Positions 1 to 64,000 of a DNA stretch of 64,000 nucleotides are shown here, piece after piece. Origin of the DNA: Aquirufa antheringensis. Lineage in GTDB: Bacteria > Bacteroidota > Bacteroidia > Cytophagales > Spirosomataceae. Positions within the stretch are counted from its first letter, which is position 1, and each line of letters starts with the position of its first letter. The translations under genes and the position numbers were made by a program. Where the stretch lies: assembly GCF_004307425.1 (NCBI RefSeq), contig NZ_SEWZ01000001.1, positions 311,662 to 375,661 on the forward strand, written 5' to 3'. Below the pieces are notes generated by a model. It saw nothing but the letters and a program-made list of their open reading frames with translations. It was not told the origin of the DNA and made no database searches.

Positions 1-414
1 GATTAAGCCGTCAGAACCCGGGATAACTGGAACCCCAGCACGCTTCATCGTCTCTTTCGCTGTCGCTTTATCTCCCATCGAATTAATCATGTCCGCCGAA
101 GCACCGATGAACTTAATCCCATGTTCAGAACAAATACGCGAGAATTCTGCATTCTCAGAAAGGAAACCGTAACCCGGGTGAATTGCATCTGCTCCAGTCA
201 CTTCTGCAGCCGAAATAATCGCCGGAATACTCAAATAAGATTGTCTGCTGGGCGGAGGTCCGATACATACGGCCTCATCCGCAAAGCGAACGTGTAAACT
301 GTCGCGATCGGCGGTAGAGAAAACAGCCACCGTTTTGATGCCCATCTCCTTACAAGTCCGAATAATACGCAAGGCAATTTCCCCGCGATTCGCTATTAAT
401 ATCTTTTTAAACAT
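1..414 (-). CDS. accC: Biotin carboxylase subunit of acetyl-CoA carboxylase (5' part, cut by window edge)
   Basis: The first 138 codons of AccC, which carboxylates biotin on BCCP using ATP and bicarbonate as the first committed step of fatty acid synthesis. The reverse-strand translation starts [19 protein letters not shown], the typical N-terminal Rossmann-like biotin carboxylase fold, and continues with the conserved [14 protein letters not shown] stretch near residue 85. The central ATP-grasp domain lies beyond the left edge. The ATG at 414 is only 3 nt after the accB stop, so accB and accC are cotranscribed. The family assignment is firm; whether the rest of the gene is intact cannot be seen. 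Confidence 0.95.
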
Positions 415-417
415 AGA

Positions 418-882
418 TTACGCTTTTTCAACCAAGAATAAAGGTTGATCAAATTCTACTGGACTAGCATTGTCAACTAAGATTTTAACGATCTTTCCAG
501 AGATCTCTGAATCGATTTCGTTAAACAATTTCATCGCTTCGATCACACAAACCGTTTTACCTGGAGCGATTTCCGTTCCTACTTCTACGAAGTTATCTTT
601 ATCTGGACCTGGAGCACGGTAGAATGTACCGATCATAGGAGACTTAACGGTATATAAGTTATCTGCTACGGGTGCAGGTGCTGCTGGAGCCGCTGGCGCC
701 GCTGCTGCCGGAACAGCTGCTACTGGAGCCGCCGCTGGTGCTGCAGAAACGACACTTACTACCGGTGCTGCTTCTCCGTGTTTCTTAACAGAAACCTTTA
801 AACCTTCTGTTTCGATGCTAACCTCAGCTAATGGAGATTTAGCGATATAATCGAGTAATCGTTGAATTTCTTTAGTATCCAT
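418..882 (-). CDS. accB: Biotin carboxyl carrier protein of acetyl-CoA carboxylase
   Basis: 154 aa BCCP, the biotinylated carrier that passes carboxyl groups between biotin carboxylase and carboxyltransferase. It has a short N-terminal helical region, an Ala/Pro-rich flexible linker at about residues 38-74, and a C-terminal biotinyl domain with the EAMKLFNEI motif (biotinylated Lys about 118). Length and layout are those of the E. coli-type protein. It lies between efp and accC on the same strand. A perfect TAnnTTTG box at 905-912 suggests that accBC also has its own promoter besides read-through from the upstream genes. Confidence 0.97.
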   Translation of the reverse strand: MDTKEIQRLLDYIAKSPLAEVSIETEGLKVSVKKHGEAAPVVSVVSAAPAAAPVAAVPAAAAPAAPAAPAPVADNLYTVKSPMIGTFYRAPGPDKDNFVEVGTEIAPGKTVCVIEAMKLFNEIDSEISGKIVKILVDNASPVEFDQPLFLVEKA

Positions 883-904
883 TCTTTTTGTTAATTAAAC
901 GCTA

Positions 905-912
905 CAAAGGTA
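905..912 (-). promoter_or_regulatory. Bacteroidota -7 element for accB
   Basis: The minus strand reads TACCTTTG, a perfect TAnnTTTG box, 22 nt before the accB start. No TTG at the expected -33 distance. It would give an internal promoter between efp and accB. Confidence 0.5.
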
Positions 913-917
913 GCTAA

Positions 918-1481
918 TTATTTTACACGCTCAGCGTATGAATAGGTTCTTGTATCTACTTTAATTACTTCATCTTGTTCGATGAAAATAGGTACGGTAA
1001 TCGTTGCTCCTGTTTCTACCGTTGCTGGTTTCTTAGGAGAGTTAGCCGTATCGCCACGAACACCTGGTTCTGTGTAAGTTACCTTCAATTCTACGAATGG
1101 AGGCAATTCACAAGATAAAGCAGCATCGTTTTCGGTATTGATCAAAATCTCCACCTCTTGTCCTTCTTTCATCAAATCAGCCATCACACATAAATTCTCA
1201 TTTAATAGAATTTGCTCGAATGACTCTTGGTCCATGAAGTTATAGCCAAACTCATCCTTGAAGATGAATTGGAATTTTCTGCGTTCTACACGTACTGGAT
1301 AGATTGCCACGCCTGAGTTAAACGTGTTATCGATAACTTTTCCTGATGTTAATGAACGTAATTTAGTCCGAACGAAAGCCGGGCCTTTTCCTGGTTTTAC
1401 GTGAAGGAATTCAATGATCGAATATAAATCGTCATTGTATTTAATCACCATCCCATTTTTAATGTCTGCTGTAGTTGCCAT
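918..1481 (-). CDS. efp: Elongation factor P
   Basis: 187 aa EF-P, which enters the ribosomal E site and relieves stalling at consecutive prolines. The N-terminal KOW-like domain carries the loop KPGKGPAF, with the lysine that is the modification site in other bacteria at residue 32; two OB domains follow (about 65-187). Full length for the family. Starts 6 nt after the fabH stop inside the lipid operon. No epmA/epmB-type modification genes are visible nearby, so the modification state cannot be inferred. Confidence 0.97.
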   Translation of the reverse strand: MATTADIKNGMVIKYNDDLYSIIEFLHVKPGKGPAFVRTKLRSLTSGKVIDNTFNSGVAIYPVRVERRKFQFIFKDEFGYNFMDQESFEQILLNENLCVMADLMKEGQEVEILINTENDAALSCELPPFVELKVTYTEPGVRGDTANSPKKPATVETGATITVPIFIEQDEVIKVDTRTYSYAERVK

Positions 1482-1487
1482 TTCTAA

Positions 1488-2495
1488 TTATTTAGGGTCG
1501 TATGCCCATTTAACGTAAGCTGATCCCCACGTGAAACCTCCACCGAAGGCCGCTAAGATCAGATTATCTCCTTTTTTTAGTTTGTTTTCGTAATCCCAAA
1601 GACAAAGCGGAATCGTCGCCGCCGTCGTATTTCCATATTTCTGGATGTTCAACATCACCTTATCTTCACTCACACCCATGCGATTTGCCGTCGCATCGAT
1701 GATACGTTTATTCGCTTGGTGCGGAACTAAATATTTAATATCGTCACCAGTTAAGTGATTGCGCTCCATGATTTCTGCCGAAACATCAGCCATACGCGTC
1801 ACCGCAAATTTAAATACGGATTGACCTTCTTGGCGAATGTAATGCCATTTTGCTTCCACCGATTCTACCGTAGGAGGGTAGGCGCTACCGCCGCCTTTTT
1901 GCATTAAGGATTCACATCCTTCTCCATCTGATTTCAAAATGAAGTCTTGTACGCCTAAACCTTCGAAATTAGGTTCTAACATGACCGCTGCCGCACCATC
2001 CCCAAAAAGAATGCACGTCGTACGATCCGTATAATCCACAATCGAAGACATTTTGTCCGCACCCACCACTACGATTTTCTTGTAACGACCTGATTCAATG
2101 AAGGCAGTACCTGCACCTAAGGCGTTTAAGAAACCTGAACAAGCCGCTGCTAAGTCAAAGGAAGCCGTTTCACGGATGCCTACTGCCTTGCAAATCAAGT
2201 TCGAAGCGGAAGGGAAAAAGTAATCTGGAGTCACCGTCGCGCAGATTAACATATCTACTTCTTCGGGTTTGGTATTGGTTTTCTTCAAGAGATCCTCTAC
2301 CGCTTTAGCCCCCATAAAAGACGTCCCTAGGCCTTCGCCTTTCAAAATACGTCTTTCTTTGATGCCGGTGCGAGAAGTGATCCACTCGTCGTTCGTGTCA
2401 ATAATTTTTTCTAATTCTTGATTCGTCAGCACATAATCCGGTACATATCCTGCGACTCCGGTGATGGCTGCACTTATTTTTTGGCTCATATTCAT
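1488..2495 (-). CDS. fabH: Beta-ketoacyl-ACP synthase III
   Basis: 335 aa KAS III, which condenses acetyl-CoA (or a branched primer) with malonyl-ACP to start fatty acid chains. The Cys-His-Asn triad is present: Cys119 in AAACSGF, His259 in PHQAN and Asn289 in YGNTT. The ATG at 2495 overlaps the plsX stop as TAATG, which favours this start through translational coupling, although an ATG two codons later (2489) is also possible. Lies between plsX and efp in the conserved order. Confidence 0.97.
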
Positions 2496-3439
2496 TATTG
2501 GTTCTCGATGGCGGCCTTAATCTTACCGCAAACATCTGATTCTACGACGGATCTACACAATTTGATCATGTTTTTGATTGCCAAAGGACTAGACGCCCCG
2601 TGTGCAATAATTACATTCCCATTAATCCCGATAATCGGGCTACCGCCGTATTTTTCGTAATTTGTATTCTCGACGAAGTCATTCGTGATTCCCTGGTCCT
2701 TCATGATTTTGTAAAGGGATTCCCCCATCTTCAAAATAATGTTACCTGTAAATCCGTCCGTCACTATCACGTCTGCTTTGTTCTTGAAGAAATCTTTTCC
2801 TTCTAAGTTTCCAATGAAGTTGATCTTCTTATTCTCTTTTAAAAGGGCGTGTGTCGCTAGGGAAAGGATATTTCCTTTTTGCTCTTCTTCACCAATGTTC
2901 ATCAAGCCCACACGTGGTGCTTTCTTGCCCGTTGTCGCTTCAAAGTACACAGAGCCTAAGACCGCAAATTGATCTAACATCTCTGGTTTGCAATCCGCAT
3001 TCGCGCCAATGTCCAGCATTAAGGCATAGGTGCCGTCCTCTTGTGGAACGAATCCGGCAATCGCTGGGCGAGAAATTCCTTCGATGGTTTTGACAGAAAA
3101 TAATGATCCGACCATCATAGCGCCGGTATTTCCTGCAGAAGCAAAGACGTCAGCTTTGCCTTCCTTTAAAAGATGAAACCCAACTCCGATGCTGGAATTG
3201 GGTTTTTGAGATAATGCCTTAGTCGGATGTTCACCCATTTCAATTACTTGATCCGCAGGAATGATGGCAATTTGCTTGCCTGCATACCCGTGTTTCGCTA
3301 ATAATTGCTCGATGGTGTCCTGTGGACCTACGGCTAATATAGTGTCGTCGTTTGAAAGACTAGATAACGCTAAAAGTATTCCTTCGATTACAGCTTCTGG
3401 AGCATAATCTCCACCCATCACATCAACGGCTATTTTCAT
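2495..3439 (-). CDS. plsX: Phosphate acyltransferase PlsX
   Basis: 314 aa. Makes acyl-phosphate from acyl-ACP, the donor used by PlsY for the first acylation of glycerol-3-phosphate; plsY is also in this window (13995-14639). The start [15 protein letters not shown] is the family signature, and [10 protein letters not shown] (near residue 101) and GFTGNIILK are the other conserved blocks. Overlaps fabH by 1 nt. A 126-nt gap to rpmF holds a small hairpin and a perfect -7 box, so plsX-fabH may have its own promoter. Confidence 0.97.
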
Positions 3440-3469
3440 TTAATTATGTTTAATTACTAAAGCTTTTGG

Positions 3470-3477
3470 CAAAAATA
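3470..3477 (-). promoter_or_regulatory. Bacteroidota -7 element for plsX
   Basis: The minus strand reads TATTTTTG, a perfect TAnnTTTG, 30 nt upstream of plsX. A TTG lies 14 nt further upstream, shorter than the usual 17-21 spacing. Suggests an internal promoter after rpmF. Confidence 0.5.
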
Positions 3478-3514
3478 GCATTAAATTTAGTCAAAAAATA
3501 GCATTTTAACGGGA

Positions 3515-3536
3515 TTTTTTCAGTGGTGCTGAAAAA
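3515..3536 (-). terminator. Hairpin between rpmF and plsX (possible attenuator)
   Basis: Perfect 9-bp inverted repeat TTTTTTCAG / CTGAAAAAA with a 5-nt loop in the rpmF-plsX gap. The stem is mostly A-T and no clear T tract follows it on the minus strand, so it is a weak or partial terminator at best. It could separate high rpmF expression from plsX-fabH. Confidence 0.35.
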
Positions 3537-3565
3537 ACAGCGTAAAGCTGCAGTCTACCAGGGAA

Positions 3566-3757
3566 TTACTTAACCGTGAATCCTTCTACGATCATTTTTC
3601 CTTTGTAGAACAAGTTACCTTCATGTACGTGAGCACGGTGATAAAGGTGAGTTTCGCCTGTTTGAGGATCTACTCCTAAATGCTTAGGAGTCCCGAAATC
3701 ATGCGCTCTTCTTGTATCACGACGCGTAGTAGAGATTTTTCTTTTAGGATGTGCCAT
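3566..3757 (-). CDS. rpmF: Ribosomal protein bL32
   Basis: 63 aa basic protein starting MAHPKRKISTTRRDTRRA, the bL32 signature. Part of the 50S subunit. Lies 14 nt after the DUF177 gene, the usual partner in bacteria. The zinc-binding cysteines of some L32 versions are absent, as in other Bacteroidota, so this is a C-minus form. Confidence 0.97.
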   Translation of the reverse strand: MAHPKRKISTTRRDTRRAHDFGTPKHLGVDPQTGETHLYHRAHVHEGNLFYKGKMIVEGFTVK

Positions 3758-3771
3758 TGTATTGTTATTTA

Positions 3772-4317
3772 TTAATTATTGTCTGTTAATTTTTTTAAGG
3801 CTGCCCATCTCGGATCCATTTCTGGCTCCTGATCGGCTTTATTTTCGTCTTCTGGGTCTGTTGTATAAATCAACTCGCCATCTACATGCTCATCTAAAGG
3901 TTTCACAAACCGTGGGTGCAACTTCTTCATAGGCACCTGCAAGGCAATGAAATCAAATAAATCTTGCGATAAATCTAATTTAGGCGACTTTCTATCTAAC
4001 AAGAATAAATTATCTCCCATATCTTCATTGTGATCCGAATATTTATAAATAATCTTCTCATCAAGGTGGATGGGGAATTCAAATTCCTCATTTGATCTAT
4101 CGCAAATTAATTTCAAAAAGCCGTCAATCTCCAGTCTAACCTGAATCATGGTCGGCGATTTATCTAACGTCGCTTTTGCGTTAAATTCGCCCTTTTGGAC
4201 CCATTCCTGCTCGAAAGCAGCGAAAAACTCATCATTCCCAGTGAAGGAATACGGGTATACTTTATCCTCTAAAGAAAGTATCGGTATCTGGTATGCTTCT
4301 AGGACGTTCATTTTCAC
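3772..4317 (-). CDS. DUF177 / YceD family protein
   Basis: 181 aa acidic protein of the YceD (DUF177) family, linked in other organisms to 23S rRNA accumulation and always found next to rpmF. A generally acidic C-terminal tail (about residues 155-181) is visible; the two-cysteine pair seen in some homologues is not. First gene of the operon, behind a promoter candidate at 4337-4366. Start at MKMN; MN two codons later is possible. The exact function in this phylum is unproven. Confidence 0.85.
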   Translation of the reverse strand: MKMNVLEAYQIPILSLEDKVYPYSFTGNDEFFAAFEQEWVQKGEFNAKATLDKSPTMIQVRLEIDGFLKLICDRSNEEFEFPIHLDEKIIYKYSDHNEDMGDNLFLLDRKSPKLDLSQDLFDFIALQVPMKKLHPRFVKPLDEHVDGELIYTTDPEDENKADQEPEMDPRWAALKKLTDNN

Positions 4318-4336
4318 TCTTGGGTAAAAAAGAATG

Positions 4337-4366
4337 CGAAATTACGAAAATATTCGAAAACAGCAA
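4337..4366 (-). promoter_or_regulatory. Promoter candidate for the DUF177-rpmF-plsX-fabH-efp-acc operon
   Basis: The minus strand shows TTG (4364-4366), a 19-nt spacer, then TAATTTCG (4337-4344), one base off TAnnTTTG. Spacing fits the Bacteroidota TTG/TAnnTTTG promoter; the start codon follows 19 nt later. Confidence 0.55.
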
Positions 4367-4399
4367 TAGTTGCGCTGAACAAATTCGTAATTTCGAGGC

Positions 4400-5017
4400 A
4401 TGAAGTATTGGAGTCAATCTGTAAAAGCATTTGTAGTAATCTTTATTTTGTATGAAGTAGGAGGTTGGCTTTTTGTCAGCACCTACGAGCGTCTCGATCA
4501 GCTCCAGTTAATCAATGGAAACCATTCCCAGCTGGCGGACCTTTTATTTCAAGCCTTGACTGCCACGGCAGAAGTCGTTCTGCCTATTTTACTCTTACTC
4601 TATTTAATTCGGTTTCAGAAAGCCTACGCCTTATCCTATGTCTATTCATACGCTTTATCTACTGGATTAATTCAGGGATTAAAGCATCTGGTGTTTACGG
4701 ACGCGCTTCGACCTTTGGCTTACTTTGCAGCAAGTGGTGTCAAATGGCATCTTGTAGCGGGATTACCTATTCATGAATACAACTCCATGCCCTCTGGTCA
4801 CACGGGATCAGCTTTTTTTATGTTTTTTTGGGTGGCGGTGCTGTTGCGTCGCTGGTTTTGGGGAGCGCTAGCTGGTTTAATTGCCGTGGGAGTTGCCTAT
4901 TCCAGAGTCTATTTATTTCAACATTTTCCGGTGGATACCCTCGTGGGGGCGGCCATCGGAGTAGGCTCATCGGCCTTATTTTATTCGATCCACTATGCTA
5001 AAAGCAGTTCAAAGTAA
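4400..5017 (+). CDS. PAP2-family membrane phosphatase
   Basis: 205 aa integral membrane phosphatase with about five hydrophobic segments. The three PAP2 motifs are visible: Lys95...Arg104-Pro105, PSGH at 131-134 and SR(168-169)-x5-His175-x3-Asp179. The first motif has eight rather than six residues between Lys and RP, a small deviation. Such enzymes dephosphorylate phosphatidate, undecaprenyl diphosphate or lipid A. It overlaps the downstream glycosyltransferase gene by 23 nt, which points to a shared role in lipid-linked sugar or lipid A metabolism. The substrate is not known. Confidence 0.88.
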   Translation: MKYWSQSVKAFVVIFILYEVGGWLFVSTYERLDQLQLINGNHSQLADLLFQALTATAEVVLPILLLLYLIRFQKAYALSYVYSYALSTGLIQGLKHLVFTDALRPLAYFAASGVKWHLVAGLPIHEYNSMPSGHTGSAFFMFFWVAVLLRRWFWGALAGLIAVGVAYSRVYLFQHFPVDTLVGAAIGVGSSALFYSIHYAKSSSK

Positions 5018-6608
5018 ACCCTACCTTTTCTGGGCCCTCGTGGGAGCGGCAGTTTATATTCCTTTTTTAGGGTCGACCCATTTATTCGACTGGGATGAGG
5101 TGAATTTTGCGGAATCGGCACGGGAAATGATTGTGACGGGAGATTTTTTAAGCGTCCAAATCAACTTTCAACCCTTCTGGGAGAAACCACCTTTGTTCCT
5201 TTGGCTGCAGGCTTTGAGTTTTATGGCCTTTGATTCGTTCTCTGGTCAATCGGATATTTCGATGGAATTTGCTGCCCGTTTTCCTAATGCGGTCATTGGT
5301 ATTTTGACGCTTTGGACTTTACATGCGGTGGGGAAGAAGACTTGGGGCGCAAATTTTGGGAATCTGTGGGCCTTCTCTTATTTAGTTGCTATTACACCCC
5401 ATGTCTATGCGAGTTCAGGGATCATTGATCCGCTCTTTAATTTGTTGATATTTTTAGGCGTCTATTTCTTTTCAGAGTTTTTTCAGGATGCGACGCGCTT
5501 TAGAAATGTCCTATTCGCTGGCATTTCAATTGGTTTAGCCTTGTTGACCAAAGGTCCAGCGGCATTGCTCCTCTGGGCATTAACCCTTTTGTTCGTGGGG
5601 ATTTTATACCGTTCACGTATCAATGGCCGTTTGTTTACAGGCGCTGTGGTAGCGGGATTGATCTCCGTATTTTTCTTTGTGGCTTGGTATGGTTTGATTG
5701 CTTATAAGTTTGGTTGGCAGATCATTGAAGACTTTTTTACCTACCAAGTTCGATTGATGACTACGGGGGATGCCGGCCATGGACAACCCTTTTATTACCA
5801 CTTTGTGGTCTTGTTGATCGGATGTTTCCCGGTGTCGATTTGGGCAGGTGCTCGGTTATTTCGTTGGAAGCGCGAGGATTTGGACTTTTCGAACTGGATG
5901 AAAGTCTTGTTTTGGGTGGTTTTGATTCTGTTCAGTATCGTGAAGACGAAAATTGTGCATTATTCGTCCATGTGTTGGATTCCGTTAACCTATTTCTCTG
6001 CGGTGGTACTGCAAGAATGGCAGGCAGGTGGATTTCGCTTTAATTGGAAATATAATACGGCGATCGGTTTTGTAGGATTGCTTTTAGCGGCAGTGTTAAC
6101 GGCGGTTCCATTGATTGGCCAAAATGCGGGCCTCATCGCTCCTTACATCAAAGACGTATTCGTGCAAGGTAATTTACAGGCGCCGGTGTATTGGGCGGGT
6201 TGGGAATTTTTGATCGGTGTTGCGTTTGCTGCGGCCGTGATCTATTATTTATTTTCGAAGAAACTACACACCTTGATGGCAGCGTCCTTGGTGACGATTA
6301 TGGCTTATATGGCCATCGTGGTGCCTAAAATAGAAGGGTATACGCAGGCGACTGTGATTGATTTTTATATCGCAAAGATGGGCCAAAAAGTCTACATCGA
6401 GCCCGTTGGCTTCAAATCGTATGCCCACTTATTGTATTTTCAAAAGCCCGCAGGAAGTCCCGCGGGCGATGAATTATTATCTGAGAAAAAGCTGGATAGA
6501 CCGGCTTATTTCATTCTGAAAGCGGATGCGGAGGAAAAGTTCAAATACCACCCGAACTTGATCTTCCTAAAAGAAGAGAACGGATTCTTATTCTATAAGC
6601 ACCGCTAA
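4995..6608 (+). CDS. ArnT/PMT-like membrane glycosyltransferase
   Basis: 537 aa polytopic protein of the dolichyl-phosphate-mannose mannosyltransferase / ArnT superfamily, which moves a sugar from a polyprenyl-phosphate donor to an acceptor on the periplasmic side. The first loop carries the acidic DWDE motif (residues 32-35) followed by FWEKPPLFLW (61-70), both hallmarks of the family. About ten to twelve membrane helices follow, then a short soluble C-terminal tail. The start overlaps the PAP2 gene by 23 nt, implying coupling. Donor and acceptor cannot be read from sequence. Confidence 0.85.
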   Translation: MLKAVQSKPYLFWALVGAAVYIPFLGSTHLFDWDEVNFAESAREMIVTGDFLSVQINFQPFWEKPPLFLWLQALSFMAFDSFSGQSDISMEFAARFPNAVIGILTLWTLHAVGKKTWGANFGNLWAFSYLVAITPHVYASSGIIDPLFNLLIFLGVYFFSEFFQDATRFRNVLFAGISIGLALLTKGPAALLLWALTLLFVGILYRSRINGRLFTGAVVAGLISVFFFVAWYGLIAYKFGWQIIEDFFTYQVRLMTTGDAGHGQPFYYHFVVLLIGCFPVSIWAGARLFRWKREDLDFSNWMKVLFWVVLILFSIVKTKIVHYSSMCWIPLTYFSAVVLQEWQAGGFRFNWKYNTAIGFVGLLLAAVLTAVPLIGQNAGLIAPYIKDVFVQGNLQAPVYWAGWEFLIGVAFAAAVIYYLFSKKLHTLMAASLVTIMAYMAIVVPKIEGYTQATVIDFYIAKMGQKVYIEPVGFKSYAHLLYFQKPAGSPAGDELLSEKKLDRPAYFILKADAEEKFKYHPNLIFLKEENGFLFYKHR

Positions 6609-6626
6609 TCTAAGTACTGATAAGAT

Positions 6627-7037
6627 TTAAACGCCTGGGAAGAAGAACGCACCTTCGATGGCTGCATTCTCATCAGAATCTGAACCGTGGATGGCATTAG
6701 CCTCCAGAGATTTGGCAAATTGCTTACGAATAGTTCCTTCCGCTGCATCTGCTGGATTTGTGGATCCTATCAAAGTGCGAAAATCTTCTACGGCATTTTC
6801 TTTCTCCAAAATCATCGGAATAATCTCGCTCTTCGACATGTAGTCGCACAGGCTTTTATAGAAAGGGCGCTCACTGTGAACGGCATAAAATTGACCCGCT
6901 TGCTCGGGGCTCATCTTTAATTTCGTGATGGCAATAATTTTATAGCCGGCTTTTTCAATTTGTTGAATGATGGGACCTGTGTGACCGTCTGCGACCGCAT
7001 CCGGTTTAATCATAGTGAAAGTTCTATTTGTTGACAT
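6627..7037 (-). CDS. ndk: Nucleoside diphosphate kinase
   Basis: 136 aa NDK, exchanging gamma-phosphates among NTPs and dNTPs through a phosphohistidine. It begins [15 protein letters not shown], has the catalytic His in NAIHGSDS near the C-terminus, and keeps the FYAVH segment. I chose the ATG at 7037: the longer reading from 7055 would start within a few bases of the -7 box at 7053-7060. Divergent from the DHH gene, with overlapping promoter elements. Confidence 0.97.
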
Positions 7038-7052
7038 GGGTATAATTTTGAA

Positions 7053-7083
7053 CAAATTTATCTCTAACTTTGCGTTCGCCCAA
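7053..7083 (-). promoter_or_regulatory. ndk promoter (TTG-N20-TAnnTTTG)
   Basis: The minus strand has TTG (7081-7083), a 20-nt spacer and TAAATTTG (7053-7060), a perfect Bacteroidota promoter 15 nt before the ndk ATG. It interlocks with the divergent nrnA box at 7065-7072. Confidence 0.7.
7065..7072 (+). promoter_or_regulatory. Bacteroidota -7 element for the DHH phosphoesterase gene
   Basis: TAACTTTG is a perfect TAnnTTTG, 35 nt before the ATG at 7108. It lies inside the spacer of the divergent ndk promoter, so the two polymerases would compete for the same DNA. Confidence 0.55.
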
Positions 7084-7107
7084 ATTTATTTCTGGCCATC
7101 CCATTTT

Positions 7108-8136
7108 ATGACCTCCATCTCTGAGTTAAAAGCCCACCTTATTCCCGGCACGAAAGCTGTGATCACTGCCCATTATAATCCGGATTCGGATGCGATTGGT
7201 TCGACCCTTGCTTTTCAAGGATATTTGGCCAAAAAAGGTATTCAAGCGACGGTAGCGGTTCCATCAGCCTTGTCTGCTAACCTAAAATGGATGCCGGGAG
7301 CAGCGGATATTTTAACGTATGATGAGCTACTTCATAAGGTGCAAATCGATGCGCTGGTCGAGGAAGCTGATTTTATTTTCTGTTTGGATTTCTCGGGCAT
7401 TCAAAGGTTGCACAACATGGCTCCTTTAGTGCGCAAGTCGCGGGCAAAAAAGGTGGTGATAGATCACCACTTGGATCCGGAAGACTTTGGCGATTATTAT
7501 TACCACCGCACGATTGCGGCGTCGACCTGTGAATTAATTTATGATTTAATCCTGGAGTGGGGCGATGAAAATCTACTCGATCCAGCCATCGGTTCTTGCT
7601 TGTATTCGGGTATTATGACCGACACAGGCTCTTTTCGTCACCCGAATACGACCGCTCATGTGCACACGGTGGTGGCAGCCTTGATTGATGTAGGGGTGAA
7701 TACAAACGAGGTGCATCGCAAGGTATTTGATTCATCTAGTATCGATCGGTTGAAGTTTATTGGTCATGTGTTAGGCCAAAGAATGGACTACCTTTCCGAG
7801 TTTCACCTCGCTTTCATGTGGATTACGGCAGAGGATTTAACAAAATTTAATTCCCAAGCTGGGGACACAGAAGGAATTGTGAATTACGGTTTGCAAATCA
7901 CCGGCTGTGTGTGGTCCATCTTGATGATTGAGCGTCCAGATGGCGTAAAGCTGTCTTTTAGGTCTATCGAACCTTTTGCTGTGAACGAATTTGCTTCGAA
8001 ATACTTTGAAGGTGGTGGGCATAAAAATGCCTCCGGTGGACGTTTTTCTGGGGGAAGTTTAGTGGAGGCGAAGAAAAAACTAATGGAAGTGTTACCTTTG
8101 TATCTTTCTGAAATAAATCGAGTTAAAAATGTATAA
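7108..8136 (+). CDS. nrnA: DHH/DHHA1 phosphoesterase (NrnA-type oligoribonuclease / pAp phosphatase)
   Basis: 342 aa bifunctional NrnA-like enzyme that degrades nanoRNAs and hydrolyses pAp. Visible motifs are HYNPDSDAIGS (metal binding, near residue 22), CLDFS, the DHH triplet in VIDHHLD, TDTGSF, and the DHHA1 glycine-rich GGGHKNASGG near the C-terminus. I took the ATG at 7108; the longer reading frame from 7015 runs through the ndk promoter and adds an atypical hydrophobic start. Heads a run of plus-strand genes. Confidence 0.88.
   Translation: MTSISELKAHLIPGTKAVITAHYNPDSDAIGSTLAFQGYLAKKGIQATVAVPSALSANLKWMPGAADILTYDELLHKVQIDALVEEADFIFCLDFSGIQRLHNMAPLVRKSRAKKVVIDHHLDPEDFGDYYYHRTIAASTCELIYDLILEWGDENLLDPAIGSCLYSGIMTDTGSFRHPNTTAHVHTVVAALIDVGVNTNEVHRKVFDSSSIDRLKFIGHVLGQRMDYLSEFHLAFMWITAEDLTKFNSQAGDTEGIVNYGLQITGCVWSILMIERPDGVKLSFRSIEPFAVNEFASKYFEGGGHKNASGGRFSGGSLVEAKKKLMEVLPLYLSEINRVKNV
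8093..8100 (+). promoter_or_regulatory. Bacteroidota -7 element for the first FKBP lipoprotein gene
   Basis: TACCTTTG (perfect TAnnTTTG) lies inside the last codons of the DHH gene, 46 nt before the ATG at 8147. No -33 TTG. Confidence 0.45.
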
Positions 8137-8146
8137 AATCAAAATC

Positions 8147-8986
8147 ATGCGTAAACAACTAGCAGTAATTTTAGTAGCGGCAATGGCACTAGCTTCGTGT
8201 AACAATGTCGAAGTAGTAGACGGAGTTAAAATCCAAAAACACGAACATGATGATAGCGCCGCTAAATTAAAAGAAGGTGATATCATTACGTTTGATTTAG
8301 TCATCAAAAATGATGCCGATTCTACTATCAAAGATTCACGCAAAGAAGGCAAGCCATTACAAGATTTAGTTCCTCCAGCAGCGCCTGCAGGTGCATTTAA
8401 AGGTTCTTTTGAGAACGGTTTACGTTTATTAGCTGTAGGAGATAGCGCAACCATCTTCGTTCCAGTAGATAGCTTATTTAAAGATGCAAACCAGCCAGTT
8501 CCTCCGTTCTTAAAGCGTGGGACAGACGTTCGTTTCATCGTAAAGATTAAGAAATCTCAATCTCGTGCAGAATTTGAAAAAGAGATGACGAAATTATCAG
8601 CAGAGCAAACAGGTAAAGACGCGAAATTAATCGAAGCGTATGTAGCTAACTCAGGTAAGAAATTCACAAAAACTTCTACCGGTCTTTATGCTTCTATTTC
8701 GAATCCAGGTGTGGGCGAAGGTCCTAAAATGGGCGAGTCTTGGGAAGTGAACTACATCGGAACATTTTTAGATGGAAAAGAATTTGACAAAGGTGCAGGT
8801 GTTGCGATGCCTCCAGTAGGTCAATTAGTTCCAGGCTTCAACGAAGCGCTAATGTTATTGAAAAAAGGAGGAAAAGGTACGTTTGTGATTCCATCAGCGT
8901 TAGGCTATGGTGCGCAAGGTGCTGCTCCACGTATCCCTGCAAATGCTATTTTAGTATTTGAATTAGAAGTATTGTCTAAGAAATAA
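8147..8986 (+). CDS. FKBP-type peptidyl-prolyl isomerase lipoprotein (first of three)
   Basis: 279 aa predicted lipoprotein: MRKQLAVILVAAMALASC ends in a lipobox with Cys18. Two FKBP-like domains follow. The N-terminal one (about residues 40-140) is degenerate; the C-terminal one (about 180-279) keeps the VNYIG, PGFNEALMLL and ALGYGAQG blocks of active FKBPs. FKBPs isomerise Xaa-Pro bonds during protein folding; GldI of gliding Flavobacteria is a related lipoprotein. An ATG at 8129 would add six residues and touches the upstream stop; 8147 gives the cleaner signal. Followed at once by two similar genes. Confidence 0.85.
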   Translation: MRKQLAVILVAAMALASCNNVEVVDGVKIQKHEHDDSAAKLKEGDIITFDLVIKNDADSTIKDSRKEGKPLQDLVPPAAPAGAFKGSFENGLRLLAVGDSATIFVPVDSLFKDANQPVPPFLKRGTDVRFIVKIKKSQSRAEFEKEMTKLSAEQTGKDAKLIEAYVANSGKKFTKTSTGLYASISNPGVGEGPKMGESWEVNYIGTFLDGKEFDKGAGVAMPPVGQLVPGFNEALMLLKKGGKGTFVIPSALGYGAQGAAPRIPANAILVFELEVLSKK

Positions 8987-8990
8987 TTGA

Positions 8991-9836
8991 ATGAAAATTT
9001 TCGGATTCCTATTTATTGCCTTTTTTACGTTTTCTTGTCTCTCTGATATTGCATTAGAGGATGATGTGAAGGCGAAAGAAAATGAAACACAGATTTTAGC
9101 CTATTTTGCTGGTCAAAATCAAAGCCCATCTTCTCTATCAGATGGAGGCTATTATTTCGTAACTAAATCGAATCCATCAGGGGAATTAGCGACGAAGGGC
9201 GATTCGCTCTATGTACATTATGAGTTCTCTAACCTGGCGACAGGTAAGGTCTTAGATAGTACGAATCGGGCGACTAATTCTCCTTATTTTTTACGCTTTG
9301 GAAATGGAAATCCAGTGTTCGTTTCTTTGTTTACGGCCCTTCGTGAAGGAGAGCAGGCGACCTTAGTGATTCCAGGAACTGCGCAGTCCTTTCCGGATTT
9401 GCCTGCCTATACTCCCATGAAGGTGAAAATCAAGTCCTACGTAGTGCGTACACAAGAAGACCTTATTCGGGAGTTTATTGCTCGTAATGGGTACACTGTT
9501 ACGGACACCCAAACAGATGGTCTTCGTTACATACGTTTGCAAGCCGGAACGGGTGATATTCCAGCTCAAGGAAAAGTAGTTAAAATTAAATACACAGGTC
9601 GCTTCTTAAGTTCTAAAGCCTTTGATGGCAATATGGCTCGCACAGACAGTTTGAGCGTTACCATCGGAGGAACGCAAACGGTTCCCGGTTTCCAAATGGG
9701 GATTGAGAAGATGCGTTTAGGCGAGAAAGCGGTGATCGTTTTCCCATCCGCTTTAGGGTATGGAGTGAATGGAAATAGCAGTATTCCAGGTTATACTCCC
9801 TTAAGTTTTGAGATTTACGTGGCTAAAATTGAATAA
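8991..9836 (+). CDS. FKBP-type peptidyl-prolyl isomerase lipoprotein (second of three)
   Basis: 281 aa with signal peptide and lipobox FTFSC (Cys16), then a degenerate FKBP-like domain (about 55-155) and a better conserved one (about 180-281) with IKYTGRF, PGFQMGIEKM and ALGYGVNG. It starts 4 nt after the previous gene and shares its two-domain plan, so the two are tandem paralogues in one operon. Acts presumably in the periplasm, anchored to a membrane. Catalytic competence of either domain is untested. Confidence 0.83.
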   Translation: MKIFGFLFIAFFTFSCLSDIALEDDVKAKENETQILAYFAGQNQSPSSLSDGGYYFVTKSNPSGELATKGDSLYVHYEFSNLATGKVLDSTNRATNSPYFLRFGNGNPVFVSLFTALREGEQATLVIPGTAQSFPDLPAYTPMKVKIKSYVVRTQEDLIREFIARNGYTVTDTQTDGLRYIRLQAGTGDIPAQGKVVKIKYTGRFLSSKAFDGNMARTDSLSVTIGGTQTVPGFQMGIEKMRLGEKAVIVFPSALGYGVNGNSSIPGYTPLSFEIYVAKIE

Positions 9837-9838
9837 GC

Positions 9839-10717
9839 ATGAGTAAGTATTTGGTTTTATTTTTCGCGTTAGCGCTAGCTATTTCAGGTTGCTCGGTGGA
9901 GAATCCAGTAGAGCAGGAGGTTGCAAAGAATAATGCAGATATTCAAAACTATTTAAAACAGCGTAATCTGACCTACCAACGCACGGCAGATGGCATGTAC
10001 TATTCCATTACATCCACCGCTACAACTTCCACTCCATCAGTGGCAGATTTAGTGACATTACACTATAAATTGTCCTTACTAGATGGGACTTTCGTTGACT
10101 CTACCTCGAAGGTGGCTAGCCAGTCTAAATCCATCGTTTTCGGTGTATCCCAAAGTTTATTCACGTTACCAGTATCGTTTATGAAAGCAGGAGATAAAGG
10201 CACCTTTTTGTTGCCGTCTTCCTTAGCTTTTGGGGCGAATACATTCGGGAATGTACCCGCTTATGCTGTTATTAAGGCAGAGGTAGAGGTCGTTTCCATT
10301 CAGAGCCCAGCGGATCAAATCACCTCGATGCAAACGCTTTACGGTTTTTCTGCACCCGAGAAAACGACGTCTGGTTTAGTCTTTCAAAAGACGCTAGAAA
10401 ATCCGACTGGAGCAGCTATTCTAACTGGGCAATTAGTTAAAGTGAATTACACGGGCCGTTTAGGTTATGGGTATATTCAAACAGATGCCACGAATAAAGT
10501 GGTTTACGATTCTAAATTCGGTTCAGGTACTTTAACGTTCACGGCCGGAGCGGGTCAATTGATTGCAGGATTTGAAGAGGCTGCCCTTAAGTTAAAGGTG
10601 GGAGAAAAAGGCAAAGCCATTCTTCCTTATACCATCGCTTATGGTGCTTCCGGAAATTCAACCATTCCAGGGTATTCTCCTTTGTATTTTGAAATCGAAG
10701 TAGTTTCAGCCCAATAA
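9839..10717 (+). CDS. FKBP-type peptidyl-prolyl isomerase lipoprotein (third of three)
   Basis: 292 aa; the signal peptide ends with lipobox AISGC (Cys18). Same design as its two neighbours: an N-terminal FKBP-like domain (about 60-155) with FGANTFGNVP in place of the usual GYG segment, and a C-terminal domain (about 190-292) with VNYTGRLGYG, AGFEEAALKL and AYGASGNSTIPG. Starts 2 nt after the second paralogue. Its stop overlaps the rdgB start as TAATG, so rdgB is coupled to it. Confidence 0.83.
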   Translation: MSKYLVLFFALALAISGCSVENPVEQEVAKNNADIQNYLKQRNLTYQRTADGMYYSITSTATTSTPSVADLVTLHYKLSLLDGTFVDSTSKVASQSKSIVFGVSQSLFTLPVSFMKAGDKGTFLLPSSLAFGANTFGNVPAYAVIKAEVEVVSIQSPADQITSMQTLYGFSAPEKTTSGLVFQKTLENPTGAAILTGQLVKVNYTGRLGYGYIQTDATNKVVYDSKFGSGTLTFTAGAGQLIAGFEEAALKLKVGEKGKAILPYTIAYGASGNSTIPGYSPLYFEIEVVSAQ

Positions 10718-11316
10718 TGCTTCCAATTCTCTATCTAGCCACCCAAAACAAGCACAAAGTAGAAGAACTTAGTGCCTTGTTACAGGAGCAATTTACCGTG
10801 CGTGATTTGAGTACTTTAGCGCTCACGGAAGAAATCCCTGAAACGGGCACCACGCTAACGGAAAATTCGCTTCAAAAGGCGCGTTATATCGCCGAAAAAT
10901 TCCAAGTTTCTTGCCTAGCAGACGATTCAGGACTTGAAGTAGAAGCACTTCATGGGGCTCCAGGAGTCTACTCTGCCCGCTATGCAGGCGAACCGAAAGA
11001 TGATCAAGCCAATCTTCAATTACTTTTAAAAAACCTGAAGGATTTCACGAATCGCCGTGCGCGCTTTGTAACGGTCTTAACCTATTTCGATACACAAAAT
11101 TATTTTTCTTTTGAAGGGGAGATACAAGGTACGATTGTAGAAGCTCCTAGGGGCGAGTCAGGTTTTGGGTATGATCCTATCTTTCAGCCTGAAAAAGAGA
11201 CCCGTACCTTTGCTGAAATGACTTTGGCAGAGAAGAATTTGATCGCCCATCGGGCGCGTGCTTTGGAGAAATTCAAAAACTTCTTAGACGAAACACAGAA
11301 ATGTGCCGACGAATAG
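10717..11316 (+). CDS. rdgB: XTP/dITP diphosphatase (Ham1/RdgB)
   Basis: 199 aa housecleaning nucleotidase that removes non-canonical purine triphosphates (dITP, XTP). The N-terminal LATQNKHKVEEL, the central LADDSGLEVEALHGAPGVYS and GFGYDPIF are the family motifs. Complete for the family. Coupled by a 1-nt overlap to the preceding lipoprotein gene. After its stop (11314-11316) lies a small palindrome, GCGAA-TTA-TTCGC. Confidence 0.96.
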   Translation: MLPILYLATQNKHKVEELSALLQEQFTVRDLSTLALTEEIPETGTTLTENSLQKARYIAEKFQVSCLADDSGLEVEALHGAPGVYSARYAGEPKDDQANLQLLLKNLKDFTNRRARFVTVLTYFDTQNYFSFEGEIQGTIVEAPRGESGFGYDPIFQPEKETRTFAEMTLAEKNLIAHRARALEKFKNFLDETQKCADE

Positions 11317-11337
11317 CGAATTATTCGCTTAGCTTGC

Positions 11338-11345
11338 TATTTTTG
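11338..11345 (+). promoter_or_regulatory. Bacteroidota -7 element for the DUF5686 gene
   Basis: TATTTTTG, perfect TAnnTTTG, 27 nt before the ATG at 11373. It overlaps the region of the TTG codon at 11352 that would otherwise extend the gene, supporting the ATG start. Confidence 0.5.
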
Positions 11346-11372
11346 TAACGTTTGCAATCAAAAAACTCCTCG

Positions 11373-13892
11373 ATGAAATTGAAATTCAGCCTATTGCTGG
11401 CTTTTTTCATGTACTGTACGGTTTTTACCTCTGAAGGTCAATTTTTGATCAAAGGGAGGGTTACCGACGCAAAGAACGGGGATCCAATTCCATTTGCTTC
11501 TGTAGGTCTAGTGGGCGTTAGCCAAGGTGCCACCACCAACTTTCAAGGGGAGTTTACACTTAATTCAAAATACTCAGCCGATAGTCTTTTTGCCTCGTTT
11601 GTAGGCTATAAAAAACGCGTTAAAAAAATCACCAGAGGGGCTAAATTACAAGAAGTAGATTTTCAATTAGAGCCTACGGGCCGCGAAATGGCGGAGGTGA
11701 TTGTGTATTCAGGCGAAAATCCAGCCTTCAAAATCTTGCGCGGTGTCATTCGCAACCGCGAAAAAAATGATCGTTCGAAGCTATCTGCCTACGAATATGA
11801 TTCGTATGCGAAGATGGAGCTGGATGTGGACAATATCTCCGAGAAGTTTAAAGAGCGCAAGGTGATGAAGGATATTGCGCAAGCCATTCAGAAATTTGAG
11901 AAAATAGCTGGGGAGGATGGAAAGCTTATTATTCCGACGTATATATCTGAGTCTGTGGGTAAATTTTATTACTTAGAGAATCCACAGCGAAAAAAGGAGA
12001 CGATCACGAAGACGAATATCAAGGGTATAGGGGTGAAGGATGGTTCCTTGATTTCTCAGCTTGTGGGGGGTAATTTAGTCGCGAATTATAATTTTTATCA
12101 AAATTTCGTCGGCTTTTTTGGTAAGGACTTTGCTAGTCCGGTCGGTGAAAATTGGAAAGGAAATTATACGTACTTCCTGGGGGATACAGTCAATGTGGAT
12201 GGGCACGTTTGTTATCAGATGGACTTTGATCCTAAGAATCCGATGGACCTGGTCTTTAGAGGCCAAATGTGGATCGATACAACCTCTTTCGCCTTAGTAC
12301 AAATCGATGCTGCGGTGGATAAAGCCGCTAATTTAAATTTTATCGATAAGATTAAAATCTCCCAAGAACTAGAACAAACTAGTTCAGGAGCTTGGTTGCC
12401 GGCTCGAACTCGATTCTTGATTGATTTAGAAGAAATCACGAAGGGCAGTGCCGGGATGCTTTTGAAGATGTATATTTCTAACAAGGATTTTATCGTCAAT
12501 CAACCGCATGAACTAGGTTTTTATGATTTGACGACGGAGGTGGCTGAAGATGCGATGCAGCCTAATCCGGAGTTTTGGAAATATGCCCGGCATGAACCAC
12601 TAAGCACCCAGGACCTGATGGCCTCAGCACTCATCGATTCTGTCCAAAATTTACCAGTAGTTCGAACCTACATCGAAATTGCAGAGCTTGTTTTAAGCGG
12701 ATACAAGAAGTTCAATGACATCGAAGTAGGTCCTTATATTTCTAGTTTTGCATTGAATAAAATCGAAGGAGCGCGTTTTCGTTTAGGTTTTAGGACGAAT
12801 GCAAATTTTGATAAGCATTGGATTTTAAGAGGAAATGTAGGTTTTGGGACGAAAGATCTAGTGCCTAAATATTCCGCAGAAGTAAATTACCTCTTCTCTA
12901 AAAAGAAATGGACAGTAGCGGGTCTGCGGCACTCTTACGATATCGAGCGAGTGGGTCTAACCCCTGAGCTCATAGGAGATAATAAATTGTTCTATTCGTT
13001 CACCCGTTGGGGGGCATTTTCGGGTGCTTTCTTTCGACGCGAATCAGAAGCCTTTTTTTCATCGGAATTATACAAAGGTCTAACGGTAAGGACTTCCTTG
13101 AATACGCGTTCTTTTGATCCTTTATTCCGTTTTCAATACCGTTTAAATCCTGAATTAGGGCGGGCCTCCGCGGTTCAGGATTATTACCAAGAGACTTTTG
13201 CAACAGTGGAATTGCGTTTTGCGAAAAACGAGACCTATATCATGAATGGCAATGAGCGGATTACCTTAGCTACGAAACGAATTCCTGTGATTACCTTGAA
13301 ATACCAACACGGATTCAAAGGCTTTTTAGGCGGCGATTTCACCTATGACCGGGTAACTTTAAAAGCCTACCAAACCTTCCGCATAGGCAACTTAGGCCGT
13401 TCTGATTATACCTTTACCGCAGGCTACACGCCATCTAATTTGCCAGCGCCGCTTTTATTTCCACATTTGGGAAACGAAACATTCTTTTTTGTGCGGTCCG
13501 CCTATTCTACGATGAATTATTTTGAATTTGTGAGTGATCAATATGCTTCGATTCAATACAATCATAATTTTGAAGGGCTGCTATTTAATCGATTACCTTT
13601 AATTAAGAAACTAAAATGGCGTTTTATTGCCTCTGGAAATATCTTAATGGGTAGTCAGCGCTCGGCAAATCGAGAAATGATGAAGGATGTGAATAGTCCG
13701 TTGCGCTCTAAATTCTTAGATCAATATTCGTTTGATTCACTAGATCCCAACAAACCATTTGCGGAGGTAGGTTATGGTATTGATAATATTTTCAAAATTT
13801 TACGCGTTCAAGCCTTTCATCGTTTGACTTATTTAGATCATGGAAATCCACAGCGATTTAGGTTAATGGCTTCCGTTAATTTCTCGTTTTAG
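11373..13892 (+). CDS. DUF5686 family outer-membrane protein with carboxypeptidase-regulatory-like domain
   Basis: 839 aa with an N-terminal signal peptide (MKLKFSLLLAFFMYCTVF). Residues about 24-105 form a CarboxypepD_reg-like beta-sandwich (GRVTDAKNGDPIPFASV, then FVGYKK), a domain common at the N-terminus of Bacteroidota outer-membrane proteins. The rest matches the DUF5686 layout and ends in a beta-barrel-like region with terminal Phe. Likely an outer-membrane protein of unknown substrate, without a TonB plug. A TTG upstream (11352) is less likely as start than the ATG at 11373. Confidence 0.8.
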   Translation: MKLKFSLLLAFFMYCTVFTSEGQFLIKGRVTDAKNGDPIPFASVGLVGVSQGATTNFQGEFTLNSKYSADSLFASFVGYKKRVKKITRGAKLQEVDFQLEPTGREMAEVIVYSGENPAFKILRGVIRNREKNDRSKLSAYEYDSYAKMELDVDNISEKFKERKVMKDIAQAIQKFEKIAGEDGKLIIPTYISESVGKFYYLENPQRKKETITKTNIKGIGVKDGSLISQLVGGNLVANYNFYQNFVGFFGKDFASPVGENWKGNYTYFLGDTVNVDGHVCYQMDFDPKNPMDLVFRGQMWIDTTSFALVQIDAAVDKAANLNFIDKIKISQELEQTSSGAWLPARTRFLIDLEEITKGSAGMLLKMYISNKDFIVNQPHELGFYDLTTEVAEDAMQPNPEFWKYARHEPLSTQDLMASALIDSVQNLPVVRTYIEIAELVLSGYKKFNDIEVGPYISSFALNKIEGARFRLGFRTNANFDKHWILRGNVGFGTKDLVPKYSAEVNYLFSKKKWTVAGLRHSYDIERVGLTPELIGDNKLFYSFTRWGAFSGAFFRRESEAFFSSELYKGLTVRTSLNTRSFDPLFRFQYRLNPELGRASAVQDYYQETFATVELRFAKNETYIMNGNERITLATKRIPVITLKYQHGFKGFLGGDFTYDRVTLKAYQTFRIGNLGRSDYTFTAGYTPSNLPAPLLFPHLGNETFFFVRSAYSTMNYFEFVSDQYASIQYNHNFEGLLFNRLPLIKKLKWRFIASGNILMGSQRSANREMMKDVNSPLRSKFLDQYSFDSLDPNKPFAEVGYGIDNIFKILRVQAFHRLTYLDHGNPQRFRLMASVNFSF

Positions 13893-13942
13893 AACATTAC
13901 AAAGACGAAAGTTTAAACATTTCAAGAATGTTTTTAATGTAT

Positions 13943-13973
13943 TTGATTTCGTAAACTCGACGCCCTATATTTA
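13943..13973 (+). promoter_or_regulatory. Promoter candidate for plsY
   Basis: TTG (13943-13945), 20-nt spacer, TATATTTA (13966-13973), one mismatch to TAnnTTTG. The plsY ATG follows 21 nt later. Confidence 0.45.
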
Positions 13974-13994
13974 CAAGGTTACAATCATTCTATT

Positions 13995-14639
13995 ATGCTA
14001 TTTATTCTCGTGGGCCTGTCATTATTAAGTTACCTGTTAGGGTCTATCCCTACGGCAATTTGGTATGGGGATCGTTACCATGGAATGGATATTCGCCAGC
14101 ATGGAAGTGGTAATGCTGGGGCCACGAACACTTTTCGTGTGTTAGGAAAAAAGGCAGGTTGCTTCGTTCTTTTCGTGGATGCATTTAAGGGTTTTGCCGC
14201 GGCTAGTTTAGCCACGGTATTGTATTCTTTCAACCTTGTGGATTGGCAGACGTGTGTGACACTGAAGATTTTGTTTGGTTTCTTAGCTATAATAGGCCAT
14301 CTACTTCCCGTTTTTTGTGATTTTAAAGGAGGTAAGGGAGTTGCAACCACTTTAGGGATGGTCATTGCCTTACATCCGCAGGCAGCATGTGTCAGTAGTC
14401 TGGTATTTTTGTTAGTATTCGCGATTTCGCATTACGTGTCCTTAGGTTCTATGGTCACTTCCGTAGTCTTCCCTCTATTACTACAGTTCGAGGTATTCGG
14501 GAAGGAATTACCTATTTTGATTTATTTTGGATTCATTATTTCTTTCTTAGTGATTTTTACGCACCGTAAAAATATCGGTCGAATCATTTCAGGAACGGAA
14601 AATCGGATGTATCTTATTCCTCGTAAAGGACGTTTATAG
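13995..14639 (+). CDS. plsY: Glycerol-3-phosphate acyltransferase PlsY
   Basis: 214 aa integral membrane enzyme that transfers the acyl group from acyl-phosphate (made by PlsX) to glycerol-3-phosphate. Motifs visible are LGSIPTAIW, GSGNAGATNTFR (near residue 35), the KGG element in FKGGKGVATTLG (about 112) and a C-terminal THRKNIGRI. Five hydrophobic segments, normal length. Separated from the lipid operon by 10 kb. Confidence 0.95.
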   Translation: MLFILVGLSLLSYLLGSIPTAIWYGDRYHGMDIRQHGSGNAGATNTFRVLGKKAGCFVLFVDAFKGFAAASLATVLYSFNLVDWQTCVTLKILFGFLAIIGHLLPVFCDFKGGKGVATTLGMVIALHPQAACVSSLVFLLVFAISHYVSLGSMVTSVVFPLLLQFEVFGKELPILIYFGFIISFLVIFTHRKNIGRIISGTENRMYLIPRKGRL

Positions 14640-14659
14640 CCTTTCTATCTTCATTTATT

Positions 14660-16030
14660 ATGCAATCAACACACGAATTTATTGCCGCTCACAAGGATCG
14701 GTTTCTAGCGGAGCTATTAGACTTATTACGTATTCCTTCTGTTTCTGCGGATCCGGCTTATGCTGGAGATGTACGCAAGGCCGCGGAATGGGTAGCAGCG
14801 AATTTGCGCGCAGCGGGAGCTGATCACGTTCGATTAGAAGAAACACCGGGGTATCCGATTGTTTATGGAGAAAAAATGGTGGATCCAGCTGCACCTACCG
14901 TGTTAGTCTATGGCCATTATGATGTACAGCCGGCGGATCCTTTGGAACTTTGGGATAATCCTCCCTTTGAGCCTGTCATTAAGAACGAAGTGATTTATGC
15001 GCGTGGTGCTTGTGACGATAAAGGGCAGGTTTTTATGCATCTGAAAGCTTTTGAAGCCATGCTTGCTTCGGAAAATTTGCCTTGTAATGTCAAGTTCATG
15101 ATCGAAGGCGAAGAGGAAGTGGGATCTGATAATCTGGGAAATTTTGTCGCGGCAAATAAAGACCTGTTGAAGGCGGATGTGATTTTGATATCGGACACCG
15201 CCATTATTGCGAATGACATTCCTTCGATTGATGTGGGATTACGCGGTTTGAGTTATATGGAAGTGGAAGTGCAGGGGCCTAACCGTGATTTGCACTCCGG
15301 AGTCTACGGGGGAGCGGTGGCGAATCCGATTACTATTTTATGCCAAATGATTTCATCGATGCACGATGAATTCAATCACATCACTATCCCTGGTTTTTAC
15401 GATGGAGTAATGGAAGTAAGTGCGGCGGACAGAGCAGCCATGGCGCAGACCCCTTTTGATTTAGATGCTTACCAAAAAGATTTAGGCATCGACACCGTGC
15501 ACGGGGAAAAAGGGTACACCACCTTAGAACGTGCCTCCATTCGTCCAACACTAGACGTAAATGGAATTTGGGGCGGTTATACTGGTGAGGGAGCTAAGAC
15601 GGTTTTGCCTTCTAAAGCGTATGCTAAAATTTCCATGCGCTTAGTGCCTAACCAATCCTCTGCAGAAATTACGCGTTTGTTTACAGAGCACTTTAAGGCG
15701 ATTGCGCCTAAAGGGGTTAAGGTAAAAGTGATGGCTCACCATGGGGGAGAGGGCTATTTAATGCCTACGGATAGTATTGCTTTTAAAGCGGCATCGGATG
15801 CGATGGCGACGACTTTTGGCAAAGAGCCCGTGCCTACGCGTGGAGGAGGAAGTATTCCTATTGTGGCCTTATTTGAGAAAGAATTAGGTGTTAAGTCTAT
15901 TTTGATGGGTTTTGGCCTAGATTCAGACGCAATTCATTCGCCTAATGAGCATTACGGCCTTTTTAACTTTTATAAAGGCATCGAAACGATTCCCCATTTC
16001 TTTCAAAACTTCGCAGCATTATCAAAATAA
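14660..16030 (+). CDS. M20-family metallodipeptidase
   Basis: 456 aa di-zinc peptidase of the M20 (CNDP-like) family. Metal and catalytic motifs are present: GHYDVQP (His/Asp near 88), ARGACDDKGQ (bridging Asp), EGEEEVGS (catalytic and ligand Glu near 152), ISDT and the late His in SPNEHYG. A dimerisation domain occupies about residues 190-340. No signal peptide, so a cytoplasmic dipeptidase. Only 1 nt separates it from murQ, which suggests a joint role in recycling peptidoglycan peptides and amino sugars; that link is inference. Confidence 0.9.
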   Translation: MQSTHEFIAAHKDRFLAELLDLLRIPSVSADPAYAGDVRKAAEWVAANLRAAGADHVRLEETPGYPIVYGEKMVDPAAPTVLVYGHYDVQPADPLELWDNPPFEPVIKNEVIYARGACDDKGQVFMHLKAFEAMLASENLPCNVKFMIEGEEEVGSDNLGNFVAANKDLLKADVILISDTAIIANDIPSIDVGLRGLSYMEVEVQGPNRDLHSGVYGGAVANPITILCQMISSMHDEFNHITIPGFYDGVMEVSAADRAAMAQTPFDLDAYQKDLGIDTVHGEKGYTTLERASIRPTLDVNGIWGGYTGEGAKTVLPSKAYAKISMRLVPNQSSAEITRLFTEHFKAIAPKGVKVKVMAHHGGEGYLMPTDSIAFKAASDAMATTFGKEPVPTRGGGSIPIVALFEKELGVKSILMGFGLDSDAIHSPNEHYGLFNFYKGIETIPHFFQNFAALSK

Positions 16031-16031
16031 T

Positions 16032-16850
16032 ATGGCCGAAAATTTAAGTGTTTTAGCAACGGAATCAGCCTCTACTTATGAAAATTTAGAGCAGCAAACG
16101 GTCGACACCATCTTGCGTCAAATCAATGCTGAGGACAAAACAGTCCCTTTTGCTGTCGAAAAGGTCATTCCTTCGATCGAAGCTTTAGTGCATGAAATCG
16201 TTCAGCGCATGAAGCAAGGTGGTCGTCTATTTTACATTGGGGCGGGAACTTCTGGACGACTAGGGGTGGTAGATGCCTCGGAATGTCCACCAACGTATGG
16301 CGTTCCTCACGATTGGGTCATTGGTTTAATTGCCGGTGGTGATTCTGCCATTCGAAAGGCGGTAGAAAATGCGGAAGATGATGAAAAACAAGCTTGGCTA
16401 GACATGGAGGCTTATGGAATCGATTCGCTAGATACCGTGATAGGAATAGCGGCTTCAGGCAGAACTCCTTATGTTATCGGCGGGCTACGCGATGCAAACG
16501 CACGGGGTATCCTAACGGGCTGCATTGTTTGCAACGCAGGAAGCGCAGTAGCAGCAGAAGCAAAATTCCCGGTAGAGGTAGTGGTAGGTCCTGAATATGT
16601 CACAGGAAGTACTCGAATGAAATCGGGTACGGCCCAAAAACTTGTTCTAAATATGCTTTCTACGGCTGTTATGATCCAATTAGGCCGTGTCAGAGGTAAT
16701 AAAATGGTAGATATGCAGTTAAGTAACCACAAGTTAGTGTTGCGTGCGATTCGGATGGTTCGAGAGGCGACAGGGGTGAGTGATGAGGTGGCAGCCGAAC
16801 TTTTAGAAAAACACGGCAGCGTGAGAAACGCGGTGGATGCAATTCAGTAA
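16032..16850 (+). CDS. murQ: N-acetylmuramic acid 6-phosphate etherase
   Basis: 272 aa SIS-domain enzyme that cleaves the lactyl ether of MurNAc-6-P to GlcNAc-6-P and lactate in cell-wall recycling. Shows FYIGAGTSGRLGVVDASECP (catalytic Glu in the ASECP segment), GSTRMKSGTAQKLVLNM and the C-terminal helical region. I chose the ATG at 16032, since a longer frame from 15945 would run back into the dipeptidase gene. No kinase or anhMurNAc gene is next to it. Confidence 0.95.
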   Translation: MAENLSVLATESASTYENLEQQTVDTILRQINAEDKTVPFAVEKVIPSIEALVHEIVQRMKQGGRLFYIGAGTSGRLGVVDASECPPTYGVPHDWVIGLIAGGDSAIRKAVENAEDDEKQAWLDMEAYGIDSLDTVIGIAASGRTPYVIGGLRDANARGILTGCIVCNAGSAVAAEAKFPVEVVVGPEYVTGSTRMKSGTAQKLVLNMLSTAVMIQLGRVRGNKMVDMQLSNHKLVLRAIRMVREATGVSDEVAAELLEKHGSVRNAVDAIQ

Positions 16851-16913
16851 AATAAATTGGGATAATAACGCTTTAATCGCTTAATTTGTAGAATTAATAA
16901 TCAAATACCTCGT

Positions 16914-17237
16914 ATGAAAAACGTATCTAAACTTATTTTAACGTTCGTGTTCGGAACAATGGCTTTTAGCTTTCAAGCAAAAGCAGAAGATTTTCCAGCA
17001 GACATTAAGCCCTTAATGACTAAATATACTTGCTTCGCTTGTCACAAAGTAGATGCTCGTTTAGTAGGACCAGCTTATAAAGATGTCGCTAAGAAGAAAT
17101 ATTCAGTAGACAAAATTGTTGCTTTAATTGCAAAGCCACAGCCTTCTAACTGGCCAGGTTACCCTCCAATGGCACCCATGAATGTGCCTAAAGAAGATGC
17201 TGTAAAATTAGCTAAGTATATTAACTCATTGAAATAA
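16914..17237 (+). CDS. Periplasmic class I cytochrome c
   Basis: 107 aa with a signal peptide cut after AKA (about residue 24) and one haem-binding motif CFACH (about 41-45). A late YPPMAPM segment supplies the probable axial Met. The mature size of about 83 residues fits a small soluble cytochrome c of the c551/c552 type, an electron carrier to a terminal oxidase or another redox partner. Stands alone, ending at a strong bidirectional terminator. A near-match -7 box (TTAATTTG, 16881-16888) lies upstream. Confidence 0.88.
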   Translation: MKNVSKLILTFVFGTMAFSFQAKAEDFPADIKPLMTKYTCFACHKVDARLVGPAYKDVAKKKYSVDKIVALIAKPQPSNWPGYPPMAPMNVPKEDAVKLAKYINSLK

Positions 17238-17251
17238 GTCAATGAAAGCAT

Positions 17252-17285
17252 AAAAAAAGCCCTTGATCAAATCAAGGGCTTTTTT
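17252..17285. terminator. Bidirectional intrinsic terminator
   Basis: Perfect stem GCCCTTGAT / ATCAAGGGC with loop CAA, flanked by seven A and six T. Serves the cytochrome c gene on the plus strand and the GNAT gene on the minus strand. Confidence 0.92.
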
Positions 17286-17287
17286 AT

Positions 17288-17764
17288 TTACAAGGTTTTC
17301 AACATCCAAATATCACATCCATCATGTCCGCTGTTTCCTAATGGATGATCGAGTGCTTTGAAACCCACCTTTTCGTAGATCGAAACCGCTTTCGCTAATT
17401 CTGGCATTGATTCTAAGTATACCTGCGTATAGCCATTTTCTTTTGCCCAGCTCATAGATTGCTCCATCAATTGCTTTCCTAATCCTATGCCCCTGGCATC
17501 TTTCGAAACATACAACTTAACAAGTTCGCAGGTTCCATTGGGCAAATTTTCCGTAGGAAAGATACCGCAACCGCCTACCACTTTGTTCTCGTTTATCGCT
17601 ACAAAATAATAAGAGCCCGGTGTTTGGAATAATTCAAATAAGGCATCCGTGGTGGGGTCAAAATAGACCGTTCCAGGTTTGTTCGCCCCAAATTCCGCCA
17701 ATGCTGTTCGAATTACCTTCGCCAGTGCTTCATTGTCTGTGGATTCAATAGGCCGAATCTGCAT
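17288..17764 (-). CDS. GNAT-family N-acetyltransferase
   Basis: 158 aa single-domain GNAT. The acetyl-CoA binding block is LYVSKDARGIGLGKQL (about residues 88-103), preceded by the beta-bulge strand CELVKL. The C-terminal half, YLESMPELAKAVSIYEKVGF, is also typical. The substrate cannot be predicted. It starts 5 nt after the DUF5606 gene and ends at the shared terminator. Confidence 0.85.
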   Translation of the reverse strand: MQIRPIESTDNEALAKVIRTALAEFGANKPGTVYFDPTTDALFELFQTPGSYYFVAINENKVVGGCGIFPTENLPNGTCELVKLYVSKDARGIGLGKQLMEQSMSWAKENGYTQVYLESMPELAKAVSIYEKVGFKALDHPLGNSGHDGCDIWMLKTL

Positions 17765-17769
17765 GCTGA

Positions 17770-18264
17770 TTATTTTGTGGCTTTCTTCGCAGCTGGTTTT
17801 TTCTCAGCTTTCTCAACTGGTGCTTTCTCTGCTTTAGGTGCTTTTTCTGCTTTTGCAGCTGCTGGGAATAATTCAGGTGTATTGGCTACCAAAATCAAAT
17901 ACCAACTTAAGATTTTTTTGATGTCTGACGCGAATACGCGGTCTGTATCGTAGTTAGGAACTACGGTAGCTAAGGTGCTAAATAATTCAGCATCATTCGC
18001 TTTTTTTGCTTCGATAGGTAAAACTCCATTGAATTTTGCGTGGATTTGTAAAAACAAATCGGCTAACGGTAAAGTGCTATCTTGGTGATCATCTAAGTAT
18101 AAAGAGATGTCCTTTAACACAGAAATACGTGTTTGGCCTCCTACGACTGATTTTTGTTTCGCAGCGTCCAAAGTCTCCACAATCACACCCGTGCGCGTAG
18201 GTTTTAACACTTTATACAATCCACTTTTTCCCGAGATATGGGCAACTTCATTCAATAAATCCAT
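17770..18264 (-). CDS. DUF5606 family protein
   Basis: 164 aa. Residues 1-130 match the Bacteroidota DUF5606 family as I remember it: SGKSGLYKVLKP near the start, then VIVETLDAAKQ, RISVLKDISLY and a helical DIKKILSWYLIL. The last 30 residues are a low-complexity Ala/Lys/Pro/Glu tail built of repeated KAEKAP units, possibly for nucleic acid contact. Function unknown. Own -7 box at 18287-18294; cotranscribed with the GNAT gene. Confidence 0.75.
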   Translation of the reverse strand: MDLLNEVAHISGKSGLYKVLKPTRTGVIVETLDAAKQKSVVGGQTRISVLKDISLYLDDHQDSTLPLADLFLQIHAKFNGVLPIEAKKANDAELFSTLATVVPNYDTDRVFASDIKKILSWYLILVANTPELFPAAAKAEKAPKAEKAPVEKAEKKPAAKKATK

Positions 18265-18286
18265 GTTTTTTCGCTTGTTATGGGGG

Positions 18287-18294
18287 CAAAATTA
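18287..18294 (-). promoter_or_regulatory. Bacteroidota -7 element for the DUF5606-GNAT unit
   Basis: The minus strand reads TAATTTTG (perfect TAnnTTTG), 22 nt before the start at 18264, in the 33-nt gap after engB. Confidence 0.5.
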
Positions 18295-18297
18295 GTA

Positions 18298-18912
18298 CTA
18301 TTTCCCTATTCTGTATGGGGAAGTTTGAATTAATTCATCGATTGACTTCAAAATTTCCTCACGTCCTACGTGCTTTTCCGCCGAGGTAATAAACAAAGGA
18401 GGTAATTCATCCCACATTTCTAATAGGAAGTTTTTGTAGACGTCCACACTTTCGTTCACTTGCTTTTGAGATAGCTTATCTGCTTTCGTAAACACGATAT
18501 AAAACGGAATCTCATCCTCTACCATTCGGCTCATGAACTCGATATCCACCGCCTGAGGCTTCAAACGAATATCCACTAACACAAACAAGCAAGTCAAATT
18601 CTCCCGATGGATTAAATAATCAAAAATCATTTTCTCAAATTCCTTCCTTTTTTCCTTGCTGACTTTGGCAAAACCATAACCCGGTAAATCCACTAAATAC
18701 CACTTCTCATCAATAATGAAGTGATTAATCAATTGCGTTTTTCCCGGTGTTTGCGATGTTTTAGCTAAACCTTTATGAAAGGTCAGCGAATTTATCAAGG
18801 ATGATTTTCCCACATTCGAACGGCCAATAAAGGCAAATTCAGGAAATCTTGCCGGAGGGCAATTCTTAAAGTCGGTGTTACTGGTAACGAATTTCGCGTT
18901 AATTTGAGCCAT
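18298..18912 (-). CDS. engB: Ribosome biogenesis GTPase YsxC/EngB
   Basis: 204 aa TRAFAC GTPase needed for 50S assembly. G1 GRSNVGKSS, G3 DLPGYG and G4 TKAD are all present. Two starts are possible. The longer (18936) would lie inside a perfect -7 promoter box (18934-18941), so I chose the ATG at 18912, which gives the normal MAQINAKFVTSNTDF start. The promoter directly abuts the left 7-bp repeat array of the four-helix-bundle cassette. Confidence 0.95.
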   Translation of the reverse strand: MAQINAKFVTSNTDFKNCPPARFPEFAFIGRSNVGKSSLINSLTFHKGLAKTSQTPGKTQLINHFIIDEKWYLVDLPGYGFAKVSKEKRKEFEKMIFDYLIHRENLTCLFVLVDIRLKPQAVDIEFMSRMVEDEIPFYIVFTKADKLSQKQVNESVDVYKNFLLEMWDELPPLFITSAEKHVGREEILKSIDELIQTSPYRIGK

Positions 18913-18933
18913 GGGGCGGGTGATGATGAGGGA

Positions 18934-18941
18934 CAAAGGTA
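18934..18941 (-). promoter_or_regulatory. Bacteroidota -7 element for engB
   Basis: The minus strand reads TACCTTTG, perfect TAnnTTTG, 21 nt before the ATG at 18912. The 7-bp repeat array begins 8 nt upstream and occupies the place of a -33 element. Confidence 0.55.
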
Positions 18942-18948
18942 AGGAAAA

Positions 18949-19053
18949 TAGTCGCTAGTCGCTAGTCGCTAGTCGATAGTCGATAGTCGATAGTCGATAG
19001 TCGATAGTCGATAGTCGATAGTCGATAGTCGATAGTCGATAGTCGATAGTCGA
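18949..19053 (+). repeat. Heptamer array, 15 units (left)
   Basis: Three TAGTCGC units then twelve identical TAGTCGA units, 105 nt. Perfect homogeneity of the last twelve points to recent expansion by slippage or unequal exchange. Confidence 0.98.
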
Positions 19054-19137
19054 TAGAAATTGGAATACAAGTTAGTTGATTGGAATTGTGTTGCCAAAAA
19101 TCAAAATTTGTTGCAATGGTATTAAATAGGTAGAATA

Positions 19138-19515
19138 ATGAAAATTAGAACTTTCGAGGATTTATTGGTTTGGCAAAAGTCTATTGTCCATTCTGTAGAA
19201 TTATATAAACGATTTCAGTTAAATACTGATTTTGGATTTAAGAATCAGATTCAACGAGCATCAATTTCAATTTCGAATAATATAGCTGAGGGCTTTGAAC
19301 GTGGATCTGATCGCGATTTCAGACGCTTTTTGTTTATCGCTCAAGGTTCGTGTAGTGAAGTTAAATCTATGATTTTTATAGCTGTCAAGTTGAAATATAT
19401 AAATCAAGATGAATTTGATATCATTTATGCTCAATTGACTGAAATAGGCAGAATGCTTTTTGGCCTAATGAAAACCTTAAATAGTTCAGAGATCAGAAAA
19501 TACAGGTCCGACTAG
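19138..19515 (+). CDS. Four-helix-bundle protein (23S rRNA IVS-protein family)
   Basis: 125 aa. It starts MKIRTFEDLLVWQKSI and contains NQIQRASISISNNIAEGFER and FIAQGSCSEVKS, the signature of the small four-helix-bundle family first seen in intervening sequences of 23S rRNA genes; the Avd accessory protein of diversity-generating retroelements is a distant structural relative. Basic surface, likely nucleic-acid binding; function unknown. More AT-rich than hemE next to it. Its TAG stop (19513-19515) is supplied by the first unit of the right heptamer array. No rRNA gene or reverse transcriptase is in the window. Confidence 0.88.
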   Translation: MKIRTFEDLLVWQKSIVHSVELYKRFQLNTDFGFKNQIQRASISISNNIAEGFERGSDRDFRRFLFIAQGSCSEVKSMIFIAVKLKYINQDEFDIIYAQLTEIGRMLFGLMKTLNSSEIRKYRSD

Positions 19516-19620
19516 CGACTAGCGACTATCGACTATCGACTAGCGACTATTGACTATCGACTATCGACTAGTGACTATCGACTAGCGACTCTCGACTAGT
19601 GACTATCGACTAGTGACTAT
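19509..19620 (+). repeat. Heptamer array, 16 units (right, inverted relative to left)
   Basis: Sixteen contiguous 7-mers, CGACTAG, CGACTAT, TGACTAT and one CGACTCT, 112 nt. This is the reverse complement family of the left array but with mixed units. It contains the stop codon of the four-helix-bundle gene and ends 8 nt before the hemE -7 box. Confidence 0.98.
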
Positions 19621-19628
19621 TTTTTCCT

Positions 19629-19636
19629 TAACTTTG
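19629..19636 (+). promoter_or_regulatory. Bacteroidota -7 element for hemE
   Basis: TAACTTTG, perfect TAnnTTTG, only 8 nt before the hemE ATG, so the mRNA would be leaderless or nearly so. The same ten bases TAACTTTGCG occur at the nrnA promoter. Confidence 0.55.
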
Positions 19637-19644
19637 CGTTAGAT

Positions 19645-20673
19645 ATGGAAAAACTACAAAACGATCTTCTTCTTCGTGCCGCGCAGGGTCTGCCTGTGGA
19701 GCGAATCCCGGTTTGGGTGATGCGTCAGGCGGGGAGGATTTTACCTGAGTATAGAGCGGTGCGCGCGAAAGCGGGTTCCTTCATTGGTCTAGCGACGCAT
19801 CCAGAAATGGCGGCGGAGGTGACGATTCAGCCGGTGACACGTTTTGGGGTGGATGCGGCGATTATCTTTTCGGATATTTTAGTGGTACCGGAGGCGATGG
19901 GTTTGCCCTATGTGATGGAGGAGCAGAAGGGTCCGGTTTTTCCAGAGGTGATTCGGTCGAAAGCGGATTTGGCGAAGATTCGGGATGCAAATCCGGAACA
20001 GGATTTGAAGTATGTGTTAGATGCGATTAAGATTGTGAAGAAGGAGTTGGCTGGCAAGGTGCCTTTGATTGGTTTTGCTGGTGCGCCGTTTACGATTTTC
20101 TGTTATATGGTGGAGGGGAAAGGGTCGAAGACTTTTTCGCAGGCCAAAAAGATGTTATATGCTGAGCCTGAGTTAGCGCACGCTTTGTTGCAAAAGATTA
20201 CGGATTCTACGATTTCGTATTTAAAAGCACAGGTCGCGGCTGGGGCTAATTTGGTCCAAATTTTTGATTCATGGGCGGGAATTTTATCGCCAGCGCAGTA
20301 TTCGGTGTTTTCAACTCCTTATCTAAAGCAAATTTGTGATGCGGTGACGGAAGTTCCGGTGACGCTTTTTGCCAAAGGCGCATTCTTCGCTCGCGAGGAA
20401 ATGGCGACACTTAATTGTGCGACCATTGGTTTAGACTGGAATATGGATATCGCAGAATCGCGTCGATTAGTAGGTCCTAACAAGACTTTGCAAGGGAATT
20501 TAGATCCTTGTGCCTTATATGGTGACTTCAAGACGGTAGAAGCGGAGACTAAGAAGATGATTGATCAATTTGGGACGCAACGCTACATTGCTAACCTAGG
20601 TCATGGGGTTTATCCGGACATTGATCCTGATAAGGTCCAGTGTTTTGTGGATACGATTCAGAATTATAAATAA
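19645..20673 (+). CDS. hemE: Uroporphyrinogen decarboxylase
   Basis: 342 aa; converts uroporphyrinogen III to coproporphyrinogen III in haem synthesis. The N-terminal [16 protein letters not shown] block (substrate arginines) and [11 protein letters not shown] are conserved, and the C-terminal [15 protein letters not shown] is typical. Full length. It stands alone, with a -7 box very close to the start and a strong terminator after it. Haem supply links it to the cytochrome c nearby, but not by operon. Confidence 0.97.
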
Positions 20674-20706
20674 AAAAAAGCCTCGCGATGAACGAGGCTT
20701 TTTTTA
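20672..20706. terminator. Bidirectional intrinsic terminator (hemE / guaB)
   Basis: Stem AAGCCTCG / CGAGGCTT with a 7-nt loop, flanked by A8 and T7, between the converging hemE and guaB genes. Confidence 0.9.
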
Positions 20707-20722
20707 TGAATAAGCGAAAATC

Positions 20723-22192
20723 TTATTTCGCAGAATAGTTAGGCGCTTCTTTCGAGATGCTCACATCGTGTGGGTGACTTTCTTTCACACCGGCTGAAGT
20801 GATTTTCACGAACTTCGCTTGTTGCATCGCTTCGATGGATGAAGCTCCGCAGTAGCCCATGCCGGCTTTTAGTCCACCGACCATTTGGTACAAGATCTCT
20901 GTCACCGAACCTTTAAACGGTACGCGACCTACGATTCCTTCTGGAACTAATTTTTTGATATCGTCTTCCGCGTCTTGGAAGTAACGGTCTTTCGATCCGT
21001 CTTCCATAGCCTCTAAGGAGCCCATTCCGCGGTATGATTTGAATTTACGTCCTTCCAAAATGATCATCTCACCTGGTGCTTCGTCTGTTCCAGCAAGAAG
21101 AGAACCGATCATGACGGTACTGGCGCCGCCTGCGATGGCTTTGGCCACATCCCCTGAATAGCGAATACCTCCGTCAGCAATGACTGGGACATCATATTTT
21201 TGTAAAGCTTTGGCCGCTTCATATACCGCCGTCAATTGAGGCATACCCACACCCGCGATGATACGCGTCGTGCAAATACTACCTGGGCCTACACCCACTT
21301 TAACTGCATCCGCTCCCGCTTCCGCTAACGCAACGGCTGCTTCGCCTGTGGCGATGTTACCAACAATTACATCCAAGGTAGGGAATGCTTTCTTGACTGA
21401 TTTCAAGGCATCGATGACGCCTTTCGAGTGACCGTGCGCGGTATCAATACTGATAACGTCTACACCCACTTGCACTAAGGCTTGCACGCGGTCTAATAAA
21501 TCCGGTGTTACACCTACGGCAGCACCTACGCGAAGACGGCCTAGTGGATCTTTCGATGCCAAAGGGTGTGACTTGCGCTTCAATATATCTTTATAAGTAA
21601 TTAATCCGATCAACTTCCCGTTCTTATCGATGATCGGTAATTTTTCGATTTTGTATTCTTGCAAAATGCTTTCGGCCTCTTCCATGCTGATTCCTTCTTT
21701 GGCCGTAATCAAATTGTCCTTCGTCATGATCTCTCTCACGGGACGAGCAGTTTGTTTTTGGAAACGTAAATCACGATTCGTCAAAATGCCCACTAATTTT
21801 CCATCATTATCGATCACCGGAATGCCACCGATCTTGAATTCCTTCATGATGCGTTGAGCATCTCCTAAAGTGGAGTTGTCTTTCAAGGTCACCGGATCGA
21901 TGATCATGCCTGACTCAGAGCGCTTCACCTTGCGAACTTGAGCGGCTTGTTGTGCAATCGTCATGTTCTTGTGGATGATCCCGATGCCACCTTCTTGCGC
22001 TAAAGCGATGGCTAAATCAGCTTCCGTAACGGTGTCCATCGCTGCGGAAACAATCGGAATATTTAACCAAATGTTGCGCGTAAGGCGAGAAGAAGTACTT
22101 ACTTCACGGGGTAAAACCTCGGAATAAGCGGGAAGCAAAAGTACGTCGTCGTACGTTAAGGCTTCAAAAAGAAATTTAGTGGAATCAAGCAT
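20723..22192 (-). CDS. guaB: Inosine-5'-monophosphate dehydrogenase
   Basis: 489 aa IMPDH, the rate-limiting enzyme of GMP synthesis, oxidising IMP with NAD. A catalytic TIM barrel is interrupted by a CBS-domain pair at about residues 95-210 ([19 protein letters not shown] and [19 protein letters not shown]). The loop GPGSICTTR carries the catalytic Cys near residue 300. A full TTG-N21-TAATTTTG promoter lies upstream. Confidence 0.97.
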
Positions 22193-22240
22193 AGCAAATA
22201 ATTTGAACCGGGTGTTGAATGAGTGCCCTTATTTGCAGGA

Positions 22241-22272
22241 CAAAATTACATGAAATTTCTGAAATAATTCAA
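22241..22272 (-). promoter_or_regulatory. guaB promoter (TTG-N21-TAnnTTTG)
   Basis: The minus strand has TTG (22270-22272), a 21-nt spacer and TAATTTTG (22241-22248), 48 nt before the guaB start. Confidence 0.65.
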
Positions 22273-22345
22273 TCCTTTTCTGAAATTTTCTCCCAGATTT
22301 AGATTTTTAGCTGTAAATTGCGGCTTGAATTTTTAAGCCTTCGTA

Positions 22346-22714
22346 ATGAACTATCAACCTCAGGATTTCCTTCCGATTTTTGTTCAGCTAGCAGCTGCTT
22401 TGGCATTTATCGTCGCTACGATGGTAGCCACTCACACATTAGGTCCTAAAAGACATTCTAAAAAGAAAGATGACGCCTTCGAATGTGGAATTGAGTCGAT
22501 CGGAGATGCGCGTACGCCTATCTCAGTGAAGTATTTTTTGGTAGCCATTCTTTTTGTGCTATTTGACATAGAAATCGTCTTTATGTATCCTTGGGCGGTT
22601 AATTTCAAACAATTGTCTTGGAACGGTTTCTATGATATGCTCGTATTCATGGGCTTACTTTTAGTGGGTTTCTTGTACGTATTGAAAAAAGGAATTTTAA
22701 AGTGGGAAAAATAA
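22346..22714 (+). CDS. nuoA: NADH-quinone oxidoreductase subunit A
   Basis: 122 aa membrane subunit of complex I with three hydrophobic helices. The FECGIE block (near residue 47) and the acidic VLFDIEIVFMYPWA segment are conserved. First gene of the ten-gene nuo cluster, divergent from guaB over 153 nt. No good TAnnTTTG match was found upstream; an imperfect TAGATTTT lies at 22300-22307. Confidence 0.96.
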   Translation: MNYQPQDFLPIFVQLAAALAFIVATMVATHTLGPKRHSKKKDDAFECGIESIGDARTPISVKYFLVAILFVLFDIEIVFMYPWAVNFKQLSWNGFYDMLVFMGLLLVGFLYVLKKGILKWEK

Positions 22715-22761
22715 ACATATTGGCCTTGCCAAAGTTTATATATTCAACAGATAATTAAGAT

Positions 22762-23310
22762 ATGAGTAATTCAACAGTTCAAGTGGCTGAAGCGCCTCCA
22801 GGAGTAGAGGGAGCGGGTTTTTTCGCTACGTCATTAGATAGTTTAGTAGGTTTAGCACGTGCTAATTCACTTTGGCCACTACCATTCGCTACTTCTTGCT
22901 GCGGTATTGAGTTTATGTCTACGATGGCATCTCATTATGATATCGGTCGTTTTGGTGCGGAGCGTTTAAGTTTCTCTGCCCGTCAAGCGGACGTTTTGAT
23001 GGTGATGGGAACCATCTCTAAGAAAATGGCACCGGTTGTAAAACAGGTGTATCTCCAAATGGCTGAGCCACGTTGGGTATTATCGGTAGGGGCTTGTGCT
23101 TGTTCTGGCGGTATTTTTGATACGTATTCTGTACTGCAAGGAATTGACCGTATCATTCCCGTGGACGTATATGTGCCAGGTTGCCCACCACGTCCGGAGC
23201 AAATTTTGGATGGCTTTATGCAGATCCAAGAATTGGCAAAAAATGAAACTACGCGTAGAAGAAATGAGCCAGAATACAAGGCTTTATTAGCTTCTTACGG
23301 AATCGAATAA
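22762..23310 (+). CDS. nuoB: NADH-quinone oxidoreductase subunit B
   Basis: 182 aa peripheral subunit carrying cluster N2, the last iron-sulfur centre before quinone. The ligand cysteines are seen in [17 protein letters not shown] and VPGCPPRPE. Normal length. Followed after 2 nt by nuoC, which here is a separate gene and not fused to nuoD. Confidence 0.97.
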
Positions 23311-23312
23311 GT

Positions 23313-23810
23313 ATGAACGATCAGATAATCGAAGCGCTTCAGGCGCAGTTTGGCGAAGAGGGAGTGTATGGAGTAGGTGAGTCACACGGCATTTTGCAGG
23401 TGACTACGGCGGTAGAAAATATCGTTCCAATGATTCACTTCTTGTATGCACACCCGGTATTTAAGTTTCAATTTTTGACGGATTTAGCGGGAATTCATTT
23501 TCCAGAGGCTAAAGGGCAGGAATTGGGAGTGATTTACCACTTACATTCTTTGGAAAACAACGTACGTCTTTGGATTAAGGCTTATGCGCCTATAGAAGCG
23601 CCTACTTTCCCTACGATCACCGGCCTTTTTGCTACGGCAAATTGGATGGAGCGCGAGGCGTTTGATTTTTATGGTATCCTCTTCGAAGGTCACCCTAATT
23701 TGACCCGTATCCTGAATATGGACGAGATGGATTACCACCCGATGCGTAAAGAATATCCATTAGAGGATGCGACGCGTCACGATAAGATTGATGAATTGTT
23801 TGGACGATAA
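23313..23810 (+). CDS. nuoC: NADH-quinone oxidoreductase subunit C
   Basis: 165 aa hydrophilic 30-kDa-type subunit of the connecting module. The conserved block is ANWMEREAFDFYGILFEGHP with MDYHPMRKEYPLED after it. Short for the family but complete. Pairs with NuoD in the Q module. Confidence 0.95.
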   Translation: MNDQIIEALQAQFGEEGVYGVGESHGILQVTTAVENIVPMIHFLYAHPVFKFQFLTDLAGIHFPEAKGQELGVIYHLHSLENNVRLWIKAYAPIEAPTFPTITGLFATANWMEREAFDFYGILFEGHPNLTRILNMDEMDYHPMRKEYPLEDATRHDKIDELFGR

Positions 23811-23819
23811 TAAATAGAC

Positions 23820-25055
23820 ATGTCTGAAATAGCTTTAGTAAACAGCCCTAATGTAGGATTAGATAAAACACAAAAAGGGGGACCTTATGTGAATGAATTA
23901 TCTACGTTAAACTTAGGTCCTACGCACCCAGCGACGCACGGTATCTTCCAAAACATCTTAACGATGGACGGAGAAACCATCGTAGACGCGGAGCAAACGG
24001 TGGGTTATATCCACCGGGCCTTTGAGAAAATCGCAGAACGTCGTCCTTTCTATCAAATCACGACTTTAACAGACCGCATGAACTATTGTTCAGCTCCTAT
24101 TAACAATATGGGCTGGCACATGACGGTAGAGAAATTGTTAGGCATCGAAGTACCTAAGCGCGCGCAATACATGCGTGTGATCATGATGGAACTTGCGCGT
24201 TTAACGGATCACATTGTGTGTAATTCCATTCTAGCGGTAGATACCGGAGCCTTAACGGGTTTCTTATATGTTTACCAATGGAGAGAGTTTATCTACGAGA
24301 TTTACGAGGAGATGTGCGGTGCCCGTCTTACGACGAATATGGGTCGTTTCGGCGGTATGGAGCGTGATTTCACGCCTGTAGCAATCGAAAAAATCCAAAA
24401 ATTATTAAAAGAACTTCCAGCCGCTTTGAAGGAATTCGAAGGCATGGTGATGCGTAACCGTATCTTCATGGACCGTACCCAAAATGTGGGCGGGATTTCT
24501 GCCGAACGCGCATTAAACTACGGATTTACTGGTCCTAACTTACGTGCTGCAGGTGTCGATTATGATGTACGTGCCATGAACCCGTATTCTTCGTATGAAG
24601 ATTTCGAATTCGATGTGCCAGTAGGTACAAAAGGCGATACGTATGATCGTTTCTTAGTGCGTGAAGAGGAGATGTGGCAAAGTTTGCGCATCATCCAACA
24701 AGCGATGGACAATCTTCCAGAGGGAGCATACCACGCAGATGCACCACACTATTATTTACCAGATAAGCAAGACGTTTACCACAACATGGAGGCCTTGATC
24801 TACCACTTCAAAATTGTGATGGGAGAGATCGATGCACCGGTAGGTGAGGTTTACCACTCAGTAGAAGGCGGAAACGGGGAATTAGGTTTCCACTTGGTTT
24901 CTGATGGAGGTCGTACACCCTACCGTTTGAAATTCCGTCGTCCCGGATTTATATATTACCAGGCTTTCCCAGAGATGATCAAGGGAACCACCCTTTCAGA
25001 TGCGATCGTAACGATGTCATCGATGAACGTAATTGCAGGAGAGTTAGATACATAA
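23820..25055 (+). CDS. nuoD: NADH-quinone oxidoreductase subunit D
   Basis: 411 aa 49-kDa subunit that forms the quinone site with NuoB. LNLGPTHPATHG (with the loop histidine), GYIHRAFEKIAE and the C-terminal DPVMGEID-like region (here KIVMGEIDAPVG) are conserved. Separate from NuoC. Spacing to nuoE is 3 nt. Confidence 0.97.
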   Translation: MSEIALVNSPNVGLDKTQKGGPYVNELSTLNLGPTHPATHGIFQNILTMDGETIVDAEQTVGYIHRAFEKIAERRPFYQITTLTDRMNYCSAPINNMGWHMTVEKLLGIEVPKRAQYMRVIMMELARLTDHIVCNSILAVDTGALTGFLYVYQWREFIYEIYEEMCGARLTTNMGRFGGMERDFTPVAIEKIQKLLKELPAALKEFEGMVMRNRIFMDRTQNVGGISAERALNYGFTGPNLRAAGVDYDVRAMNPYSSYEDFEFDVPVGTKGDTYDRFLVREEEMWQSLRIIQQAMDNLPEGAYHADAPHYYLPDKQDVYHNMEALIYHFKIVMGEIDAPVGEVYHSVEGGNGELGFHLVSDGGRTPYRLKFRRPGFIYYQAFPEMIKGTTLSDAIVTMSSMNVIAGELDT

Positions 25056-25058
25056 GAC

Positions 25059-25544
25059 ATGAGCAAGATTGTTTTCCCAGCAGAAACGCTGGAATTAGTG
25101 AAAAAAATTATCGCCCGCTATCCGGATGGAAAGCAGAAGTCGGCCTTGTTGCCTATTCTTCACTTAGCGCAAGCGGAGTGGAAGTGGTGCTCTCCGGAGG
25201 TGATGGATTATGTAGCGTCGCTACTTTCTATCAGCTCGATTGAGGTATACGAGGTGGCGTCTTTCTATACGATGTTCCATTTAGAACCGGTAGGAGAGCA
25301 CGTGATTGAGTATTGCCGTACAGGCCCTTGTTGCTTAATGGGTGGCGTGGAAGTATACGATCACTTGAAGAAACGTTTGAAAATTAATACCGGCGAAACG
25401 ACGAAGGATGGCAAGTTTACCATCAAAGAAGTGGAGTGTTTAGCCGCTTGCGGATGGGGTCCTGTTTTCCAAATCCGCGAAAAATACTACATGCACTTAA
25501 CGAAAGAGAAAGTGGATGAAATTATAGATGAACTGAGCAAATAA
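25059..25544 (+). CDS. nuoE: NADH-quinone oxidoreductase subunit E
   Basis: 161 aa thioredoxin-like subunit holding the off-path [2Fe-2S] cluster N1a. Ligands are the Cys-x4-Cys pair in CRTGPC and the Cys-x3-Cys pair in CLAACGW. Part of the NADH-input module with NuoF and NuoG. Confidence 0.96.
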   Translation: MSKIVFPAETLELVKKIIARYPDGKQKSALLPILHLAQAEWKWCSPEVMDYVASLLSISSIEVYEVASFYTMFHLEPVGEHVIEYCRTGPCCLMGGVEVYDHLKKRLKINTGETTKDGKFTIKEVECLAACGWGPVFQIREKYYMHLTKEKVDEIIDELSK

Positions 25545-25552
25545 GGCCTAGG

Positions 25553-26893
25553 ATGAAGATATTAACCGAACATATAGACGTACCTAACATCGACACCATT
25601 GACGTGTTCATGAAGCATGGTGGGTATTCAGCGGTCCAAAAAGCGATTAAAAAAATGACCCCTGACGAGGTCACGGAAGAGGTGAAAAAGTCAGGTCTAC
25701 GTGGTCGTGGAGGCGCAGGTTTCCCGGTAGGTATGAAGTGGTCGTTTTTGGCTAAGCCTGAGGGTGTGCCTCGTTATTTAGTGTGCAACGCGGACGAATC
25801 AGAGCCTGGTACGTTCAAGGACCACTATCTGATGTGGAAATCCCCACATACCTTGATCGAAGGAATGATTGTTTCTTCGTTTGCCCTAGGAGCAAACACC
25901 TCGTACATCTACGTGCGTGGCGAATTGATGTATGTGATCAACATCCTAGAAAAAGCGATTCAAGAGGCGTACGATAAAGGATTATTAGGAAAGAATATCT
26001 TAGGTTCAGGTTACGATCTTGATCTATTCGTTCAGCCTGGTGGTGGAGCTTATATCTGCGGAGAAGAAACCGCATTATTAGAATCCTTAGAAGGTAAACG
26101 AGGTAATCCTCGTAATAAGCCACCTTTCCCAGCGGTGAAAGGTTTATGGCAATGTCCTACGGTAGTGAATAACGTGGAATCTATCGCAGCCACTTCGTGG
26201 ATCGTTAACAACGGTGGCGATGCCTATGCGGCGATTGGAGTAGGACGTAGTACAGGAACGAAATTAATCTCTGCTTCTGGTCACATCAAAAAACCAGGTG
26301 TTTACGAGATCCCATTAGGGATTACGGTCGAAGATTTCATCTACTCTGATGAATGGTGCGGCGGTATTCGCGATGGACATAAATTAAAAGCAGTCGTAGC
26401 CGGTGGTTCGTCTGTACCGATCTTGCCAGCGGAGTTAATCTTAACGACAGCGGCAGGGGAGAAGCGTTTGATGACTTATGAATCTTTATCGGATGGTGGT
26501 TTTGCTACCGGAACGATGTTAGGGTCAGGAGGTTTTGTGGTGATGGATGAGACCGCTTGTATCGTTCACAATACGTTGACTTTTGCGAAATTCTACCACC
26601 ATGAGTCGTGTGGACAATGTTCCCCATGCCGCGAAGGAACGGGTTGGATGGACAAAGTATTGCACCGCATCGAGCATGGTCAAGGCCGCAAAGAAGACAT
26701 CGATTTGTTAGTCGATGTAGCGAAGAAAATTGAAGGAAATACGATTTGTCCATTAGGGGATGCGGCGTCTTGGCCAGTGGCTGCGGCGATTCGCCATTTC
26801 CGCGATGAGTTCGAGTGGCATATTGAACACCCAGAATTAGCGACAAAACCAGGCGCGGTATTTATGCGCAAGGGGGCTAGTTGGACAAAATAA
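25553..26893 (+). CDS. nuoF: NADH-quinone oxidoreductase subunit F
   Basis: 446 aa flavoprotein that binds NADH, FMN and cluster N3. GRGGAGFPVGMKW and GAYICGEETALLESLEG mark the FMN/NADH fold; the N3 ligands are in ESCGQCSPCREG plus the Cys in TICPLGD. The gene ends 20 nt before the chosen start of nuoG. Confidence 0.97.
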   Translation: MKILTEHIDVPNIDTIDVFMKHGGYSAVQKAIKKMTPDEVTEEVKKSGLRGRGGAGFPVGMKWSFLAKPEGVPRYLVCNADESEPGTFKDHYLMWKSPHTLIEGMIVSSFALGANTSYIYVRGELMYVINILEKAIQEAYDKGLLGKNILGSGYDLDLFVQPGGGAYICGEETALLESLEGKRGNPRNKPPFPAVKGLWQCPTVVNNVESIAATSWIVNNGGDAYAAIGVGRSTGTKLISASGHIKKPGVYEIPLGITVEDFIYSDEWCGGIRDGHKLKAVVAGGSSVPILPAELILTTAAGEKRLMTYESLSDGGFATGTMLGSGGFVVMDETACIVHNTLTFAKFYHHESCGQCSPCREGTGWMDKVLHRIEHGQGRKEDIDLLVDVAKKIEGNTICPLGDAASWPVAAAIRHFRDEFEWHIEHPELATKPGAVFMRKGASWTK

Positions 26894-26913
26894 TTTGGCA
26901 GAAATTAACGAAT

Positions 26914-27945
26914 ATGAAAGTTACGATAGATAATATCACCCTTGAGGTAGATCCAGGAACCACCATCATGCAGGCAGCTCGCATGATCGGGCCTGAGGTT
27001 GCTCCGCCAGCTATGTGCTATTATGAGCCTTTGAAAGGTTCAGGTGGAAAATGCCGTGCTTGTTTAGTGAAGGTGACAGCGGGTTCTGAAAAAGATCCTC
27101 GTCCGATGCCTAAATTAGTTCCAGCTTGCATTACAGCCGTTCAAGACGGGATGATCGTGGAAAATACGGTGAACGAAGACGTGCTAGAAACACGCAAGGG
27201 CATCGTGGAATTCTTGTTATTAAATCACCCATTGGATTGCCCAGTGTGTGATCAAGCGGGTGAATGTCACTTGCAAGATTTCTCGTTCGAGCACGGTGTT
27301 TCATCGACTCGTACAGTAGAAGAGCGTAATACATTCGAGCCGACGGATTTAGGTCCAAACATTCAGTTGAACATGAACCGTTGCATCTTGTGCTACCGTT
27401 GTGTGTATACAGCAGATCAAATTACAGATGGCCGTGTTCACGGGGTGATGCACCGCGGAGATCACGCGGAAATCAGTACCTATATCGAGAAGGCGATTGA
27501 TAATGACTTCTCTGGTAACGTGATTGATGTGTGTCCGGTGGGCGCTTTGACAGATAAAACATACCGTTTCAAGAGCCGTGTGTGGTTCTCGAAGCCAGTA
27601 GATGCGCATTGCGAGTGTGAGAAATGCTCGGGTAAAGCAACGATCTGGTACAAAGGAGAGGAAGTTATTCGCGTGACGGGTCGCAAGAACATGTGGGGCG
27701 AGGTAACGGATTTCATTTGTAATGGCTGTCGTTTTGACAAGAAAAAGACGGCTGATTGGGTGATCGAAGGACCGACCAATGTGTCTCGTCATTCGGTGAT
27801 CTCAGCGAATAAATATGGTGCGAATTTGATTAAGCCAGCGTTCCCAGTGTTACAGGCGGCGCGCGATTACAAGCAAATCAATGATGATCGTGACCGTAGT
27901 TTTTTAGGCATTCAACCTGCTTTACCTAAATCTAAAAAGAAATAG
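26914..27945 (+). CDS. nuoG: NADH-quinone oxidoreductase subunit G, short form
   Basis: 343 aa, under half the length of E. coli NuoG. Present are the N-terminal ferredoxin fold with N1b ligands (CRACLV region), the N5-type His/Cys ligands in HPLDCPVCDQAGEC, the N4 ligands in CILCYRC...CPVGAL, and a remnant of the 4Fe-4S Mop domain (CECEKCSG...CNGCRF). The large molybdopterin-like C-terminal domain is absent. As I recall, short NuoG is usual in Bacteroidota, so this is not a truncation by mutation. The ATG at 26914 is preferred over a start overlapping nuoF. Confidence 0.9.
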   Translation: MKVTIDNITLEVDPGTTIMQAARMIGPEVAPPAMCYYEPLKGSGGKCRACLVKVTAGSEKDPRPMPKLVPACITAVQDGMIVENTVNEDVLETRKGIVEFLLLNHPLDCPVCDQAGECHLQDFSFEHGVSSTRTVEERNTFEPTDLGPNIQLNMNRCILCYRCVYTADQITDGRVHGVMHRGDHAEISTYIEKAIDNDFSGNVIDVCPVGALTDKTYRFKSRVWFSKPVDAHCECEKCSGKATIWYKGEEVIRVTGRKNMWGEVTDFICNGCRFDKKKTADWVIEGPTNVSRHSVISANKYGANLIKPAFPVLQAARDYKQINDDRDRSFLGIQPALPKSKKK

Positions 27946-29070
27946 ATGGACTTATTTGATTCAGTATTTTTGGCCAAAGCTTCTTTCATTGGGATCGTAT
28001 TCGCGATCACTTTGGGGATTGCAGCCTATTCAACGTATTTTGAGCGTAAGATCGCGGCGTTTATGCAAGACCGTATCGGACCGGATAGAGCGGGTCCCTT
28101 TGGAATTTTGCAGCCTCTAGCGGATGCGGTAAAGATGTTCATGAAGGAGGATTTCATTCCGGCTAACTCTAACAAGTGGTTGTTCATTATGGGCCCCTGT
28201 TTGTCCATGTTGACGGCGTTGATGACTTCGGCGGTGGTTCCTTTTGGAGACACGATCACGATCGGTGATGTAACATTTGACTTACAAGGTATCGATGTGA
28301 ACATCGGTATTTTATGGGTATTCGGTATCGTTTCTTTAGGTGTTTATGGCATCTTGATCGGTGGCTGGGCATCTAATAACAAGTATTCTTTGTTAGGCGC
28401 TATTCGTGCAGCGTCCCAAAACATCTCCTACGAATTAGCAATGGGTCTTTCGATCATCGCGATTTTGATGATGACCGGATCGCTTTCAACGAAGGCAATT
28501 GTGGAGGCGCAACAAAACGGTCACTGGAACATTTTGTACCAACCGATGGGCTTTATCATCTTCTTGATTTGTGCTTTTGCGGAATGTAATCGTACGCCAT
28601 TTGACTTGCCGGAGTGTGAGACGGAATTAATCGGGGGATACCATACGGAATATTCATCCATGAAATTAGGCTTCTATTTGTTCGCGGAATACATCAACAT
28701 GTTTATTTCGGGAGCGGTAATGGCGACCCTTTATTTTGGTGGATATGATTATTCAGGGGTGGATTTTGTAACGGCTCAATTAGGTGCTACGGCAGCGACG
28801 TTGATCGGAGCAGGCGCATTGATTGGAAAGGCTTTGGCCTTCGTATTTATCTTTATGTGGGTGCGCTGGACATTACCCCGTTTCCGTTACGATCAATTAA
28901 TGGGCTTAGGCTGGTCAGGCTTAATTCCGTTAGCGATGTTTAATGTGGTGGTAACCGGATTAGGTATTTTATTAGACCAACAGATTCTAATTGGAATCGG
29001 TGGAGTGGTCGTTTTCATCGCGGGAATCGTGGTGTACGATCAATTATTTGTGAAGAAAAAATTAGCATAG
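27946..29070 (+). CDS. nuoH: NADH-quinone oxidoreductase subunit H
   Basis: 374 aa membrane subunit joining the arms of complex I, with about eight to nine helices. Conserved: ERKIAAFMQDRIGPDRAGP near residue 30, NRTPFDLPECETELIGGYHTEYSS (quinone-channel acidic residues) near 225. Starts on the base right after the nuoG stop. Confidence 0.97.
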   Translation: MDLFDSVFLAKASFIGIVFAITLGIAAYSTYFERKIAAFMQDRIGPDRAGPFGILQPLADAVKMFMKEDFIPANSNKWLFIMGPCLSMLTALMTSAVVPFGDTITIGDVTFDLQGIDVNIGILWVFGIVSLGVYGILIGGWASNNKYSLLGAIRAASQNISYELAMGLSIIAILMMTGSLSTKAIVEAQQNGHWNILYQPMGFIIFLICAFAECNRTPFDLPECETELIGGYHTEYSSMKLGFYLFAEYINMFISGAVMATLYFGGYDYSGVDFVTAQLGATAATLIGAGALIGKALAFVFIFMWVRWTLPRFRYDQLMGLGWSGLIPLAMFNVVVTGLGILLDQQILIGIGGVVVFIAGIVVYDQLFVKKKLA

Positions 29071-29074
29071 CGAT

Positions 29075-29593
29075 ATGAAATTAAGTAACCGAACGAAGGT
29101 AGTCGAGCAAGGCGAAATGACTTTAGCGGAACGTATGTATCTTCCTGCCATCGTAGGGGGTATGGCGACCACGTTAAAGCACTTTTTCTCTAAACCGGTC
29201 ACCATTCGTTACCCAGAGCAAACGCGTTATTTAGGGCCGATTTACCGCGGTCACCACATCTTGAAGAAGGATGAGCAGGGGGCAGAACGTTGCACGGCTT
29301 GTGGTCTTTGTGCCGTGGCTTGTCCAGCGGAGGCTATTTCTATGGTCGCTGAGGAGCGCAAGAAGGGTGAGGAGAAATTGTACCGGGAAGAGAAGTATGC
29401 CAAAGTATACGAGATCAACATGCTTCGTTGCATTTTCTGCGGTCTTTGCGAGGAGGCTTGCCCTAAGGAGGCGATCTTCTTACGCCACGATCAAATGGTT
29501 CCTGTATTCAATAGCCGCGATGAGGTGATTTACGGGAAAGATAAATTAGTTGAAAAAATGGACCAACGCTACTTGCGTGAGGGCTGGAAATAA
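29075..29593 (+). CDS. nuoI: NADH-quinone oxidoreductase subunit I
   Basis: 172 aa ferredoxin-like subunit with clusters N6a and N6b, in CTACGLCAVACPAEAI and CIFCGLCEEACPKEAI. It links the G module to NuoB. Starts 4 nt after nuoH. Confidence 0.97.
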   Translation: MKLSNRTKVVEQGEMTLAERMYLPAIVGGMATTLKHFFSKPVTIRYPEQTRYLGPIYRGHHILKKDEQGAERCTACGLCAVACPAEAISMVAEERKKGEEKLYREEKYAKVYEINMLRCIFCGLCEEACPKEAIFLRHDQMVPVFNSRDEVIYGKDKLVEKMDQRYLREGWK

Positions 29594-29599
29594 ATTCTT

Positions 29600-30115
29600 A
29601 TGGAGATTTCTAATATTTGGTATTTTCTTTCAGGTTTAACTTTACTAAGCGCCCTAATGGTCGTTCTAGCAAAGAACCCGATTCACTCGGTCTTGTACCT
29701 AGTTTTTACTTTCTTTTGCATCTCAGGACACTACGTCCTGTTAAATGCCCAGTTCTTGATGGCCGTAAACATCATCGTTTACGCAGGAGCGATCATGGTT
29801 TTATTCCTATTCGTGATCATGATGTTTGATCTGCGCAAGAATCAACCGGAATCAAAATCGAATCTAACGAAGCTAGCAGGCTCAGTCGTCGCTGGCTCCT
29901 TATTAGTGGTTTTAATTGCTTTAGTACGTCAAAATAATTTCCAAACCCCTCAAGTGGAAGGTTTTGTTTCCCAAACGGGTATGGTGGAGAACCTTGGAAA
30001 GGTTTTGTATTCTGAGTACTTATTACCTTTCGAACTGGTATCTATCTTGTTCTTTGTGGCGATGGTGGGTGCGGTTCTTTTGGGTAAGAGGGAAGCCGGG
30101 GAGCGAAACTTCTAA
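29600..30115 (+). CDS. nuoJ: NADH-quinone oxidoreductase subunit J
   Basis: 171 aa with five hydrophobic helices; AKNPIHSVLYLV and AVNIIVYAGAIMVLFLFVIMM (helix with the pi-bulge in other NuoJ proteins) are present. It is the last nuo gene here: the expected nuoK, L, M and N do not follow, although complex I needs them to pump ions. A palindromic repeat starts immediately after its TAA stop. Confidence 0.95.
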   Translation: MEISNIWYFLSGLTLLSALMVVLAKNPIHSVLYLVFTFFCISGHYVLLNAQFLMAVNIIVYAGAIMVLFLFVIMMFDLRKNQPESKSNLTKLAGSVVAGSLLVVLIALVRQNNFQTPQVEGFVSQTGMVENLGKVLYSEYLLPFELVSILFFVAMVGAVLLGKREAGERNF

Positions 30116-30242
30116 GCATTTTAAAAATGCGTGCTATTTCGGTATAAAATTCGAAAATGCGTGCTATTTCGGCACAAAATTCGAAAATGCGCTTCGCGAT
30201 ATTTTCTTAAATTTTATACCGAAATAGCACTTTTGAAAATGC
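30116..30242 (+). repeat. Palindromic element with 30-bp direct repeats after nuoJ
   Basis: Arm 30116-30151 is the inverse of 30210-30242 apart from one mismatch and a 3-nt indel, giving a hairpin of over 30 bp. Inside, a unit starting AAAATGCG is repeated with a 30-bp period (starts 30124, 30154 and 30184, the last truncated). The first arm begins on the base after the nuoJ stop. Confidence 0.9.
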
Positions 30243-30249
30243 TTTAAAT

Positions 30250-30284
30250 CTTTACTCTCTACTCTATTATCTATACTCTATAAA
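30250..30284 (+). repeat. Heptamer array, CTCTACT type
   Basis: Five 7-nt units: CTTTACT, CTCTACT, CTATTAT, CTATACT, CTATAAA. Part of the 307-nt gene-free stretch 30116-30422, which is filled by repeats and one terminator. Confidence 0.75.
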
Positions 30285-30300
30285 GTATAAAGTTTGTATT

Positions 30301-30331
30301 AAAAAAGGGGATCAATCTGATCCCCTTTTTT
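30301..30331. terminator. Intrinsic terminator after the nuo cluster
   Basis: Stem GGGGATCA / TGATCCCC with a 3-nt loop, flanked by A6 and T6. Ends the nuoA-J transcript; can also work on the minus strand. Confidence 0.9.
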
Positions 30332-30350
30332 AATGATTTCGTGAAGCACA

Positions 30351-30417
30351 TTTCACATACGTATCCGCGCAGCGGATTCCGACTTTGTGCTTTTTGCTTT
30401 GTTCTTTGTGCTTTATT
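30351..30417 (+). repeat. Composite hairpin plus heptamer element, copy a
   Basis: TTTCACATACGT, then the hairpin ATCCGC-GCA-GCGGAT (30363-30377), the linker TCCGA, and five heptamers CTTTGTG, CTTTTTG, CTTTGTT, CTTTGTG, CTTTATT (30383-30417). Same build as the copies at 38861-38927, 52101-52179 and 62831-62938. Confidence 0.85.
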
Positions 30418-30448
30418 TTTGATTATCGCTTTTTGCGATAATCAAAAA
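30416..30448 (-). repeat. Perfect 14-bp inverted repeat over the 3' end of the 30423-31088 gene
   Basis: TTTTTGATTATCGC and its exact complement flank a T5 loop. The arms include the last codons and the stop of the gene, so a hairpin forms in its mRNA end. May help terminate minus-strand transcription, though no T tract follows on that strand. Confidence 0.75.
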
Positions 30449-31088
30449 CCCCCACCTTCACCCCAATCGTACCAGCTGCTTTTGCCATCCCGTCTGTTTT
30501 CTCTTCCCCAAAAGCGAAGCGGTAATTAGCACCACCGAACACTTTTACGTATTTGAAAAGATTCACTTCAAGGTTTATACCTGGTTGCACACCTAGGGCT
30601 CGTGGACCGTTGCTAAATCGATCATGGGCTTGTCTGTAGGGCAGAGGCTGATAGGCAGTTCCAGGGTAAGCAGGGTAATTGATTAGCGGAGCTTCCTCCT
30701 GAATACGTCCAATGGCTAAAGGGAAACTTAAATGAAACACCTTATTAGCCATTGGCGTGACTTCCATCGTTAAAGCATTAAATCGACGACGTGGTTCATC
30801 TGCATAGCGATTCGGATCATCATTGCGTGGATTCGAATTAAAAGAAGCAATACCTAGGGATAATTTGTTATTCAAGTGAACTTGAAATCCCATGGATCGT
30901 TCTGGGCCACCCTTGCCGAAAAGCATTTGAGATTGAAGGGATACGCCGATAGACGTCAGCTTGTGTGGTTTGAAAAGCGTCTTCATAGCAGAGTTGGAAG
31001 AGTCTTTTCTGATTTTGAATACTGTTTCTTGGCCAAAGGATTGTAGGCCAATCAACAACAAGAATAATAGGCGGATTGAATGTTTCAT
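30423..31088 (-). CDS. Predicted outer-membrane or secreted protein, family not recognised
   Basis: 221 aa. The signal peptide MKHSIRLLFLLLIGLQSFGQ is clear, and I chose its Met (31088) over an upstream start at 31115. The mature part has alternating hydrophobic/polar strands (SIGVSLQSQMLF, NLEVNLFKYVKVFGGANYRF) like a small beta-barrel. No enzyme motif. Divergent from the sensor kinase gene. An imperfect -7 box (minus-strand TAATTTG inside 31113-31119) precedes it. Confidence 0.6.
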   Translation of the reverse strand: MKHSIRLLFLLLIGLQSFGQETVFKIRKDSSNSAMKTLFKPHKLTSIGVSLQSQMLFGKGGPERSMGFQVHLNNKLSLGIASFNSNPRNDDPNRYADEPRRRFNALTMEVTPMANKVFHLSFPLAIGRIQEEAPLINYPAYPGTAYQPLPYRQAHDRFSNGPRALGVQPGINLEVNLFKYVKVFGGANYRFAFGEEKTDGMAKAAGTIGVKVGVFDYRKKR

Positions 31089-31218
31089 GTCTTTAATTTT
31101 TTTACGAATGTACAAATTATAACGTTTCGATATTTCTAATTAGATACATGGGCTTTTTTTGAAGATTAATGGTCCTATTCTATCGATAAGGGGCGCAGGT
31201 GGATTCCACTTATTTGGC

Positions 31219-31226
31219 TAGATTTG
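31219..31226 (+). promoter_or_regulatory. Bacteroidota -7 element for the sensor kinase gene
   Basis: TAGATTTG, perfect TAnnTTTG, 17 nt before the ATG at 31244. This makes the longer reading from the GTG at 31199 unlikely. Confidence 0.5.
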
Positions 31227-31243
31227 TAAAAATCATTTGTGCT

Positions 31244-32299
31244 ATGTGGCAGGCTATTAATTCTAGGAAAACGAAGCGGACCTTTCAGGTATTGTTTAAC
31301 CTGATTCTGTGGGGAATGTGGATAGGCTTGCCTTTGTTAAGTCCTGTCCACCAAACGCACGAAGTAGCTCATCCGCATCCGCATGATAATCCAGAGTTTT
31401 CCGAGCATATCTGGGTGGAGCTGATTACCGTGATGCCGTTGTTCTATGTGATTACGCTACTTTTGATTCCTTTTGTTTTTAAAAAGAAAGGCATTTGGTT
31501 CTTCTTTGCTAGTTTAATACTAACAAATGTGGCGTTCTTTTTAGTCCAAATGTTGTTCCACCACTTGTTCTTGGAATTTGAACACGAGCATGGTACTGCA
31601 CCGGAGATTTTGGGCGCTTTTCCGCTCATCATGGTTTCTGCGATTGCGTCTGCTTATGGTTTATTGTTAGAGTTTTTAGAGCAAGATGCGAACAAGGAAG
31701 AACAGAAAAATGAGCAGTTGAAATCAGAGTTAGCGTTTTTGCGCTCTCAGATTAGTCCGCATTTCATCTTTAATATTCTGAATAGTATTGTGTATTTGAT
31801 TAGGACCAAAGCCTCAGAAAAAGCGGAAGATGTAACCATGCGTTTGTCTTCTTTGATGCGCTATATGTTGTATGATTCGGACCAAACAATGGTTCCATTG
31901 ACTAATGAATTTGCTTATTTAGAGAATTATATTGATCTCCAAAAAATGCGATTTGACGGGAATGTCGATTTTAAATTCCAAGTGAATGGCGATGGAGCAG
32001 GTCATTTAATTGAGCCGATGTTATTAATTCCTTTTGTGGAAAATGCGGTTAAACATGGGGTGGGTTTAGTGGATAAGCCGTTTATCTATGTTACCCTAGA
32101 AACGACAGATCACGGTTTGCATTTTCAGGTTAAGAATAAAAAGGGAAAAGAAGAACAGGTTTTTAAAGATCCTAGTTCAGGAATTGGGTTGAAGAATGTG
32201 AAGCGTCGTCTGGAATTATTATATCCTAAAAAACACGAATTAGTCATTGAAGAGGACGACGTGAATTTCTCCGTGGATCTACACTTAACATTGAAATAA
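31244..32299 (+). CDS. LytS-type sensor histidine kinase with His-rich periplasmic loop
   Basis: 351 aa. Four predicted membrane helices in the first 140 residues, then a short coiled coil and a His_kinase/HATPase module: phospho-acceptor block QISPHFIFNILNSIVYLI, N box PFVENAVKHG and GIGLKN. The loop after helix 1 holds many histidines (HQTHEVAHPHPHD, then SEH) and helix 3-4 is joined by HHLFLEFEHEHG, which could bind a metal ion. ATG 31244 is chosen because a perfect -7 box sits just before it. The response regulator gene follows after 1 nt. Confidence 0.88.
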   Translation: MWQAINSRKTKRTFQVLFNLILWGMWIGLPLLSPVHQTHEVAHPHPHDNPEFSEHIWVELITVMPLFYVITLLLIPFVFKKKGIWFFFASLILTNVAFFLVQMLFHHLFLEFEHEHGTAPEILGAFPLIMVSAIASAYGLLLEFLEQDANKEEQKNEQLKSELAFLRSQISPHFIFNILNSIVYLIRTKASEKAEDVTMRLSSLMRYMLYDSDQTMVPLTNEFAYLENYIDLQKMRFDGNVDFKFQVNGDGAGHLIEPMLLIPFVENAVKHGVGLVDKPFIYVTLETTDHGLHFQVKNKKGKEEQVFKDPSSGIGLKNVKRRLELLYPKKHELVIEEDDVNFSVDLHLTLK

Positions 32300-32300
32300 G

Positions 32301-33017
32301 ATGGTAAAGATGAATTGCGTTGTCGTGGACGACGAAGTGATGGGACGTAAATTATTAGAGGAAAATGTGAAGCAGATTCCATTTTTGAATCTAGTGGGTT
32401 CTTGTTCGAATGCGTTCGAGGCGATGGAAGTGTTGCAAAAGGAGCAGGTCGATTTACTTTTCTTGGATATTCAAATGCCGGGCTTGTTAGGGACGTCGTT
32501 CTTATCTTCTTTGGCCGTTAAACCTCTTGTGATTTTTGTGACTGCTTATGCGAATTATGCGGTGGAAAGTTATAATCTGGACGCGGTAGACTACTTAATG
32601 AAACCGGTGAGTTTAGATCGTTTTGCCTTAAGTGCAAATAAGGCGTATCATATTTTTGTAGGTAAAAATATGGTTGAAAAGGAACCTCTAGAGGACTTCT
32701 TTTTTGTGAATGTGGAATATTCACTCGTACGGATTTCGATTCCAACCGTAACGCACGTGGAAGGTTTAAAGGATTATGTGAAGATTTTTGTGGAAGGAGA
32801 ACGGCATCCTATTTTGACCAAACAGACGATGAAAAGTGTAGAGGCAAAAGTGATGCCTCATGGCTTTATGCGCGTTCACAAATCGTTTATTGTTAATCTC
32901 CAAAAGATTGAATCAATTAAGCACCAGCGAATCAAAATAGGAAACTATGAGATTGCCGTGAGCGATTCTCATCTAGCAGAATTGATGGAGCGGCTTAACG
33001 CGAGTAGGTTAGGTTAA
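32301..33017 (+). CDS. LytTR-family response regulator
   Basis: 238 aa. Receiver domain at residues 1-120 with the acidic pair in VVDDE, phospho-acceptor Asp in LFLDIQMP (about 57) and Lys in YLMKP. LytTR DNA-binding domain at about 140-238 with FMRVHKSFIVNL. Translationally close to its kinase. The target is unknown; the neighbouring convergent TonB receptor unit is a candidate. Its last 23 nt overlap the end of that receptor gene on the other strand. Confidence 0.92.
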   Translation: MVKMNCVVVDDEVMGRKLLEENVKQIPFLNLVGSCSNAFEAMEVLQKEQVDLLFLDIQMPGLLGTSFLSSLAVKPLVIFVTAYANYAVESYNLDAVDYLMKPVSLDRFALSANKAYHIFVGKNMVEKEPLEDFFFVNVEYSLVRISIPTVTHVEGLKDYVKIFVEGERHPILTKQTMKSVEAKVMPHGFMRVHKSFIVNLQKIESIKHQRIKIGNYEIAVSDSHLAELMERLNASRLG

Positions 33018-34899
33018 ATTGTAAGCCTAGATGGAAGTTTCGGCCGGGAGCTGGGTTGTAAAAACGGCCTCCGATGGCATTTAAATCTGGTCCAGGTGAA
33101 TAGCGCTCATCGCCCACATTTTCTGCCGCCGCCCAAACTGTCCAGCACTTCCGCGCATAACTTATTTTTGTGTTCCAAAGGCGATAGGAGCCCATCCGCT
33201 CCGTATTCGTGTCATTCAGGAATTGATAATCCACCAATTGAAAATTTTGCACGAGACTTATTCCTGATGGGTGTCGCCAAACGAGTGTAGTTGCCTGTTG
33301 GTAAGGAGTTGTTCCCGTTAAGAAATTTCCATTCGCAAATCGAAAGTTTTGCCAAGTATGCGATTGTTCTAATGTCAAAGTAGGGTGGATCATCCAGGTA
33401 CTACTTAATTCCAAACCTTGTTGGGTCGTAGAACCAGCGTTCGTAAAATAGTCTGATCCATCAGCCGCTCTTCTGACCACGATGGTTTCGTCCAGGTTAA
33501 ATTGATATACACTCAAATCCCAATTGAATTTCGCGTATTTACCTCGGTAAGTTATTTCGTGGTTCCAGCCATTTTCGGCTTTTAACGTACGGTTTATTTC
33601 CCCCGTTGACGGTCGTAATTCACTAATGCTGGGAGGTGAATAGCCATGTGCTACTTTGGCAACAATACTCTGATGCGCCCCTAATTTGCGTAGAACCGCC
33701 AAACGAGGGGAGAAGATAGCTTCGTTACCGATATACTCCGTCCAATAGCTACTCAAGCTACCGGAGAAAGTGAAGAGCCAATTCGCCAACCCGGCATATT
33801 CATTTTGTAAGAAGAGGCTTCCTTGCTGGACATGGGTATTTTGAGTCAATTGCAAAGTGTCTTTTACGCCGTTTCTATTTCCAAAAGTCGAACTATTCAT
33901 TTGTCCTGCCTGGTATTCAAATCCCAGGTCGCTATTAATAACTCCTTTTCTGTGGAGTACTCCGCGCGTGGAATAATTGGGTTCATGGCGAACTTCATAA
34001 TTCCGTATCGTCGGATTTTCGATATCATTCACTTGAATTGCCTGACTCAAATCCCAAGCCCAAAGGTTATTCAGCACTTGAGATGCCCGAGCACTTAAGC
34101 CATAACTTTTTATTTTAAAGGTCGCCCCTTGCTGTTGCGCACTCTTGAAAGCGCCTGCCGCAGGTCTAGCTTGCTGAGGATTTGCAAGGAATTGAGCTTT
34201 TGTTAATCCTCCCGGAGTTTGGTAGGCCAAATCAACATAATAGGTGCTTAGATCTAGGTTGATATCTTTCGTAAAGTTGTGGTGGAATTCATACGAAATC
34301 CATTGCTTTTTCATCGCGGATTGAGCTCGATAACCCTCTTGCTGGTTGAAGGAGGCGTAAAGTCGGTGGTTTTCTGCGGATAAATCGATGGCCGTTTTCA
34401 TTCCCCCTAAGGAATGGTAAACAGTTTCGGCCGTAAGGGCATTTCCACGTGCTCCACTTTCGAATAGCAATACTCCACCTGTTCCTGCTCCGTATATTCC
34501 GGCAGATGGGCCTTTGGTTACGGTTAATGATGAAAATAAGGCGGGTTCTAGTAGTGAAATGTAGGTGTTGTTCCCGGCATCTGTAAAGGGAATTTGATTC
34601 CAATATACTTTGGTGTTACGTACGCCAAAGGGTGCCCTAAGTGAGCTACCTCTTATCGCAATTCGGTAACTACCCGGAGATCTTTCTTCCATCCGAATAC
34701 CTGCCATGGAATTAAGCGTAGATACAAATTGGGTCGAACTAAACTGCTGAAGATCTGCAGCGCGAACAAAGGCATCTGGGGTATTTAGCGTACTCCGTTT
34801 TTGTTCAAACACATACACTTTTACTTCCTCGAGGACTTTCGTAGAATCTTTTTGGGCTAAACCAGGAAAACAGAAAAGGAGTAGTAGGAATTTCTTCAT
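32995..34899 (-). CDS. TonB-dependent outer-membrane receptor
   Basis: 634 aa. Signal peptide MKKFLLLLFCFPGLAQ, a plug domain at about 30-150 (FVRAADLQQFSS, SMAGIRMEERSPG, IRGSSLR, VTKGPSAGIYGAGTGG), then a 22-strand-type barrel ending in a Tyr/Arg-rich C-terminus. No SusC-type CarboxypepD_reg extension, so it is more like a siderophore, metal or vitamin receptor than a glycan importer. I chose the ATG at 34899 (the longer frame from 34983 lacks a signal peptide at its start). It follows the 34901-35671 gene by 1 nt. Confidence 0.92.
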   Translation of the reverse strand: MKKFLLLLFCFPGLAQKDSTKVLEEVKVYVFEQKRSTLNTPDAFVRAADLQQFSSTQFVSTLNSMAGIRMEERSPGSYRIAIRGSSLRAPFGVRNTKVYWNQIPFTDAGNNTYISLLEPALFSSLTVTKGPSAGIYGAGTGGVLLFESGARGNALTAETVYHSLGGMKTAIDLSAENHRLYASFNQQEGYRAQSAMKKQWISYEFHHNFTKDINLDLSTYYVDLAYQTPGGLTKAQFLANPQQARPAAGAFKSAQQQGATFKIKSYGLSARASQVLNNLWAWDLSQAIQVNDIENPTIRNYEVRHEPNYSTRGVLHRKGVINSDLGFEYQAGQMNSSTFGNRNGVKDTLQLTQNTHVQQGSLFLQNEYAGLANWLFTFSGSLSSYWTEYIGNEAIFSPRLAVLRKLGAHQSIVAKVAHGYSPPSISELRPSTGEINRTLKAENGWNHEITYRGKYAKFNWDLSVYQFNLDETIVVRRAADGSDYFTNAGSTTQQGLELSSTWMIHPTLTLEQSHTWQNFRFANGNFLTGTTPYQQATTLVWRHPSGISLVQNFQLVDYQFLNDTNTERMGSYRLWNTKISYARKCWTVWAAAENVGDERYSPGPDLNAIGGRFYNPAPGRNFHLGLQFNLTYSR

Positions 34900-34900
34900 G

Positions 34901-35671
34901 TTAGAAGAAATAGGTGAATAAGGTGGACGGTATGATGGCTTGAGAGGCTTTAATCGACTTAGAATTAGGGTTTTCTGCTCCACCTAAATTGAGTGATTCT
35001 AGGTTGATAACCCAGCCAAAATGTCCCTTAGTCAGTTGAATTTTTGCTTTAAAATTAGGAAGCTTTTCTGAAACCAAGGACTGGTAGGGCACTCCTACAT
35101 AGCGACCATATAATGTCACCACTTCATACAAAGGTTCAAAAACTTGTGCTTGTATCTGGAAAGTCGTTTTTCCCGGGATCACTAATCCGATTCCACCGCT
35201 CATTCCGTGTAAGGAGTATTTTTCTTCTTCGATGTATTCAGACCTTAAAGAGCTGATTTTTCTAGCTATAGATTTACTGTATAAACTTAAAATGGGTGTT
35301 AGATGAACAGTTGTTTTTCGTTTATTCGTATTCCAAAGCAGACCCACTTCAGCCTCACCTCCACGGTAACTCGATTGCAAAACTTCGTTAGGTTGAATAG
35401 GTTGATTGAAATTATTCATCGGAGGTTCAATGAACGTATAGTTGCTTCTATCTATCGCGCTTCCGGTTAGGTTTCCCATTGTTTTTAAGGCGATGAAAGT
35501 CTTGTGATTTTTTTCTGGGTTTTGGAACGTGATTTCTGCCGCGAAATCTAAGGTCATTTGTTGTTCGTGCCACGAAATGAGGGAGGTTCCTACACTCGAA
35601 TTAAAGCGAAATTTTTGGCCAAAACTGACAAAGGTAATCACTAGAAAAACCAGGCTTATGCGAAATCTCAT
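34901..35671 (-). CDS. Predicted secreted or outer-membrane protein upstream of the TonB receptor
   Basis: 256 aa with signal peptide MRFRISLVFLVITFVSFGQ. The mature protein shows beta-strand-like alternation and ends in FTYFF, an aromatic end typical of outer-membrane barrels. Family not recognised. A GTG at 35677 falls inside the -7 box, so ATG 35671 is the better start, and the mRNA may be leaderless. It is coupled to the TonB receptor (TAA, one base, ATG), so the two probably serve one uptake process. Confidence 0.65.
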   Translation of the reverse strand: MRFRISLVFLVITFVSFGQKFRFNSSVGTSLISWHEQQMTLDFAAEITFQNPEKNHKTFIALKTMGNLTGSAIDRSNYTFIEPPMNNFNQPIQPNEVLQSSYRGGEAEVGLLWNTNKRKTTVHLTPILSLYSKSIARKISSLRSEYIEEEKYSLHGMSGGIGLVIPGKTTFQIQAQVFEPLYEVVTLYGRYVGVPYQSLVSEKLPNFKAKIQLTKGHFGWVINLESLNLGGAENPNSKSIKASQAIIPSTLFTYFF

Positions 35672-35676
35672 AGCCA

Positions 35677-35684
35677 CAAATATA
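35677..35684 (-). promoter_or_regulatory. Bacteroidota -7 element for the 35671 gene and TonB receptor
   Basis: The minus strand reads TATATTTG (perfect TAnnTTTG), 5 nt before the ATG at 35671. Transcription from it would start at or beside the start codon. Confidence 0.55.
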
Positions 35685-35690
35685 GGGGAT

Positions 35691-36455
35691 TTACCAATAC
35701 TTCCCCTGTTTTTTCAAGGCAAAAATCAATCCTCTGGCAATGATTACCAAGTGGTTGATTAAGTTAGGTAGTAAGCCAAAATGTGATCGTAACACCTGGT
35801 ATCTTTCCTCCCAGGATCTCTTCAAGTTTTGCACAGATGCGCCTCCCATCAAATAAGTACAGATAGGTGAGGCAGATTTTAATATATGCTGGCTTTTTTT
35901 CAAAACTTGAATCTCCCAATTAATATCGGAACTAAGGCGGTAGTGTAGATCAAAAAGTGGCGCAAGGCTGCGCTTTGCAATGAAAGCTTGGTGGCAAACC
36001 AACATGCCATAACGGAAATTTTGCCAAGTTAAATGAGTGGGCAAACGATGTGGTGTCACCTCACTGCGCAAGCCTAAAGATTGACCGTCGTTATTGACAA
36101 AAATTGCCTCGCCGTACAGGACATCCGGATTTTCTCCCAGTTCTCGTAAGATATTTTTCAATGTCGATGAAGAAGCAAAAGTATCCCCCGCATTCAAAAA
36201 CAGGATATAATCTCCTTTTGCCATTTGCATTCCCTTGTTCATCGCATCGTATATACCCTTGTCTTTCTCAGAAATGAGTTGATTGATCTGAGCTTTATTC
36301 GCTTCTATGATAGCTAATGTTCGGTCTTTCGACGCCCCATCCACCACGATATAATCGATTTCCTCCGCACACCCTTGCTCGAAAACACTTTTTAGTGTGC
36401 GTTCGATATAGGCCTCAGCCTGGTAGGTGATGGTGATGATACTAAGCTTGGGCAT
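35691..36455 (-). CDS. Family 2 glycosyltransferase
   Basis: 254 aa GT-A enzyme. SIITITYQAEAYIERTLKS at the start, VVDGASKDRT (nucleotide binding) and the metal-binding region LFLNAGDTF in place of a DxD motif are clear, followed by DINWEIQV. Close to the colanic-acid type WcaE/WcaA transferases that use UDP-sugars. I took the ATG at 36455, which overlaps the previous gene by 14 nt; a longer start at 36479 is possible. Last gene of the minus-strand polysaccharide cluster. Confidence 0.85.
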   Translation of the reverse strand: MPKLSIITITYQAEAYIERTLKSVFEQGCAEEIDYIVVDGASKDRTLAIIEANKAQINQLISEKDKGIYDAMNKGMQMAKGDYILFLNAGDTFASSSTLKNILRELGENPDVLYGEAIFVNNDGQSLGLRSEVTPHRLPTHLTWQNFRYGMLVCHQAFIAKRSLAPLFDLHYRLSSDINWEIQVLKKSQHILKSASPICTYLMGGASVQNLKRSWEERYQVLRSHFGLLPNLINHLVIIARGLIFALKKQGKYW

Positions 36456-37647
36456 AATAGGCGAGGTGTTGCTGGGCAACGATGGTTTGGTTGTATAATT
36501 GTAGCGCGCGCTCCCTGGATTTTGATCCGGAGGTGGTAGACCCGAGACACCAGTTTATGCCTTTTGCCAAATCTGCCGGGTTAAATGCTTGGGCCACATA
36601 GCCAGTCACTTCGTGTTCGATCATCTCCGGAATTCCTCCCACTTCGAATCCGACGCAAGAAGTGCCGCAGGCCATGGCTTCCATGATCGTATTGGGTAAA
36701 TTTTCTTCCAAAGAGGGAGTAACAAACACATTTGCCGCCGCATAGATATCGCGCATTCTGGCTGGGTCTGAAACCTGCCCAAAATTATGTGCTTTCAAAG
36801 GTAATTCCTCGGTCATCTCTCCACCCACGATCAGCAGCTCGGTCGTAGTGGCATCCAAATACTGCAAGGCCTCTTTCAATAAATGAAAGCCTTTGGCGGG
36901 CGCATTTACGCGCATGGCTACAAAAAGAACATATTTCTTGTTTGGATTTAATCCTAAGCTAGATGCATTAGGCGAGAAGAATTCCGTATCAATCGCGTTT
37001 GGAATGGTTTTAATCGAGTGACCTCCCAAAATGCTACTTTGTCTCGCTCTATTTCCCAGCCAATCACTGCAAGTAATGATGTGTAGGTTTTTCTCCGCAA
37101 ACCCCGTTTTCTTCGCCTCCCACATTCGGTGCGAAAGATCCGTCGGATTTGGATTTTTCAAGAATTTACAATCTCCACAACTCTGTCGAAAATGCTCGCA
37201 ACTCCCACTGTGGTGACAGCCTCCCGTAAAGGCCCACATATCGTGCAGGGTCCAGAAAACAGGTTTATTAAGCCTAGTCAGTTGAGCAATATCGCTCACA
37301 GATAAGAAACCAAAATTCACCCAATGCAAATGCACAATATCTGCCTGCTGGATCAGCGGATGCTTCGAAACATCACTCCCAAAAACACCCGGATTGAATA
37401 GGAATCGAATCGATTTATCTTTCTCAAAACGCAAAAAGAACAAGCGCTCGGCAATGAATTTCAACCAAGAAATCAGGCCATTGCCGAATTTTAGGGCGCT
37501 GGAAGTGCTCCCTTTTTCTCTGACGAGGTAGTCGACTTGATGTCCCGCTTTTTCCAAAGCCACTTTCAATCTACCCGCCGCAATCCCAGCCCCGCCATTG
37601 CTGTCGTGGTAAGAGAGGAGGACGATATGTAGCTTTTTGGCAGACAT
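36442..37647 (-). CDS. Family 4 glycosyltransferase
   Basis: 401 aa GT-B enzyme. N-terminal glycine-rich loop SNGGAGIAAGRL, C-terminal donor site EENLPNTIMEAMACGTSCVG with the E-x7-E motif. A central CEHFRQSCGDCKFL stretch with several Cys and His residues is reminiscent of the WcaC-like colanic acid transferases. Overlaps wecB by 1 nt (TAATG) and the GT2 gene by 14 nt. Acceptor unknown. Confidence 0.88.
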   Translation of the reverse strand: MSAKKLHIVLLSYHDSNGGAGIAAGRLKVALEKAGHQVDYLVREKGSTSSALKFGNGLISWLKFIAERLFFLRFEKDKSIRFLFNPGVFGSDVSKHPLIQQADIVHLHWVNFGFLSVSDIAQLTRLNKPVFWTLHDMWAFTGGCHHSGSCEHFRQSCGDCKFLKNPNPTDLSHRMWEAKKTGFAEKNLHIITCSDWLGNRARQSSILGGHSIKTIPNAIDTEFFSPNASSLGLNPNKKYVLFVAMRVNAPAKGFHLLKEALQYLDATTTELLIVGGEMTEELPLKAHNFGQVSDPARMRDIYAAANVFVTPSLEENLPNTIMEAMACGTSCVGFEVGGIPEMIEHEVTGYVAQAFNPADLAKGINWCLGSTTSGSKSRERALQLYNQTIVAQQHLAYYAQA

Positions 37648-38828
37648 TAAGCAAAAATTTCAGCTAGTTGAGCGGCTATTCTTTCGGCTGCCTTACCATC
37701 CCAAAGCGGAGGGATGCTCCCTTTCTTCACCTTGCCTGCCAATATCTCTTGCAAAGCAGCATAGGTTTTCTTTGGATCTAAATCCGATAACAATTGGTTC
37801 GTCCCTAAAGTCACCGTGATCGGTCGTTCCGTCGAATCGCGGAAAGTTAAGCATGGGACGCCTAAGTAAGTCGTTTCCTCTTGAATGCCGCCTGAATCGG
37901 TTAATATCGCTGTGGCATTGGACATCAATTGAATGAATTCTAAATAGCCCAAAGGCTCCGTCATAATCAAGTTTTGCGCCTGATCTAATCGTTCCGCTAA
38001 GCCAAATTTCTCCATATGTGCCCGCGTTCTCGGGTGGATAGGAAAAATGATTTTGGTATCCTTACTGCTTAATTCAATTAACTCTAGAATGGATTCAAGA
38101 CCCTCTTTCGTATCCACGTTCGCCGGGCGGTGCATGGTCATGACAATATAGTCGGCAGTCGATAGTCGGGAGTCGGGAGTCAATAGTCGGGAGTCGGGAG
38201 TCGCTAGGCCGGAGTCGGCAGTCGATAGTCGGGAGTCACTAGTCGCTAGTCCGAGGTCTTCCAGTATGGTGGTGGTTTTCGCTTTTTCTTGATAGCGAAC
38301 TAACGAGTCAATCATCACATTGCCTGAGAAAAATACACGCTCATCTGCCACACCTTCATTTTTCAAATGTTGCAATCCGCTTTCTTCCGTCACAAATAAA
38401 TAATCCGCCACGCTATCTGTCAAGATGCGATTTAATTCCTCTGGCATCGTTCGGTCAAAGCTACGTAAGCCTGCCTCTACGTGAGCGACTTTGATACCCA
38501 TTTTGATCGCCACTAAGGTACAGGCCAAAGTCGAAGTAACATCCCCCACCACAATAATTAAATCCGGTTTTTCGGCTTCAACAATTTTTTCAAAGGCCAC
38601 CATAATCTTCGCAGTCACTTCTGTGTGGCTTCCACCCCCAATTCCGAGGAAGAAATCCGGTGTAGGTAATTCCAGTTGTGTAAAAAACACATCACTCATC
38701 TTTGCGTCAAAATGCTGACCCGTATGAACGATCTTCGATGTCCATCCGGCTAATTTTTGGATCGCACGATGTAGCGGTGCTACTTTCATGAAATTAGGAC
38801 GAGCGCCTACGACTTGAATTACTTTCAT
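37647..38828 (-). CDS. wecB: Non-hydrolysing UDP-N-acetylglucosamine 2-epimerase with heptad-repeat insertion
   Basis: 393 aa; interconverts UDP-GlcNAc and UDP-ManNAc for surface polysaccharide. Conserved are GARPNFMKVAP, VVGDVTST, HVEAGLRSFD, PEELNRI, MTMHRPANV and DSGGIQEE. Between ILEDLGL and YIVMTMH lies an extra run of about 32 residues made of 7-residue units such as DSRLSTA and DSRLLTP. It is encoded by the 7-bp array at 38150-38254, which stays in frame because 15 units make 105 nt. Without it the length would match ordinary WecB. No wecC dehydrogenase is adjacent. Confidence 0.93.
   Translation of the reverse strand: MKVIQVVGARPNFMKVAPLHRAIQKLAGWTSKIVHTGQHFDAKMSDVFFTQLELPTPDFFLGIGGGSHTEVTAKIMVAFEKIVEAEKPDLIIVVGDVTSTLACTLVAIKMGIKVAHVEAGLRSFDRTMPEELNRILTDSVADYLFVTEESGLQHLKNEGVADERVFFSGNVMIDSLVRYQEKAKTTTILEDLGLATSDSRLSTADSGLATPDSRLLTPDSRLSTADYIVMTMHRPANVDTKEGLESILELIELSSKDTKIIFPIHPRTRAHMEKFGLAERLDQAQNLIMTEPLGYLEFIQLMSNATAILTDSGGIQEETTYLGVPCLTFRDSTERPITVTLGTNQLLSDLDPKKTYAALQEILAGKVKKGSIPPLWDGKAAERIAAQLAEIFA
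38150..38254 (+). repeat. Heptamer array inside wecB, 15 units
   Basis: Plus-strand units AGTCGGC, AGTCGAT, AGTCGGG (five times), AGTCAAT, AGTCGCT, AGTCACT and two more diverged units (AGGCCGG, AGTCCGA). Same family as the arrays at 18949 and 19509. Coding on the minus strand as GACTNNC, read as a 21-nt/7-residue period. Confidence 0.95.
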
Positions 38829-38860
38829 TTATACCTATTTAAAAATTCTAATTTACGAAT

Positions 38861-38927
38861 TACAAAGAACAAAGTTCAAAGAGCAAAGTTCAAAGTTAGA
38901 ATCCCCTGCGGGGATGAACTCATGAAA
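38861..38927 (-). repeat. Composite hairpin plus heptamer element, copy b
   Basis: On the minus strand: TTTCATGAGTTC, hairpin ATCCCC-GCA-GGGGAT (38901-38915), linker TCTAA, then five heptamers CTTTGAA, CTTTGCT, CTTTGAA, CTTTGTT, CTTTGTA (38861-38895). It lies between the GT4 gene and wecB, 33 nt upstream of wecB, so it is probably within one transcript. Confidence 0.85.
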
Positions 38928-38953
38928 TAAATCCTTCGGACTCACTTCCTACG

Positions 38954-38988
38954 GACTGACCACTGACTACTGTCCACTGGCTACTGAA
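38954..38988 (+). repeat. Heptamer array, CACTGAC type, at the 3' end of a glycosyltransferase gene
   Basis: Five units GACTGAC, CACTGAC, TACTGTC, CACTGGC, TACTGAA. The last three units encode the C-terminal SVASGQ and stop codon of the gene at 38967-40166. Confidence 0.85.
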
Positions 38989-40166
38989 TACCTAAACGCC
39001 TCCATATAATTCCCCAGCACCGTATGTATATTGATCTCCTTCTCAATAATCTCCCTCGAACGCGTGCCCTTTATTGTGATTTTCTCCGGCTGTGCAAAAA
39101 GCCTTTCAATAACTGTTTGTAAGCTGGATAAAGATCCCGATTCAAAGTAATGTCCGTTATATCCCTCCCGCACTAAGCGTTTTTCGGTGCCATCTGCCAC
39201 AGAACAAACGACGGGTTTCGAGAAACACATCGCCTCATTAATAGACAAACCACCCATGCCAGCTAAGACATAGATCCCCGATTCGCAAGTGATTTTGCCT
39301 AGTTCTTTGGGGTCATAAATACCTCCATGAAATTTTATAAAATCGTAGCCTGAAGCCTGCGCTTTTAAAGCTTCCAGCTCCGGCCCATCTCCCACAATGC
39401 TGAGTTCGGTCTGCGGGTATTTCGCATGCAAGGCAATTGCCGCTTCAATCAATAAATCGACCTGCTTCCATTTGACCAAACGTCCGATATGCAAAAGTCG
39501 GAATGGATTGGCGGTAACGCCTTTTAATTCGTTCGCAGTATGTAATAGCGCATCGGTGTCTGGGGAATTCGCCGTGATAAATACCTTCTCAGCCGGAACG
39601 CCATAGCTTGCGTGTAAAGCAACGGCCTCCTCTAAATAATTGATGTGGGCGTCTACCAGATTAGAGAAACGCTTTCTCGTTTCGCGTACGATGAAGAATT
39701 TTAATCGGGCCAAAAGAGAGGGATTCGACTGGTGCGCTTGGTTGTTTTCGGTTACGCCGCCGCCTTGTAAATAATAGGAAATGGCGTTGTCGTAATGAGG
39801 AACTTGGAAGGGGATCTCTTTGGAAATAAGTGCCACTTTGTGTTTTCTCAGAAAGCGGTACCAGCCGGGATAAAAAACGAAAGAGGCTTGATAGGGCCAG
39901 TTGACCATTAAGACGTCTGGTTTTTCTGCCAAAATCAACTCCTTCAACCCGCGGAAAAACTTCTTCCCATAATAGGTCGTGTATTCCTCGCGACGAAAGA
40001 CCTTGAATTCAATGCCTTTGTCTGACGTATATACCCCAGCACCCAGCGTTGCCCCTTTTTCTGTGGGCACCACCACGCACACCTCCACTCCATAATCGCG
40101 TTGCAATTTGTTTAGGACTAGGTTATAATAGTGTGGCAGGCCACCGGCCAGGGACATTATTTTCAT
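38967..40166 (-). CDS. Family 4 glycosyltransferase with repeat-derived C-terminus
   Basis: 399 aa GT-B enzyme. The N-terminal SLAGGLPHYYNLVLNKL is compatible with the GT4 acceptor domain; LLHIGRLVKWKQVDLLIEA begins the donor domain and MGGLSINEAMCFSKPVVCS holds the E-x7 region (only one of the two usual Glu residues is clear). The last residues and the TAG stop lie in a 7-bp repeat array, so the original 3' end may have been replaced. Overlaps the flippase gene by 4 nt. Confidence 0.82.
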   Translation of the reverse strand: MKIMSLAGGLPHYYNLVLNKLQRDYGVEVCVVVPTEKGATLGAGVYTSDKGIEFKVFRREEYTTYYGKKFFRGLKELILAEKPDVLMVNWPYQASFVFYPGWYRFLRKHKVALISKEIPFQVPHYDNAISYYLQGGGVTENNQAHQSNPSLLARLKFFIVRETRKRFSNLVDAHINYLEEAVALHASYGVPAEKVFITANSPDTDALLHTANELKGVTANPFRLLHIGRLVKWKQVDLLIEAAIALHAKYPQTELSIVGDGPELEALKAQASGYDFIKFHGGIYDPKELGKITCESGIYVLAGMGGLSINEAMCFSKPVVCSVADGTEKRLVREGYNGHYFESGSLSSLQTVIERLFAQPEKITIKGTRSREIIEKEINIHTVLGNYMEAFRYSVASGQ

Positions 40167-41659
40167 TTCTTAAACCAATTAGTAACTAGCTCGCTGATGT
40201 CTGGAGATAGCTTGAATTTCGTGACCGCTAGGATAAATAATCCACCTATCGCTGCACTGCGAATGCCTACATTCAGTAGCCAGGCGATTAAAGGGCTGCC
40301 TTCGATGACCGGGATTTGGGAAACAACAAGGTAGATTAACACACTAACGATCAGAATTCCCAGGGATCTAACATCAAACGGTTGCAGGTCTAGTTTCCAC
40401 CAGATAAAGCCAAATTTCAATACATTATAGCCCGCCAAAGCCAATAGGGAAGCTAGGGCTGCCCCATTATAGGAATAAATAGGAATCAAGATTAGATTAC
40501 CTACCACTAAACCCACCGCGAGGATGATGTAGAAGAGGAGGTCGTAACGGTAGTATTTGGAGTTAATCAACACCTCTGAATTTAGGCCCGTTCCCATATC
40601 GATGATCTTACTCAAACCTACCATCAGCACCACCCAGCGGCCAGCCTCGTAAATTTCATGGCGAGGGATGATGGTGTAGATGAAGTCCAAATTACACCAG
40701 ATCAACAGGAATAAAACGCAACCGATGAGGAGGAGATTCAGAGAGGATTTTTGGTAAATATCCTGGATATTATCGCGGTCATTTCGGTTCCAAGCCTGCG
40801 CTAAAATGGGTGCCGCAATCGCCGCAATCACGTTTCGAGGGATCGAAATCATGATCGCCATCCGGGAATTAATGTCAAAAATCGCCGTCGTACTCAAACC
40901 GCCCATATAGGCTGGCAACATGATCTTTTCGATGTGCTGAATCAGCGTAAAGCTGGCACCGGCTAAAATCACCCAGCCGCCATACGAAAGCATTTCTTTG
41001 AAAACCGGGGTGCGTAAAAAGGAAAAATCAACTTTCGTATAAAAGCGTTTCAGCTGCTTAATGTAGGCTAATAAACCCACAACCGCCACCACATAAGAAA
41101 GCGTAATCGCTAAAATCAATTGATTGAATGTCAAATAGCCGAGAGCAAAAGTAATGACTAAAACTCCATTAGAAATCCTTAAAAACAGCTCTCGAATGAT
41201 CGCTGGGACCACAATGCGAAGATGGACTCGTGCATAAGCTTCTAAAACGCTCATGTATAAATAACTAGCCGTCAGTGGAATAATGTAATAGAAATACTGG
41301 GGTAATAGCGGCGAATTCGTGCCATATGCCTCGAAAAACAGTGGTTTTAAAGCTAAATAGCCCAGCACAAAAAGCGCTAAACCAAACAGTGGTGCGACGA
41401 GCAGAAAGGTGAAAAAACCTTTATGGCCATTCTTCGGATCATCGAAATGCGGGAAAAAACGCACCGCAATATGGGGAATTCCGAGTTGGGTAAAAGAGGC
41501 AAAAATAAGGGGAATGCTAACCAAAGCACCGGCAATTAAGCCCACCTGCTCCTGCGAAAGAAACTTATTGTAGAGGAAGATTACGTTAAAAGTCCCGATC
41601 GCCGTACCCAAATAGGTAACGATTGAACCCTTTAAACTTTGTCGAATGACGATCCCCAT
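40163..41659 (-). CDS. Oligosaccharide flippase (Wzx-like, MOP superfamily)
   Basis: 498 aa with about 12-14 hydrophobic helices and few charged loops, starting RQSLKGSIVTYLGTAIGT, the usual first helix of polysaccharide-export MATE-like proteins. Would move an undecaprenyl-linked repeat unit across the inner membrane. Located between glycosyltransferase genes, as expected for a Wzx. No Wzy polymerase is recognisable in this window. Confidence 0.85.
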   Translation of the reverse strand: MGIVIRQSLKGSIVTYLGTAIGTFNVIFLYNKFLSQEQVGLIAGALVSIPLIFASFTQLGIPHIAVRFFPHFDDPKNGHKGFFTFLLVAPLFGLALFVLGYLALKPLFFEAYGTNSPLLPQYFYYIIPLTASYLYMSVLEAYARVHLRIVVPAIIRELFLRISNGVLVITFALGYLTFNQLILAITLSYVVAVVGLLAYIKQLKRFYTKVDFSFLRTPVFKEMLSYGGWVILAGASFTLIQHIEKIMLPAYMGGLSTTAIFDINSRMAIMISIPRNVIAAIAAPILAQAWNRNDRDNIQDIYQKSSLNLLLIGCVLFLLIWCNLDFIYTIIPRHEIYEAGRWVVLMVGLSKIIDMGTGLNSEVLINSKYYRYDLLFYIILAVGLVVGNLILIPIYSYNGAALASLLALAGYNVLKFGFIWWKLDLQPFDVRSLGILIVSVLIYLVVSQIPVIEGSPLIAWLLNVGIRSAAIGGLFILAVTKFKLSPDISELVTNWFKK

Positions 41660-41708
41660 GCCTTGTTTTGAATGTAATTTACAAAAATACGATTTTGCGG
41701 GGCATTCT

Positions 41709-42803
41709 TTATACGAGAAGAGCTTTGATTTTCGCGGAGAGCTTTACCACATCATATTGCTCCTCCATGTGTTTACGTGCAGCGACACCATAGGCATGTG
41801 TAGCCGCGGAATCTGAGGCTAAGGATTTCAGTGCAGCAGCCATTCCCTCCACATCGTGTTCATCCACCAAAAGCCCCGTTTTTTCCTCGATGACCGCATC
41901 CGGAATGCCGGCGTGTCGAGTGGAACAAATAGCTAATCCGCAAGCGGAGGCCTCTAAAATCGCCACAGGCGTTCCTTCGGAATCCCCACTAGGGGTTAAG
42001 ATCGAATGTTGAATGAACACGTTCGATTCTTGTAACAAGGGCAAGTAGTCCGATTGTCCCATAGCCCCTAAGAAATGAATGTTACCAGAGAGGCCGTGCG
42101 CGGAAACATACGCTTTCGCTTCTTCCCACAAAGGTCCATCACCGACCATCCGTAATTGGGCATTGGGAAAATCGCCCAACAACATTTCAAAGGCTTGAAT
42201 GCTTTTCAAGGATCCTTTTTTCTCTGCAAAACGTGCTACAGAAATGACGTTGAATCCGTTTTTTGCCGTGCCTGGAGTAAATCTCGAGGTATCAACCCCA
42301 CATGGAATGACATGTAAATTGGGTAAAGGCCCCGCGATTTCTTCCAAATTCGCTCGCATGGACTCGGCCACACAAATGATGGCTTTCGCCTTAGGTAAAC
42401 TGAGGGCGTAACGGGCCCCATAAGTCGCTAAAGTCTTTTTCTCTGCTGCATCGAAGCCTAAAAAGACAACGGAATAAGGAATGTCCTCAGCCAGACACGC
42501 CTCGTAGATATTCGTGCCTAATGGACCGTAATTCGCTAAGAAGGCATCTACTTTATGGACGCGTAAAAAGCGTCTAAGGTAATGGGTATAGATCTTCTGA
42601 TAAAGTCCAGGAATGATGCGGCGTAACACACCTCTAACGGCAAGAATCGAAAAAGGAAAAGAATAAATGGATCCGCCCGCCATTAATCGGCTCGGTTGCC
42701 AGCCTTCGTATAGGACGTGAATGGGTTCTAATTGATTGATCTGCTCTTCGATAAAGGTCTCGGAGTACGAAAAGAAATTAGAGCGGGCAATGATTAAACG
42801 CAT
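41709..42803 (-). CDS. Family 4 glycosyltransferase
   Basis: 364 aa GT-B enzyme. NFFSYSETFIEEQINQL at the start is typical of transferases of the colanic acid WcaL/EPS type; VISVARFAEKKGSLKSI starts the donor domain, and EGTPVAILEASACGLAICST carries the E-x7-E motif. First minus-strand gene of the polysaccharide cluster. A near-consensus -7 box (minus-strand TAATTTCG, 42829-42836) precedes it. Confidence 0.88.
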   Translation of the reverse strand: MRLIIARSNFFSYSETFIEEQINQLEPIHVLYEGWQPSRLMAGGSIYSFPFSILAVRGVLRRIIPGLYQKIYTHYLRRFLRVHKVDAFLANYGPLGTNIYEACLAEDIPYSVVFLGFDAAEKKTLATYGARYALSLPKAKAIICVAESMRANLEEIAGPLPNLHVIPCGVDTSRFTPGTAKNGFNVISVARFAEKKGSLKSIQAFEMLLGDFPNAQLRMVGDGPLWEEAKAYVSAHGLSGNIHFLGAMGQSDYLPLLQESNVFIQHSILTPSGDSEGTPVAILEASACGLAICSTRHAGIPDAVIEEKTGLLVDEHDVEGMAAALKSLASDSAATHAYGVAARKHMEEQYDVVKLSAKIKALLV

Positions 42804-42874
42804 TCAGGGCTGATTTTTAATGCAAAACCGAAATTAGCTAAATTTTTCGGCTATTTTTACAGCAAATACGCGTC

Positions 42875-43801
42875 ATGGAGAAAAATTTAGTCGTTGGAGG
42901 AAGTGGTTTTTTGGGCTTGAATTGGCTGGCTTATTTGCAGCAACACGGTGTAGATAACGAGGTCGTTGTTTTCGCGCACGAAAAACCTGCAGGCGTTGAA
43001 TTTCCTTCTTTCGTGACTTTTGTGGTGGGGGATTATGCGGATGCTCAAGCTTTGGACGACTTATTTAGTGCCCATCATTTTGATCGCGTATTCCATTTTG
43101 CCTCTTCCATTATACCTGCCATTTCATCTGAAAATATTCGCCAAGACATCGAGTCTAACTTGTTGCCTACCATCGGTTTGATGGAGATGATGAAGAAACA
43201 CCAGGTGTCAAAATTACTTTATCTATCCACCGGTGGGGCAGTTTACGGGAATGTGACGGAAGAAAAAGTGAAAGAGGAGTATCCTTGTAAGCCTATTTCA
43301 TCTTACGGAATTATCAAGCTGGCCGTGGAGCATTACATCGAATTGTATGCGAAATTATACCAGATCGACTACTTGATTTTGCGCTTGTCGAATCCATTCG
43401 GGGAATTTCATCGCTCGCCTAAACAAGGGGTAATTAATATTGCTGTTCGCAAGGCGCTGAAAGGAGAGGTGATGACGGTTTGGGGAGATGGATCGCAGGC
43501 CAAAGATTATATCTACGCCGCTGACATCGGTCAAGCCATCGATGGTCTAATAAAGGCAGGGGTAAAAAATGAAACAATCAATGTGGGTTCAGGCGAATCG
43601 CTCAGTTTAAATACCATTATTCAGCGCATTCAAGCGAAATTACCCGCATTTCAAGTCGAATACAAAGACGCGAAGTTGACGGATGTGCAGAGAATCTGTT
43701 TAGATACGTCGAAATTATCGGCGAAAATGAGCTGGGAAATCACCTCCTTCGATCAAGCCTTAGAAGCAACCATCGCTTACGAAAAAGCTAGACTTTCTTA
43801 G
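42875..43801 (+). CDS. NAD-dependent nucleotide-sugar epimerase/dehydratase (SDR)
   Basis: 308 aa extended SDR. The Rossmann motif is VGGSGFLG near residue 7, the active-site pair Tyr-x3-Lys is in SSYGIIK (about 150), and a Ser/Thr in LYLSTGGAVYG precedes it. GalE-like in order, so probably a 4-epimerase or 4,6-dehydratase for the surface polysaccharide. Transcribed towards the methyltransferase gene; the ends overlap by 14 nt. Confidence 0.87.
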   Translation: MEKNLVVGGSGFLGLNWLAYLQQHGVDNEVVVFAHEKPAGVEFPSFVTFVVGDYADAQALDDLFSAHHFDRVFHFASSIIPAISSENIRQDIESNLLPTIGLMEMMKKHQVSKLLYLSTGGAVYGNVTEEKVKEEYPCKPISSYGIIKLAVEHYIELYAKLYQIDYLILRLSNPFGEFHRSPKQGVINIAVRKALKGEVMTVWGDGSQAKDYIYAADIGQAIDGLIKAGVKNETINVGSGESLSLNTIIQRIQAKLPAFQVEYKDAKLTDVQRICLDTSKLSAKMSWEITSFDQALEATIAYEKARLS

Positions 43802-44489
43802 CCACCAGCACAAAAGTGCAGGCATCTTCGTTGCGTGATTTAGCCGTGATGATCTTATCGAAAAAGATGATCAAAGGCTGCAGCACTAAGGACAATAAGA
43901 AACGAAGCGGCTTAGGTAATTTGAATAAAAGACCATCTTGGAATAATTGCAATCCCATCGCGGAGCGCCCTAGAATTCCCTCGAAATAAACTACCTCAAA
44001 TCCCGCTTCCGTCACAATTTTTTTCAAACCAGTCGAAGTCCAGCGCCAAAAATCCGTCGGATCCGGGTGGAACATCCAATAGCCGTGCGTAGATAAAATT
44101 AATTTGCCCTCTTTTTCCAAGATGCGGTGTGCCTCTTTTAAATAAGCCTTCGGGTCTTCCACGTGCTCTAATACTTGCGTGGACAAAACGAATCCCACGC
44201 TTTCCTCAGGCATATCAATGATGCCAGCGGGGTCCACGACCACATCCGCTTTGGTATTGTAGGCTAAATCTAGGCCGATGTATTGCTCCACAAAAGGGGT
44301 GAAAAGTGGCTCGTAAGGTTTGTTGCCACAGCCATAATCCGCTAACAATTGATGGGGTGAATTGCGGACATACAAGGCAATGACGCGTTCTAATTGCTTG
44401 CGCAGTTGGATTAAATAGTAGTAGCGCGCGGACATGCGGCCCGTGATTTTGGGATATAGGCGTTCAATTCCGGCTTCTCTACTTTCCAT
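43788..44489 (-). CDS. Class I SAM-dependent methyltransferase
   Basis: 233 aa. Motif I is LLADYGCGNKPYEPLF (about residues 48-63), motif II acidic strand YIGLDLAY, and VLSTQVLEHVEDPKAYL is the usual methyltransf_11 block. The C-terminus has a hydrophobic helix (FLLSLVLQPLIIFF) that may attach it to the membrane. Acts perhaps on a sugar or polyprenyl intermediate of the nearby cluster. Start overlaps the upstream TPR gene by 11 nt. Confidence 0.82.
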   Translation of the reverse strand: MESREAGIERLYPKITGRMSARYYYLIQLRKQLERVIALYVRNSPHQLLADYGCGNKPYEPLFTPFVEQYIGLDLAYNTKADVVVDPAGIIDMPEESVGFVLSTQVLEHVEDPKAYLKEAHRILEKEGKLILSTHGYWMFHPDPTDFWRWTSTGLKKIVTEAGFEVVYFEGILGRSAMGLQLFQDGLLFKLPKPLRFLLSLVLQPLIIFFDKIITAKSRNEDACTFVLVAKKV

Positions 44490-45591
44490 GGGATAGTCGT
44501 TTGTGTTCGATTAATGAATTTTTGTATTCAATAAAATCTTCAGAAATACGAAGGTATTTTCTAAATAGATGAGGCTTCTTTTCGCGGTATGCAATGCGAG
44601 TTAGACCTAAATAGGCTAATCCTCGTATGTCTTTTGTCAATCTTTCTTCAAAAGGGAAGGCGATGGATTTGAGGTACCAAGACTCTGCTTTGTTTAAATC
44701 TTTTCGTTCCACCTCTTCGCGCATGCCACGTAGCGTGTAAGCTGCGCCGGTGTAGTAGGGCGTTTTTAGTGCTTCCATTTTTTCAATGAAGGGTTCCGCT
44801 TCTTCGAATTTGCCCGCTAAAGTTAGCAACTCTGCTCTTTGCAATAGATACCAGTGGTTATTTGGAAAGTTGTCGCTGAGGATTTGGTTATAGGCCAAAG
44901 CCCGTAAGGGATTTCCCTCGTATTTATTCTGCACATAGCCCATATAGAATAGACATTCATTCTTCACAAAAGTGGTCCTTCGAGTGCCAGCTTCTAGTTG
45001 AGTCAATCCCACCCGTTTGTTCCCATCTTGAAACAAGAACATAAACGGTTTTAAGACTGGATGTAAATCTGGATAGGCGACGCTGTAATAATTGTACATC
45101 CCGGTGGAATACAAGAATTCGGGTTGTTTGTCGGTGTTTTTTAGCCCAATTTTTAAAAAGCTATAGGCCTGTTTAGCATAAGAGACCACGCGCATGAAGT
45201 TGTGTTGATCTGCCTCATAGGCGGCCAGAAATCCAAGGGAAGCCGTACAAAAAAAAGAGGCTTCTAAATCATTCTCATCTCGCTCGGCCATCTCTTTTCC
45301 TAATTCAAATGCTTTTTCCAGGTGAGCTAAATAGTTTTTCCCTTGAGCAGGATGATCCTTTAACGGAAAGTATTGCTGCTCCCACTGCATAGCCAGCAAT
45401 AAATAGGGAGCGGGATGACGAGGGTATTTGGCCTTTAGGCTATTGAAGATAGCCGTAGATTCTTTGAAATCGTATTGGTATAAATTCGTCAGTCCAGCGG
45501 TGATCTGAGCTTTAGCCGTGGGATCTTGTAGGATTTGGGCCTGCGATCTCAGTGAAAGAAAAAAGAAAAGTAAGAGTGCAACCCGAATCAT
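44479..45591 (-). CDS. Secreted protein with TPR-like repeats
   Basis: 370 aa with signal peptide MIRVALLLFFFLSLRSQA, then helix pairs that look like degenerate tetratricopeptide repeats (for example NHWYLLQRAELLTLAGKFEEAEPF and LNKAESWYLKSIAFP). No catalytic motif. Probably a periplasmic scaffold of unknown role. A perfect -7 box lies 17 nt before the start; its 3' end overlaps the methyltransferase start. Confidence 0.65.
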   Translation of the reverse strand: MIRVALLLFFFLSLRSQAQILQDPTAKAQITAGLTNLYQYDFKESTAIFNSLKAKYPRHPAPYLLLAMQWEQQYFPLKDHPAQGKNYLAHLEKAFELGKEMAERDENDLEASFFCTASLGFLAAYEADQHNFMRVVSYAKQAYSFLKIGLKNTDKQPEFLYSTGMYNYYSVAYPDLHPVLKPFMFLFQDGNKRVGLTQLEAGTRRTTFVKNECLFYMGYVQNKYEGNPLRALAYNQILSDNFPNNHWYLLQRAELLTLAGKFEEAEPFIEKMEALKTPYYTGAAYTLRGMREEVERKDLNKAESWYLKSIAFPFEERLTKDIRGLAYLGLTRIAYREKKPHLFRKYLRISEDFIEYKNSLIEHKRLSHGK

Positions 45592-45608
45592 GTGAAATGT
45601 TTACCCCG

Positions 45609-45616
45609 CAAATTTA
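45609..45616 (-). promoter_or_regulatory. Bacteroidota -7 element for the TPR-like gene
   Basis: The minus strand reads TAAATTTG, perfect TAnnTTTG, 17 nt before the start at 45591. Confidence 0.5.
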
Positions 45617-45648
45617 GTTAAGCTCTGTGGTTTTTGGGTCGATTTTTT

Positions 45649-45656
45649 TACTTTTG
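45649..45656 (+). promoter_or_regulatory. Bacteroidota -7 element for the M16 peptidase operon
   Basis: TACTTTTG, perfect TAnnTTTG, 17 nt before the ATG at 45674. Divergent from the box at 45609-45616. Confidence 0.5.
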
Positions 45657-45673
45657 TTTATAAACCCTAAGAC

Positions 45674-46915
45674 ATGATTTCATTCGAAGAATTTACCCTC
45701 GCTAACGGCCTTAAAGTCATTGTGCACGAAGATCCGGACACGACGATGGCGGTGGTAGATGTGATCTACAATGTAGGATCCAGAGATGAAGACGAAAACC
45801 TGACGGGTTTTGCGCATTTGTTCGAGCATTTGATGTTCGGAGGATCTGAAAACATTCCTTCCTTCGATGCGCCCTTGCAAAAAGTAGGCGGCGAGAACAA
45901 TGCCTTTACCACCCCAGATTTAACGAATTACTATATATCTGTTCCAGCCCAAAACATCGAAACCGCTTTTTGGCTTGAATCAGATCGGATGAAGCAATTA
46001 GCGTTTAACACGCAAAGCCTCGAAACGCAGCGCAAAGTGGTGATAGAGGAATTCAAGCAGCGTTATTTAAATCAGCCTTATGGCGATGTGTGGTTGAAGT
46101 TTAGACCCTTAATCTACAACAAGCATCCTTACCGGTGGCCCACGATTGGAGCTGGCATTCAGCATATCGAGGAGGCGCAGATGAGTGATGTGAAGGCTTT
46201 TTTCCAAAAGCACTACGTGCCTTCAAACGCTGTTCTTGTCGTTGCAGGTAAAGTAAAGTTGTCCGAGGTGAAAGCTTTAGCCGAAAAATGGTTCGAACCT
46301 ATTCCTGCTGGTGCTAAGCCTAAACGTAATTTACCTCAAGAGCCGCTGCAAACCGAAAATCGGGCGATGGAAATCGTGGCGGATGTGCCGGCGAATCGAA
46401 TTTACAAAGCCTATCCCGTGCTAGGTCGTTACGAACTGGGTTATCATGCAATCGATTTGATGGCGGACTTATTAGGCAGAGGAGAATCTTCTTATTTGTA
46501 TGAGCATTTGGTACAAAAGCAGCGCCTATTCGATACGATAGGAACCTACCAAACAAGTTCCATCGATCCAGGCCTATTGATTATTCAGGGTCAGGTAAGT
46601 GATAACGTAACGATTGAGGAGGCGGAAGAGGCGCTAGAGAAGGCGATACAGGATTTTGCGACCTCGAAAATCGCCGAAAAAGACTTGCAGATGGTGAAGA
46701 ACCAATCGGAGGCGAGTTTGGTTTTTGGGGAAGTGGAAGTACTGAATCGGGCGATGAATTTAGCCATGGCTGCGAATGCGGGCGATGCGAATTTAGTCAA
46801 TACGGAGGCGGAAAAGATCGCGGAAGTGCAGACGCAGGATTTGGAAAAATGGGCTCAGCGCTTGTTTATCCAAGGAAAATCGAATACCTTAAAGTATAAA
46901 AAAATAGCCAAATGA
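45674..46915 (+). CDS. M16 family zinc metallopeptidase
   Basis: 413 aa, one catalytic plus one inactive M16 domain. The inverted zinc motif is His48-Leu-Phe-Glu51-His52 (FAHLFEHLMFGGSENI), with the third ligand Glu further on in the ETQRKVVIEEF region. No signal peptide, similar to processing-peptidase-like bacterial proteins (PqqL/YmxG type). The stop overlaps the ispF start as ATGA, so it heads an operon with ispF and relA/spoT. Confidence 0.9.
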   Translation: MISFEEFTLANGLKVIVHEDPDTTMAVVDVIYNVGSRDEDENLTGFAHLFEHLMFGGSENIPSFDAPLQKVGGENNAFTTPDLTNYYISVPAQNIETAFWLESDRMKQLAFNTQSLETQRKVVIEEFKQRYLNQPYGDVWLKFRPLIYNKHPYRWPTIGAGIQHIEEAQMSDVKAFFQKHYVPSNAVLVVAGKVKLSEVKALAEKWFEPIPAGAKPKRNLPQEPLQTENRAMEIVADVPANRIYKAYPVLGRYELGYHAIDLMADLLGRGESSYLYEHLVQKQRLFDTIGTYQTSSIDPGLLIIQGQVSDNVTIEEAEEALEKAIQDFATSKIAEKDLQMVKNQSEASLVFGEVEVLNRAMNLAMAANAGDANLVNTEAEKIAEVQTQDLEKWAQRLFIQGKSNTLKYKKIAK

Positions 46916-47391
46916 AAATTCGCGTAGGACAAGGGTACGATGTGCATCGCTGGGTAGAAGGACGTCCTTGTATTCTGGGTGGTGTGGAGATTCCGTCAGA
47001 GAAGGGGCCTTTAGGTCATTCGGACGCGGATGTGGTTTGTCATGTATTGTGCGACGCCTTGTTAGGGGCCGCGAATATGCGCAATATTGGGTACCATTTT
47101 TCGGACAAAGACCCGATGTGGAAAGGTGTCGCTTCGACGCTTTTATTGAAAAAAGTGATGGAGATGATTCGCGAGGCAGGTTGGGAATTAGCGAATGCGG
47201 ACGTGACGGTGATCTTAGATCAACCGAAGCTGAACCCAATTATTCCAGCGATTAAAGATAATTTAGCTTCCGTGATGGGAGTGGAGGTGGATCAAATTTC
47301 GGTCAAAGCCACCACCTCTGAAGGATTAGGATTTGTAGGAAGAGCAGAAGGGATCTCGGCGATGGCCGTGGCCCTGATTCAAAAAGAGTAA
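46912..47391 (+). CDS. ispF: 2-C-methyl-D-erythritol 2,4-cyclodiphosphate synthase
   Basis: 159 aa trimeric zinc enzyme of the MEP isoprenoid pathway. Metal ligands are Asp and His in GYDVHRW (residues 9-12) and the late His in GHSDADV. The IGYHFSD block and TTSEGLGFVGRAEGI at the C-terminus are conserved. Overlaps the M16 gene by 4 nt and precedes relA/spoT by 1 nt. Confidence 0.97.
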   Translation: MKIRVGQGYDVHRWVEGRPCILGGVEIPSEKGPLGHSDADVVCHVLCDALLGAANMRNIGYHFSDKDPMWKGVASTLLLKKVMEMIREAGWELANADVTVILDQPKLNPIIPAIKDNLASVMGVEVDQISVKATTSEGLGFVGRAEGISAMAVALIQKE

Positions 47392-47392
47392 G

Positions 47393-49645
47393 ATGCAGAT
47401 AGATTTAGAAAAGGAACGTTTAGAGATATTGAAGCGCTACCGCAAATTATTGCGGACTGCTAAGCCTTTTTTAAAGGATGATGACGCGAAGCAGATCAAG
47501 AAAGCTTTCTTGATTTCGGCGGAGGCGCACAAGGAAATGCGTCGTAAATCCGGCGAACCTTACATCTACCATCCCTTAGCTGTGGCGCAGATTTGCGTAG
47601 AAGAAATTGGACTGGGAACCACGTCGATTATTTCTGCTTTATTGCATGATGTGGTAGAGGATACGGATACGACTTTGGCCGATATCGAAAAACAATTCAA
47701 TCCGAAAATCGCCTCCATCATCGATGGCCTGACGAAAATTGCGGGCACATTTGAATACGGAACTTCGCAGCAGGCGGAGAATTTCCGAAAGATGCTTTTG
47801 ACGCTTTCGGATGATATTCGCGTGATCTTAATTAAGCTCGCGGATCGTTTGCATAACATGCGGACGCTGACGAGTATGGCCAAAGAGAAGCAGATGAAGA
47901 TCGCTTCTGAGACCATTTATCTGTATGCACCTTTAGCCCATCGCTTGGGTTTGAATGCGATTAAGTCGGAATTAGAAGATTTAGGCTTAAAGCATACGGA
48001 GCCGGAAGCCTACAAGGAAATCGCGGATAAATTAGCCGAAAACAAGCGAAGCAGAGAAGGCTTTGTGGAAAATTTTATCAAACCGATTAAGAAAACCTTG
48101 GACGAGCGCGGATTGAATTATACGATCAAAGGTCGTCCCAAATCCATCTTTTCCATTTACAACAAAATCAAAAAAGGCAACACACCTTTTGAGAAAATAT
48201 ACGATCTTTTTGCGGTGCGTGTCGTTTTAGACGTGCCCATAGAACGCGAAAAATCAGACTGTTGGGAAGTGTATTCCGTGGTAACGGATCATTACCGTCC
48301 TAATCCGAGTCGTTTAAAGGACTGGGTTTCCACCCCTAAATCGAACGGTTACGAGTCGCTTCACACGACCGTGATGAGCAAGCCTTTTGCACAGGATAAA
48401 GAGGGTCGTTGGGTCGAGGTGCAGATTCGTTCGAAGCGGATGGATGAGATTGCGGAGAAAGGGGTGGCGGCACACTTCAAGTACAAAGGAACGGATACGC
48501 GGACGAGCGAGGCGTTTGAATCGTGGCTTTCGCAGGTACGCGAAGCTATCGAGGCGAACGATAAGAGTCAGTCTGCGGTGGAATTAGTGGAGGACATCAA
48601 GAACTCACTTTACCATGAGGAGGTTTTTGTCTTTAGCCCGAAAGGCAAGTTGATCGTCTTGCAATCCGGGGCTACGGCTTTGGACTTCGCCTTCGAGATT
48701 CACTCGGAGGTAGGTGCCCGTTGTATTGGTGCCAAAGTAGGCGGAAAACTCGTTCCCTTATCCCATAAATTACAGAATGGAGATCAGATCGAAATCCTAA
48801 CCTCTTCGAAGCAAAAACCATCGGAAGATTGGTTGCGTATCGTGTTCACGACGAAGGCGAAAGCACGCATCAAGGACTTCATCAAAGAAGAGAATAAATC
48901 ACATATCATTAAGGGGCGCGATTTGATCGAGCACCGCTTAAAGCACTTGGGTTATCCTTTATTGACTTTAGAAATTACGAACCAGTTGCGGGCTTATTTT
49001 AATGCCAAAGACGCGAACGATTTGTTCTACCGTTTTGGCAAAACCTACATCAACATCGACCAGCTCAAGCACTGGAAATTAGATCGGGAATTACACGAAA
49101 GAAAGCAGGCGGAGAAATCGATTCAAGCGCCCATCGTGGATAGCAAATCCTTTAGAAAGGAGATGCAGCAATACCACAAGGAGCGCAAGGAGTCTGATAC
49201 CTTATTGATCGGTGAGGATATGGATAAAGTGGATTATACCCTTGCGAAGTGCTGTAACCCCATTTCTGGCGATGAGGTATTCGGTTTTGTGACCATCAAT
49301 GAAGGAATCAAAATTCACCGGGCAGCTTGCCCTAACTCACCAGAACTGCTTTCTCGTCATGGAGATCGGGTGATTAAGGCACAGTGGACGTCTCAAATTG
49401 CGATGTCATTTGTCGTGGACTTGGTGATTCGTGGAATTGACCGTGTGGGATTGGTGAATGATGTAACGCGCTTGATTTCGGAGAAGCTTCAGGTGAACAT
49501 TACCGCCTTGAACATTGGGGTGAAAGATGGATTATTTGAAGGCCAAATATCACTGATGGTACAAGACACGGATCACCTCGACAGTTTGAGCGCTGAAATG
49601 GAACAAGTTCCGGGCGTTATTGAGGTGGAACGGAAAGTTTCTTAG
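47393..49645 (+). CDS. Bifunctional (p)ppGpp synthetase/hydrolase RelA/SpoT
   Basis: 750 aa Rel-type enzyme controlling the stringent response. HD hydrolase domain at about 30-185 with intact HD (SALLHDVVEDT), synthetase domain at about 240-365 (YDLFAVRVVL, KSNGYESLHTTV), TGS at about 410-470 (VFVFSPKGKLI), helical and zinc-finger-like part with Cys pair in LAKCCNPI, and a C-terminal ACT domain. Both activities look intact. Cotranscribed after ispF. Confidence 0.96.
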   Translation: MQIDLEKERLEILKRYRKLLRTAKPFLKDDDAKQIKKAFLISAEAHKEMRRKSGEPYIYHPLAVAQICVEEIGLGTTSIISALLHDVVEDTDTTLADIEKQFNPKIASIIDGLTKIAGTFEYGTSQQAENFRKMLLTLSDDIRVILIKLADRLHNMRTLTSMAKEKQMKIASETIYLYAPLAHRLGLNAIKSELEDLGLKHTEPEAYKEIADKLAENKRSREGFVENFIKPIKKTLDERGLNYTIKGRPKSIFSIYNKIKKGNTPFEKIYDLFAVRVVLDVPIEREKSDCWEVYSVVTDHYRPNPSRLKDWVSTPKSNGYESLHTTVMSKPFAQDKEGRWVEVQIRSKRMDEIAEKGVAAHFKYKGTDTRTSEAFESWLSQVREAIEANDKSQSAVELVEDIKNSLYHEEVFVFSPKGKLIVLQSGATALDFAFEIHSEVGARCIGAKVGGKLVPLSHKLQNGDQIEILTSSKQKPSEDWLRIVFTTKAKARIKDFIKEENKSHIIKGRDLIEHRLKHLGYPLLTLEITNQLRAYFNAKDANDLFYRFGKTYINIDQLKHWKLDRELHERKQAEKSIQAPIVDSKSFRKEMQQYHKERKESDTLLIGEDMDKVDYTLAKCCNPISGDEVFGFVTINEGIKIHRAACPNSPELLSRHGDRVIKAQWTSQIAMSFVVDLVIRGIDRVGLVNDVTRLISEKLQVNITALNIGVKDGLFEGQISLMVQDTDHLDSLSAEMEQVPGVIEVERKVS

Positions 49646-49656
49646 TTTTTGTCCGT

Positions 49657-49664
49657 TATTTTTG
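49657..49664 (+). promoter_or_regulatory. Bacteroidota -7 element for the fur-purA unit
   Basis: TATTTTTG, perfect TAnnTTTG, 28 nt before the ATG at 49693. Confidence 0.5.
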
Positions 49665-49692
49665 CTTATTTTACGTCGTTTTTTTTCCATAA

Positions 49693-50178
49693 ATGTCCCA
49701 AGAATTAGATAAACTAGATTCAGTAAAAAAGATCTTCACTGCCTACCTGGAAAACAAGGGTTTGCGGAAGACTCCGGAGCGCTTTGCGATCCTGGAAGAG
49801 ATCTATTTACGGGACGATCACTTTGATGTGGAGGAGTTGTATATCTCCATGAAAAACAAGAAATACCAAGTCTCTAGGGCTACCGTTTACAATACGCTCG
49901 ATGTGTTAGTAGAATGCGATTTAGTGGTAAAACACCAGTTTGGTCGCAATCAGGCACAATTCGAGAAATCCTATGGACGTCGTCAACACGATCATTTAAT
50001 TTGTACCGATTGCCACAAAGTCACGGAATTTTGTGATCCTCGAGTACAAACCATCCAAAGTTTAGTAGGCGAAATGCTGCAATTCAATGTAATGCACCAT
50101 TCCCTTATTTTTTACGGTTCTTGTACGAACAAGAATTGTGAACACAGAGCAAATTACCAAGCAAGAAATCAAGAATAA
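49693..50178 (+). CDS. Fur-family metal-responsive regulator
   Basis: 161 aa. Winged-helix domain at about 15-95 ([15 protein letters not shown], then [15 protein letters not shown]), then a dimerisation/metal domain with [15 protein letters not shown] and a second Cys pair in CTNKNCEHR, a structural zinc site. Could be Fur, Zur or PerR; the regulatory-site residues do not decide it. It may control metal uptake genes elsewhere. Followed after 9 nt by purA. Confidence 0.9.
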
Positions 50179-50187
50179 AACAATATT

Positions 50188-51468
50188 ATGGCAGTTGATG
50201 TATTATTAGGCTTACAATGGGGTGATGAAGGGAAAGGAAAGATCGTAGACGTTCTAGCACCCAAGTATCAAGTAGTTGCGCGTTTCCAAGGTGGACCTAA
50301 CGCGGGTCACACCTTAGAATTCGACGGGTTTAAGCACGTTTTGCATCAAATTCCATCGGGAATTTTCCGCCAGGAAGTTCAAAACATCATCGGTAACGGC
50401 GTTGTTTTGGACCCGATTATCTTCAAAAAAGAGATCGACGGTTTAGCGCATTTCAACTTAGACTTACGCAAGAACTTAGAGATCTCGAAGAAAGCATCGA
50501 TCATCTTGCCTACCCACCGTTTATTAGACGCGGCGTACGAAAAGGCCAAAGGGGATGCAAAAATCGGTTCTACTTTGAAAGGAATCGGACCTACTTACAC
50601 GGATAAAATTTCTCGCCAGGGATTACGTGTGGGAGATATGATTTCGCCTGATTTTTCTGCCAAATACAATGCATTAGTTGATCGCCACAAAGCGATTTTG
50701 GACGTATACAAATTCGAATACGATTTAGCGGCAGCTGAGAAGGAATTCTTCGAAGCGGTTGCTTTCATGAAAGAGTTCCGCTTAGTGGATTCAGAATATT
50801 CAGTGAACCATGCCATCAACGCAGGGAAAACAATTCTTGCAGAAGGTGCTCAAGGTTCTCTTTTGGACGTAGACTTCGGTTCTTATCCATTTGTTACTTC
50901 ATCGAACACGATCACCGCGGGTGCTTGTACGGGTTTAGGTGTAGCGCCTAAAAACATCGGTGAGGTTTTCGGTATCTTCAAAGCGTACGCAACTCGCGTA
51001 GGTTCTGGTCCATTCCCTACGGAATTAGAGGACGAAGTGGGCGAGCGTATGCGAGTGGAAGGCCGTGAATTCGGTTCTACGACAGGTCGTCCGCGCCGTT
51101 GTGGTTGGATCGATTTGCCTGCCTTGAAATACGCGATGATGATTAATGGGGTGACTCAATTAATTATGATGAAGGCGGACGTCTTGAATATCTTTGACGA
51201 GATTCAAGTGTGTACGGCCTACGAAATGCCAGACGGTTCGATTACAGACCAAATCCCTTTCGAAATCACCGATATCAAAGTAAAACCGGTGTACGAAACA
51301 TTAAAAGGTTGGGCTTGCAGCTTAGAAGGCATGCGCGATTTCAACGAATTGCCAGTTGAGCTAGCGGATTACATCAAATTCTTAGAAAAACACTTGAACC
51401 TACCTATTAACTTCATCTCGACAGGTCCAGATCGCGAGGCATGTGTGTTAAGAGGTTCTTTAGCATAA
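50188..51468 (+). CDS. purA: Adenylosuccinate synthetase
   Basis: 426 aa; makes adenylosuccinate from IMP, aspartate and GTP in AMP synthesis. Begins AVDVLLGLQWGDEGKGK with the P-loop-like catalytic Asp/His region, then GGPNAGHT and the C-terminal TGRPRRCGWIDLPALKYA. Full length. Shares an operon with fur and the following small gene. Competes with guaB (also here) for IMP. Confidence 0.98.
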   Translation: MAVDVLLGLQWGDEGKGKIVDVLAPKYQVVARFQGGPNAGHTLEFDGFKHVLHQIPSGIFRQEVQNIIGNGVVLDPIIFKKEIDGLAHFNLDLRKNLEISKKASIILPTHRLLDAAYEKAKGDAKIGSTLKGIGPTYTDKISRQGLRVGDMISPDFSAKYNALVDRHKAILDVYKFEYDLAAAEKEFFEAVAFMKEFRLVDSEYSVNHAINAGKTILAEGAQGSLLDVDFGSYPFVTSSNTITAGACTGLGVAPKNIGEVFGIFKAYATRVGSGPFPTELEDEVGERMRVEGREFGSTTGRPRRCGWIDLPALKYAMMINGVTQLIMMKADVLNIFDEIQVCTAYEMPDGSITDQIPFEITDIKVKPVYETLKGWACSLEGMRDFNELPVELADYIKFLEKHLNLPINFISTGPDREACVLRGSLA

Positions 51469-51477
51469 ACCATCAAA

Positions 51478-51966
51478 ATGGAGGGGATTTCAGTAGCTGA
51501 TTTGTACAAGTTCGACGAGATCTATTGGGTCCCGCAGGATAAGTCAGAGGCGCAGCTAGCGGAATCCCCTGCTGTTGAAGTTGTAGCTGACACAATAGCA
51601 GAGGTAAAACCGAAGGTTTCCACTCCTTGGGTCGTTGTAGGCCAAATCGCCGAAGCCGAACTAGCTCGTTTAAAACTTATTTTTTCTGCACCTCCACTCG
51701 TTTTAGGTCCCTCCGATTGGTCAGTCTATACGCCATCGGACGAAGAACCAAGCTTCACTGAATTCCTGAAAGAGACGAGCGCAAAACGCTATATCCTTAT
51801 CGGTCAACAGCCGGCTGTTTGGCAAGGGGAATTACCTACCACCGAGATCGATACCATTGAATCCAAATTAGTCTATTTCTTTCCACGCTATATTTCGTCG
51901 CTGACGGATGCGGAGAAGACGCTGAAGATGGCGTTTTGGAATGCGTTGAAGGAAATGAAAGGGTAA
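51478..51966 (+). CDS. Hypothetical protein downstream of purA
   Basis: 162 aa acidic protein, family not recognised. No signal peptide or membrane segment. A variable first part (residues about 20-50, Ala/Val/Glu-rich) precedes a folded C-terminal half with strands VVVGQIAEAELARLKLIF and AKRYILIGQQPAVWQG. It starts 9 nt after purA and ends where heptamer repeats begin, 2 nt after its stop. Likely cotranscribed with purA. Confidence 0.6.
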   Translation: MEGISVADLYKFDEIYWVPQDKSEAQLAESPAVEVVADTIAEVKPKVSTPWVVVGQIAEAELARLKLIFSAPPLVLGPSDWSVYTPSDEEPSFTEFLKETSAKRYILIGQQPAVWQGELPTTEIDTIESKLVYFFPRYISSLTDAEKTLKMAFWNALKEMKG

Positions 51967-51968
51967 TT

Positions 51969-52098
51969 CAAATACCAAATACCAAAGCTCAAAGTTCAGA
52001 GGTTGTATCGTTTGCAGCGATGGATTCGAATAGCAAAGACCAAAGCTCAAAGTTCAGAGGTTGTATCGCTTGCAGCAATGGATTCGAAAAGCAAAGAC
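51969..52098 (+). repeat. 58-bp direct repeats of heptamers plus hairpin, copies c and d
   Basis: Two units with a 58-bp period, each of about four heptamers (CAAAGAC or CAAATAC, CAAAGCT, CAAAGTT, CAGAGGT) plus a 30-nt hairpin module. Read on the minus strand, the hairpins (52007-52021 and 52065-52079) are ATCGCT-GCA-AACGAT and ATTGCT-GCA-AGCGAT. They lie downstream of the 51478-51966 gene. Confidence 0.85.
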
Positions 52099-52100
52099 AT

Positions 52101-52179
52101 TTCTGAATTCATCCCCGGAGGGGATTCCATCTTTGAACTTTGAACTTTGAACTTTGGTCTTTGCTCCTTGCTCTTTTAC
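52101..52179 (+). repeat. Composite hairpin plus heptamer element, copy e
   Basis: TTCTGAATTC, hairpin ATCCCC-GGA-GGGGAT (52111-52125), linker TCCAT, then seven heptamers CTTTGAA (three), CTTTGGT, CTTTGCT, CCTTGCT, CTTTTAC (52131-52179). The last heptamer contains the tsaD stop codon. Inverse orientation to copies c and d. Confidence 0.88.
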
Positions 52180-53174
52180 AAGGAGTATCTCGCTAACGGA
52201 CTCACATCCTGCCCACAAAATTCCCCTGCTTCTGCCTTAAAATGACCCGCCATGGCGATCATTCCCGCGTTATCGGTGCAATAGCTGAAGGCGGGGATGA
52301 AAACCTCCCAACCTAGTTCGGTACCTAACTCTTTTAGTCGAGTGCGCAAACCGGAGTTAGCCGAAACGCCACCGGCAATGGCAATTTGGGTGCAGTTCAT
52401 TTCTTTCATCGCCTTTTTCGTTTTGCGAAGAAGCATGTCGATGAGGGATTTTTGAACGGAGGCGCAGATGTCTGCTTTGTTTTCTTCGATGAAGTTGGGG
52501 TTGTTTTTGACTTCTTTTTGGAGGAAATATAAAATGGCGGTTTTGATGCCAGAGAAACTGAAGTTTAAGCCGGGCATTTCACCTAGGGAGAAGGGGAAGC
52601 GGTCGGGGTTACCTTCTTTGGCTAACTTATCGATTAATGGACCACCCGGGTAAGGTAAGCCGATCAGTTTGGCGGTTTTGTCAAAGGCCTCGCCCACGGC
52701 ATCGTCCTGTGTCTCGCCGATGACCTCCATATCAAGTGCCGATTTTACCCAAACCAATTGGGTGTGGCCGCCACTAACAGTCAGACAAAGGAAGGGAAAA
52801 GTGGGCTTCGGATCTTCAATAAAATGCGCCAACACGTGCGCCTGCATGTGATTCACCTCGATTAAAGGGATGTTCAAGCTCAAGGCTAAAGACTTCGCAA
52901 ACGAGGTGCCGATTAATAAAGCTCCTAAAAGCCCAGGGCCCCTTGTGAAGGCAATGGCATTCAGTTCATTTTTGTTTATATTTGCTTTTTGCAGGGCCTC
53001 TGTCACGACAGGGATGATCGATTTTTGATGAGCTCTGCTGGCTAATTCGGGAACGACGCCACCCCATTCCGTGTGGATGAGTTGTGTCGAGATGATATTA
53101 GACTTCAAAACGCCGTCTACCATGACAGCAGCCGAAGTTTCATCACAAGAAGATTCAATAGCCAGTAGCTTCAT
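52176..53174 (-). CDS. tsaD: tRNA N6-threonylcarbamoyladenosine transferase TsaD
   Basis: 332 aa ASKHA-fold enzyme that, with TsaB/TsaE, puts threonylcarbamoyl on A37 of ANN-decoding tRNAs. LAIESSCDETSAAVM at the start, metal-binding His pair in NHMQAHVLAH (about residues 111-115), SGGHTQL and the C-terminal AGGVSANSGLR. Complete. Own promoter TTG-N21-TATTTTTG, divergent from tamB over 32 nt. Its stop lies in a heptamer of the adjacent array. Confidence 0.97.
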   Translation of the reverse strand: MKLLAIESSCDETSAAVMVDGVLKSNIISTQLIHTEWGGVVPELASRAHQKSIIPVVTEALQKANINKNELNAIAFTRGPGLLGALLIGTSFAKSLALSLNIPLIEVNHMQAHVLAHFIEDPKPTFPFLCLTVSGGHTQLVWVKSALDMEVIGETQDDAVGEAFDKTAKLIGLPYPGGPLIDKLAKEGNPDRFPFSLGEMPGLNFSFSGIKTAILYFLQKEVKNNPNFIEENKADICASVQKSLIDMLLRKTKKAMKEMNCTQIAIAGGVSANSGLRTRLKELGTELGWEVFIPAFSYCTDNAGMIAMAGHFKAEAGEFCGQDVSPLARYSL

Positions 53175-53191
53175 AAAAATAGAATTCTGCG

Positions 53192-53223
53192 CAAAAATAC
53201 GGCAATATGGTCAAATATCTCAA
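53192..53223 (-). promoter_or_regulatory. tsaD promoter (TTG-N21-TAnnTTTG)
   Basis: The minus strand has TTG (53221-53223), a 21-nt spacer inside the start of tamB, and TATTTTTG (53192-53199), 17 nt before the tsaD ATG. Confidence 0.6.
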
Positions 53224-56200
53224 AATCTTCGTCAAAACAATCCTCTATGGATTGCTGGGGATTTTTTTGCTGATTTTTGCCACCATTCTCCTCCTGAGAG
53301 CTCCCGTTAATCAGACTTTATTAGCGAATTATTTAACTCCCAAAGTCGAAAAGGCAATCGGTTATCCTGTGAAAATGCAGGGTATTCAAGTGAAATTTTT
53401 CGACGAAGTCAGTATTAAAGGTTTGGAGGTGAAAGACCCTTGGGGCGCTAAAATGATTCAAATCGATCAGCTCGATGTAAATTTTAGCATCGCCCATTTA
53501 TTCCTTCAGCCCGGGAAACCAAGTTTAGATTATGCGCGTTTAACACGTCCTAATGTCCACCTAATCTTTGAAAAGAAGACGAGTAAAATGAATATTGAGG
53601 AGTTTATTTTACGCCTTGAAAAGTGGATTACGGGGGGAGTAAAGACGGTGAAAAAAGGTCCGTCGTCCATTTTTACCATACCGGAAGCGGAGGTTATTGA
53701 TGGTGCTTTTTCTTTAGATGATAATACCGTAAAGAGTGAAGCGACTCGCCGTCATTTCGATATTTCGCACTTTACTTTAGCGAAGGTTTATTCCAAAGTC
53801 AAGAATTTTTACATCAAGAACGATACGCTTGGACTACAGGCGATTGGTTTGCGGACGAAAGATCCGTTGACTGGTTTTGACGTAAAAAGTCTGAATACGG
53901 TGTTTATGATTTCGGATCACCAGATGCGATTTGATCAACTGGATTTGCGCTTTAATGATTCGCGCGTGACACGGAAATTTGTGGTGAATTACCGCGATAT
54001 GAGCTCGATGACGCGTTGGATTACAGACGTGGACATGCAGGCAGATTTTAATGGAGCGCTGGTGAAAGGGGAGGATTTAGGCCGATTTGTGGAGGCGATG
54101 TATGACTACAAAGGGATGTACCGTTTGAAAGGTTTGCTTAGAGGTACAGTGGCGAAATTGGATTTGAAAAAGTTTGAGTTAGGTTTTGGTGCTAAAAGTG
54201 TCTTGCGAGGCGATTTTAATTTCAAAGGTTTGCCTGTGGTGGACAAAACGGAAATGGATTTCACCATGCGTTCTTCGCTGTTCTACCCCCAGGATTTAGG
54301 TACGTATATCACGAAGCCGGCAGCGGAAAATATGGTTATTTTAGGGCCAGTGGCTTTTGATGGTCTTTTCAAAGGGAACAACAGAGTCTTTAGAACGGCC
54401 GGGAAATTGAAGACTGGATTAGGCTATGTGGAGGCAGATGTGAAAATGAATTTGCAGGATTCGATGGCCTTTTCGCGCTACGATGGGAAGATCAAATTAC
54501 AGAAATTTAAGTTAGGTAAACTGCTGGGAATGGAGCCCATGTTAGGGACTTTGGATGCAGAAGGGAATTTGAAGGGGAGTGGATTTGCGAAGAAATCGGC
54601 TAATATTGATTTTGATGGGAAGGTTTCGGAAATCTTTTTTAATCAATACCTCTACCACAAACTTACGTTAAAAGGGAACTTCCAGAAGCAATTATTTAAA
54701 GGGGATGTCATTTCGAAGGATACGAATTTAGTGGCAACGATGTCAGGTTTAATTGACCTTCGGGGAGCGAAGCCAGTGTATCAAATGCAGGGAGAAATAA
54801 CCCATTCGAATCTTCACAACCTTCGTTTACTTGATCCTCAACTGAGTTTGACTACGGACTTTGAATTGGATTTTAAGGGGGATCGCTTTGATGATTTAGA
54901 GGGGCGCACGGTCTTTTACAATTCTACCTTGCGCACGCCTAATAAACCCGATTTGCATGTAGAGTTAGTGACGCTGACTTCGGAAAATGGGCCTGGCCAA
55001 AAGCGGCATTACAAGTTAACTTCAGATCTAGTTTCCGCTGAAATCAGTGGCGAGTTTACGCCCAGTTTATTGCAATCTCAATTGAGTCAACTGGCTAAAG
55101 AGTATGCGTTATTTTTCCAAAAAGGGTCTGATGAACGCTGGGGTTATTATGCCACTCATCGCCACGAAATTGACACCAAGTACAAGGCAGATTTTACGGT
55201 GATTTGCCATCGAGTAGATCCGATTTTGGCGCGCTTTTTTCCGTCGGTTCAGATCGGAGAGAATACCGTATTTTCAGGAAATATTTCGAAGGGGAGAACG
55301 CTTTCTGTGAGTTTGGAGGCCTATCCAGACACCTTAGTTTTAGGGGGATACCATTTTTATCAATCTGTTTTTTCCTTCCAAAGTTCGAAATTCTTAGGAG
55401 CACCTGAAGTTTCATCTAGTCTCGTTTTCTCTTCTAGAAAGCAGCAATTGAACTTTTTGACACCGACAGAGAATTTAAAATTGGATGCGCTTTGGGATCA
55501 AGATCGGATCAACTTTGGACTTGATTTTAAACAACAAGGGGAAGAAAATTCAGCACATCTAGCGGGGGCATGGGCCTTCGAGGAAGAGGGCTTGTCGTTG
55601 AAATTTAAGGATACGTATTTTCGCATTTTAGGTCAGGACTGGGCAATGGATCCAGCGAATAAAATTACGATTCAAGGGCCAGAATGGAAGGCAGATCGGG
55701 TATTAGTAGCGAATCAGAATCAATCCATTTCCTTGCAAGGGAGTCTCTCAACTGACACGACAGAGACGATCAAATTGCGGGCAAATCACTTTCAATTGTC
55801 TACGTTGAAACCTTTGTTCGCCACCAAGACCACCGGGGAATTAAATGGGGAGATTGCGATTCAAGATTGGTACAACCATACGCGTCTGGACTCTTGGTTA
55901 TTAGTGGATTCGCTGCGCTTGAATAAGTTTTATATCGGGAATTTGCAAGGAGTGGGAACCTATTTAGCGGATGATAAAGCGATGGATTTGAATCTGAACC
56001 TGAACCGCTTGGGTGAATCGGTTTTATCGCTTACAGGGACTTATAAGCCTTTTGAAGAGGAACAGAAGTTGAATGTGAAGGCAGAGCTGAATCAGACGGA
56101 TTTACAGATTTTGGAGCCCTTTACAGAAGGTGTTTTCTCTGGTTTGAAAGGTTCGGCATCAGGTAATTTACACATCGGAGGTTTGCCTACAAAACCGGAG

Positions 56201-57688
56201 ATTACGGGTGATATCGTGTTTTCGAAAGCGGGAGCTGTGTTTGATTATTTGAAAACATCGATGTCGGTATCGGACACAGTAAACTTTACCCCGCGGAAGA
56301 TTTATGCCAAAAATTGGAAAGTCTTAGATTCAGAAGGGAATAAAGCGTTAGTCAATACCACGCTTCAGTTTCCAGAGGGTAAGCCCTTTGAACTGGACAT
56401 CCAAGCGAACCTAGATCAGTATAAATTATTAAATACGAGCCGGGAGCCGAACTCGATTTATTACGGGTTAGGCTATGCCTCAGGTCCGATGCGGGTTTCT
56501 GGATCGATTGATAATTTAGTCGTTTCGGCTGATTTAAAATCGGAGAAAGGAACGCGCCTATTCATTCCTTTGGATCGAGAAGAAGATGCGTCAGAGGCGG
56601 AAGATTACAGCTTTGTGAGTGAAATAGCGGCGACCAACGTGGAGCAAGCCGCCGCTTCCGTGTCTACTAAACTACAGGAGGATGGGATTACGCTAGACTT
56701 ACGTTTAGCATTAACTCCCGAAGCCTATGGTGAGGTGCAGTTTGATGCGAAGAAAGGGGATGTGATGCGGATGTATGGTTCCGGAGATATCAAGATGAAT
56801 TTGGACAAAAAAGGATCCTTTAAAATGGTAGGCGATTATGCGATCGATCAAGGAGATTATACCTTTACTCTCCAAAACTTAATCAACAAAAAATTCGCTA
56901 TCCAACGTGGTTCGAAGATCTCATGGACGGGTGATCCACTCGAGGCTAATGTGAATATCAAGGCGATTTATACCCAATATGCCTCCTTGTTTCCTATTCT
57001 GTTAGATACGACAAACAAGGGGAATTTACCGGAGTTTAAGCGCCGTTACCCGGTGGACGTGACGATTAGTTTACAGGATCGTTTGTTATCGCCTAGCGTG
57101 AATTTTGATATTGGTATCCGCGATTATCCGAAAGATATGACTTTGAATGGTGCGGTGACAGCCTTTACGAATCGGATCAAAACAGACGACCAAGAATTAA
57201 CGCGTCAGGTCAGTAATCTCTTGTTGTTTGGCCAATTGGTTTCGCCATTTGGGGGAAGCGGTCTAGCACTGGGGAATTTGATGGGTAACTTCACAGAGAT
57301 GCTTTCCAATCAGTTGAGTAATTTGGCCTCTAAAATCAATAAAGATTTAGATATTTCTGTTTCGCTGGGCGGCGGTGTTTTAAACCAAGATATCTTGTCG
57401 AATTTACAATTACGTGCCTCTTATAATTTCAATGATCGCCTGCGCATCACGAGAAGCGGTGGATTTACAGACGCTAGAAACCAAACGAGTCCGCAAGTAT
57501 TACTGGGGGATTGGGCCTTAGAATGGTTCGTGAAACCGGATGGAAGTTTGCGGCTGAAGACCTATAATCGCAACGTGCAGACGACCATCTTAGGTTCCTT
57601 CAACTCCTACCAAATCAACCAAACCGTGGGAGCCAGCTTATTATATAACAAGGGTTTCAATACCTTCTTTTGGCAGAAGAAGAAATAA
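53207..57688 (+). CDS. tamB: TamB-like translocation and assembly module protein
   Basis: 1493 aa AsmA/TamB-type protein. One N-terminal membrane helix (about residues 10-30), then a very long beta-strand-rich region of the kind that forms a lipid-conducting groove between inner and outer membrane, and a C-terminal DUF490 domain (about 1130-1480: GSGDIKMNLDKKGSFKM, YTFTLQNLINKKF, TRQVSNLLLFGQL). In Bacteroidota such proteins accompany BamA-like TamA; none is adjacent here. Large but usual for the phylum. Confidence 0.9.
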   Translation: MVKYLKIFVKTILYGLLGIFLLIFATILLLRAPVNQTLLANYLTPKVEKAIGYPVKMQGIQVKFFDEVSIKGLEVKDPWGAKMIQIDQLDVNFSIAHLFLQPGKPSLDYARLTRPNVHLIFEKKTSKMNIEEFILRLEKWITGGVKTVKKGPSSIFTIPEAEVIDGAFSLDDNTVKSEATRRHFDISHFTLAKVYSKVKNFYIKNDTLGLQAIGLRTKDPLTGFDVKSLNTVFMISDHQMRFDQLDLRFNDSRVTRKFVVNYRDMSSMTRWITDVDMQADFNGALVKGEDLGRFVEAMYDYKGMYRLKGLLRGTVAKLDLKKFELGFGAKSVLRGDFNFKGLPVVDKTEMDFTMRSSLFYPQDLGTYITKPAAENMVILGPVAFDGLFKGNNRVFRTAGKLKTGLGYVEADVKMNLQDSMAFSRYDGKIKLQKFKLGKLLGMEPMLGTLDAEGNLKGSGFAKKSANIDFDGKVSEIFFNQYLYHKLTLKGNFQKQLFKGDVISKDTNLVATMSGLIDLRGAKPVYQMQGEITHSNLHNLRLLDPQLSLTTDFELDFKGDRFDDLEGRTVFYNSTLRTPNKPDLHVELVTLTSENGPGQKRHYKLTSDLVSAEISGEFTPSLLQSQLSQLAKEYALFFQKGSDERWGYYATHRHEIDTKYKADFTVICHRVDPILARFFPSVQIGENTVFSGNISKGRTLSVSLEAYPDTLVLGGYHFYQSVFSFQSSKFLGAPEVSSSLVFSSRKQQLNFLTPTENLKLDALWDQDRINFGLDFKQQGEENSAHLAGAWAFEEEGLSLKFKDTYFRILGQDWAMDPANKITIQGPEWKADRVLVANQNQSISLQGSLSTDTTETIKLRANHFQLSTLKPLFATKTTGELNGEIAIQDWYNHTRLDSWLLVDSLRLNKFYIGNLQGVGTYLADDKAMDLNLNLNRLGESVLSLTGTYKPFEEEQKLNVKAELNQTDLQILEPFTEGVFSGLKGSASGNLHIGGLPTKPEITGDIVFSKAGAVFDYLKTSMSVSDTVNFTPRKIYAKNWKVLDSEGNKALVNTTLQFPEGKPFELDIQANLDQYKLLNTSREPNSIYYGLGYASGPMRVSGSIDNLVVSADLKSEKGTRLFIPLDREEDASEAEDYSFVSEIAATNVEQAAASVSTKLQEDGITLDLRLALTPEAYGEVQFDAKKGDVMRMYGSGDIKMNLDKKGSFKMVGDYAIDQGDYTFTLQNLINKKFAIQRGSKISWTGDPLEANVNIKAIYTQYASLFPILLDTTNKGNLPEFKRRYPVDVTISLQDRLLSPSVNFDIGIRDYPKDMTLNGAVTAFTNRIKTDDQELTRQVSNLLLFGQLVSPFGGSGLALGNLMGNFTEMLSNQLSNLASKINKDLDISVSLGGGVLNQDILSNLQLRASYNFNDRLRITRSGGFTDARNQTSPQVLLGDWALEWFVKPDGSLRLKTYNRNVQTTILGSFNSYQINQTVGASLLYNKGFNTFFWQKKK

Positions 57689-57712
57689 AAAAGGCCACCC
57701 TGTCGGATGGCC
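57687..57712 (-). terminator. Terminator of the coiled-coil gene
   Basis: Hairpin GGCCA...TGGCC with an inner CC/GG pair and TGTC loop. On the minus strand it is followed by T6, so it ends the 57737-58681 transcript. On the plus strand it also follows the tamB stop but without a good T tract. Confidence 0.75.
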
Positions 57713-57736
57713 CATTTCAAAAAACGTAGGAGGAAA

Positions 57737-58681
57737 TTACTTTACCTCGAATGCGCCAGTTCCGATTTGGAAACCTTCTGCATATAATTCTACTGAATAT
57801 TTACCTGGCTTGTAAGCAACACCACCGCGAGGGTAAGTGACAGCTACGGTTTGGCTATCATTCGTATATTCAAAAGTTTGCTTCGCTGTGTATGTCAGCT
57901 CTTTTCCGTTGATGGTGATACGGCCAGAACCGATTGCTTCGTCAGAAAGAGTAGCACCTTCGCCATCTAATACACGAACGTAAACCGTCTTGTTTTCTAA
58001 CTTTGTGATTGGGTTTGTCGCTAGGCTAAATACCACTTTCAGTTTCTCGATTTTCTTACCGTTCAAACGAGAACGTTCTGTTTCTTTTCCTTTCGCGTTC
58101 ACGGCTAACACTTTCAAGTTTTGTGCCTTCAAAGCTGCAGCGATGCTTACTTTGCGCGCTAATTCTTTATTGCGTTGACTTACTGAAGAAAGCGTATCGT
58201 TTAACGTTTGGTTTTGGTTTTTCAAACCTGAGTTCTCCGTGTTTAACGTCGTGTTTTGCGTCGTTAACGTTTGGTTGCTCTCCGTTAAAATACCGTTTTG
58301 CTTCTTCAATTCAACGATTTCAGCGTCTTTTGTAGACAAGACCACGTTGTATTCTTTAATTTTCGCTTCATACGAGGCGATCGTTGCGTGGTTTGAGTTC
58401 TTTAAAGAGGCTTTATCTTGTTCTAATTGAACTTTCAAAGCTTCTAAATCAGCTACTTGACCACCAAGAGACTTGATCTCAGCGATTTTAGCATCTAATT
58501 GCGTCGAAATCGAATCTAAAGAAGCGCGTGTATTGGATAATTCGGTTGCTTTTTGTTCGATTTGCGTAGCTTGATCCTTCGTCGTTTGGTACGAACGGAA
58601 GTACAAAACTCCTAAAACTGCCGTTAGCACTGCTAAGACAATTAGGGCTGTTTTGGAATTGTTGTTAGGCGATTGTTCCAT
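57737..58681 (-). CDS. Membrane-anchored coiled-coil protein
   Basis: 314 aa. One membrane helix at about 10-30 (KTALIVLAVLTAVLGVLYF), then a long coiled coil at about 35-175 rich in Gln, Asn, Thr and Ser (repeats such as LTTQNTTLNTENSGLKNQ), and a C-terminal beta-sandwich domain at about 180-314. Family known to me only as an uncharacterised Bacteroidota type. The reading frame extends to 58795, but the -7 box at 58725-58732 and the clean membrane segment support the ATG at 58681. Confidence 0.72.
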   Translation of the reverse strand: MEQSPNNNSKTALIVLAVLTAVLGVLYFRSYQTTKDQATQIEQKATELSNTRASLDSISTQLDAKIAEIKSLGGQVADLEALKVQLEQDKASLKNSNHATIASYEAKIKEYNVVLSTKDAEIVELKKQNGILTESNQTLTTQNTTLNTENSGLKNQNQTLNDTLSSVSQRNKELARKVSIAAALKAQNLKVLAVNAKGKETERSRLNGKKIEKLKVVFSLATNPITKLENKTVYVRVLDGEGATLSDEAIGSGRITINGKELTYTAKQTFEYTNDSQTVAVTYPRGGVAYKPGKYSVELYAEGFQIGTGAFEVK

Positions 58682-58724
58682 TGGGTATAAATTGATTTTT
58701 AAGGGTTTATAATTTTTAATGCGG

Positions 58725-58732
58725 CAAAAGTA
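58725..58732 (-). promoter_or_regulatory. Bacteroidota -7 element for the coiled-coil gene
   Basis: The minus strand reads TACTTTTG, perfect TAnnTTTG, 43 nt before the ATG at 58681. Confidence 0.5.
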
Positions 58733-58811
58733 CAAAAAAAAGTCCACATTTCGGGGGGTATCTCGGATTGAAGGCTCTTTTTGATTAATTTGCACTGCTT
58801 ATTTAAATCCT

Positions 58812-60392
58812 ATGCCTACATACGACTTTATTGTCATCGGTTCTGGAATTGCTGGTTTATCCTACACGGTTAAAGTGGCGGACTATTTTCAGCAACGTCA
58901 AATCCCCATCAAAATTGCCTTGATTACGAAGACCGTGGCGGAAGAGACGAACACGAAATATGCGCAAGGCGGGATTGCAACCGTTTGGGATTCAGCGGAT
59001 TCCTTTGAAAAACACATAGAAGACACGATGGTAGCTGGGGACTTTGTGAGTGATCGCAAGGTGGTAGAAATAGTGGTAAATGAGGCTCCAGCGCGTTTAA
59101 AAGAGTTAATCGCCTACGGGACTGATTTTGATCGCCAAGCAGATGGATCATTTGATTTAGTGAAAGAAGGGGGCCATTCCGATAAGCGTATTTTGCACCA
59201 TAAGGATTCAACCGGAAATGAAATAGAACGGGCTTTATTAGCCAAAGTCAAGTCCTACACTAGCGTGGATTTCTTTACGCATTACTTTGCGGTAGACTTA
59301 ATCACCCAGCATCATTTAGGAGAGAAAGTGACGAAGGATACGCCGGGTAAGAAATGTTTTGGGGTCTATGTGCTGAATCTCAAGACGAATAAAATTGAAA
59401 CTTTTTTAGGTAAAACCACCTTGTTAGCTACCGGAGGAATTGGTCAAGTATACCAATCGACGACCAATCCCACGATCGCAACGGGTGATGGAATCTCAAT
59501 GGCCTACCGAGCAAAAGCCTTTGTGCAAGGAATGGAATTCATTCAATTTCATCCTACGGCCTTGTATAATCCGGGTAAAAAACCCTCTTTCTTAATTTCC
59601 GAAGCTGTTCGCGGACACGGTGGAATTTTGAAGAACCAAGATGGTTCTACCTTTATGGAAAAGTACGATGCGCGTTTATCTTTAGCCCCTCGGGATATTG
59701 TGGCGCGTGCGATCGATTCGGAGATGAAGAAGAACGGAACGGATCACGTTTTCTTAGATACCCGTCATATTCCGAAGGAAGAAATTCTACAGCATTTTCC
59801 CATGATTTACGATCATTGCCTGCAGGTGTTAGGTATTGATATGTCTCAGGAAATGATTCCAGTCGTTCCAGCCCAGCATTATTTATGCGGGGGAATTATC
59901 GTGAATGAACATAGCCAAACGAATATCGAAAATCTTTACGCCGCCGGTGAATGTTCGTTTACGGGTTTACATGGGGCGAATCGTTTAGCCTCTAATTCCT
60001 TATTAGAAGCGATTGTTTACGCGCACCGGGCATTTGAAAAATCAGTTTCTGAATATGGTACTCAGGTGTTGCCGGAAGGTATTCCATCGTGGAATGATGA
60101 GGGAACACGCCACCCCGAGGAGATGGTTTTAGTGACGGAGATGACGCGTGAATTAGAGTCCATCATGTCAAATTATGTGGGGATTGTTCGGACGGATCGC
60201 CGTTTGAAAAGAGCCTACGATCGTTTGGAATTGATCTATTTAGAGCATGAAGAATTGTACCGTCAATCGAAAATTACGGTGCCTTTGTGCGAATTAAGAA
60301 ATATGATTAATGTGGCCTATTTGATCATCAAACACGCGCGTGCACAGCGGGAAAACAAAGGTTTGCACTATAACCTAGATCTGATTCTTTAG
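58812..60392 (+). CDS. nadB: L-aspartate oxidase
   Basis: 526 aa FAD enzyme that oxidises aspartate to iminoaspartate, first step of de novo NAD synthesis. FAD-binding VIGSGIAGLSYTVK at the start, TKYAQGGIATVW, FHPTALY and the Arg in EAVRGHGGIL and APRDIVARAI are conserved with the succinate dehydrogenase flavoprotein family. No nadA or nadC next to it. A near-consensus box TTAATTTG (58795-58802) ends 9 nt before the ATG. The 3' end overlaps udk by 18 nt. Confidence 0.93.
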   Translation: MPTYDFIVIGSGIAGLSYTVKVADYFQQRQIPIKIALITKTVAEETNTKYAQGGIATVWDSADSFEKHIEDTMVAGDFVSDRKVVEIVVNEAPARLKELIAYGTDFDRQADGSFDLVKEGGHSDKRILHHKDSTGNEIERALLAKVKSYTSVDFFTHYFAVDLITQHHLGEKVTKDTPGKKCFGVYVLNLKTNKIETFLGKTTLLATGGIGQVYQSTTNPTIATGDGISMAYRAKAFVQGMEFIQFHPTALYNPGKKPSFLISEAVRGHGGILKNQDGSTFMEKYDARLSLAPRDIVARAIDSEMKKNGTDHVFLDTRHIPKEEILQHFPMIYDHCLQVLGIDMSQEMIPVVPAQHYLCGGIIVNEHSQTNIENLYAAGECSFTGLHGANRLASNSLLEAIVYAHRAFEKSVSEYGTQVLPEGIPSWNDEGTRHPEEMVLVTEMTRELESIMSNYVGIVRTDRRLKRAYDRLELIYLEHEELYRQSKITVPLCELRNMINVAYLIIKHARAQRENKGLHYNLDLIL

Positions 60393-60998
60393 GTAGGAAA
60401 CGATTACATCGAGTCCTTTTTCGAAGTGCTGATTGTTCGGAATCACGATGTCACAACTGCGTTTGTGTGGTCGAATAAACTCCTCGTAGGTGGGTTTTAC
60501 GTGGTATTTCCAGCGGTACATCACATCCTGCAAATCGTATCCTCGCTCTTCGTTATCGCGTTTGATTCTCCGTTTTAATTTGATTTTATCTCGGGCGTCA
60601 ATGAATATTTTGAGGTCCAAAAGCTGTGCCACCTCCGGAAAGTGAAACACAAAAATCCCCTCCACTACTAAGATTTTGCGGGGATGAAAATGCAACATAT
60701 CAGGCACTTTCTCCGTGTTATTGAAGGTGTATTCCACCCTACTCACTACTTCGCCGTTACGCAATCGTTCGATGTCTGCCGCAAAAGCTTGGTCATCGAT
60801 GGCCCCTGGAAGATCAAAATTTTCGATTCCGTTGTGATCCTTCGTCTGGTGTTCGATAGGACGGTAGTAGTTATCTTGGGACAAAAGGCAGATGTCATCC
60901 GTCCTGAACTGTTCCATTAATCGGCTTAAAAAGAGGGTTTTACCTGAGGCGCTACCACCAGTGATTCCGATAATAAAAGGACGTTCGATTGTTGACAT
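60375..60998 (-). CDS. udk: Uridine kinase
   Basis: 207 aa P-loop kinase that phosphorylates uridine and cytidine in pyrimidine salvage. Walker A is GITGGSASGKT (residues 10-20); DNYYR, DLPGAID, VEGIFVF and RRIKRDNEERGYD (lid) are the family blocks. Full length. Converges on nadB with an 18-nt overlap of coding ends. Confidence 0.95.
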   Translation of the reverse strand: MSTIERPFIIGITGGSASGKTLFLSRLMEQFRTDDICLLSQDNYYRPIEHQTKDHNGIENFDLPGAIDDQAFAADIERLRNGEVVSRVEYTFNNTEKVPDMLHFHPRKILVVEGIFVFHFPEVAQLLDLKIFIDARDKIKLKRRIKRDNEERGYDLQDVMYRWKYHVKPTYEEFIRPHKRSCDIVIPNNQHFEKGLDVIVSYLKNQI

Positions 60999-61058
60999 AA
61001 GTGCTTAATTCCGGTGCAAATTTGCGAAAAGGTTTTTATTTAAGCTAAAAAACCGCTT

Positions 61059-61562
61059 TCATTTTCGGAATTTGAGGTAAATCGCCACTTCATCCTTCGT
61101 CTTGGTTTCTATATATTTCAGGCCGGCTTGCTCGAATTCGTCGATGATTTCGGGCTCAAAAAATAAGTCTTTTCCGCATCCTTCATGCTGCAAACGCTCC
61201 ACTTTGGATATTTCCTCCTCGATAATGATGATGCCACCTTCCTTTAAGGCGCTTTTGATTTTTGCTAGCATAGCTGCGCGATCCTCCAATTCGTGCCAGG
61301 CATTAAAGACCCAAATTTGATCTTTATGTAGTAGCTTCTTTGGATTTAGTTCGACCTCCGTATTCCAAATTAACCCCGTTTTTTCCGTGAAATAGTCAAT
61401 GCTATCTTGGATATCTTCCTGTTGTACGACTGGATCTACTAGGGCTAAATTCTGTGCGGGATAATGTAGGCAAAGGCCTACTTCCCACCAACCATAACCA
61501 CAGCCAATGGAAGCGATGTGATCCGTCGTTTTCCATCTGCCAAAATCGTAGAATTCTTTCAT
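61059..61562 (-). CDS. Putative class I methyltransferase
   Basis: 167 aa from the ATG at 61562; a TTG ten codons upstream (61592) would give 177. Motif I IASIGCGYGWWEVGLCL and the acidic end LALVDPV fit a SAM-binding fold, followed by WVFNAWHELEDRAAML and the strand GGIIIIEEEI. Small for a methyltransferase; substrate unknown. The upstream region is shared with the divergent carbonic anhydrase-like gene, whose -7 box lies at 61580-61587. Confidence 0.65.
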   Translation of the reverse strand: MKEFYDFGRWKTTDHIASIGCGYGWWEVGLCLHYPAQNLALVDPVVQQEDIQDSIDYFTEKTGLIWNTEVELNPKKLLHKDQIWVFNAWHELEDRAAMLAKIKSALKEGGIIIIEEEISKVERLQHEGCGKDLFFEPEIIDEFEQAGLKYIETKTKDEVAIYLKFRK

Positions 61563-61579
61563 AGACTCGCAATTTAAGG

Positions 61580-61587
61580 TATATTTG
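61580..61587 (+). promoter_or_regulatory. Bacteroidota -7 element for the gamma-carbonic anhydrase operon
   Basis: TATATTTG, perfect TAnnTTTG, 19 nt before the ATG at 61607. It argues against the longer reading of the divergent methyltransferase gene. Confidence 0.55.
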
Positions 61588-61606
61588 GTCAATAATATAA
61601 AACAAC

Positions 61607-62107
61607 ATGGCGATTTTTATTGCACCTACGGCCAGCGTAATGGGTCGCGTTTTCATCTCGAAGGATGTTTCTGTTTGGTATGGCGCAGTAATTCGGGCGG
61701 ATGTGGAGGAGATTCACCTAGGCGAAGGCTGCAATATTCAAGACAATGCCGTTTTGCATGCAGATGAGGGTGATAAAACCATTATAGGTCCACACGTAAC
61801 TGTCGGTCACGGCGCCATCGTGCATGGAGCGGAAATAGGAGAGGGAAGTTTAGTGGGGATGCAGGCAACGGTGTTAAATAGGGCCAAAGTAGGGAAGTTT
61901 TGCCTCATCGGAGCTCACGCCTTAGTCACCGAAGGGATGGAAATCCCCGATTACTCTTTGGTTTTAGGGACGCCTGCAAAAGTGGTTAAGACCCTTAACA
62001 AAGACCAAATTAATCGTCTGAAATATGGCCCACCGCATTATGTTAAAATGGGTGCCGAACACAAATCTGGAAAATTTCCCTTGTTAACCGCAGCTGACTT
62101 CGAATAA
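61607..62107 (+). CDS. Gamma-carbonic anhydrase-like hexapeptide-repeat protein
   Basis: 166 aa left-handed beta-helix protein. Hexapeptide turns run through about residues 8-130 (VSVWYGAVIRAD, IGPHVTVGHGAIVHGAEIG). The three zinc histidines expected for the family are His51, His68 and His73. It resembles YrdA/CaiE-type homologues whose activity is often weak or unknown. Starts an operon with sixA (1-nt overlap). Confidence 0.88.
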   Translation: MAIFIAPTASVMGRVFISKDVSVWYGAVIRADVEEIHLGEGCNIQDNAVLHADEGDKTIIGPHVTVGHGAIVHGAEIGEGSLVGMQATVLNRAKVGKFCLIGAHALVTEGMEIPDYSLVLGTPAKVVKTLNKDQINRLKYGPPHYVKMGAEHKSGKFPLLTAADFE

Positions 62108-62556
62108 TGGAACTCATACTCATTCGCCACGCACATGCAGGGCCACACACGGTAGAGGATAAAGGACGCCATCTCTCAGAAAGAGGCATTGAAGAAGCGC
62201 TTCTTTTAGGGGAGTGGATGCATTTAAAACAATTCCCAGCTGGGTTCTGGTTAATCTCTGATGCCATCCGTACGCGAGAAACGGCTGAATTACTAGGCAA
62301 ACCCTTCTCAGAATTCGAGTTATCTGAATTTTGGTATATTTCGAGTGGTCCAGATTACTTGACCGAAATCGCGAAGCGCACGGAGCCCATCCTTTATCTG
62401 GTAGCTCACAATCCTTCTATTTCTTATCTCGCCTCTTATTTAACCGGCGATATGATTCAAATGGAAACAGTCGGTTGCGTATCTTTGCATTTCCCGGGTC
62501 TAAGTTCTTGGTCAGAAATCACCAAAGGCTTCGCCAACATCACACATCAACTATGA
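62107..62556 (+). CDS. SixA-like phosphohistidine phosphatase
   Basis: 149 aa histidine phosphatase-superfamily protein. The catalytic ILIRHAHAG starts at residue 4 (Arg7, His8); a second His lies in VAHNPS. In E. coli SixA dephosphorylates histidine phosphotransfer domains; the substrate here is unknown. Overlaps the previous gene by 1 nt and the small membrane protein gene by 4 nt (ATGA). Confidence 0.87.
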   Translation: MELILIRHAHAGPHTVEDKGRHLSERGIEEALLLGEWMHLKQFPAGFWLISDAIRTRETAELLGKPFSEFELSEFWYISSGPDYLTEIAKRTEPILYLVAHNPSISYLASYLTGDMIQMETVGCVSLHFPGLSSWSEITKGFANITHQL

Positions 62557-62699
62557 ACAAGAATCAGAAAATATTTCGCTGGGTGTTAATTTTGTTTACG
62601 CTGCTGATGATCGGTTTAGCGATTCAGATGGCTGTAAATACGACGGCGCCATGGCACAAGAAATCGTCTATGAAATCTCAAAATCGTGCTGCGCAATGA
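62553..62699 (+). CDS. Small single-pass membrane protein (48 aa)
   Basis: 48 aa: a basic start MNKNQKIFRW, one hydrophobic helix (about residues 11-28) and a short tail with NTTAPWHKK. Start overlaps the sixA stop as ATGA, so it is translated by coupling. The last eleven codons lie on one arm of a perfect 25-bp inverted repeat, so the C-terminus may be a late addition. Family not recognised; function unknown. Confidence 0.65.
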   Translation: MNKNQKIFRWVLILFTLLMIGLAIQMAVNTTAPWHKKSSMKSQNRAAQ

Positions 62700-62722
62700 T
62701 TTTGAGATTTCATAGACGATTT
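62661..62722 (+). repeat. Perfect 25-bp inverted repeat over the 3' end of the small membrane protein gene
   Basis: Arms 62661-62685 and 62698-62722 are exact complements with a 12-nt loop. The first arm is coding, the stop TGA sits in the loop/second arm start. No T tract follows at once; an ordinary terminator comes 36 nt later. Confidence 0.92.
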
Positions 62723-62758
62723 CTGTCTAGAGAGCTAGCAGGTCTTTTCTGATAAACA

Positions 62759-62786
62759 TAAAAAAGGGGCGTCAGCCCCTTTTTTA
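62759..62786. terminator. Intrinsic terminator after the carbonic anhydrase-sixA operon
   Basis: Stem GGGGC / GCCCC with loop GTCA, flanked by A7 and T6. Can act in both directions. Confidence 0.88.
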
Positions 62787-62792
62787 TTCCAA

Positions 62793-62820
62793 CTTTGAAC
62801 TTTGCTCTTTGAACTTTGGT
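62793..62820 (+). repeat. Heptamer array CTTTGAA, 4 units
   Basis: CTTTGAA, CTTTGCT, CTTTGAA, CTTTGGT, preceded by ATTCCAA as in the composite elements but without the hairpin; it is joined to the terminator T tract. Looks like a truncated copy. Confidence 0.85.
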
Positions 62821-62830
62821 ATTTATATCA

Positions 62831-62938
62831 TTTCATGAATGCATCGCCGCAGGCGAATCCAACTCTATGCTTTATTCTTTGTGCTTTAAATAAGTGCTTT
62901 ATGCTTTAAAAGAAAATCTCTACTCTATACTCTAAAGT
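62831..62938 (+). repeat. Composite hairpin plus heptamer element, copy f
   Basis: TTTCATGAATGC, hairpin TCGCC-GCA-GGCGA (62844-62856), linker, then about eleven units mostly in 7-nt register: CTCTATG, CTTTATT, CTTTGTG, CTTTAAA, a 6-mer, CTTTATG, CTTTAAA, AGAAAAT, CTCTACT, CTATACT, CTAAAGT. The last unit holds the stop codon of the YfiT-like gene. Confidence 0.8.
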
Positions 62939-63459
62939 ACACTAGCAATGTGACGTAAATGATGCTCACAATGCCACGCATATATCCCCAACACCTTATC
63001 TAGTTGATACGTAATACCACGTTCTGGGTGTAAATAGGTTTTCTTCCAATCAGACTCGGTCATGGTTTCCATCAAATATACCCAACGCAAGTGGATGTAA
63101 CGCAAGCCCTCAATAGACCAAGCGATAGGTGCTTGATTGCCATCTGGCATAGATGCCCAATCATCTTCACTATAGGGTTTGATGGTAGGATTGTCTTCTG
63201 TTAGGGCCATTTTGAAACGGATGTAGCTGTTCATGTGGCTATCCATTAAATGGTGGATCACTTTGCGAGCTGACCAGCTACCTTCGCGGTAAGGTTTCTC
63301 TAATAACGATTCATCAACACCCTTTAATAAGGCGGTTAAATCGTCGGCAGTCGTTGCGATGGTTTTGATCCAAGCGGCTCTGATCTCTGGCGTAATGACC
63401 TCAGGGTGTTTGTATTTCCCGATAGGGTATTGCAATGGGTTCAGTTCTGTACTAGACAT
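62932..63459 (-). CDS. YfiT/BstA-like DinB metal-dependent hydrolase or transferase
   Basis: 175 aa four-helix DinB-superfamily protein. LQYPIGKYKHPEVITPE at the start and WSARKVIHHLMDSHMNS are typical of YfiT; the three metal histidines are in HHLMDSH and in the C-terminal AWHCEHHLRH. Related proteins transfer bacillithiol or hydrolyse thiol adducts. Start at ATG 63459, overlapping the previous gene by 8 nt. Its stop codon lies inside the last heptamer of the adjacent array. Confidence 0.88.
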   Translation of the reverse strand: MSSTELNPLQYPIGKYKHPEVITPEIRAAWIKTIATTADDLTALLKGVDESLLEKPYREGSWSARKVIHHLMDSHMNSYIRFKMALTEDNPTIKPYSEDDWASMPDGNQAPIAWSIEGLRYIHLRWVYLMETMTESDWKKTYLHPERGITYQLDKVLGIYAWHCEHHLRHIASVL

Positions 63460-64000
63460 TCGTGTAAAATTTAGTGATGTCGATAGCTGCTTCTCTCGTA
63501 TGTGCAATCAAGGGATGAACTCCTGTTTTGATGGCTTCTAGCATTTCTTTGGCGGTATCTTTACTTAAATGTGCGACGTGTAAGGGAAGCAAAGTTTCGC
63601 CCTCTTCGATTTCCAAAGTAGTACAAACGCGGAAGTTCTCTGTACCCCTTGCAGCTAATTCCGCTGCCTGAACCTTGATGGCTTGGAAACTTGTTTCTAA
63701 TGCCTCATCGTCTGCACCAGTAATCTCTAATGCTTGGACTACTTGAGCAGCTTTAGCTTGTAAGGAGGTTGCAATGGCTTCATCTAATCCTTTTAATTGC
63801 TGACATAAGACAAAGTAATTTTTGCCCGTTCTTAAGCGCTCGCGGATGGATTGGCGGATGAAGTAGGTCAAAGAATCTGTCACATTCAGCCCGATTTCGG
63901 CCATTTGCTTGAAGATTAATGAGCTAGGCGACATTCCTGGGATCGTATTGGGGTCGTGTAAAACAACAATGCCATTCGTATCTAAGAAACCATCTATTCG
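63452..64000 (-). CDS. D-alanine--D-alanine ligase-like ATP-grasp protein, C-terminal part (cut by window edge)
   Basis: The frame stays open to the right edge: 182 codons. The outermost residues, IDGFLDTNGIVVLHDPNTIPGMSPSS broken here as IDGFLDTNGI, then VVLHDPNTIPGMSPSS, match the last ATP-grasp block of Ddl (Asn-Thr-x-Pro-Gly), and FKQMAEIGL follows as in Ddl. The residue before Pro-Asn is Asp rather than the usual Glu. About 125 further residues (helical, Ala/Glu-rich, then LEIEEGETLLPLHVAHLS) form an extension not found in ordinary Ddl. An internal ATG at 63934 is not the true start. Confidence 0.72.
   Translation of the reverse strand, partial: RIDGFLDTNGIVVLHDPNTIPGMSPSSLIFKQMAEIGLNVTDSLTYFIRQSIRERLRTGKNYFVLCQQLKGLDEAIATSLQAKAAQVVQALEITGADDEALETSFQAIKVQAAELAARGTENFRVCTTLEIEEGETLLPLHVAHLSKDTAKEMLEAIKTGVHPLIAHTREAAIDITKFYTNV

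What the first reader, a model, noticed from the sequence alone, without database searches (positions are those of the whole stretch)
30363..62857. Six small GCA/GGA-triloop hairpins with covarying stems form a dispersed repeat family
Hairpins at 30363-30377, 38901-38915 (minus), 52007-52021 (minus), 52065-52079 (minus), 52111-52125 and 62843-62857 share a 6-bp-class stem and a 3-nt loop GCA (five) or GGA (one). The stems differ in concert: ATCCGC/GCGGAT, ATCCCC/GGGGAT (twice) and TCGCC/GGCGA pair perfectly; ATTGCT/AGCGAT pairs with one T-G, ATCGCT/AACGAT has one mismatch. Flanks are also alike (TTTCATGAATTC before; GATTCCAA plus CTTTGNN heptamers after). Paired changes mean the fold is kept, not only the sequence. 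Four of six have C-GNA-G ends, an unusually stable DNA hairpin type, which hints at a role of single-stranded DNA, as in REP elements moved by Y1 (TnpA-REP/RAYT) enzymes.
Basis: partly seen in the sequence, partly recalled or inferred. Interest (0 to 1): 0.88.

Follow-up and report, generated by a model that had tools for sequence, protein, structure and literature searches.

The report
Hairpin cassettes with inverted heptamer arms
The small hairpins are real parts of a repeat family of about fifty copies that sits mostly where two genes end head-on between inverted runs of a seven-base repeat, and the same kind of flanks surrounds a small gene that is swapped and flipped at fixed places between related bacteria.

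Summary
Confirmed and extended. All six hairpins are present. A covariance model gives 54 matches at E<=0.01 in the genome and finds the family in 8 of 25 same-genus genomes. Array starts picked without regard to pairing still show the stem: 15 of 41 at the exact register, 0-2 of 41 at 30 others; 13 of the 15 loops are GNA. The hairpin is one slot of a larger unit: heptamer array, slot, core, slot, inverted array. In 7 of 41 the slot holds a terminator-like hairpin instead. 16 of 22 sites are convergent. Between species the same site holds different array classes, and at one site the core is inverted in 2 of 8 carriers. A Y1/RAYT partner is not supported: 0 of 8 carriers have Y1_Tnp. The same arms flank IVP (S23 four-helix-bundle) genes: 44 of 45 in the genus lie between inverted arms, 0 of 34 control windows; at one site IVP-plus-arm cassettes conflict with the host-gene trees and occur in both orientations. 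Best reading: REP-like, terminator-associated members of an inverted-heptamer-arm cassette class; mobilising enzyme unknown.

The parts
30363..30377 (+). hairpin ATCCGC-GCA-GCGGAT (site 3, right slot)
   Evidence: present in all 8 carrier genomes at the orthologous place
30298..30334 (.). terminator-like hairpin (A6, G+C stem, T6) in the left slot of the site-3 element
   Evidence: non-carriers G010, G016, G022 have only a terminator-like hairpin at this place
30383..30414 (+). CTTTGNN-type heptamer array after the site-3 hairpin
38901..38915 (-). hairpin ATCCCC-GCA-GGGGAT (site 4)
   Evidence: orthologous hairpins in G013 and G021
38863..38895 (-). CTTTGNN heptamer array of site 4
52007..52021 (-). 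hairpin ATCGCT-GCA-AACGAT (site 1, one mismatch)
52065..52079 (-). hairpin ATTGCT-GCA-AGCGAT (site 1, 58-bp duplicate of the former)
52111..52125 (+). hairpin ATCCCC-GGA-GGGGAT (site 1, opposite orientation)
   Evidence: ortholog in G023 has ATCACC-GAA-GGTGAT
51966..52098 (-). heptamers and hairpins in a 58-bp tandem duplication, left half of site 1
52131..52163 (+). CTTTGNN heptamer array, right half of site 1
62843..62857 (+). hairpin ATCGCC-GCA-GGCGAA (site 2)
   Evidence: hairpin present in all 8 carriers at this place
62758..62787 (+). terminator-like hairpin in a slot, 5 nt before a heptamer array (site 2)
62793..62818 (+). CTTTGNN heptamer array of site 2
18948..19056 (.). left heptamer arm (ATAGTCG)n of an IVP cassette; same architecture, other heptamer
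19138..19515 (+). IVP / S23 four-helix-bundle gene (PF05635, TIGR02436), cargo of that cassette
19509..19620 (.). right, inverted heptamer arm (CGACTAT)n of the IVP cassette

Best explanation
The hairpins are the inner ends of a REP-like intergenic element ('R1') of two half-units head to head: [CAAAGNN]n - spacer - hairpin slot - core - hairpin slot - spacer - [NNCTTTG]n; single halves also occur. By prediction the heptamer arms pair into a long stem in a single strand, and the slots fold as small GNA hairpins or as terminator-like hairpins. R1 sits mostly at the 3' ends of convergent genes; its likely work there is a two-way transcript-end module (inferred). R1 belongs to a wider class defined by architecture, inverted arms of mostly seven-base period around a cargo, in which another cargo is the IVP/S23 gene. 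Members of the class replace one another at fixed intergenic sites and their contents flip in place (shown by comparing sites between species). The likely route is host recombination or replication template switching at inverted arms, possibly helped by IVP (inferred). It is not Y1/RAYT transposition in these genomes.
For: Family and stem. GNA loops with a changing middle base at orthologous sites. Arm pairing: DNA z -4.1 to -8.2 and RNA z -3.1 to -7.9 for five elements. Terminator-like slots 7 of 41. Convergent 16 of 22. Other array classes at the same place: site 4. Core inverted in G013 and G021 at site 3. CAAAGNN arms shared by R1 and one IVP site in G000, G021 and G023. IVP in inverted arms 44 of 45 against 0 of 34. 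Cassettes against the host trees and in both orientations. No Y1_Tnp in 8 of 8 carriers.
Against: No R1 insertion with clean ends was caught: sites 2 and 3 hold the hairpin in all 8 carriers, so R1 looks old in the clade rather than busy. Sequence of the arms differs so much between classes that the class may be convergent rather than one family. The convergent excess shrinks if only window gaps of at least 100 bp are the yardstick (3 of 9 convergent). hemE and engB trees do not agree among carriers, so exchange by homologous recombination of the flanks is possible. Not every slot is GNA: TTC, ACC, GGT and GATA occur in G013 and G023. No expression data.
Confidence: 0.5

Rival explanations
1. 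True REP/REPIN elements moved by a Y1 (TnpA-REP/RAYT) enzyme, possibly by an enzyme since lost.
For: Inverted pairs of short hairpins, intergenic places, compensatory stem changes; DNA-stable GNA loops. Y1_Tnp genes exist elsewhere in the genus.
Against: 0 of 8 carriers have PF01797. No GTAG or CGTC tag before the stem in 20 of 20 aligned copies. Long heptamer arms and terminator-filled slots are not part of the REP descriptions I saw.
Confidence: 0.08
2. Not mobile at all: convergent gene ends need a two-way terminator and long hairpin, and slippage plus template switching keep rebuilding simple inverted arrays there; the classes are products of mutation and selection in place.
For: Site 3 has a terminator-like hairpin in carriers and in the three non-carriers fetched. 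Arrays of neighbouring heptamer classes grade into one another by eye (for example G015 at site 3). Perfect stems can arise by template switching (recalled, no call). 16 of 22 sites convergent.
Against: The family shares hairpin, spacer and core sequence across 54 matches in one genome, which in-place origin does not explain. IVP cassettes at a divergent promoter region conflict with the host trees.
Confidence: 0.25
3. RNA-level regulatory element only: heptamers bind an RNA-binding protein (for example of the cold-shock type) and hairpins protect or end mRNAs.
For: RNA folds as well as DNA; 3' ends; one G-U pair tolerated. PMC4679880 suggests cold-shock proteins for heptamer direct repeats (passages).
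Against: The palindromic symmetry and in-place inversion treat both strands alike, which an RNA-only role does not require. No Rfam family matches in the window.
Confidence: 0.12

Closest known systems
CGTC-tagged REP superfamily (PMC3733652: passages and sections 6 and 14 seen)
   Same: A-T and T-A at the foot of the stem, short unpaired tail near CCA (TCCA 5 and ACCA 3 of 20 copies), head-to-head pairs often with unlike partners, no transposase gene beside it, reported also in Bacteroidetes.
   Different: No CGTC, TGTC or CCTC tag in 20 of 20 copies; stem 6 bp and loop 3 nt instead of 8-9 bp and 4-5 nt; long heptamer arms; slots that may hold terminator-like hairpins.
REP/BIME/REPIN with RAYT (PMC2817692, PMC3116915: search listing only)
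   Same: Short intergenic palindromes in inverted pairs.
   Different: No Y1_Tnp in carriers; about 54 matches rather than the usual more than 100 per genome named in that listing.
23S rRNA intervening sequence with S23/IVP ORF (PMC4990558: passages seen)
   Same: IVP ORF between inverted sequences that form a stem; mobile origin has been proposed.
   Different: Here the cassettes are in protein-gene intergenic sites and the arms are tandem heptamers; no rRNA insertion was examined.
Intergenic heptamer repeats, for example TAACTGA (PMC4679880: passages seen)
   Same: Intergenic arrays of seven-base units, reported also in some Bacteroidetes and Cyanobacteria.
   Different: Those are described as mainly direct repeats, in the first genome mostly upstream of start codons; here arrays are inverted pairs, mostly at 3' ends, around hairpins or IVP genes.

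Membership tests
REP/REPIN moved by RAYT | a Y1 tyrosine transposase (PF01797) in the genome | tested here: not met
   0 of 8 carrier genomes; own genome 0
REP (GTAG/CGTC superfamilies) | GTAG or CGTC tetranucleotide at one end of the palindrome | tested here: not met
   0 of 20 copies have CGTC, TGTC, CCTC or GTAG in the four bases before the stem; the other end was not tallied for GTAG
REP (any) | short dispersed intergenic palindrome, many copies, inverted pairs | tested here: met
   54 matches; inverted pairs visible; in 20 of 22 sites no ORF call overlaps the element
rRNA IVS | insertion in 23S rRNA | not tested
   rRNA genes were not examined; the 45 IVP loci were grouped by flanks only
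IVP/S23 family (cargo of the sister cassettes) | PF05635 / TIGR02436 match over cut-off | tested here: met
   window IVP 116 bits against 33.8 and 108.9 against 24; solved relatives 2gsc, 2rld
Rfam RNA family | match to a curated model | tested here: not met
   0 matches at gathering score in the window
Diversity-generating retroelement (Avd) | Avd match over cut-off and a reverse transcriptase | tested here: not met
   Avd 19.9 bits against a cut-off of 80; PF00078 0 hits in G000

The most novel reading that the evidence does not exclude
A class of mobile intergenic cassettes defined by architecture rather than sequence: inverted arms of seven-base period that pair with each other, with cargo that is either an IVP/S23 four-helix-bundle gene (the autonomous form, IVP helping movement or inversion) or a pair of GNA hairpins (the non-autonomous R1 form). 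The class is exchanged and flipped at preferred sites and occurs in several phyla; the IVS of 23S rRNA would be a form of it that landed in ribosomal RNA.
Probability: 0.28. Interest if true: 0.88.

Novelty: new variant of a known kind. Interest (0 to 1): 0.7.

Why it matters
IVP/S23 proteins have no known function (stated in PMC4990558, passages). Finding 44 of 45 of them in one genus inside inverted arms, at one site against the host-gene trees and in both orientations, gives a concrete handle on what they do. It also offers a setting for the unexplained intergenic heptamer repeats of bacteria. The R1 hairpins add a second cargo and show in-place inversion between arms. The claims can be tested with long reads and RNA 3'-end mapping in a cultured freshwater relative.

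Tried and rejected
RAYT/Y1 partner: rejected for the carriers. A reverse transcriptase in trans, by analogy with Avd of diversity-generating retroelements: the window IVP has a weak Avd hit far below its cut-off, but PF00078 has 0 hits in G000 and hits in 5 of 25 genomes only. Rfam: no match in the window. tRNA genes: none in the window. R1 in viruses: exact pattern, 0 matches in IMG/VR. R1 in plasmids: one element, no match; phages were not searched.

First covariation count: kept but marked as biased; the array-only tests carry the argument. Rows for alignment A1: of 22 rows printed I dropped five that did not look like the family and one near-duplicate, and added four. Lag-7 count beyond the genus (20 of 79 against 6 of 72): weak, and one of the 20 (L182) is a run of N that matches at every lag; replaced by the inverted-arm score (35 of 62 at >=16 against 1 of 58 outer windows, 7 of 62 direct, 0 of 62 shuffled; at >=14, 41 of 62 against 3 of 58). 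For that score I gave 63 of the 80 loci: left out were 8 labelled Cytophagaceae that I took for the same genus and 9 with a short flank; the script dropped one more. The 80 are themselves the best of 565 relatives. Context test: 22 of the 30 loci fetched out of 54 matches, one per cluster; in two (L057, L072) an ORF call overlapped the element. hemE tree: 11 of 14 loci, because the start pattern missed G003, G006 and G012; engB tree: 12 of 14.

Literature: searches; passages of PMC4679880, PMC10910872, PMC8700078, PMC4990558, PMC7432603 and PMC3733652 (the last also sections 6 and 14). These searches showed me no description of IVP genes within inverted heptamer arms; one search was left unused, subscription journals are mostly not held, and I looked inside six papers only.
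Full report
Observation. Two of them belong to a 58-bp duplication. The window is part of a 2.50-Mb, 99.55%-complete genome. The closest named relatives of the window's IVP protein are in records labelled Cytophagaceae; the genus is not named here.

Family. A model of 20 copies gives 54 matches at E<=0.01 in the genome (150 of 1380 first-look candidates were scored). At E<=0.001 it matches in 8 of 25 same-genus genomes (49, 15, 16, 12, 59, 18, 25 and 49 matches in G000, G002, G007, G008, G013, G015, G021, G023) and in 0 of 14 genomes of other families of the order. Several of the 17 negatives are incomplete (71-94%). In one search the carriers match the window DNA at 79-93% in their long matches, the non-carriers searched at 65-81%. 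In trees of hemE (11 rows) and engB (12 rows) the carrier rows stand on one side at 100/100, against two and three non-carrier rows.

Structure without selection bias. Taking arrays of CTTTGNN alone, 41 array starts were examined in the window and 25 stretches. At the exact register (15 bases, ending 5 bases before the array) 15 of 41 have at least 5 of 6 Watson-Crick pairs; at each of 30 other registers 0 to 2 of 41 do. Loops of the 15: GCA 7, GAA 4, GGA 2, CCA 1, ACA 1; seven different 5' stem arms. The copies are related by descent, so the binomial for GNA overstates the case. Orthologs are cleaner. At site 3 (window 30363) the loop is GCA in G000, G002, G008, G015, GGA in G007, GAA in G013, G021, G023; at site 4 (38901) it is GCA in G000, GTA in G021, GAA in G013. 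At site 1 (52111) G023 has ATCACC-GAA-GGTGAT for ATCCCC-GGA-GGGGAT, the one clear double change between orthologs. Exceptions: GGT at site 2 in G013, a GATA loop at site 1 in G013, TTC and ACC at the left half of site 1 in G013 and G023; decayed outer stem pairs in G021 at site 3 and G013 at site 4. That GNA triloops give extraordinarily stable DNA minihairpins is the title of a reference (Yoshizawa 1997) that I saw only in the reference list of PMC7432603.

Larger unit. The array regions share a plan: CAAAGNN array, hairpin, core with TTTCA(C/T)GAA-like ends, hairpin, NNCTTTG array; halves also occur singly. In 7 of 41 array starts the slot holds an A-tract, G+C stem, T-tract hairpin of terminator type 3-5 bases before the array. 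Five R1 elements fold with DNA z -4.1 to -8.2 and RNA z -3.1 to -7.9; a single IVP arm, folded as a check, gives z +1.5. Context: convergent 16, tandem 3, divergent 3 of 22 sites, against convergent 10 of 64 adjacent ORF pairs in the window, p 2e-6; among window gaps of at least 100 bp 3 of 9 are convergent, a weaker contrast.

Comparison of sites. Site 1 holds R1 in G000, G013, G023; GACTAA-linked GNA-hairpin arrays in G007, G008, G015, G021; TAGAGTA-type inverted heptamers in G002. Among non-carriers, G024 has AT-rich inverted arms, and G011, G012, G022 have other short inverted repeats (by eye). At site 2 the hairpin is in all 8 carriers, with unlike left sides. At site 3 all 8 carriers have the core; in G013 and G021 the terminator-spacer-hairpin core is inverted, and the three non-carriers fetched (G010, G016, G022) have a terminator-like hairpin alone. 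At site 4 R1 is in G000, G013, G021 and TAGAGTA-type arms in G002, G007, G015; G008 and G023 were not fetched there. So the place is kept, the array class changes and the core can flip.

IVP link. The 4 IVP (PF05635) genes of the genome lie between inverted repeat arms. One has the CAAAGNN arms of R1, as have its orthologs in G021 and G023. In 25 genomes there are 45 IVP matches in 20 genomes, among them 8 of 8 carriers and 12 of 17 non-carriers. 44 of 45 have inverted arms with a local-alignment score of at least 16, against 0 of 34 outer windows (the exception scores 15.5). Period 7 at 0.7 or more in a flank holds for 28 of 45; the rest have weaker periodicity or longer, hairpin-type units. 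Beyond the genus the figure is 35 of 62 against 1 of 58, in records labelled Bacteroidetes, Patescibacteria, Ignavibacteria, Neomarinimicrobiota and others. The protein is of the four-helix-bundle family TIGR02436, with solved relatives 2gsc and 2rld.

Cassette exchange. The 45 IVPs fall into 11 sites by flank similarity. The window's IVP lies between a GTPase gene (I call it engB, from recall) and uroporphyrinogen decarboxylase, hemE. Fourteen IVPs are at this site: 9 in one orientation, 5 in the other. They form three groups plus one lone branch, and arm class goes with IVP group: AGTCG arms in G000, G013, G015, G023 and in the lone G022; CAGT arms in G003, G007, G008 (contig 121), G021; TCCGAAGG arms in G002, G006, G008 (contig 88), G011, G012. 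Two of the groups hold both orientations. Holding the carriers together in the IVP tree is rejected (p-AU 2e-93); holding G002, G008 contig 88 and G011 together in the hemE tree is rejected (p-AU 2e-67); both groups were named after trees had been seen. Near relatives differ: in hemE G000 and G002 are sisters (95/95) and in engB G002 and G015 are (98/98), with IVPs of different groups; G008 contig 88 and G023 are close in engB and differ too. The disagreement between hemE and engB means that homologous recombination around the site may have helped. The two G008 contigs are 93% identical in hemE, so that assembly probably mixes two species. G005, G010, G016 have short inverted arms of other sequence and no IVP there (by eye).

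Mechanism. Shown: family, stem, loop preference, inverted arms, terminator-like slots, convergent bias, turnover at sites, in-place inversion at one R1 site, IVP in arms, conflict with host genes. Inferred: the transcript-end function of R1; that exchange is movement of cassettes rather than loss of old ones or recombination of flanks; that inversion runs through the arms. Unknown: the enzyme. Y1_Tnp is absent from all 8 carriers, reverse transcriptase from G000. Perfect stems might be kept by selection or by template switching at palindromes; these data do not separate the two.

Known kinds. R1 works like a REP dimer but fails the Y1 and tag tests. It is nearest to the CGTC REP superfamily in its A-T, T-A stem foot, CCA-like tail, head-to-head pairing and lack of a transposase (PMC3733652), without that tag and with a shorter stem. 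IVP cassettes resemble the rRNA IVS (PMC4990558, passages). PMC10910872 names 23S rRNA IVP in a figure legend on CRISPR-associated proteins (passage); I did not see the figure. I file R1 as a new variant of a known kind; the cassette class is the bolder reading.

Noticed in passing
window 18936-19645 and L217-L229: The IVP cassette at the GTPase/hemE site is bounded on both sides by inverted CAAAGGTAAGGAAAA-like sequence that looks like the -7 boxes of two divergent promoters (box consensus recalled, not from a call).
   Followed up: partly
L032, L117, L118, L120, L121: A second array class in the genus: hairpins with many different stems and GNA-type loops joined by GACTAA/TTAGTC linkers, like a row of interchangeable hairpins.
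   Followed up: partly
L244 (site 3 in G015): A heptamer array that seems to grade from CTTTRNN units into CTCTAYN units, as if the period is kept while the sequence drifts.
   Followed up: no
window 30124-30191: A 30-bp tandem repeat (2.3 copies) next to the site-3 element, with longer inverted repeats around it that differ in G002, G007 and G023.
   Followed up: no
window 38149-38251: A TAGTCGG-type heptamer/21-mer array that overlaps a predicted ORF at 37647-38828.
   Followed up: no
L105, L239, L242: Three IVP genes with stop codons inside, that is, decaying copies within their arms.
   Followed up: no
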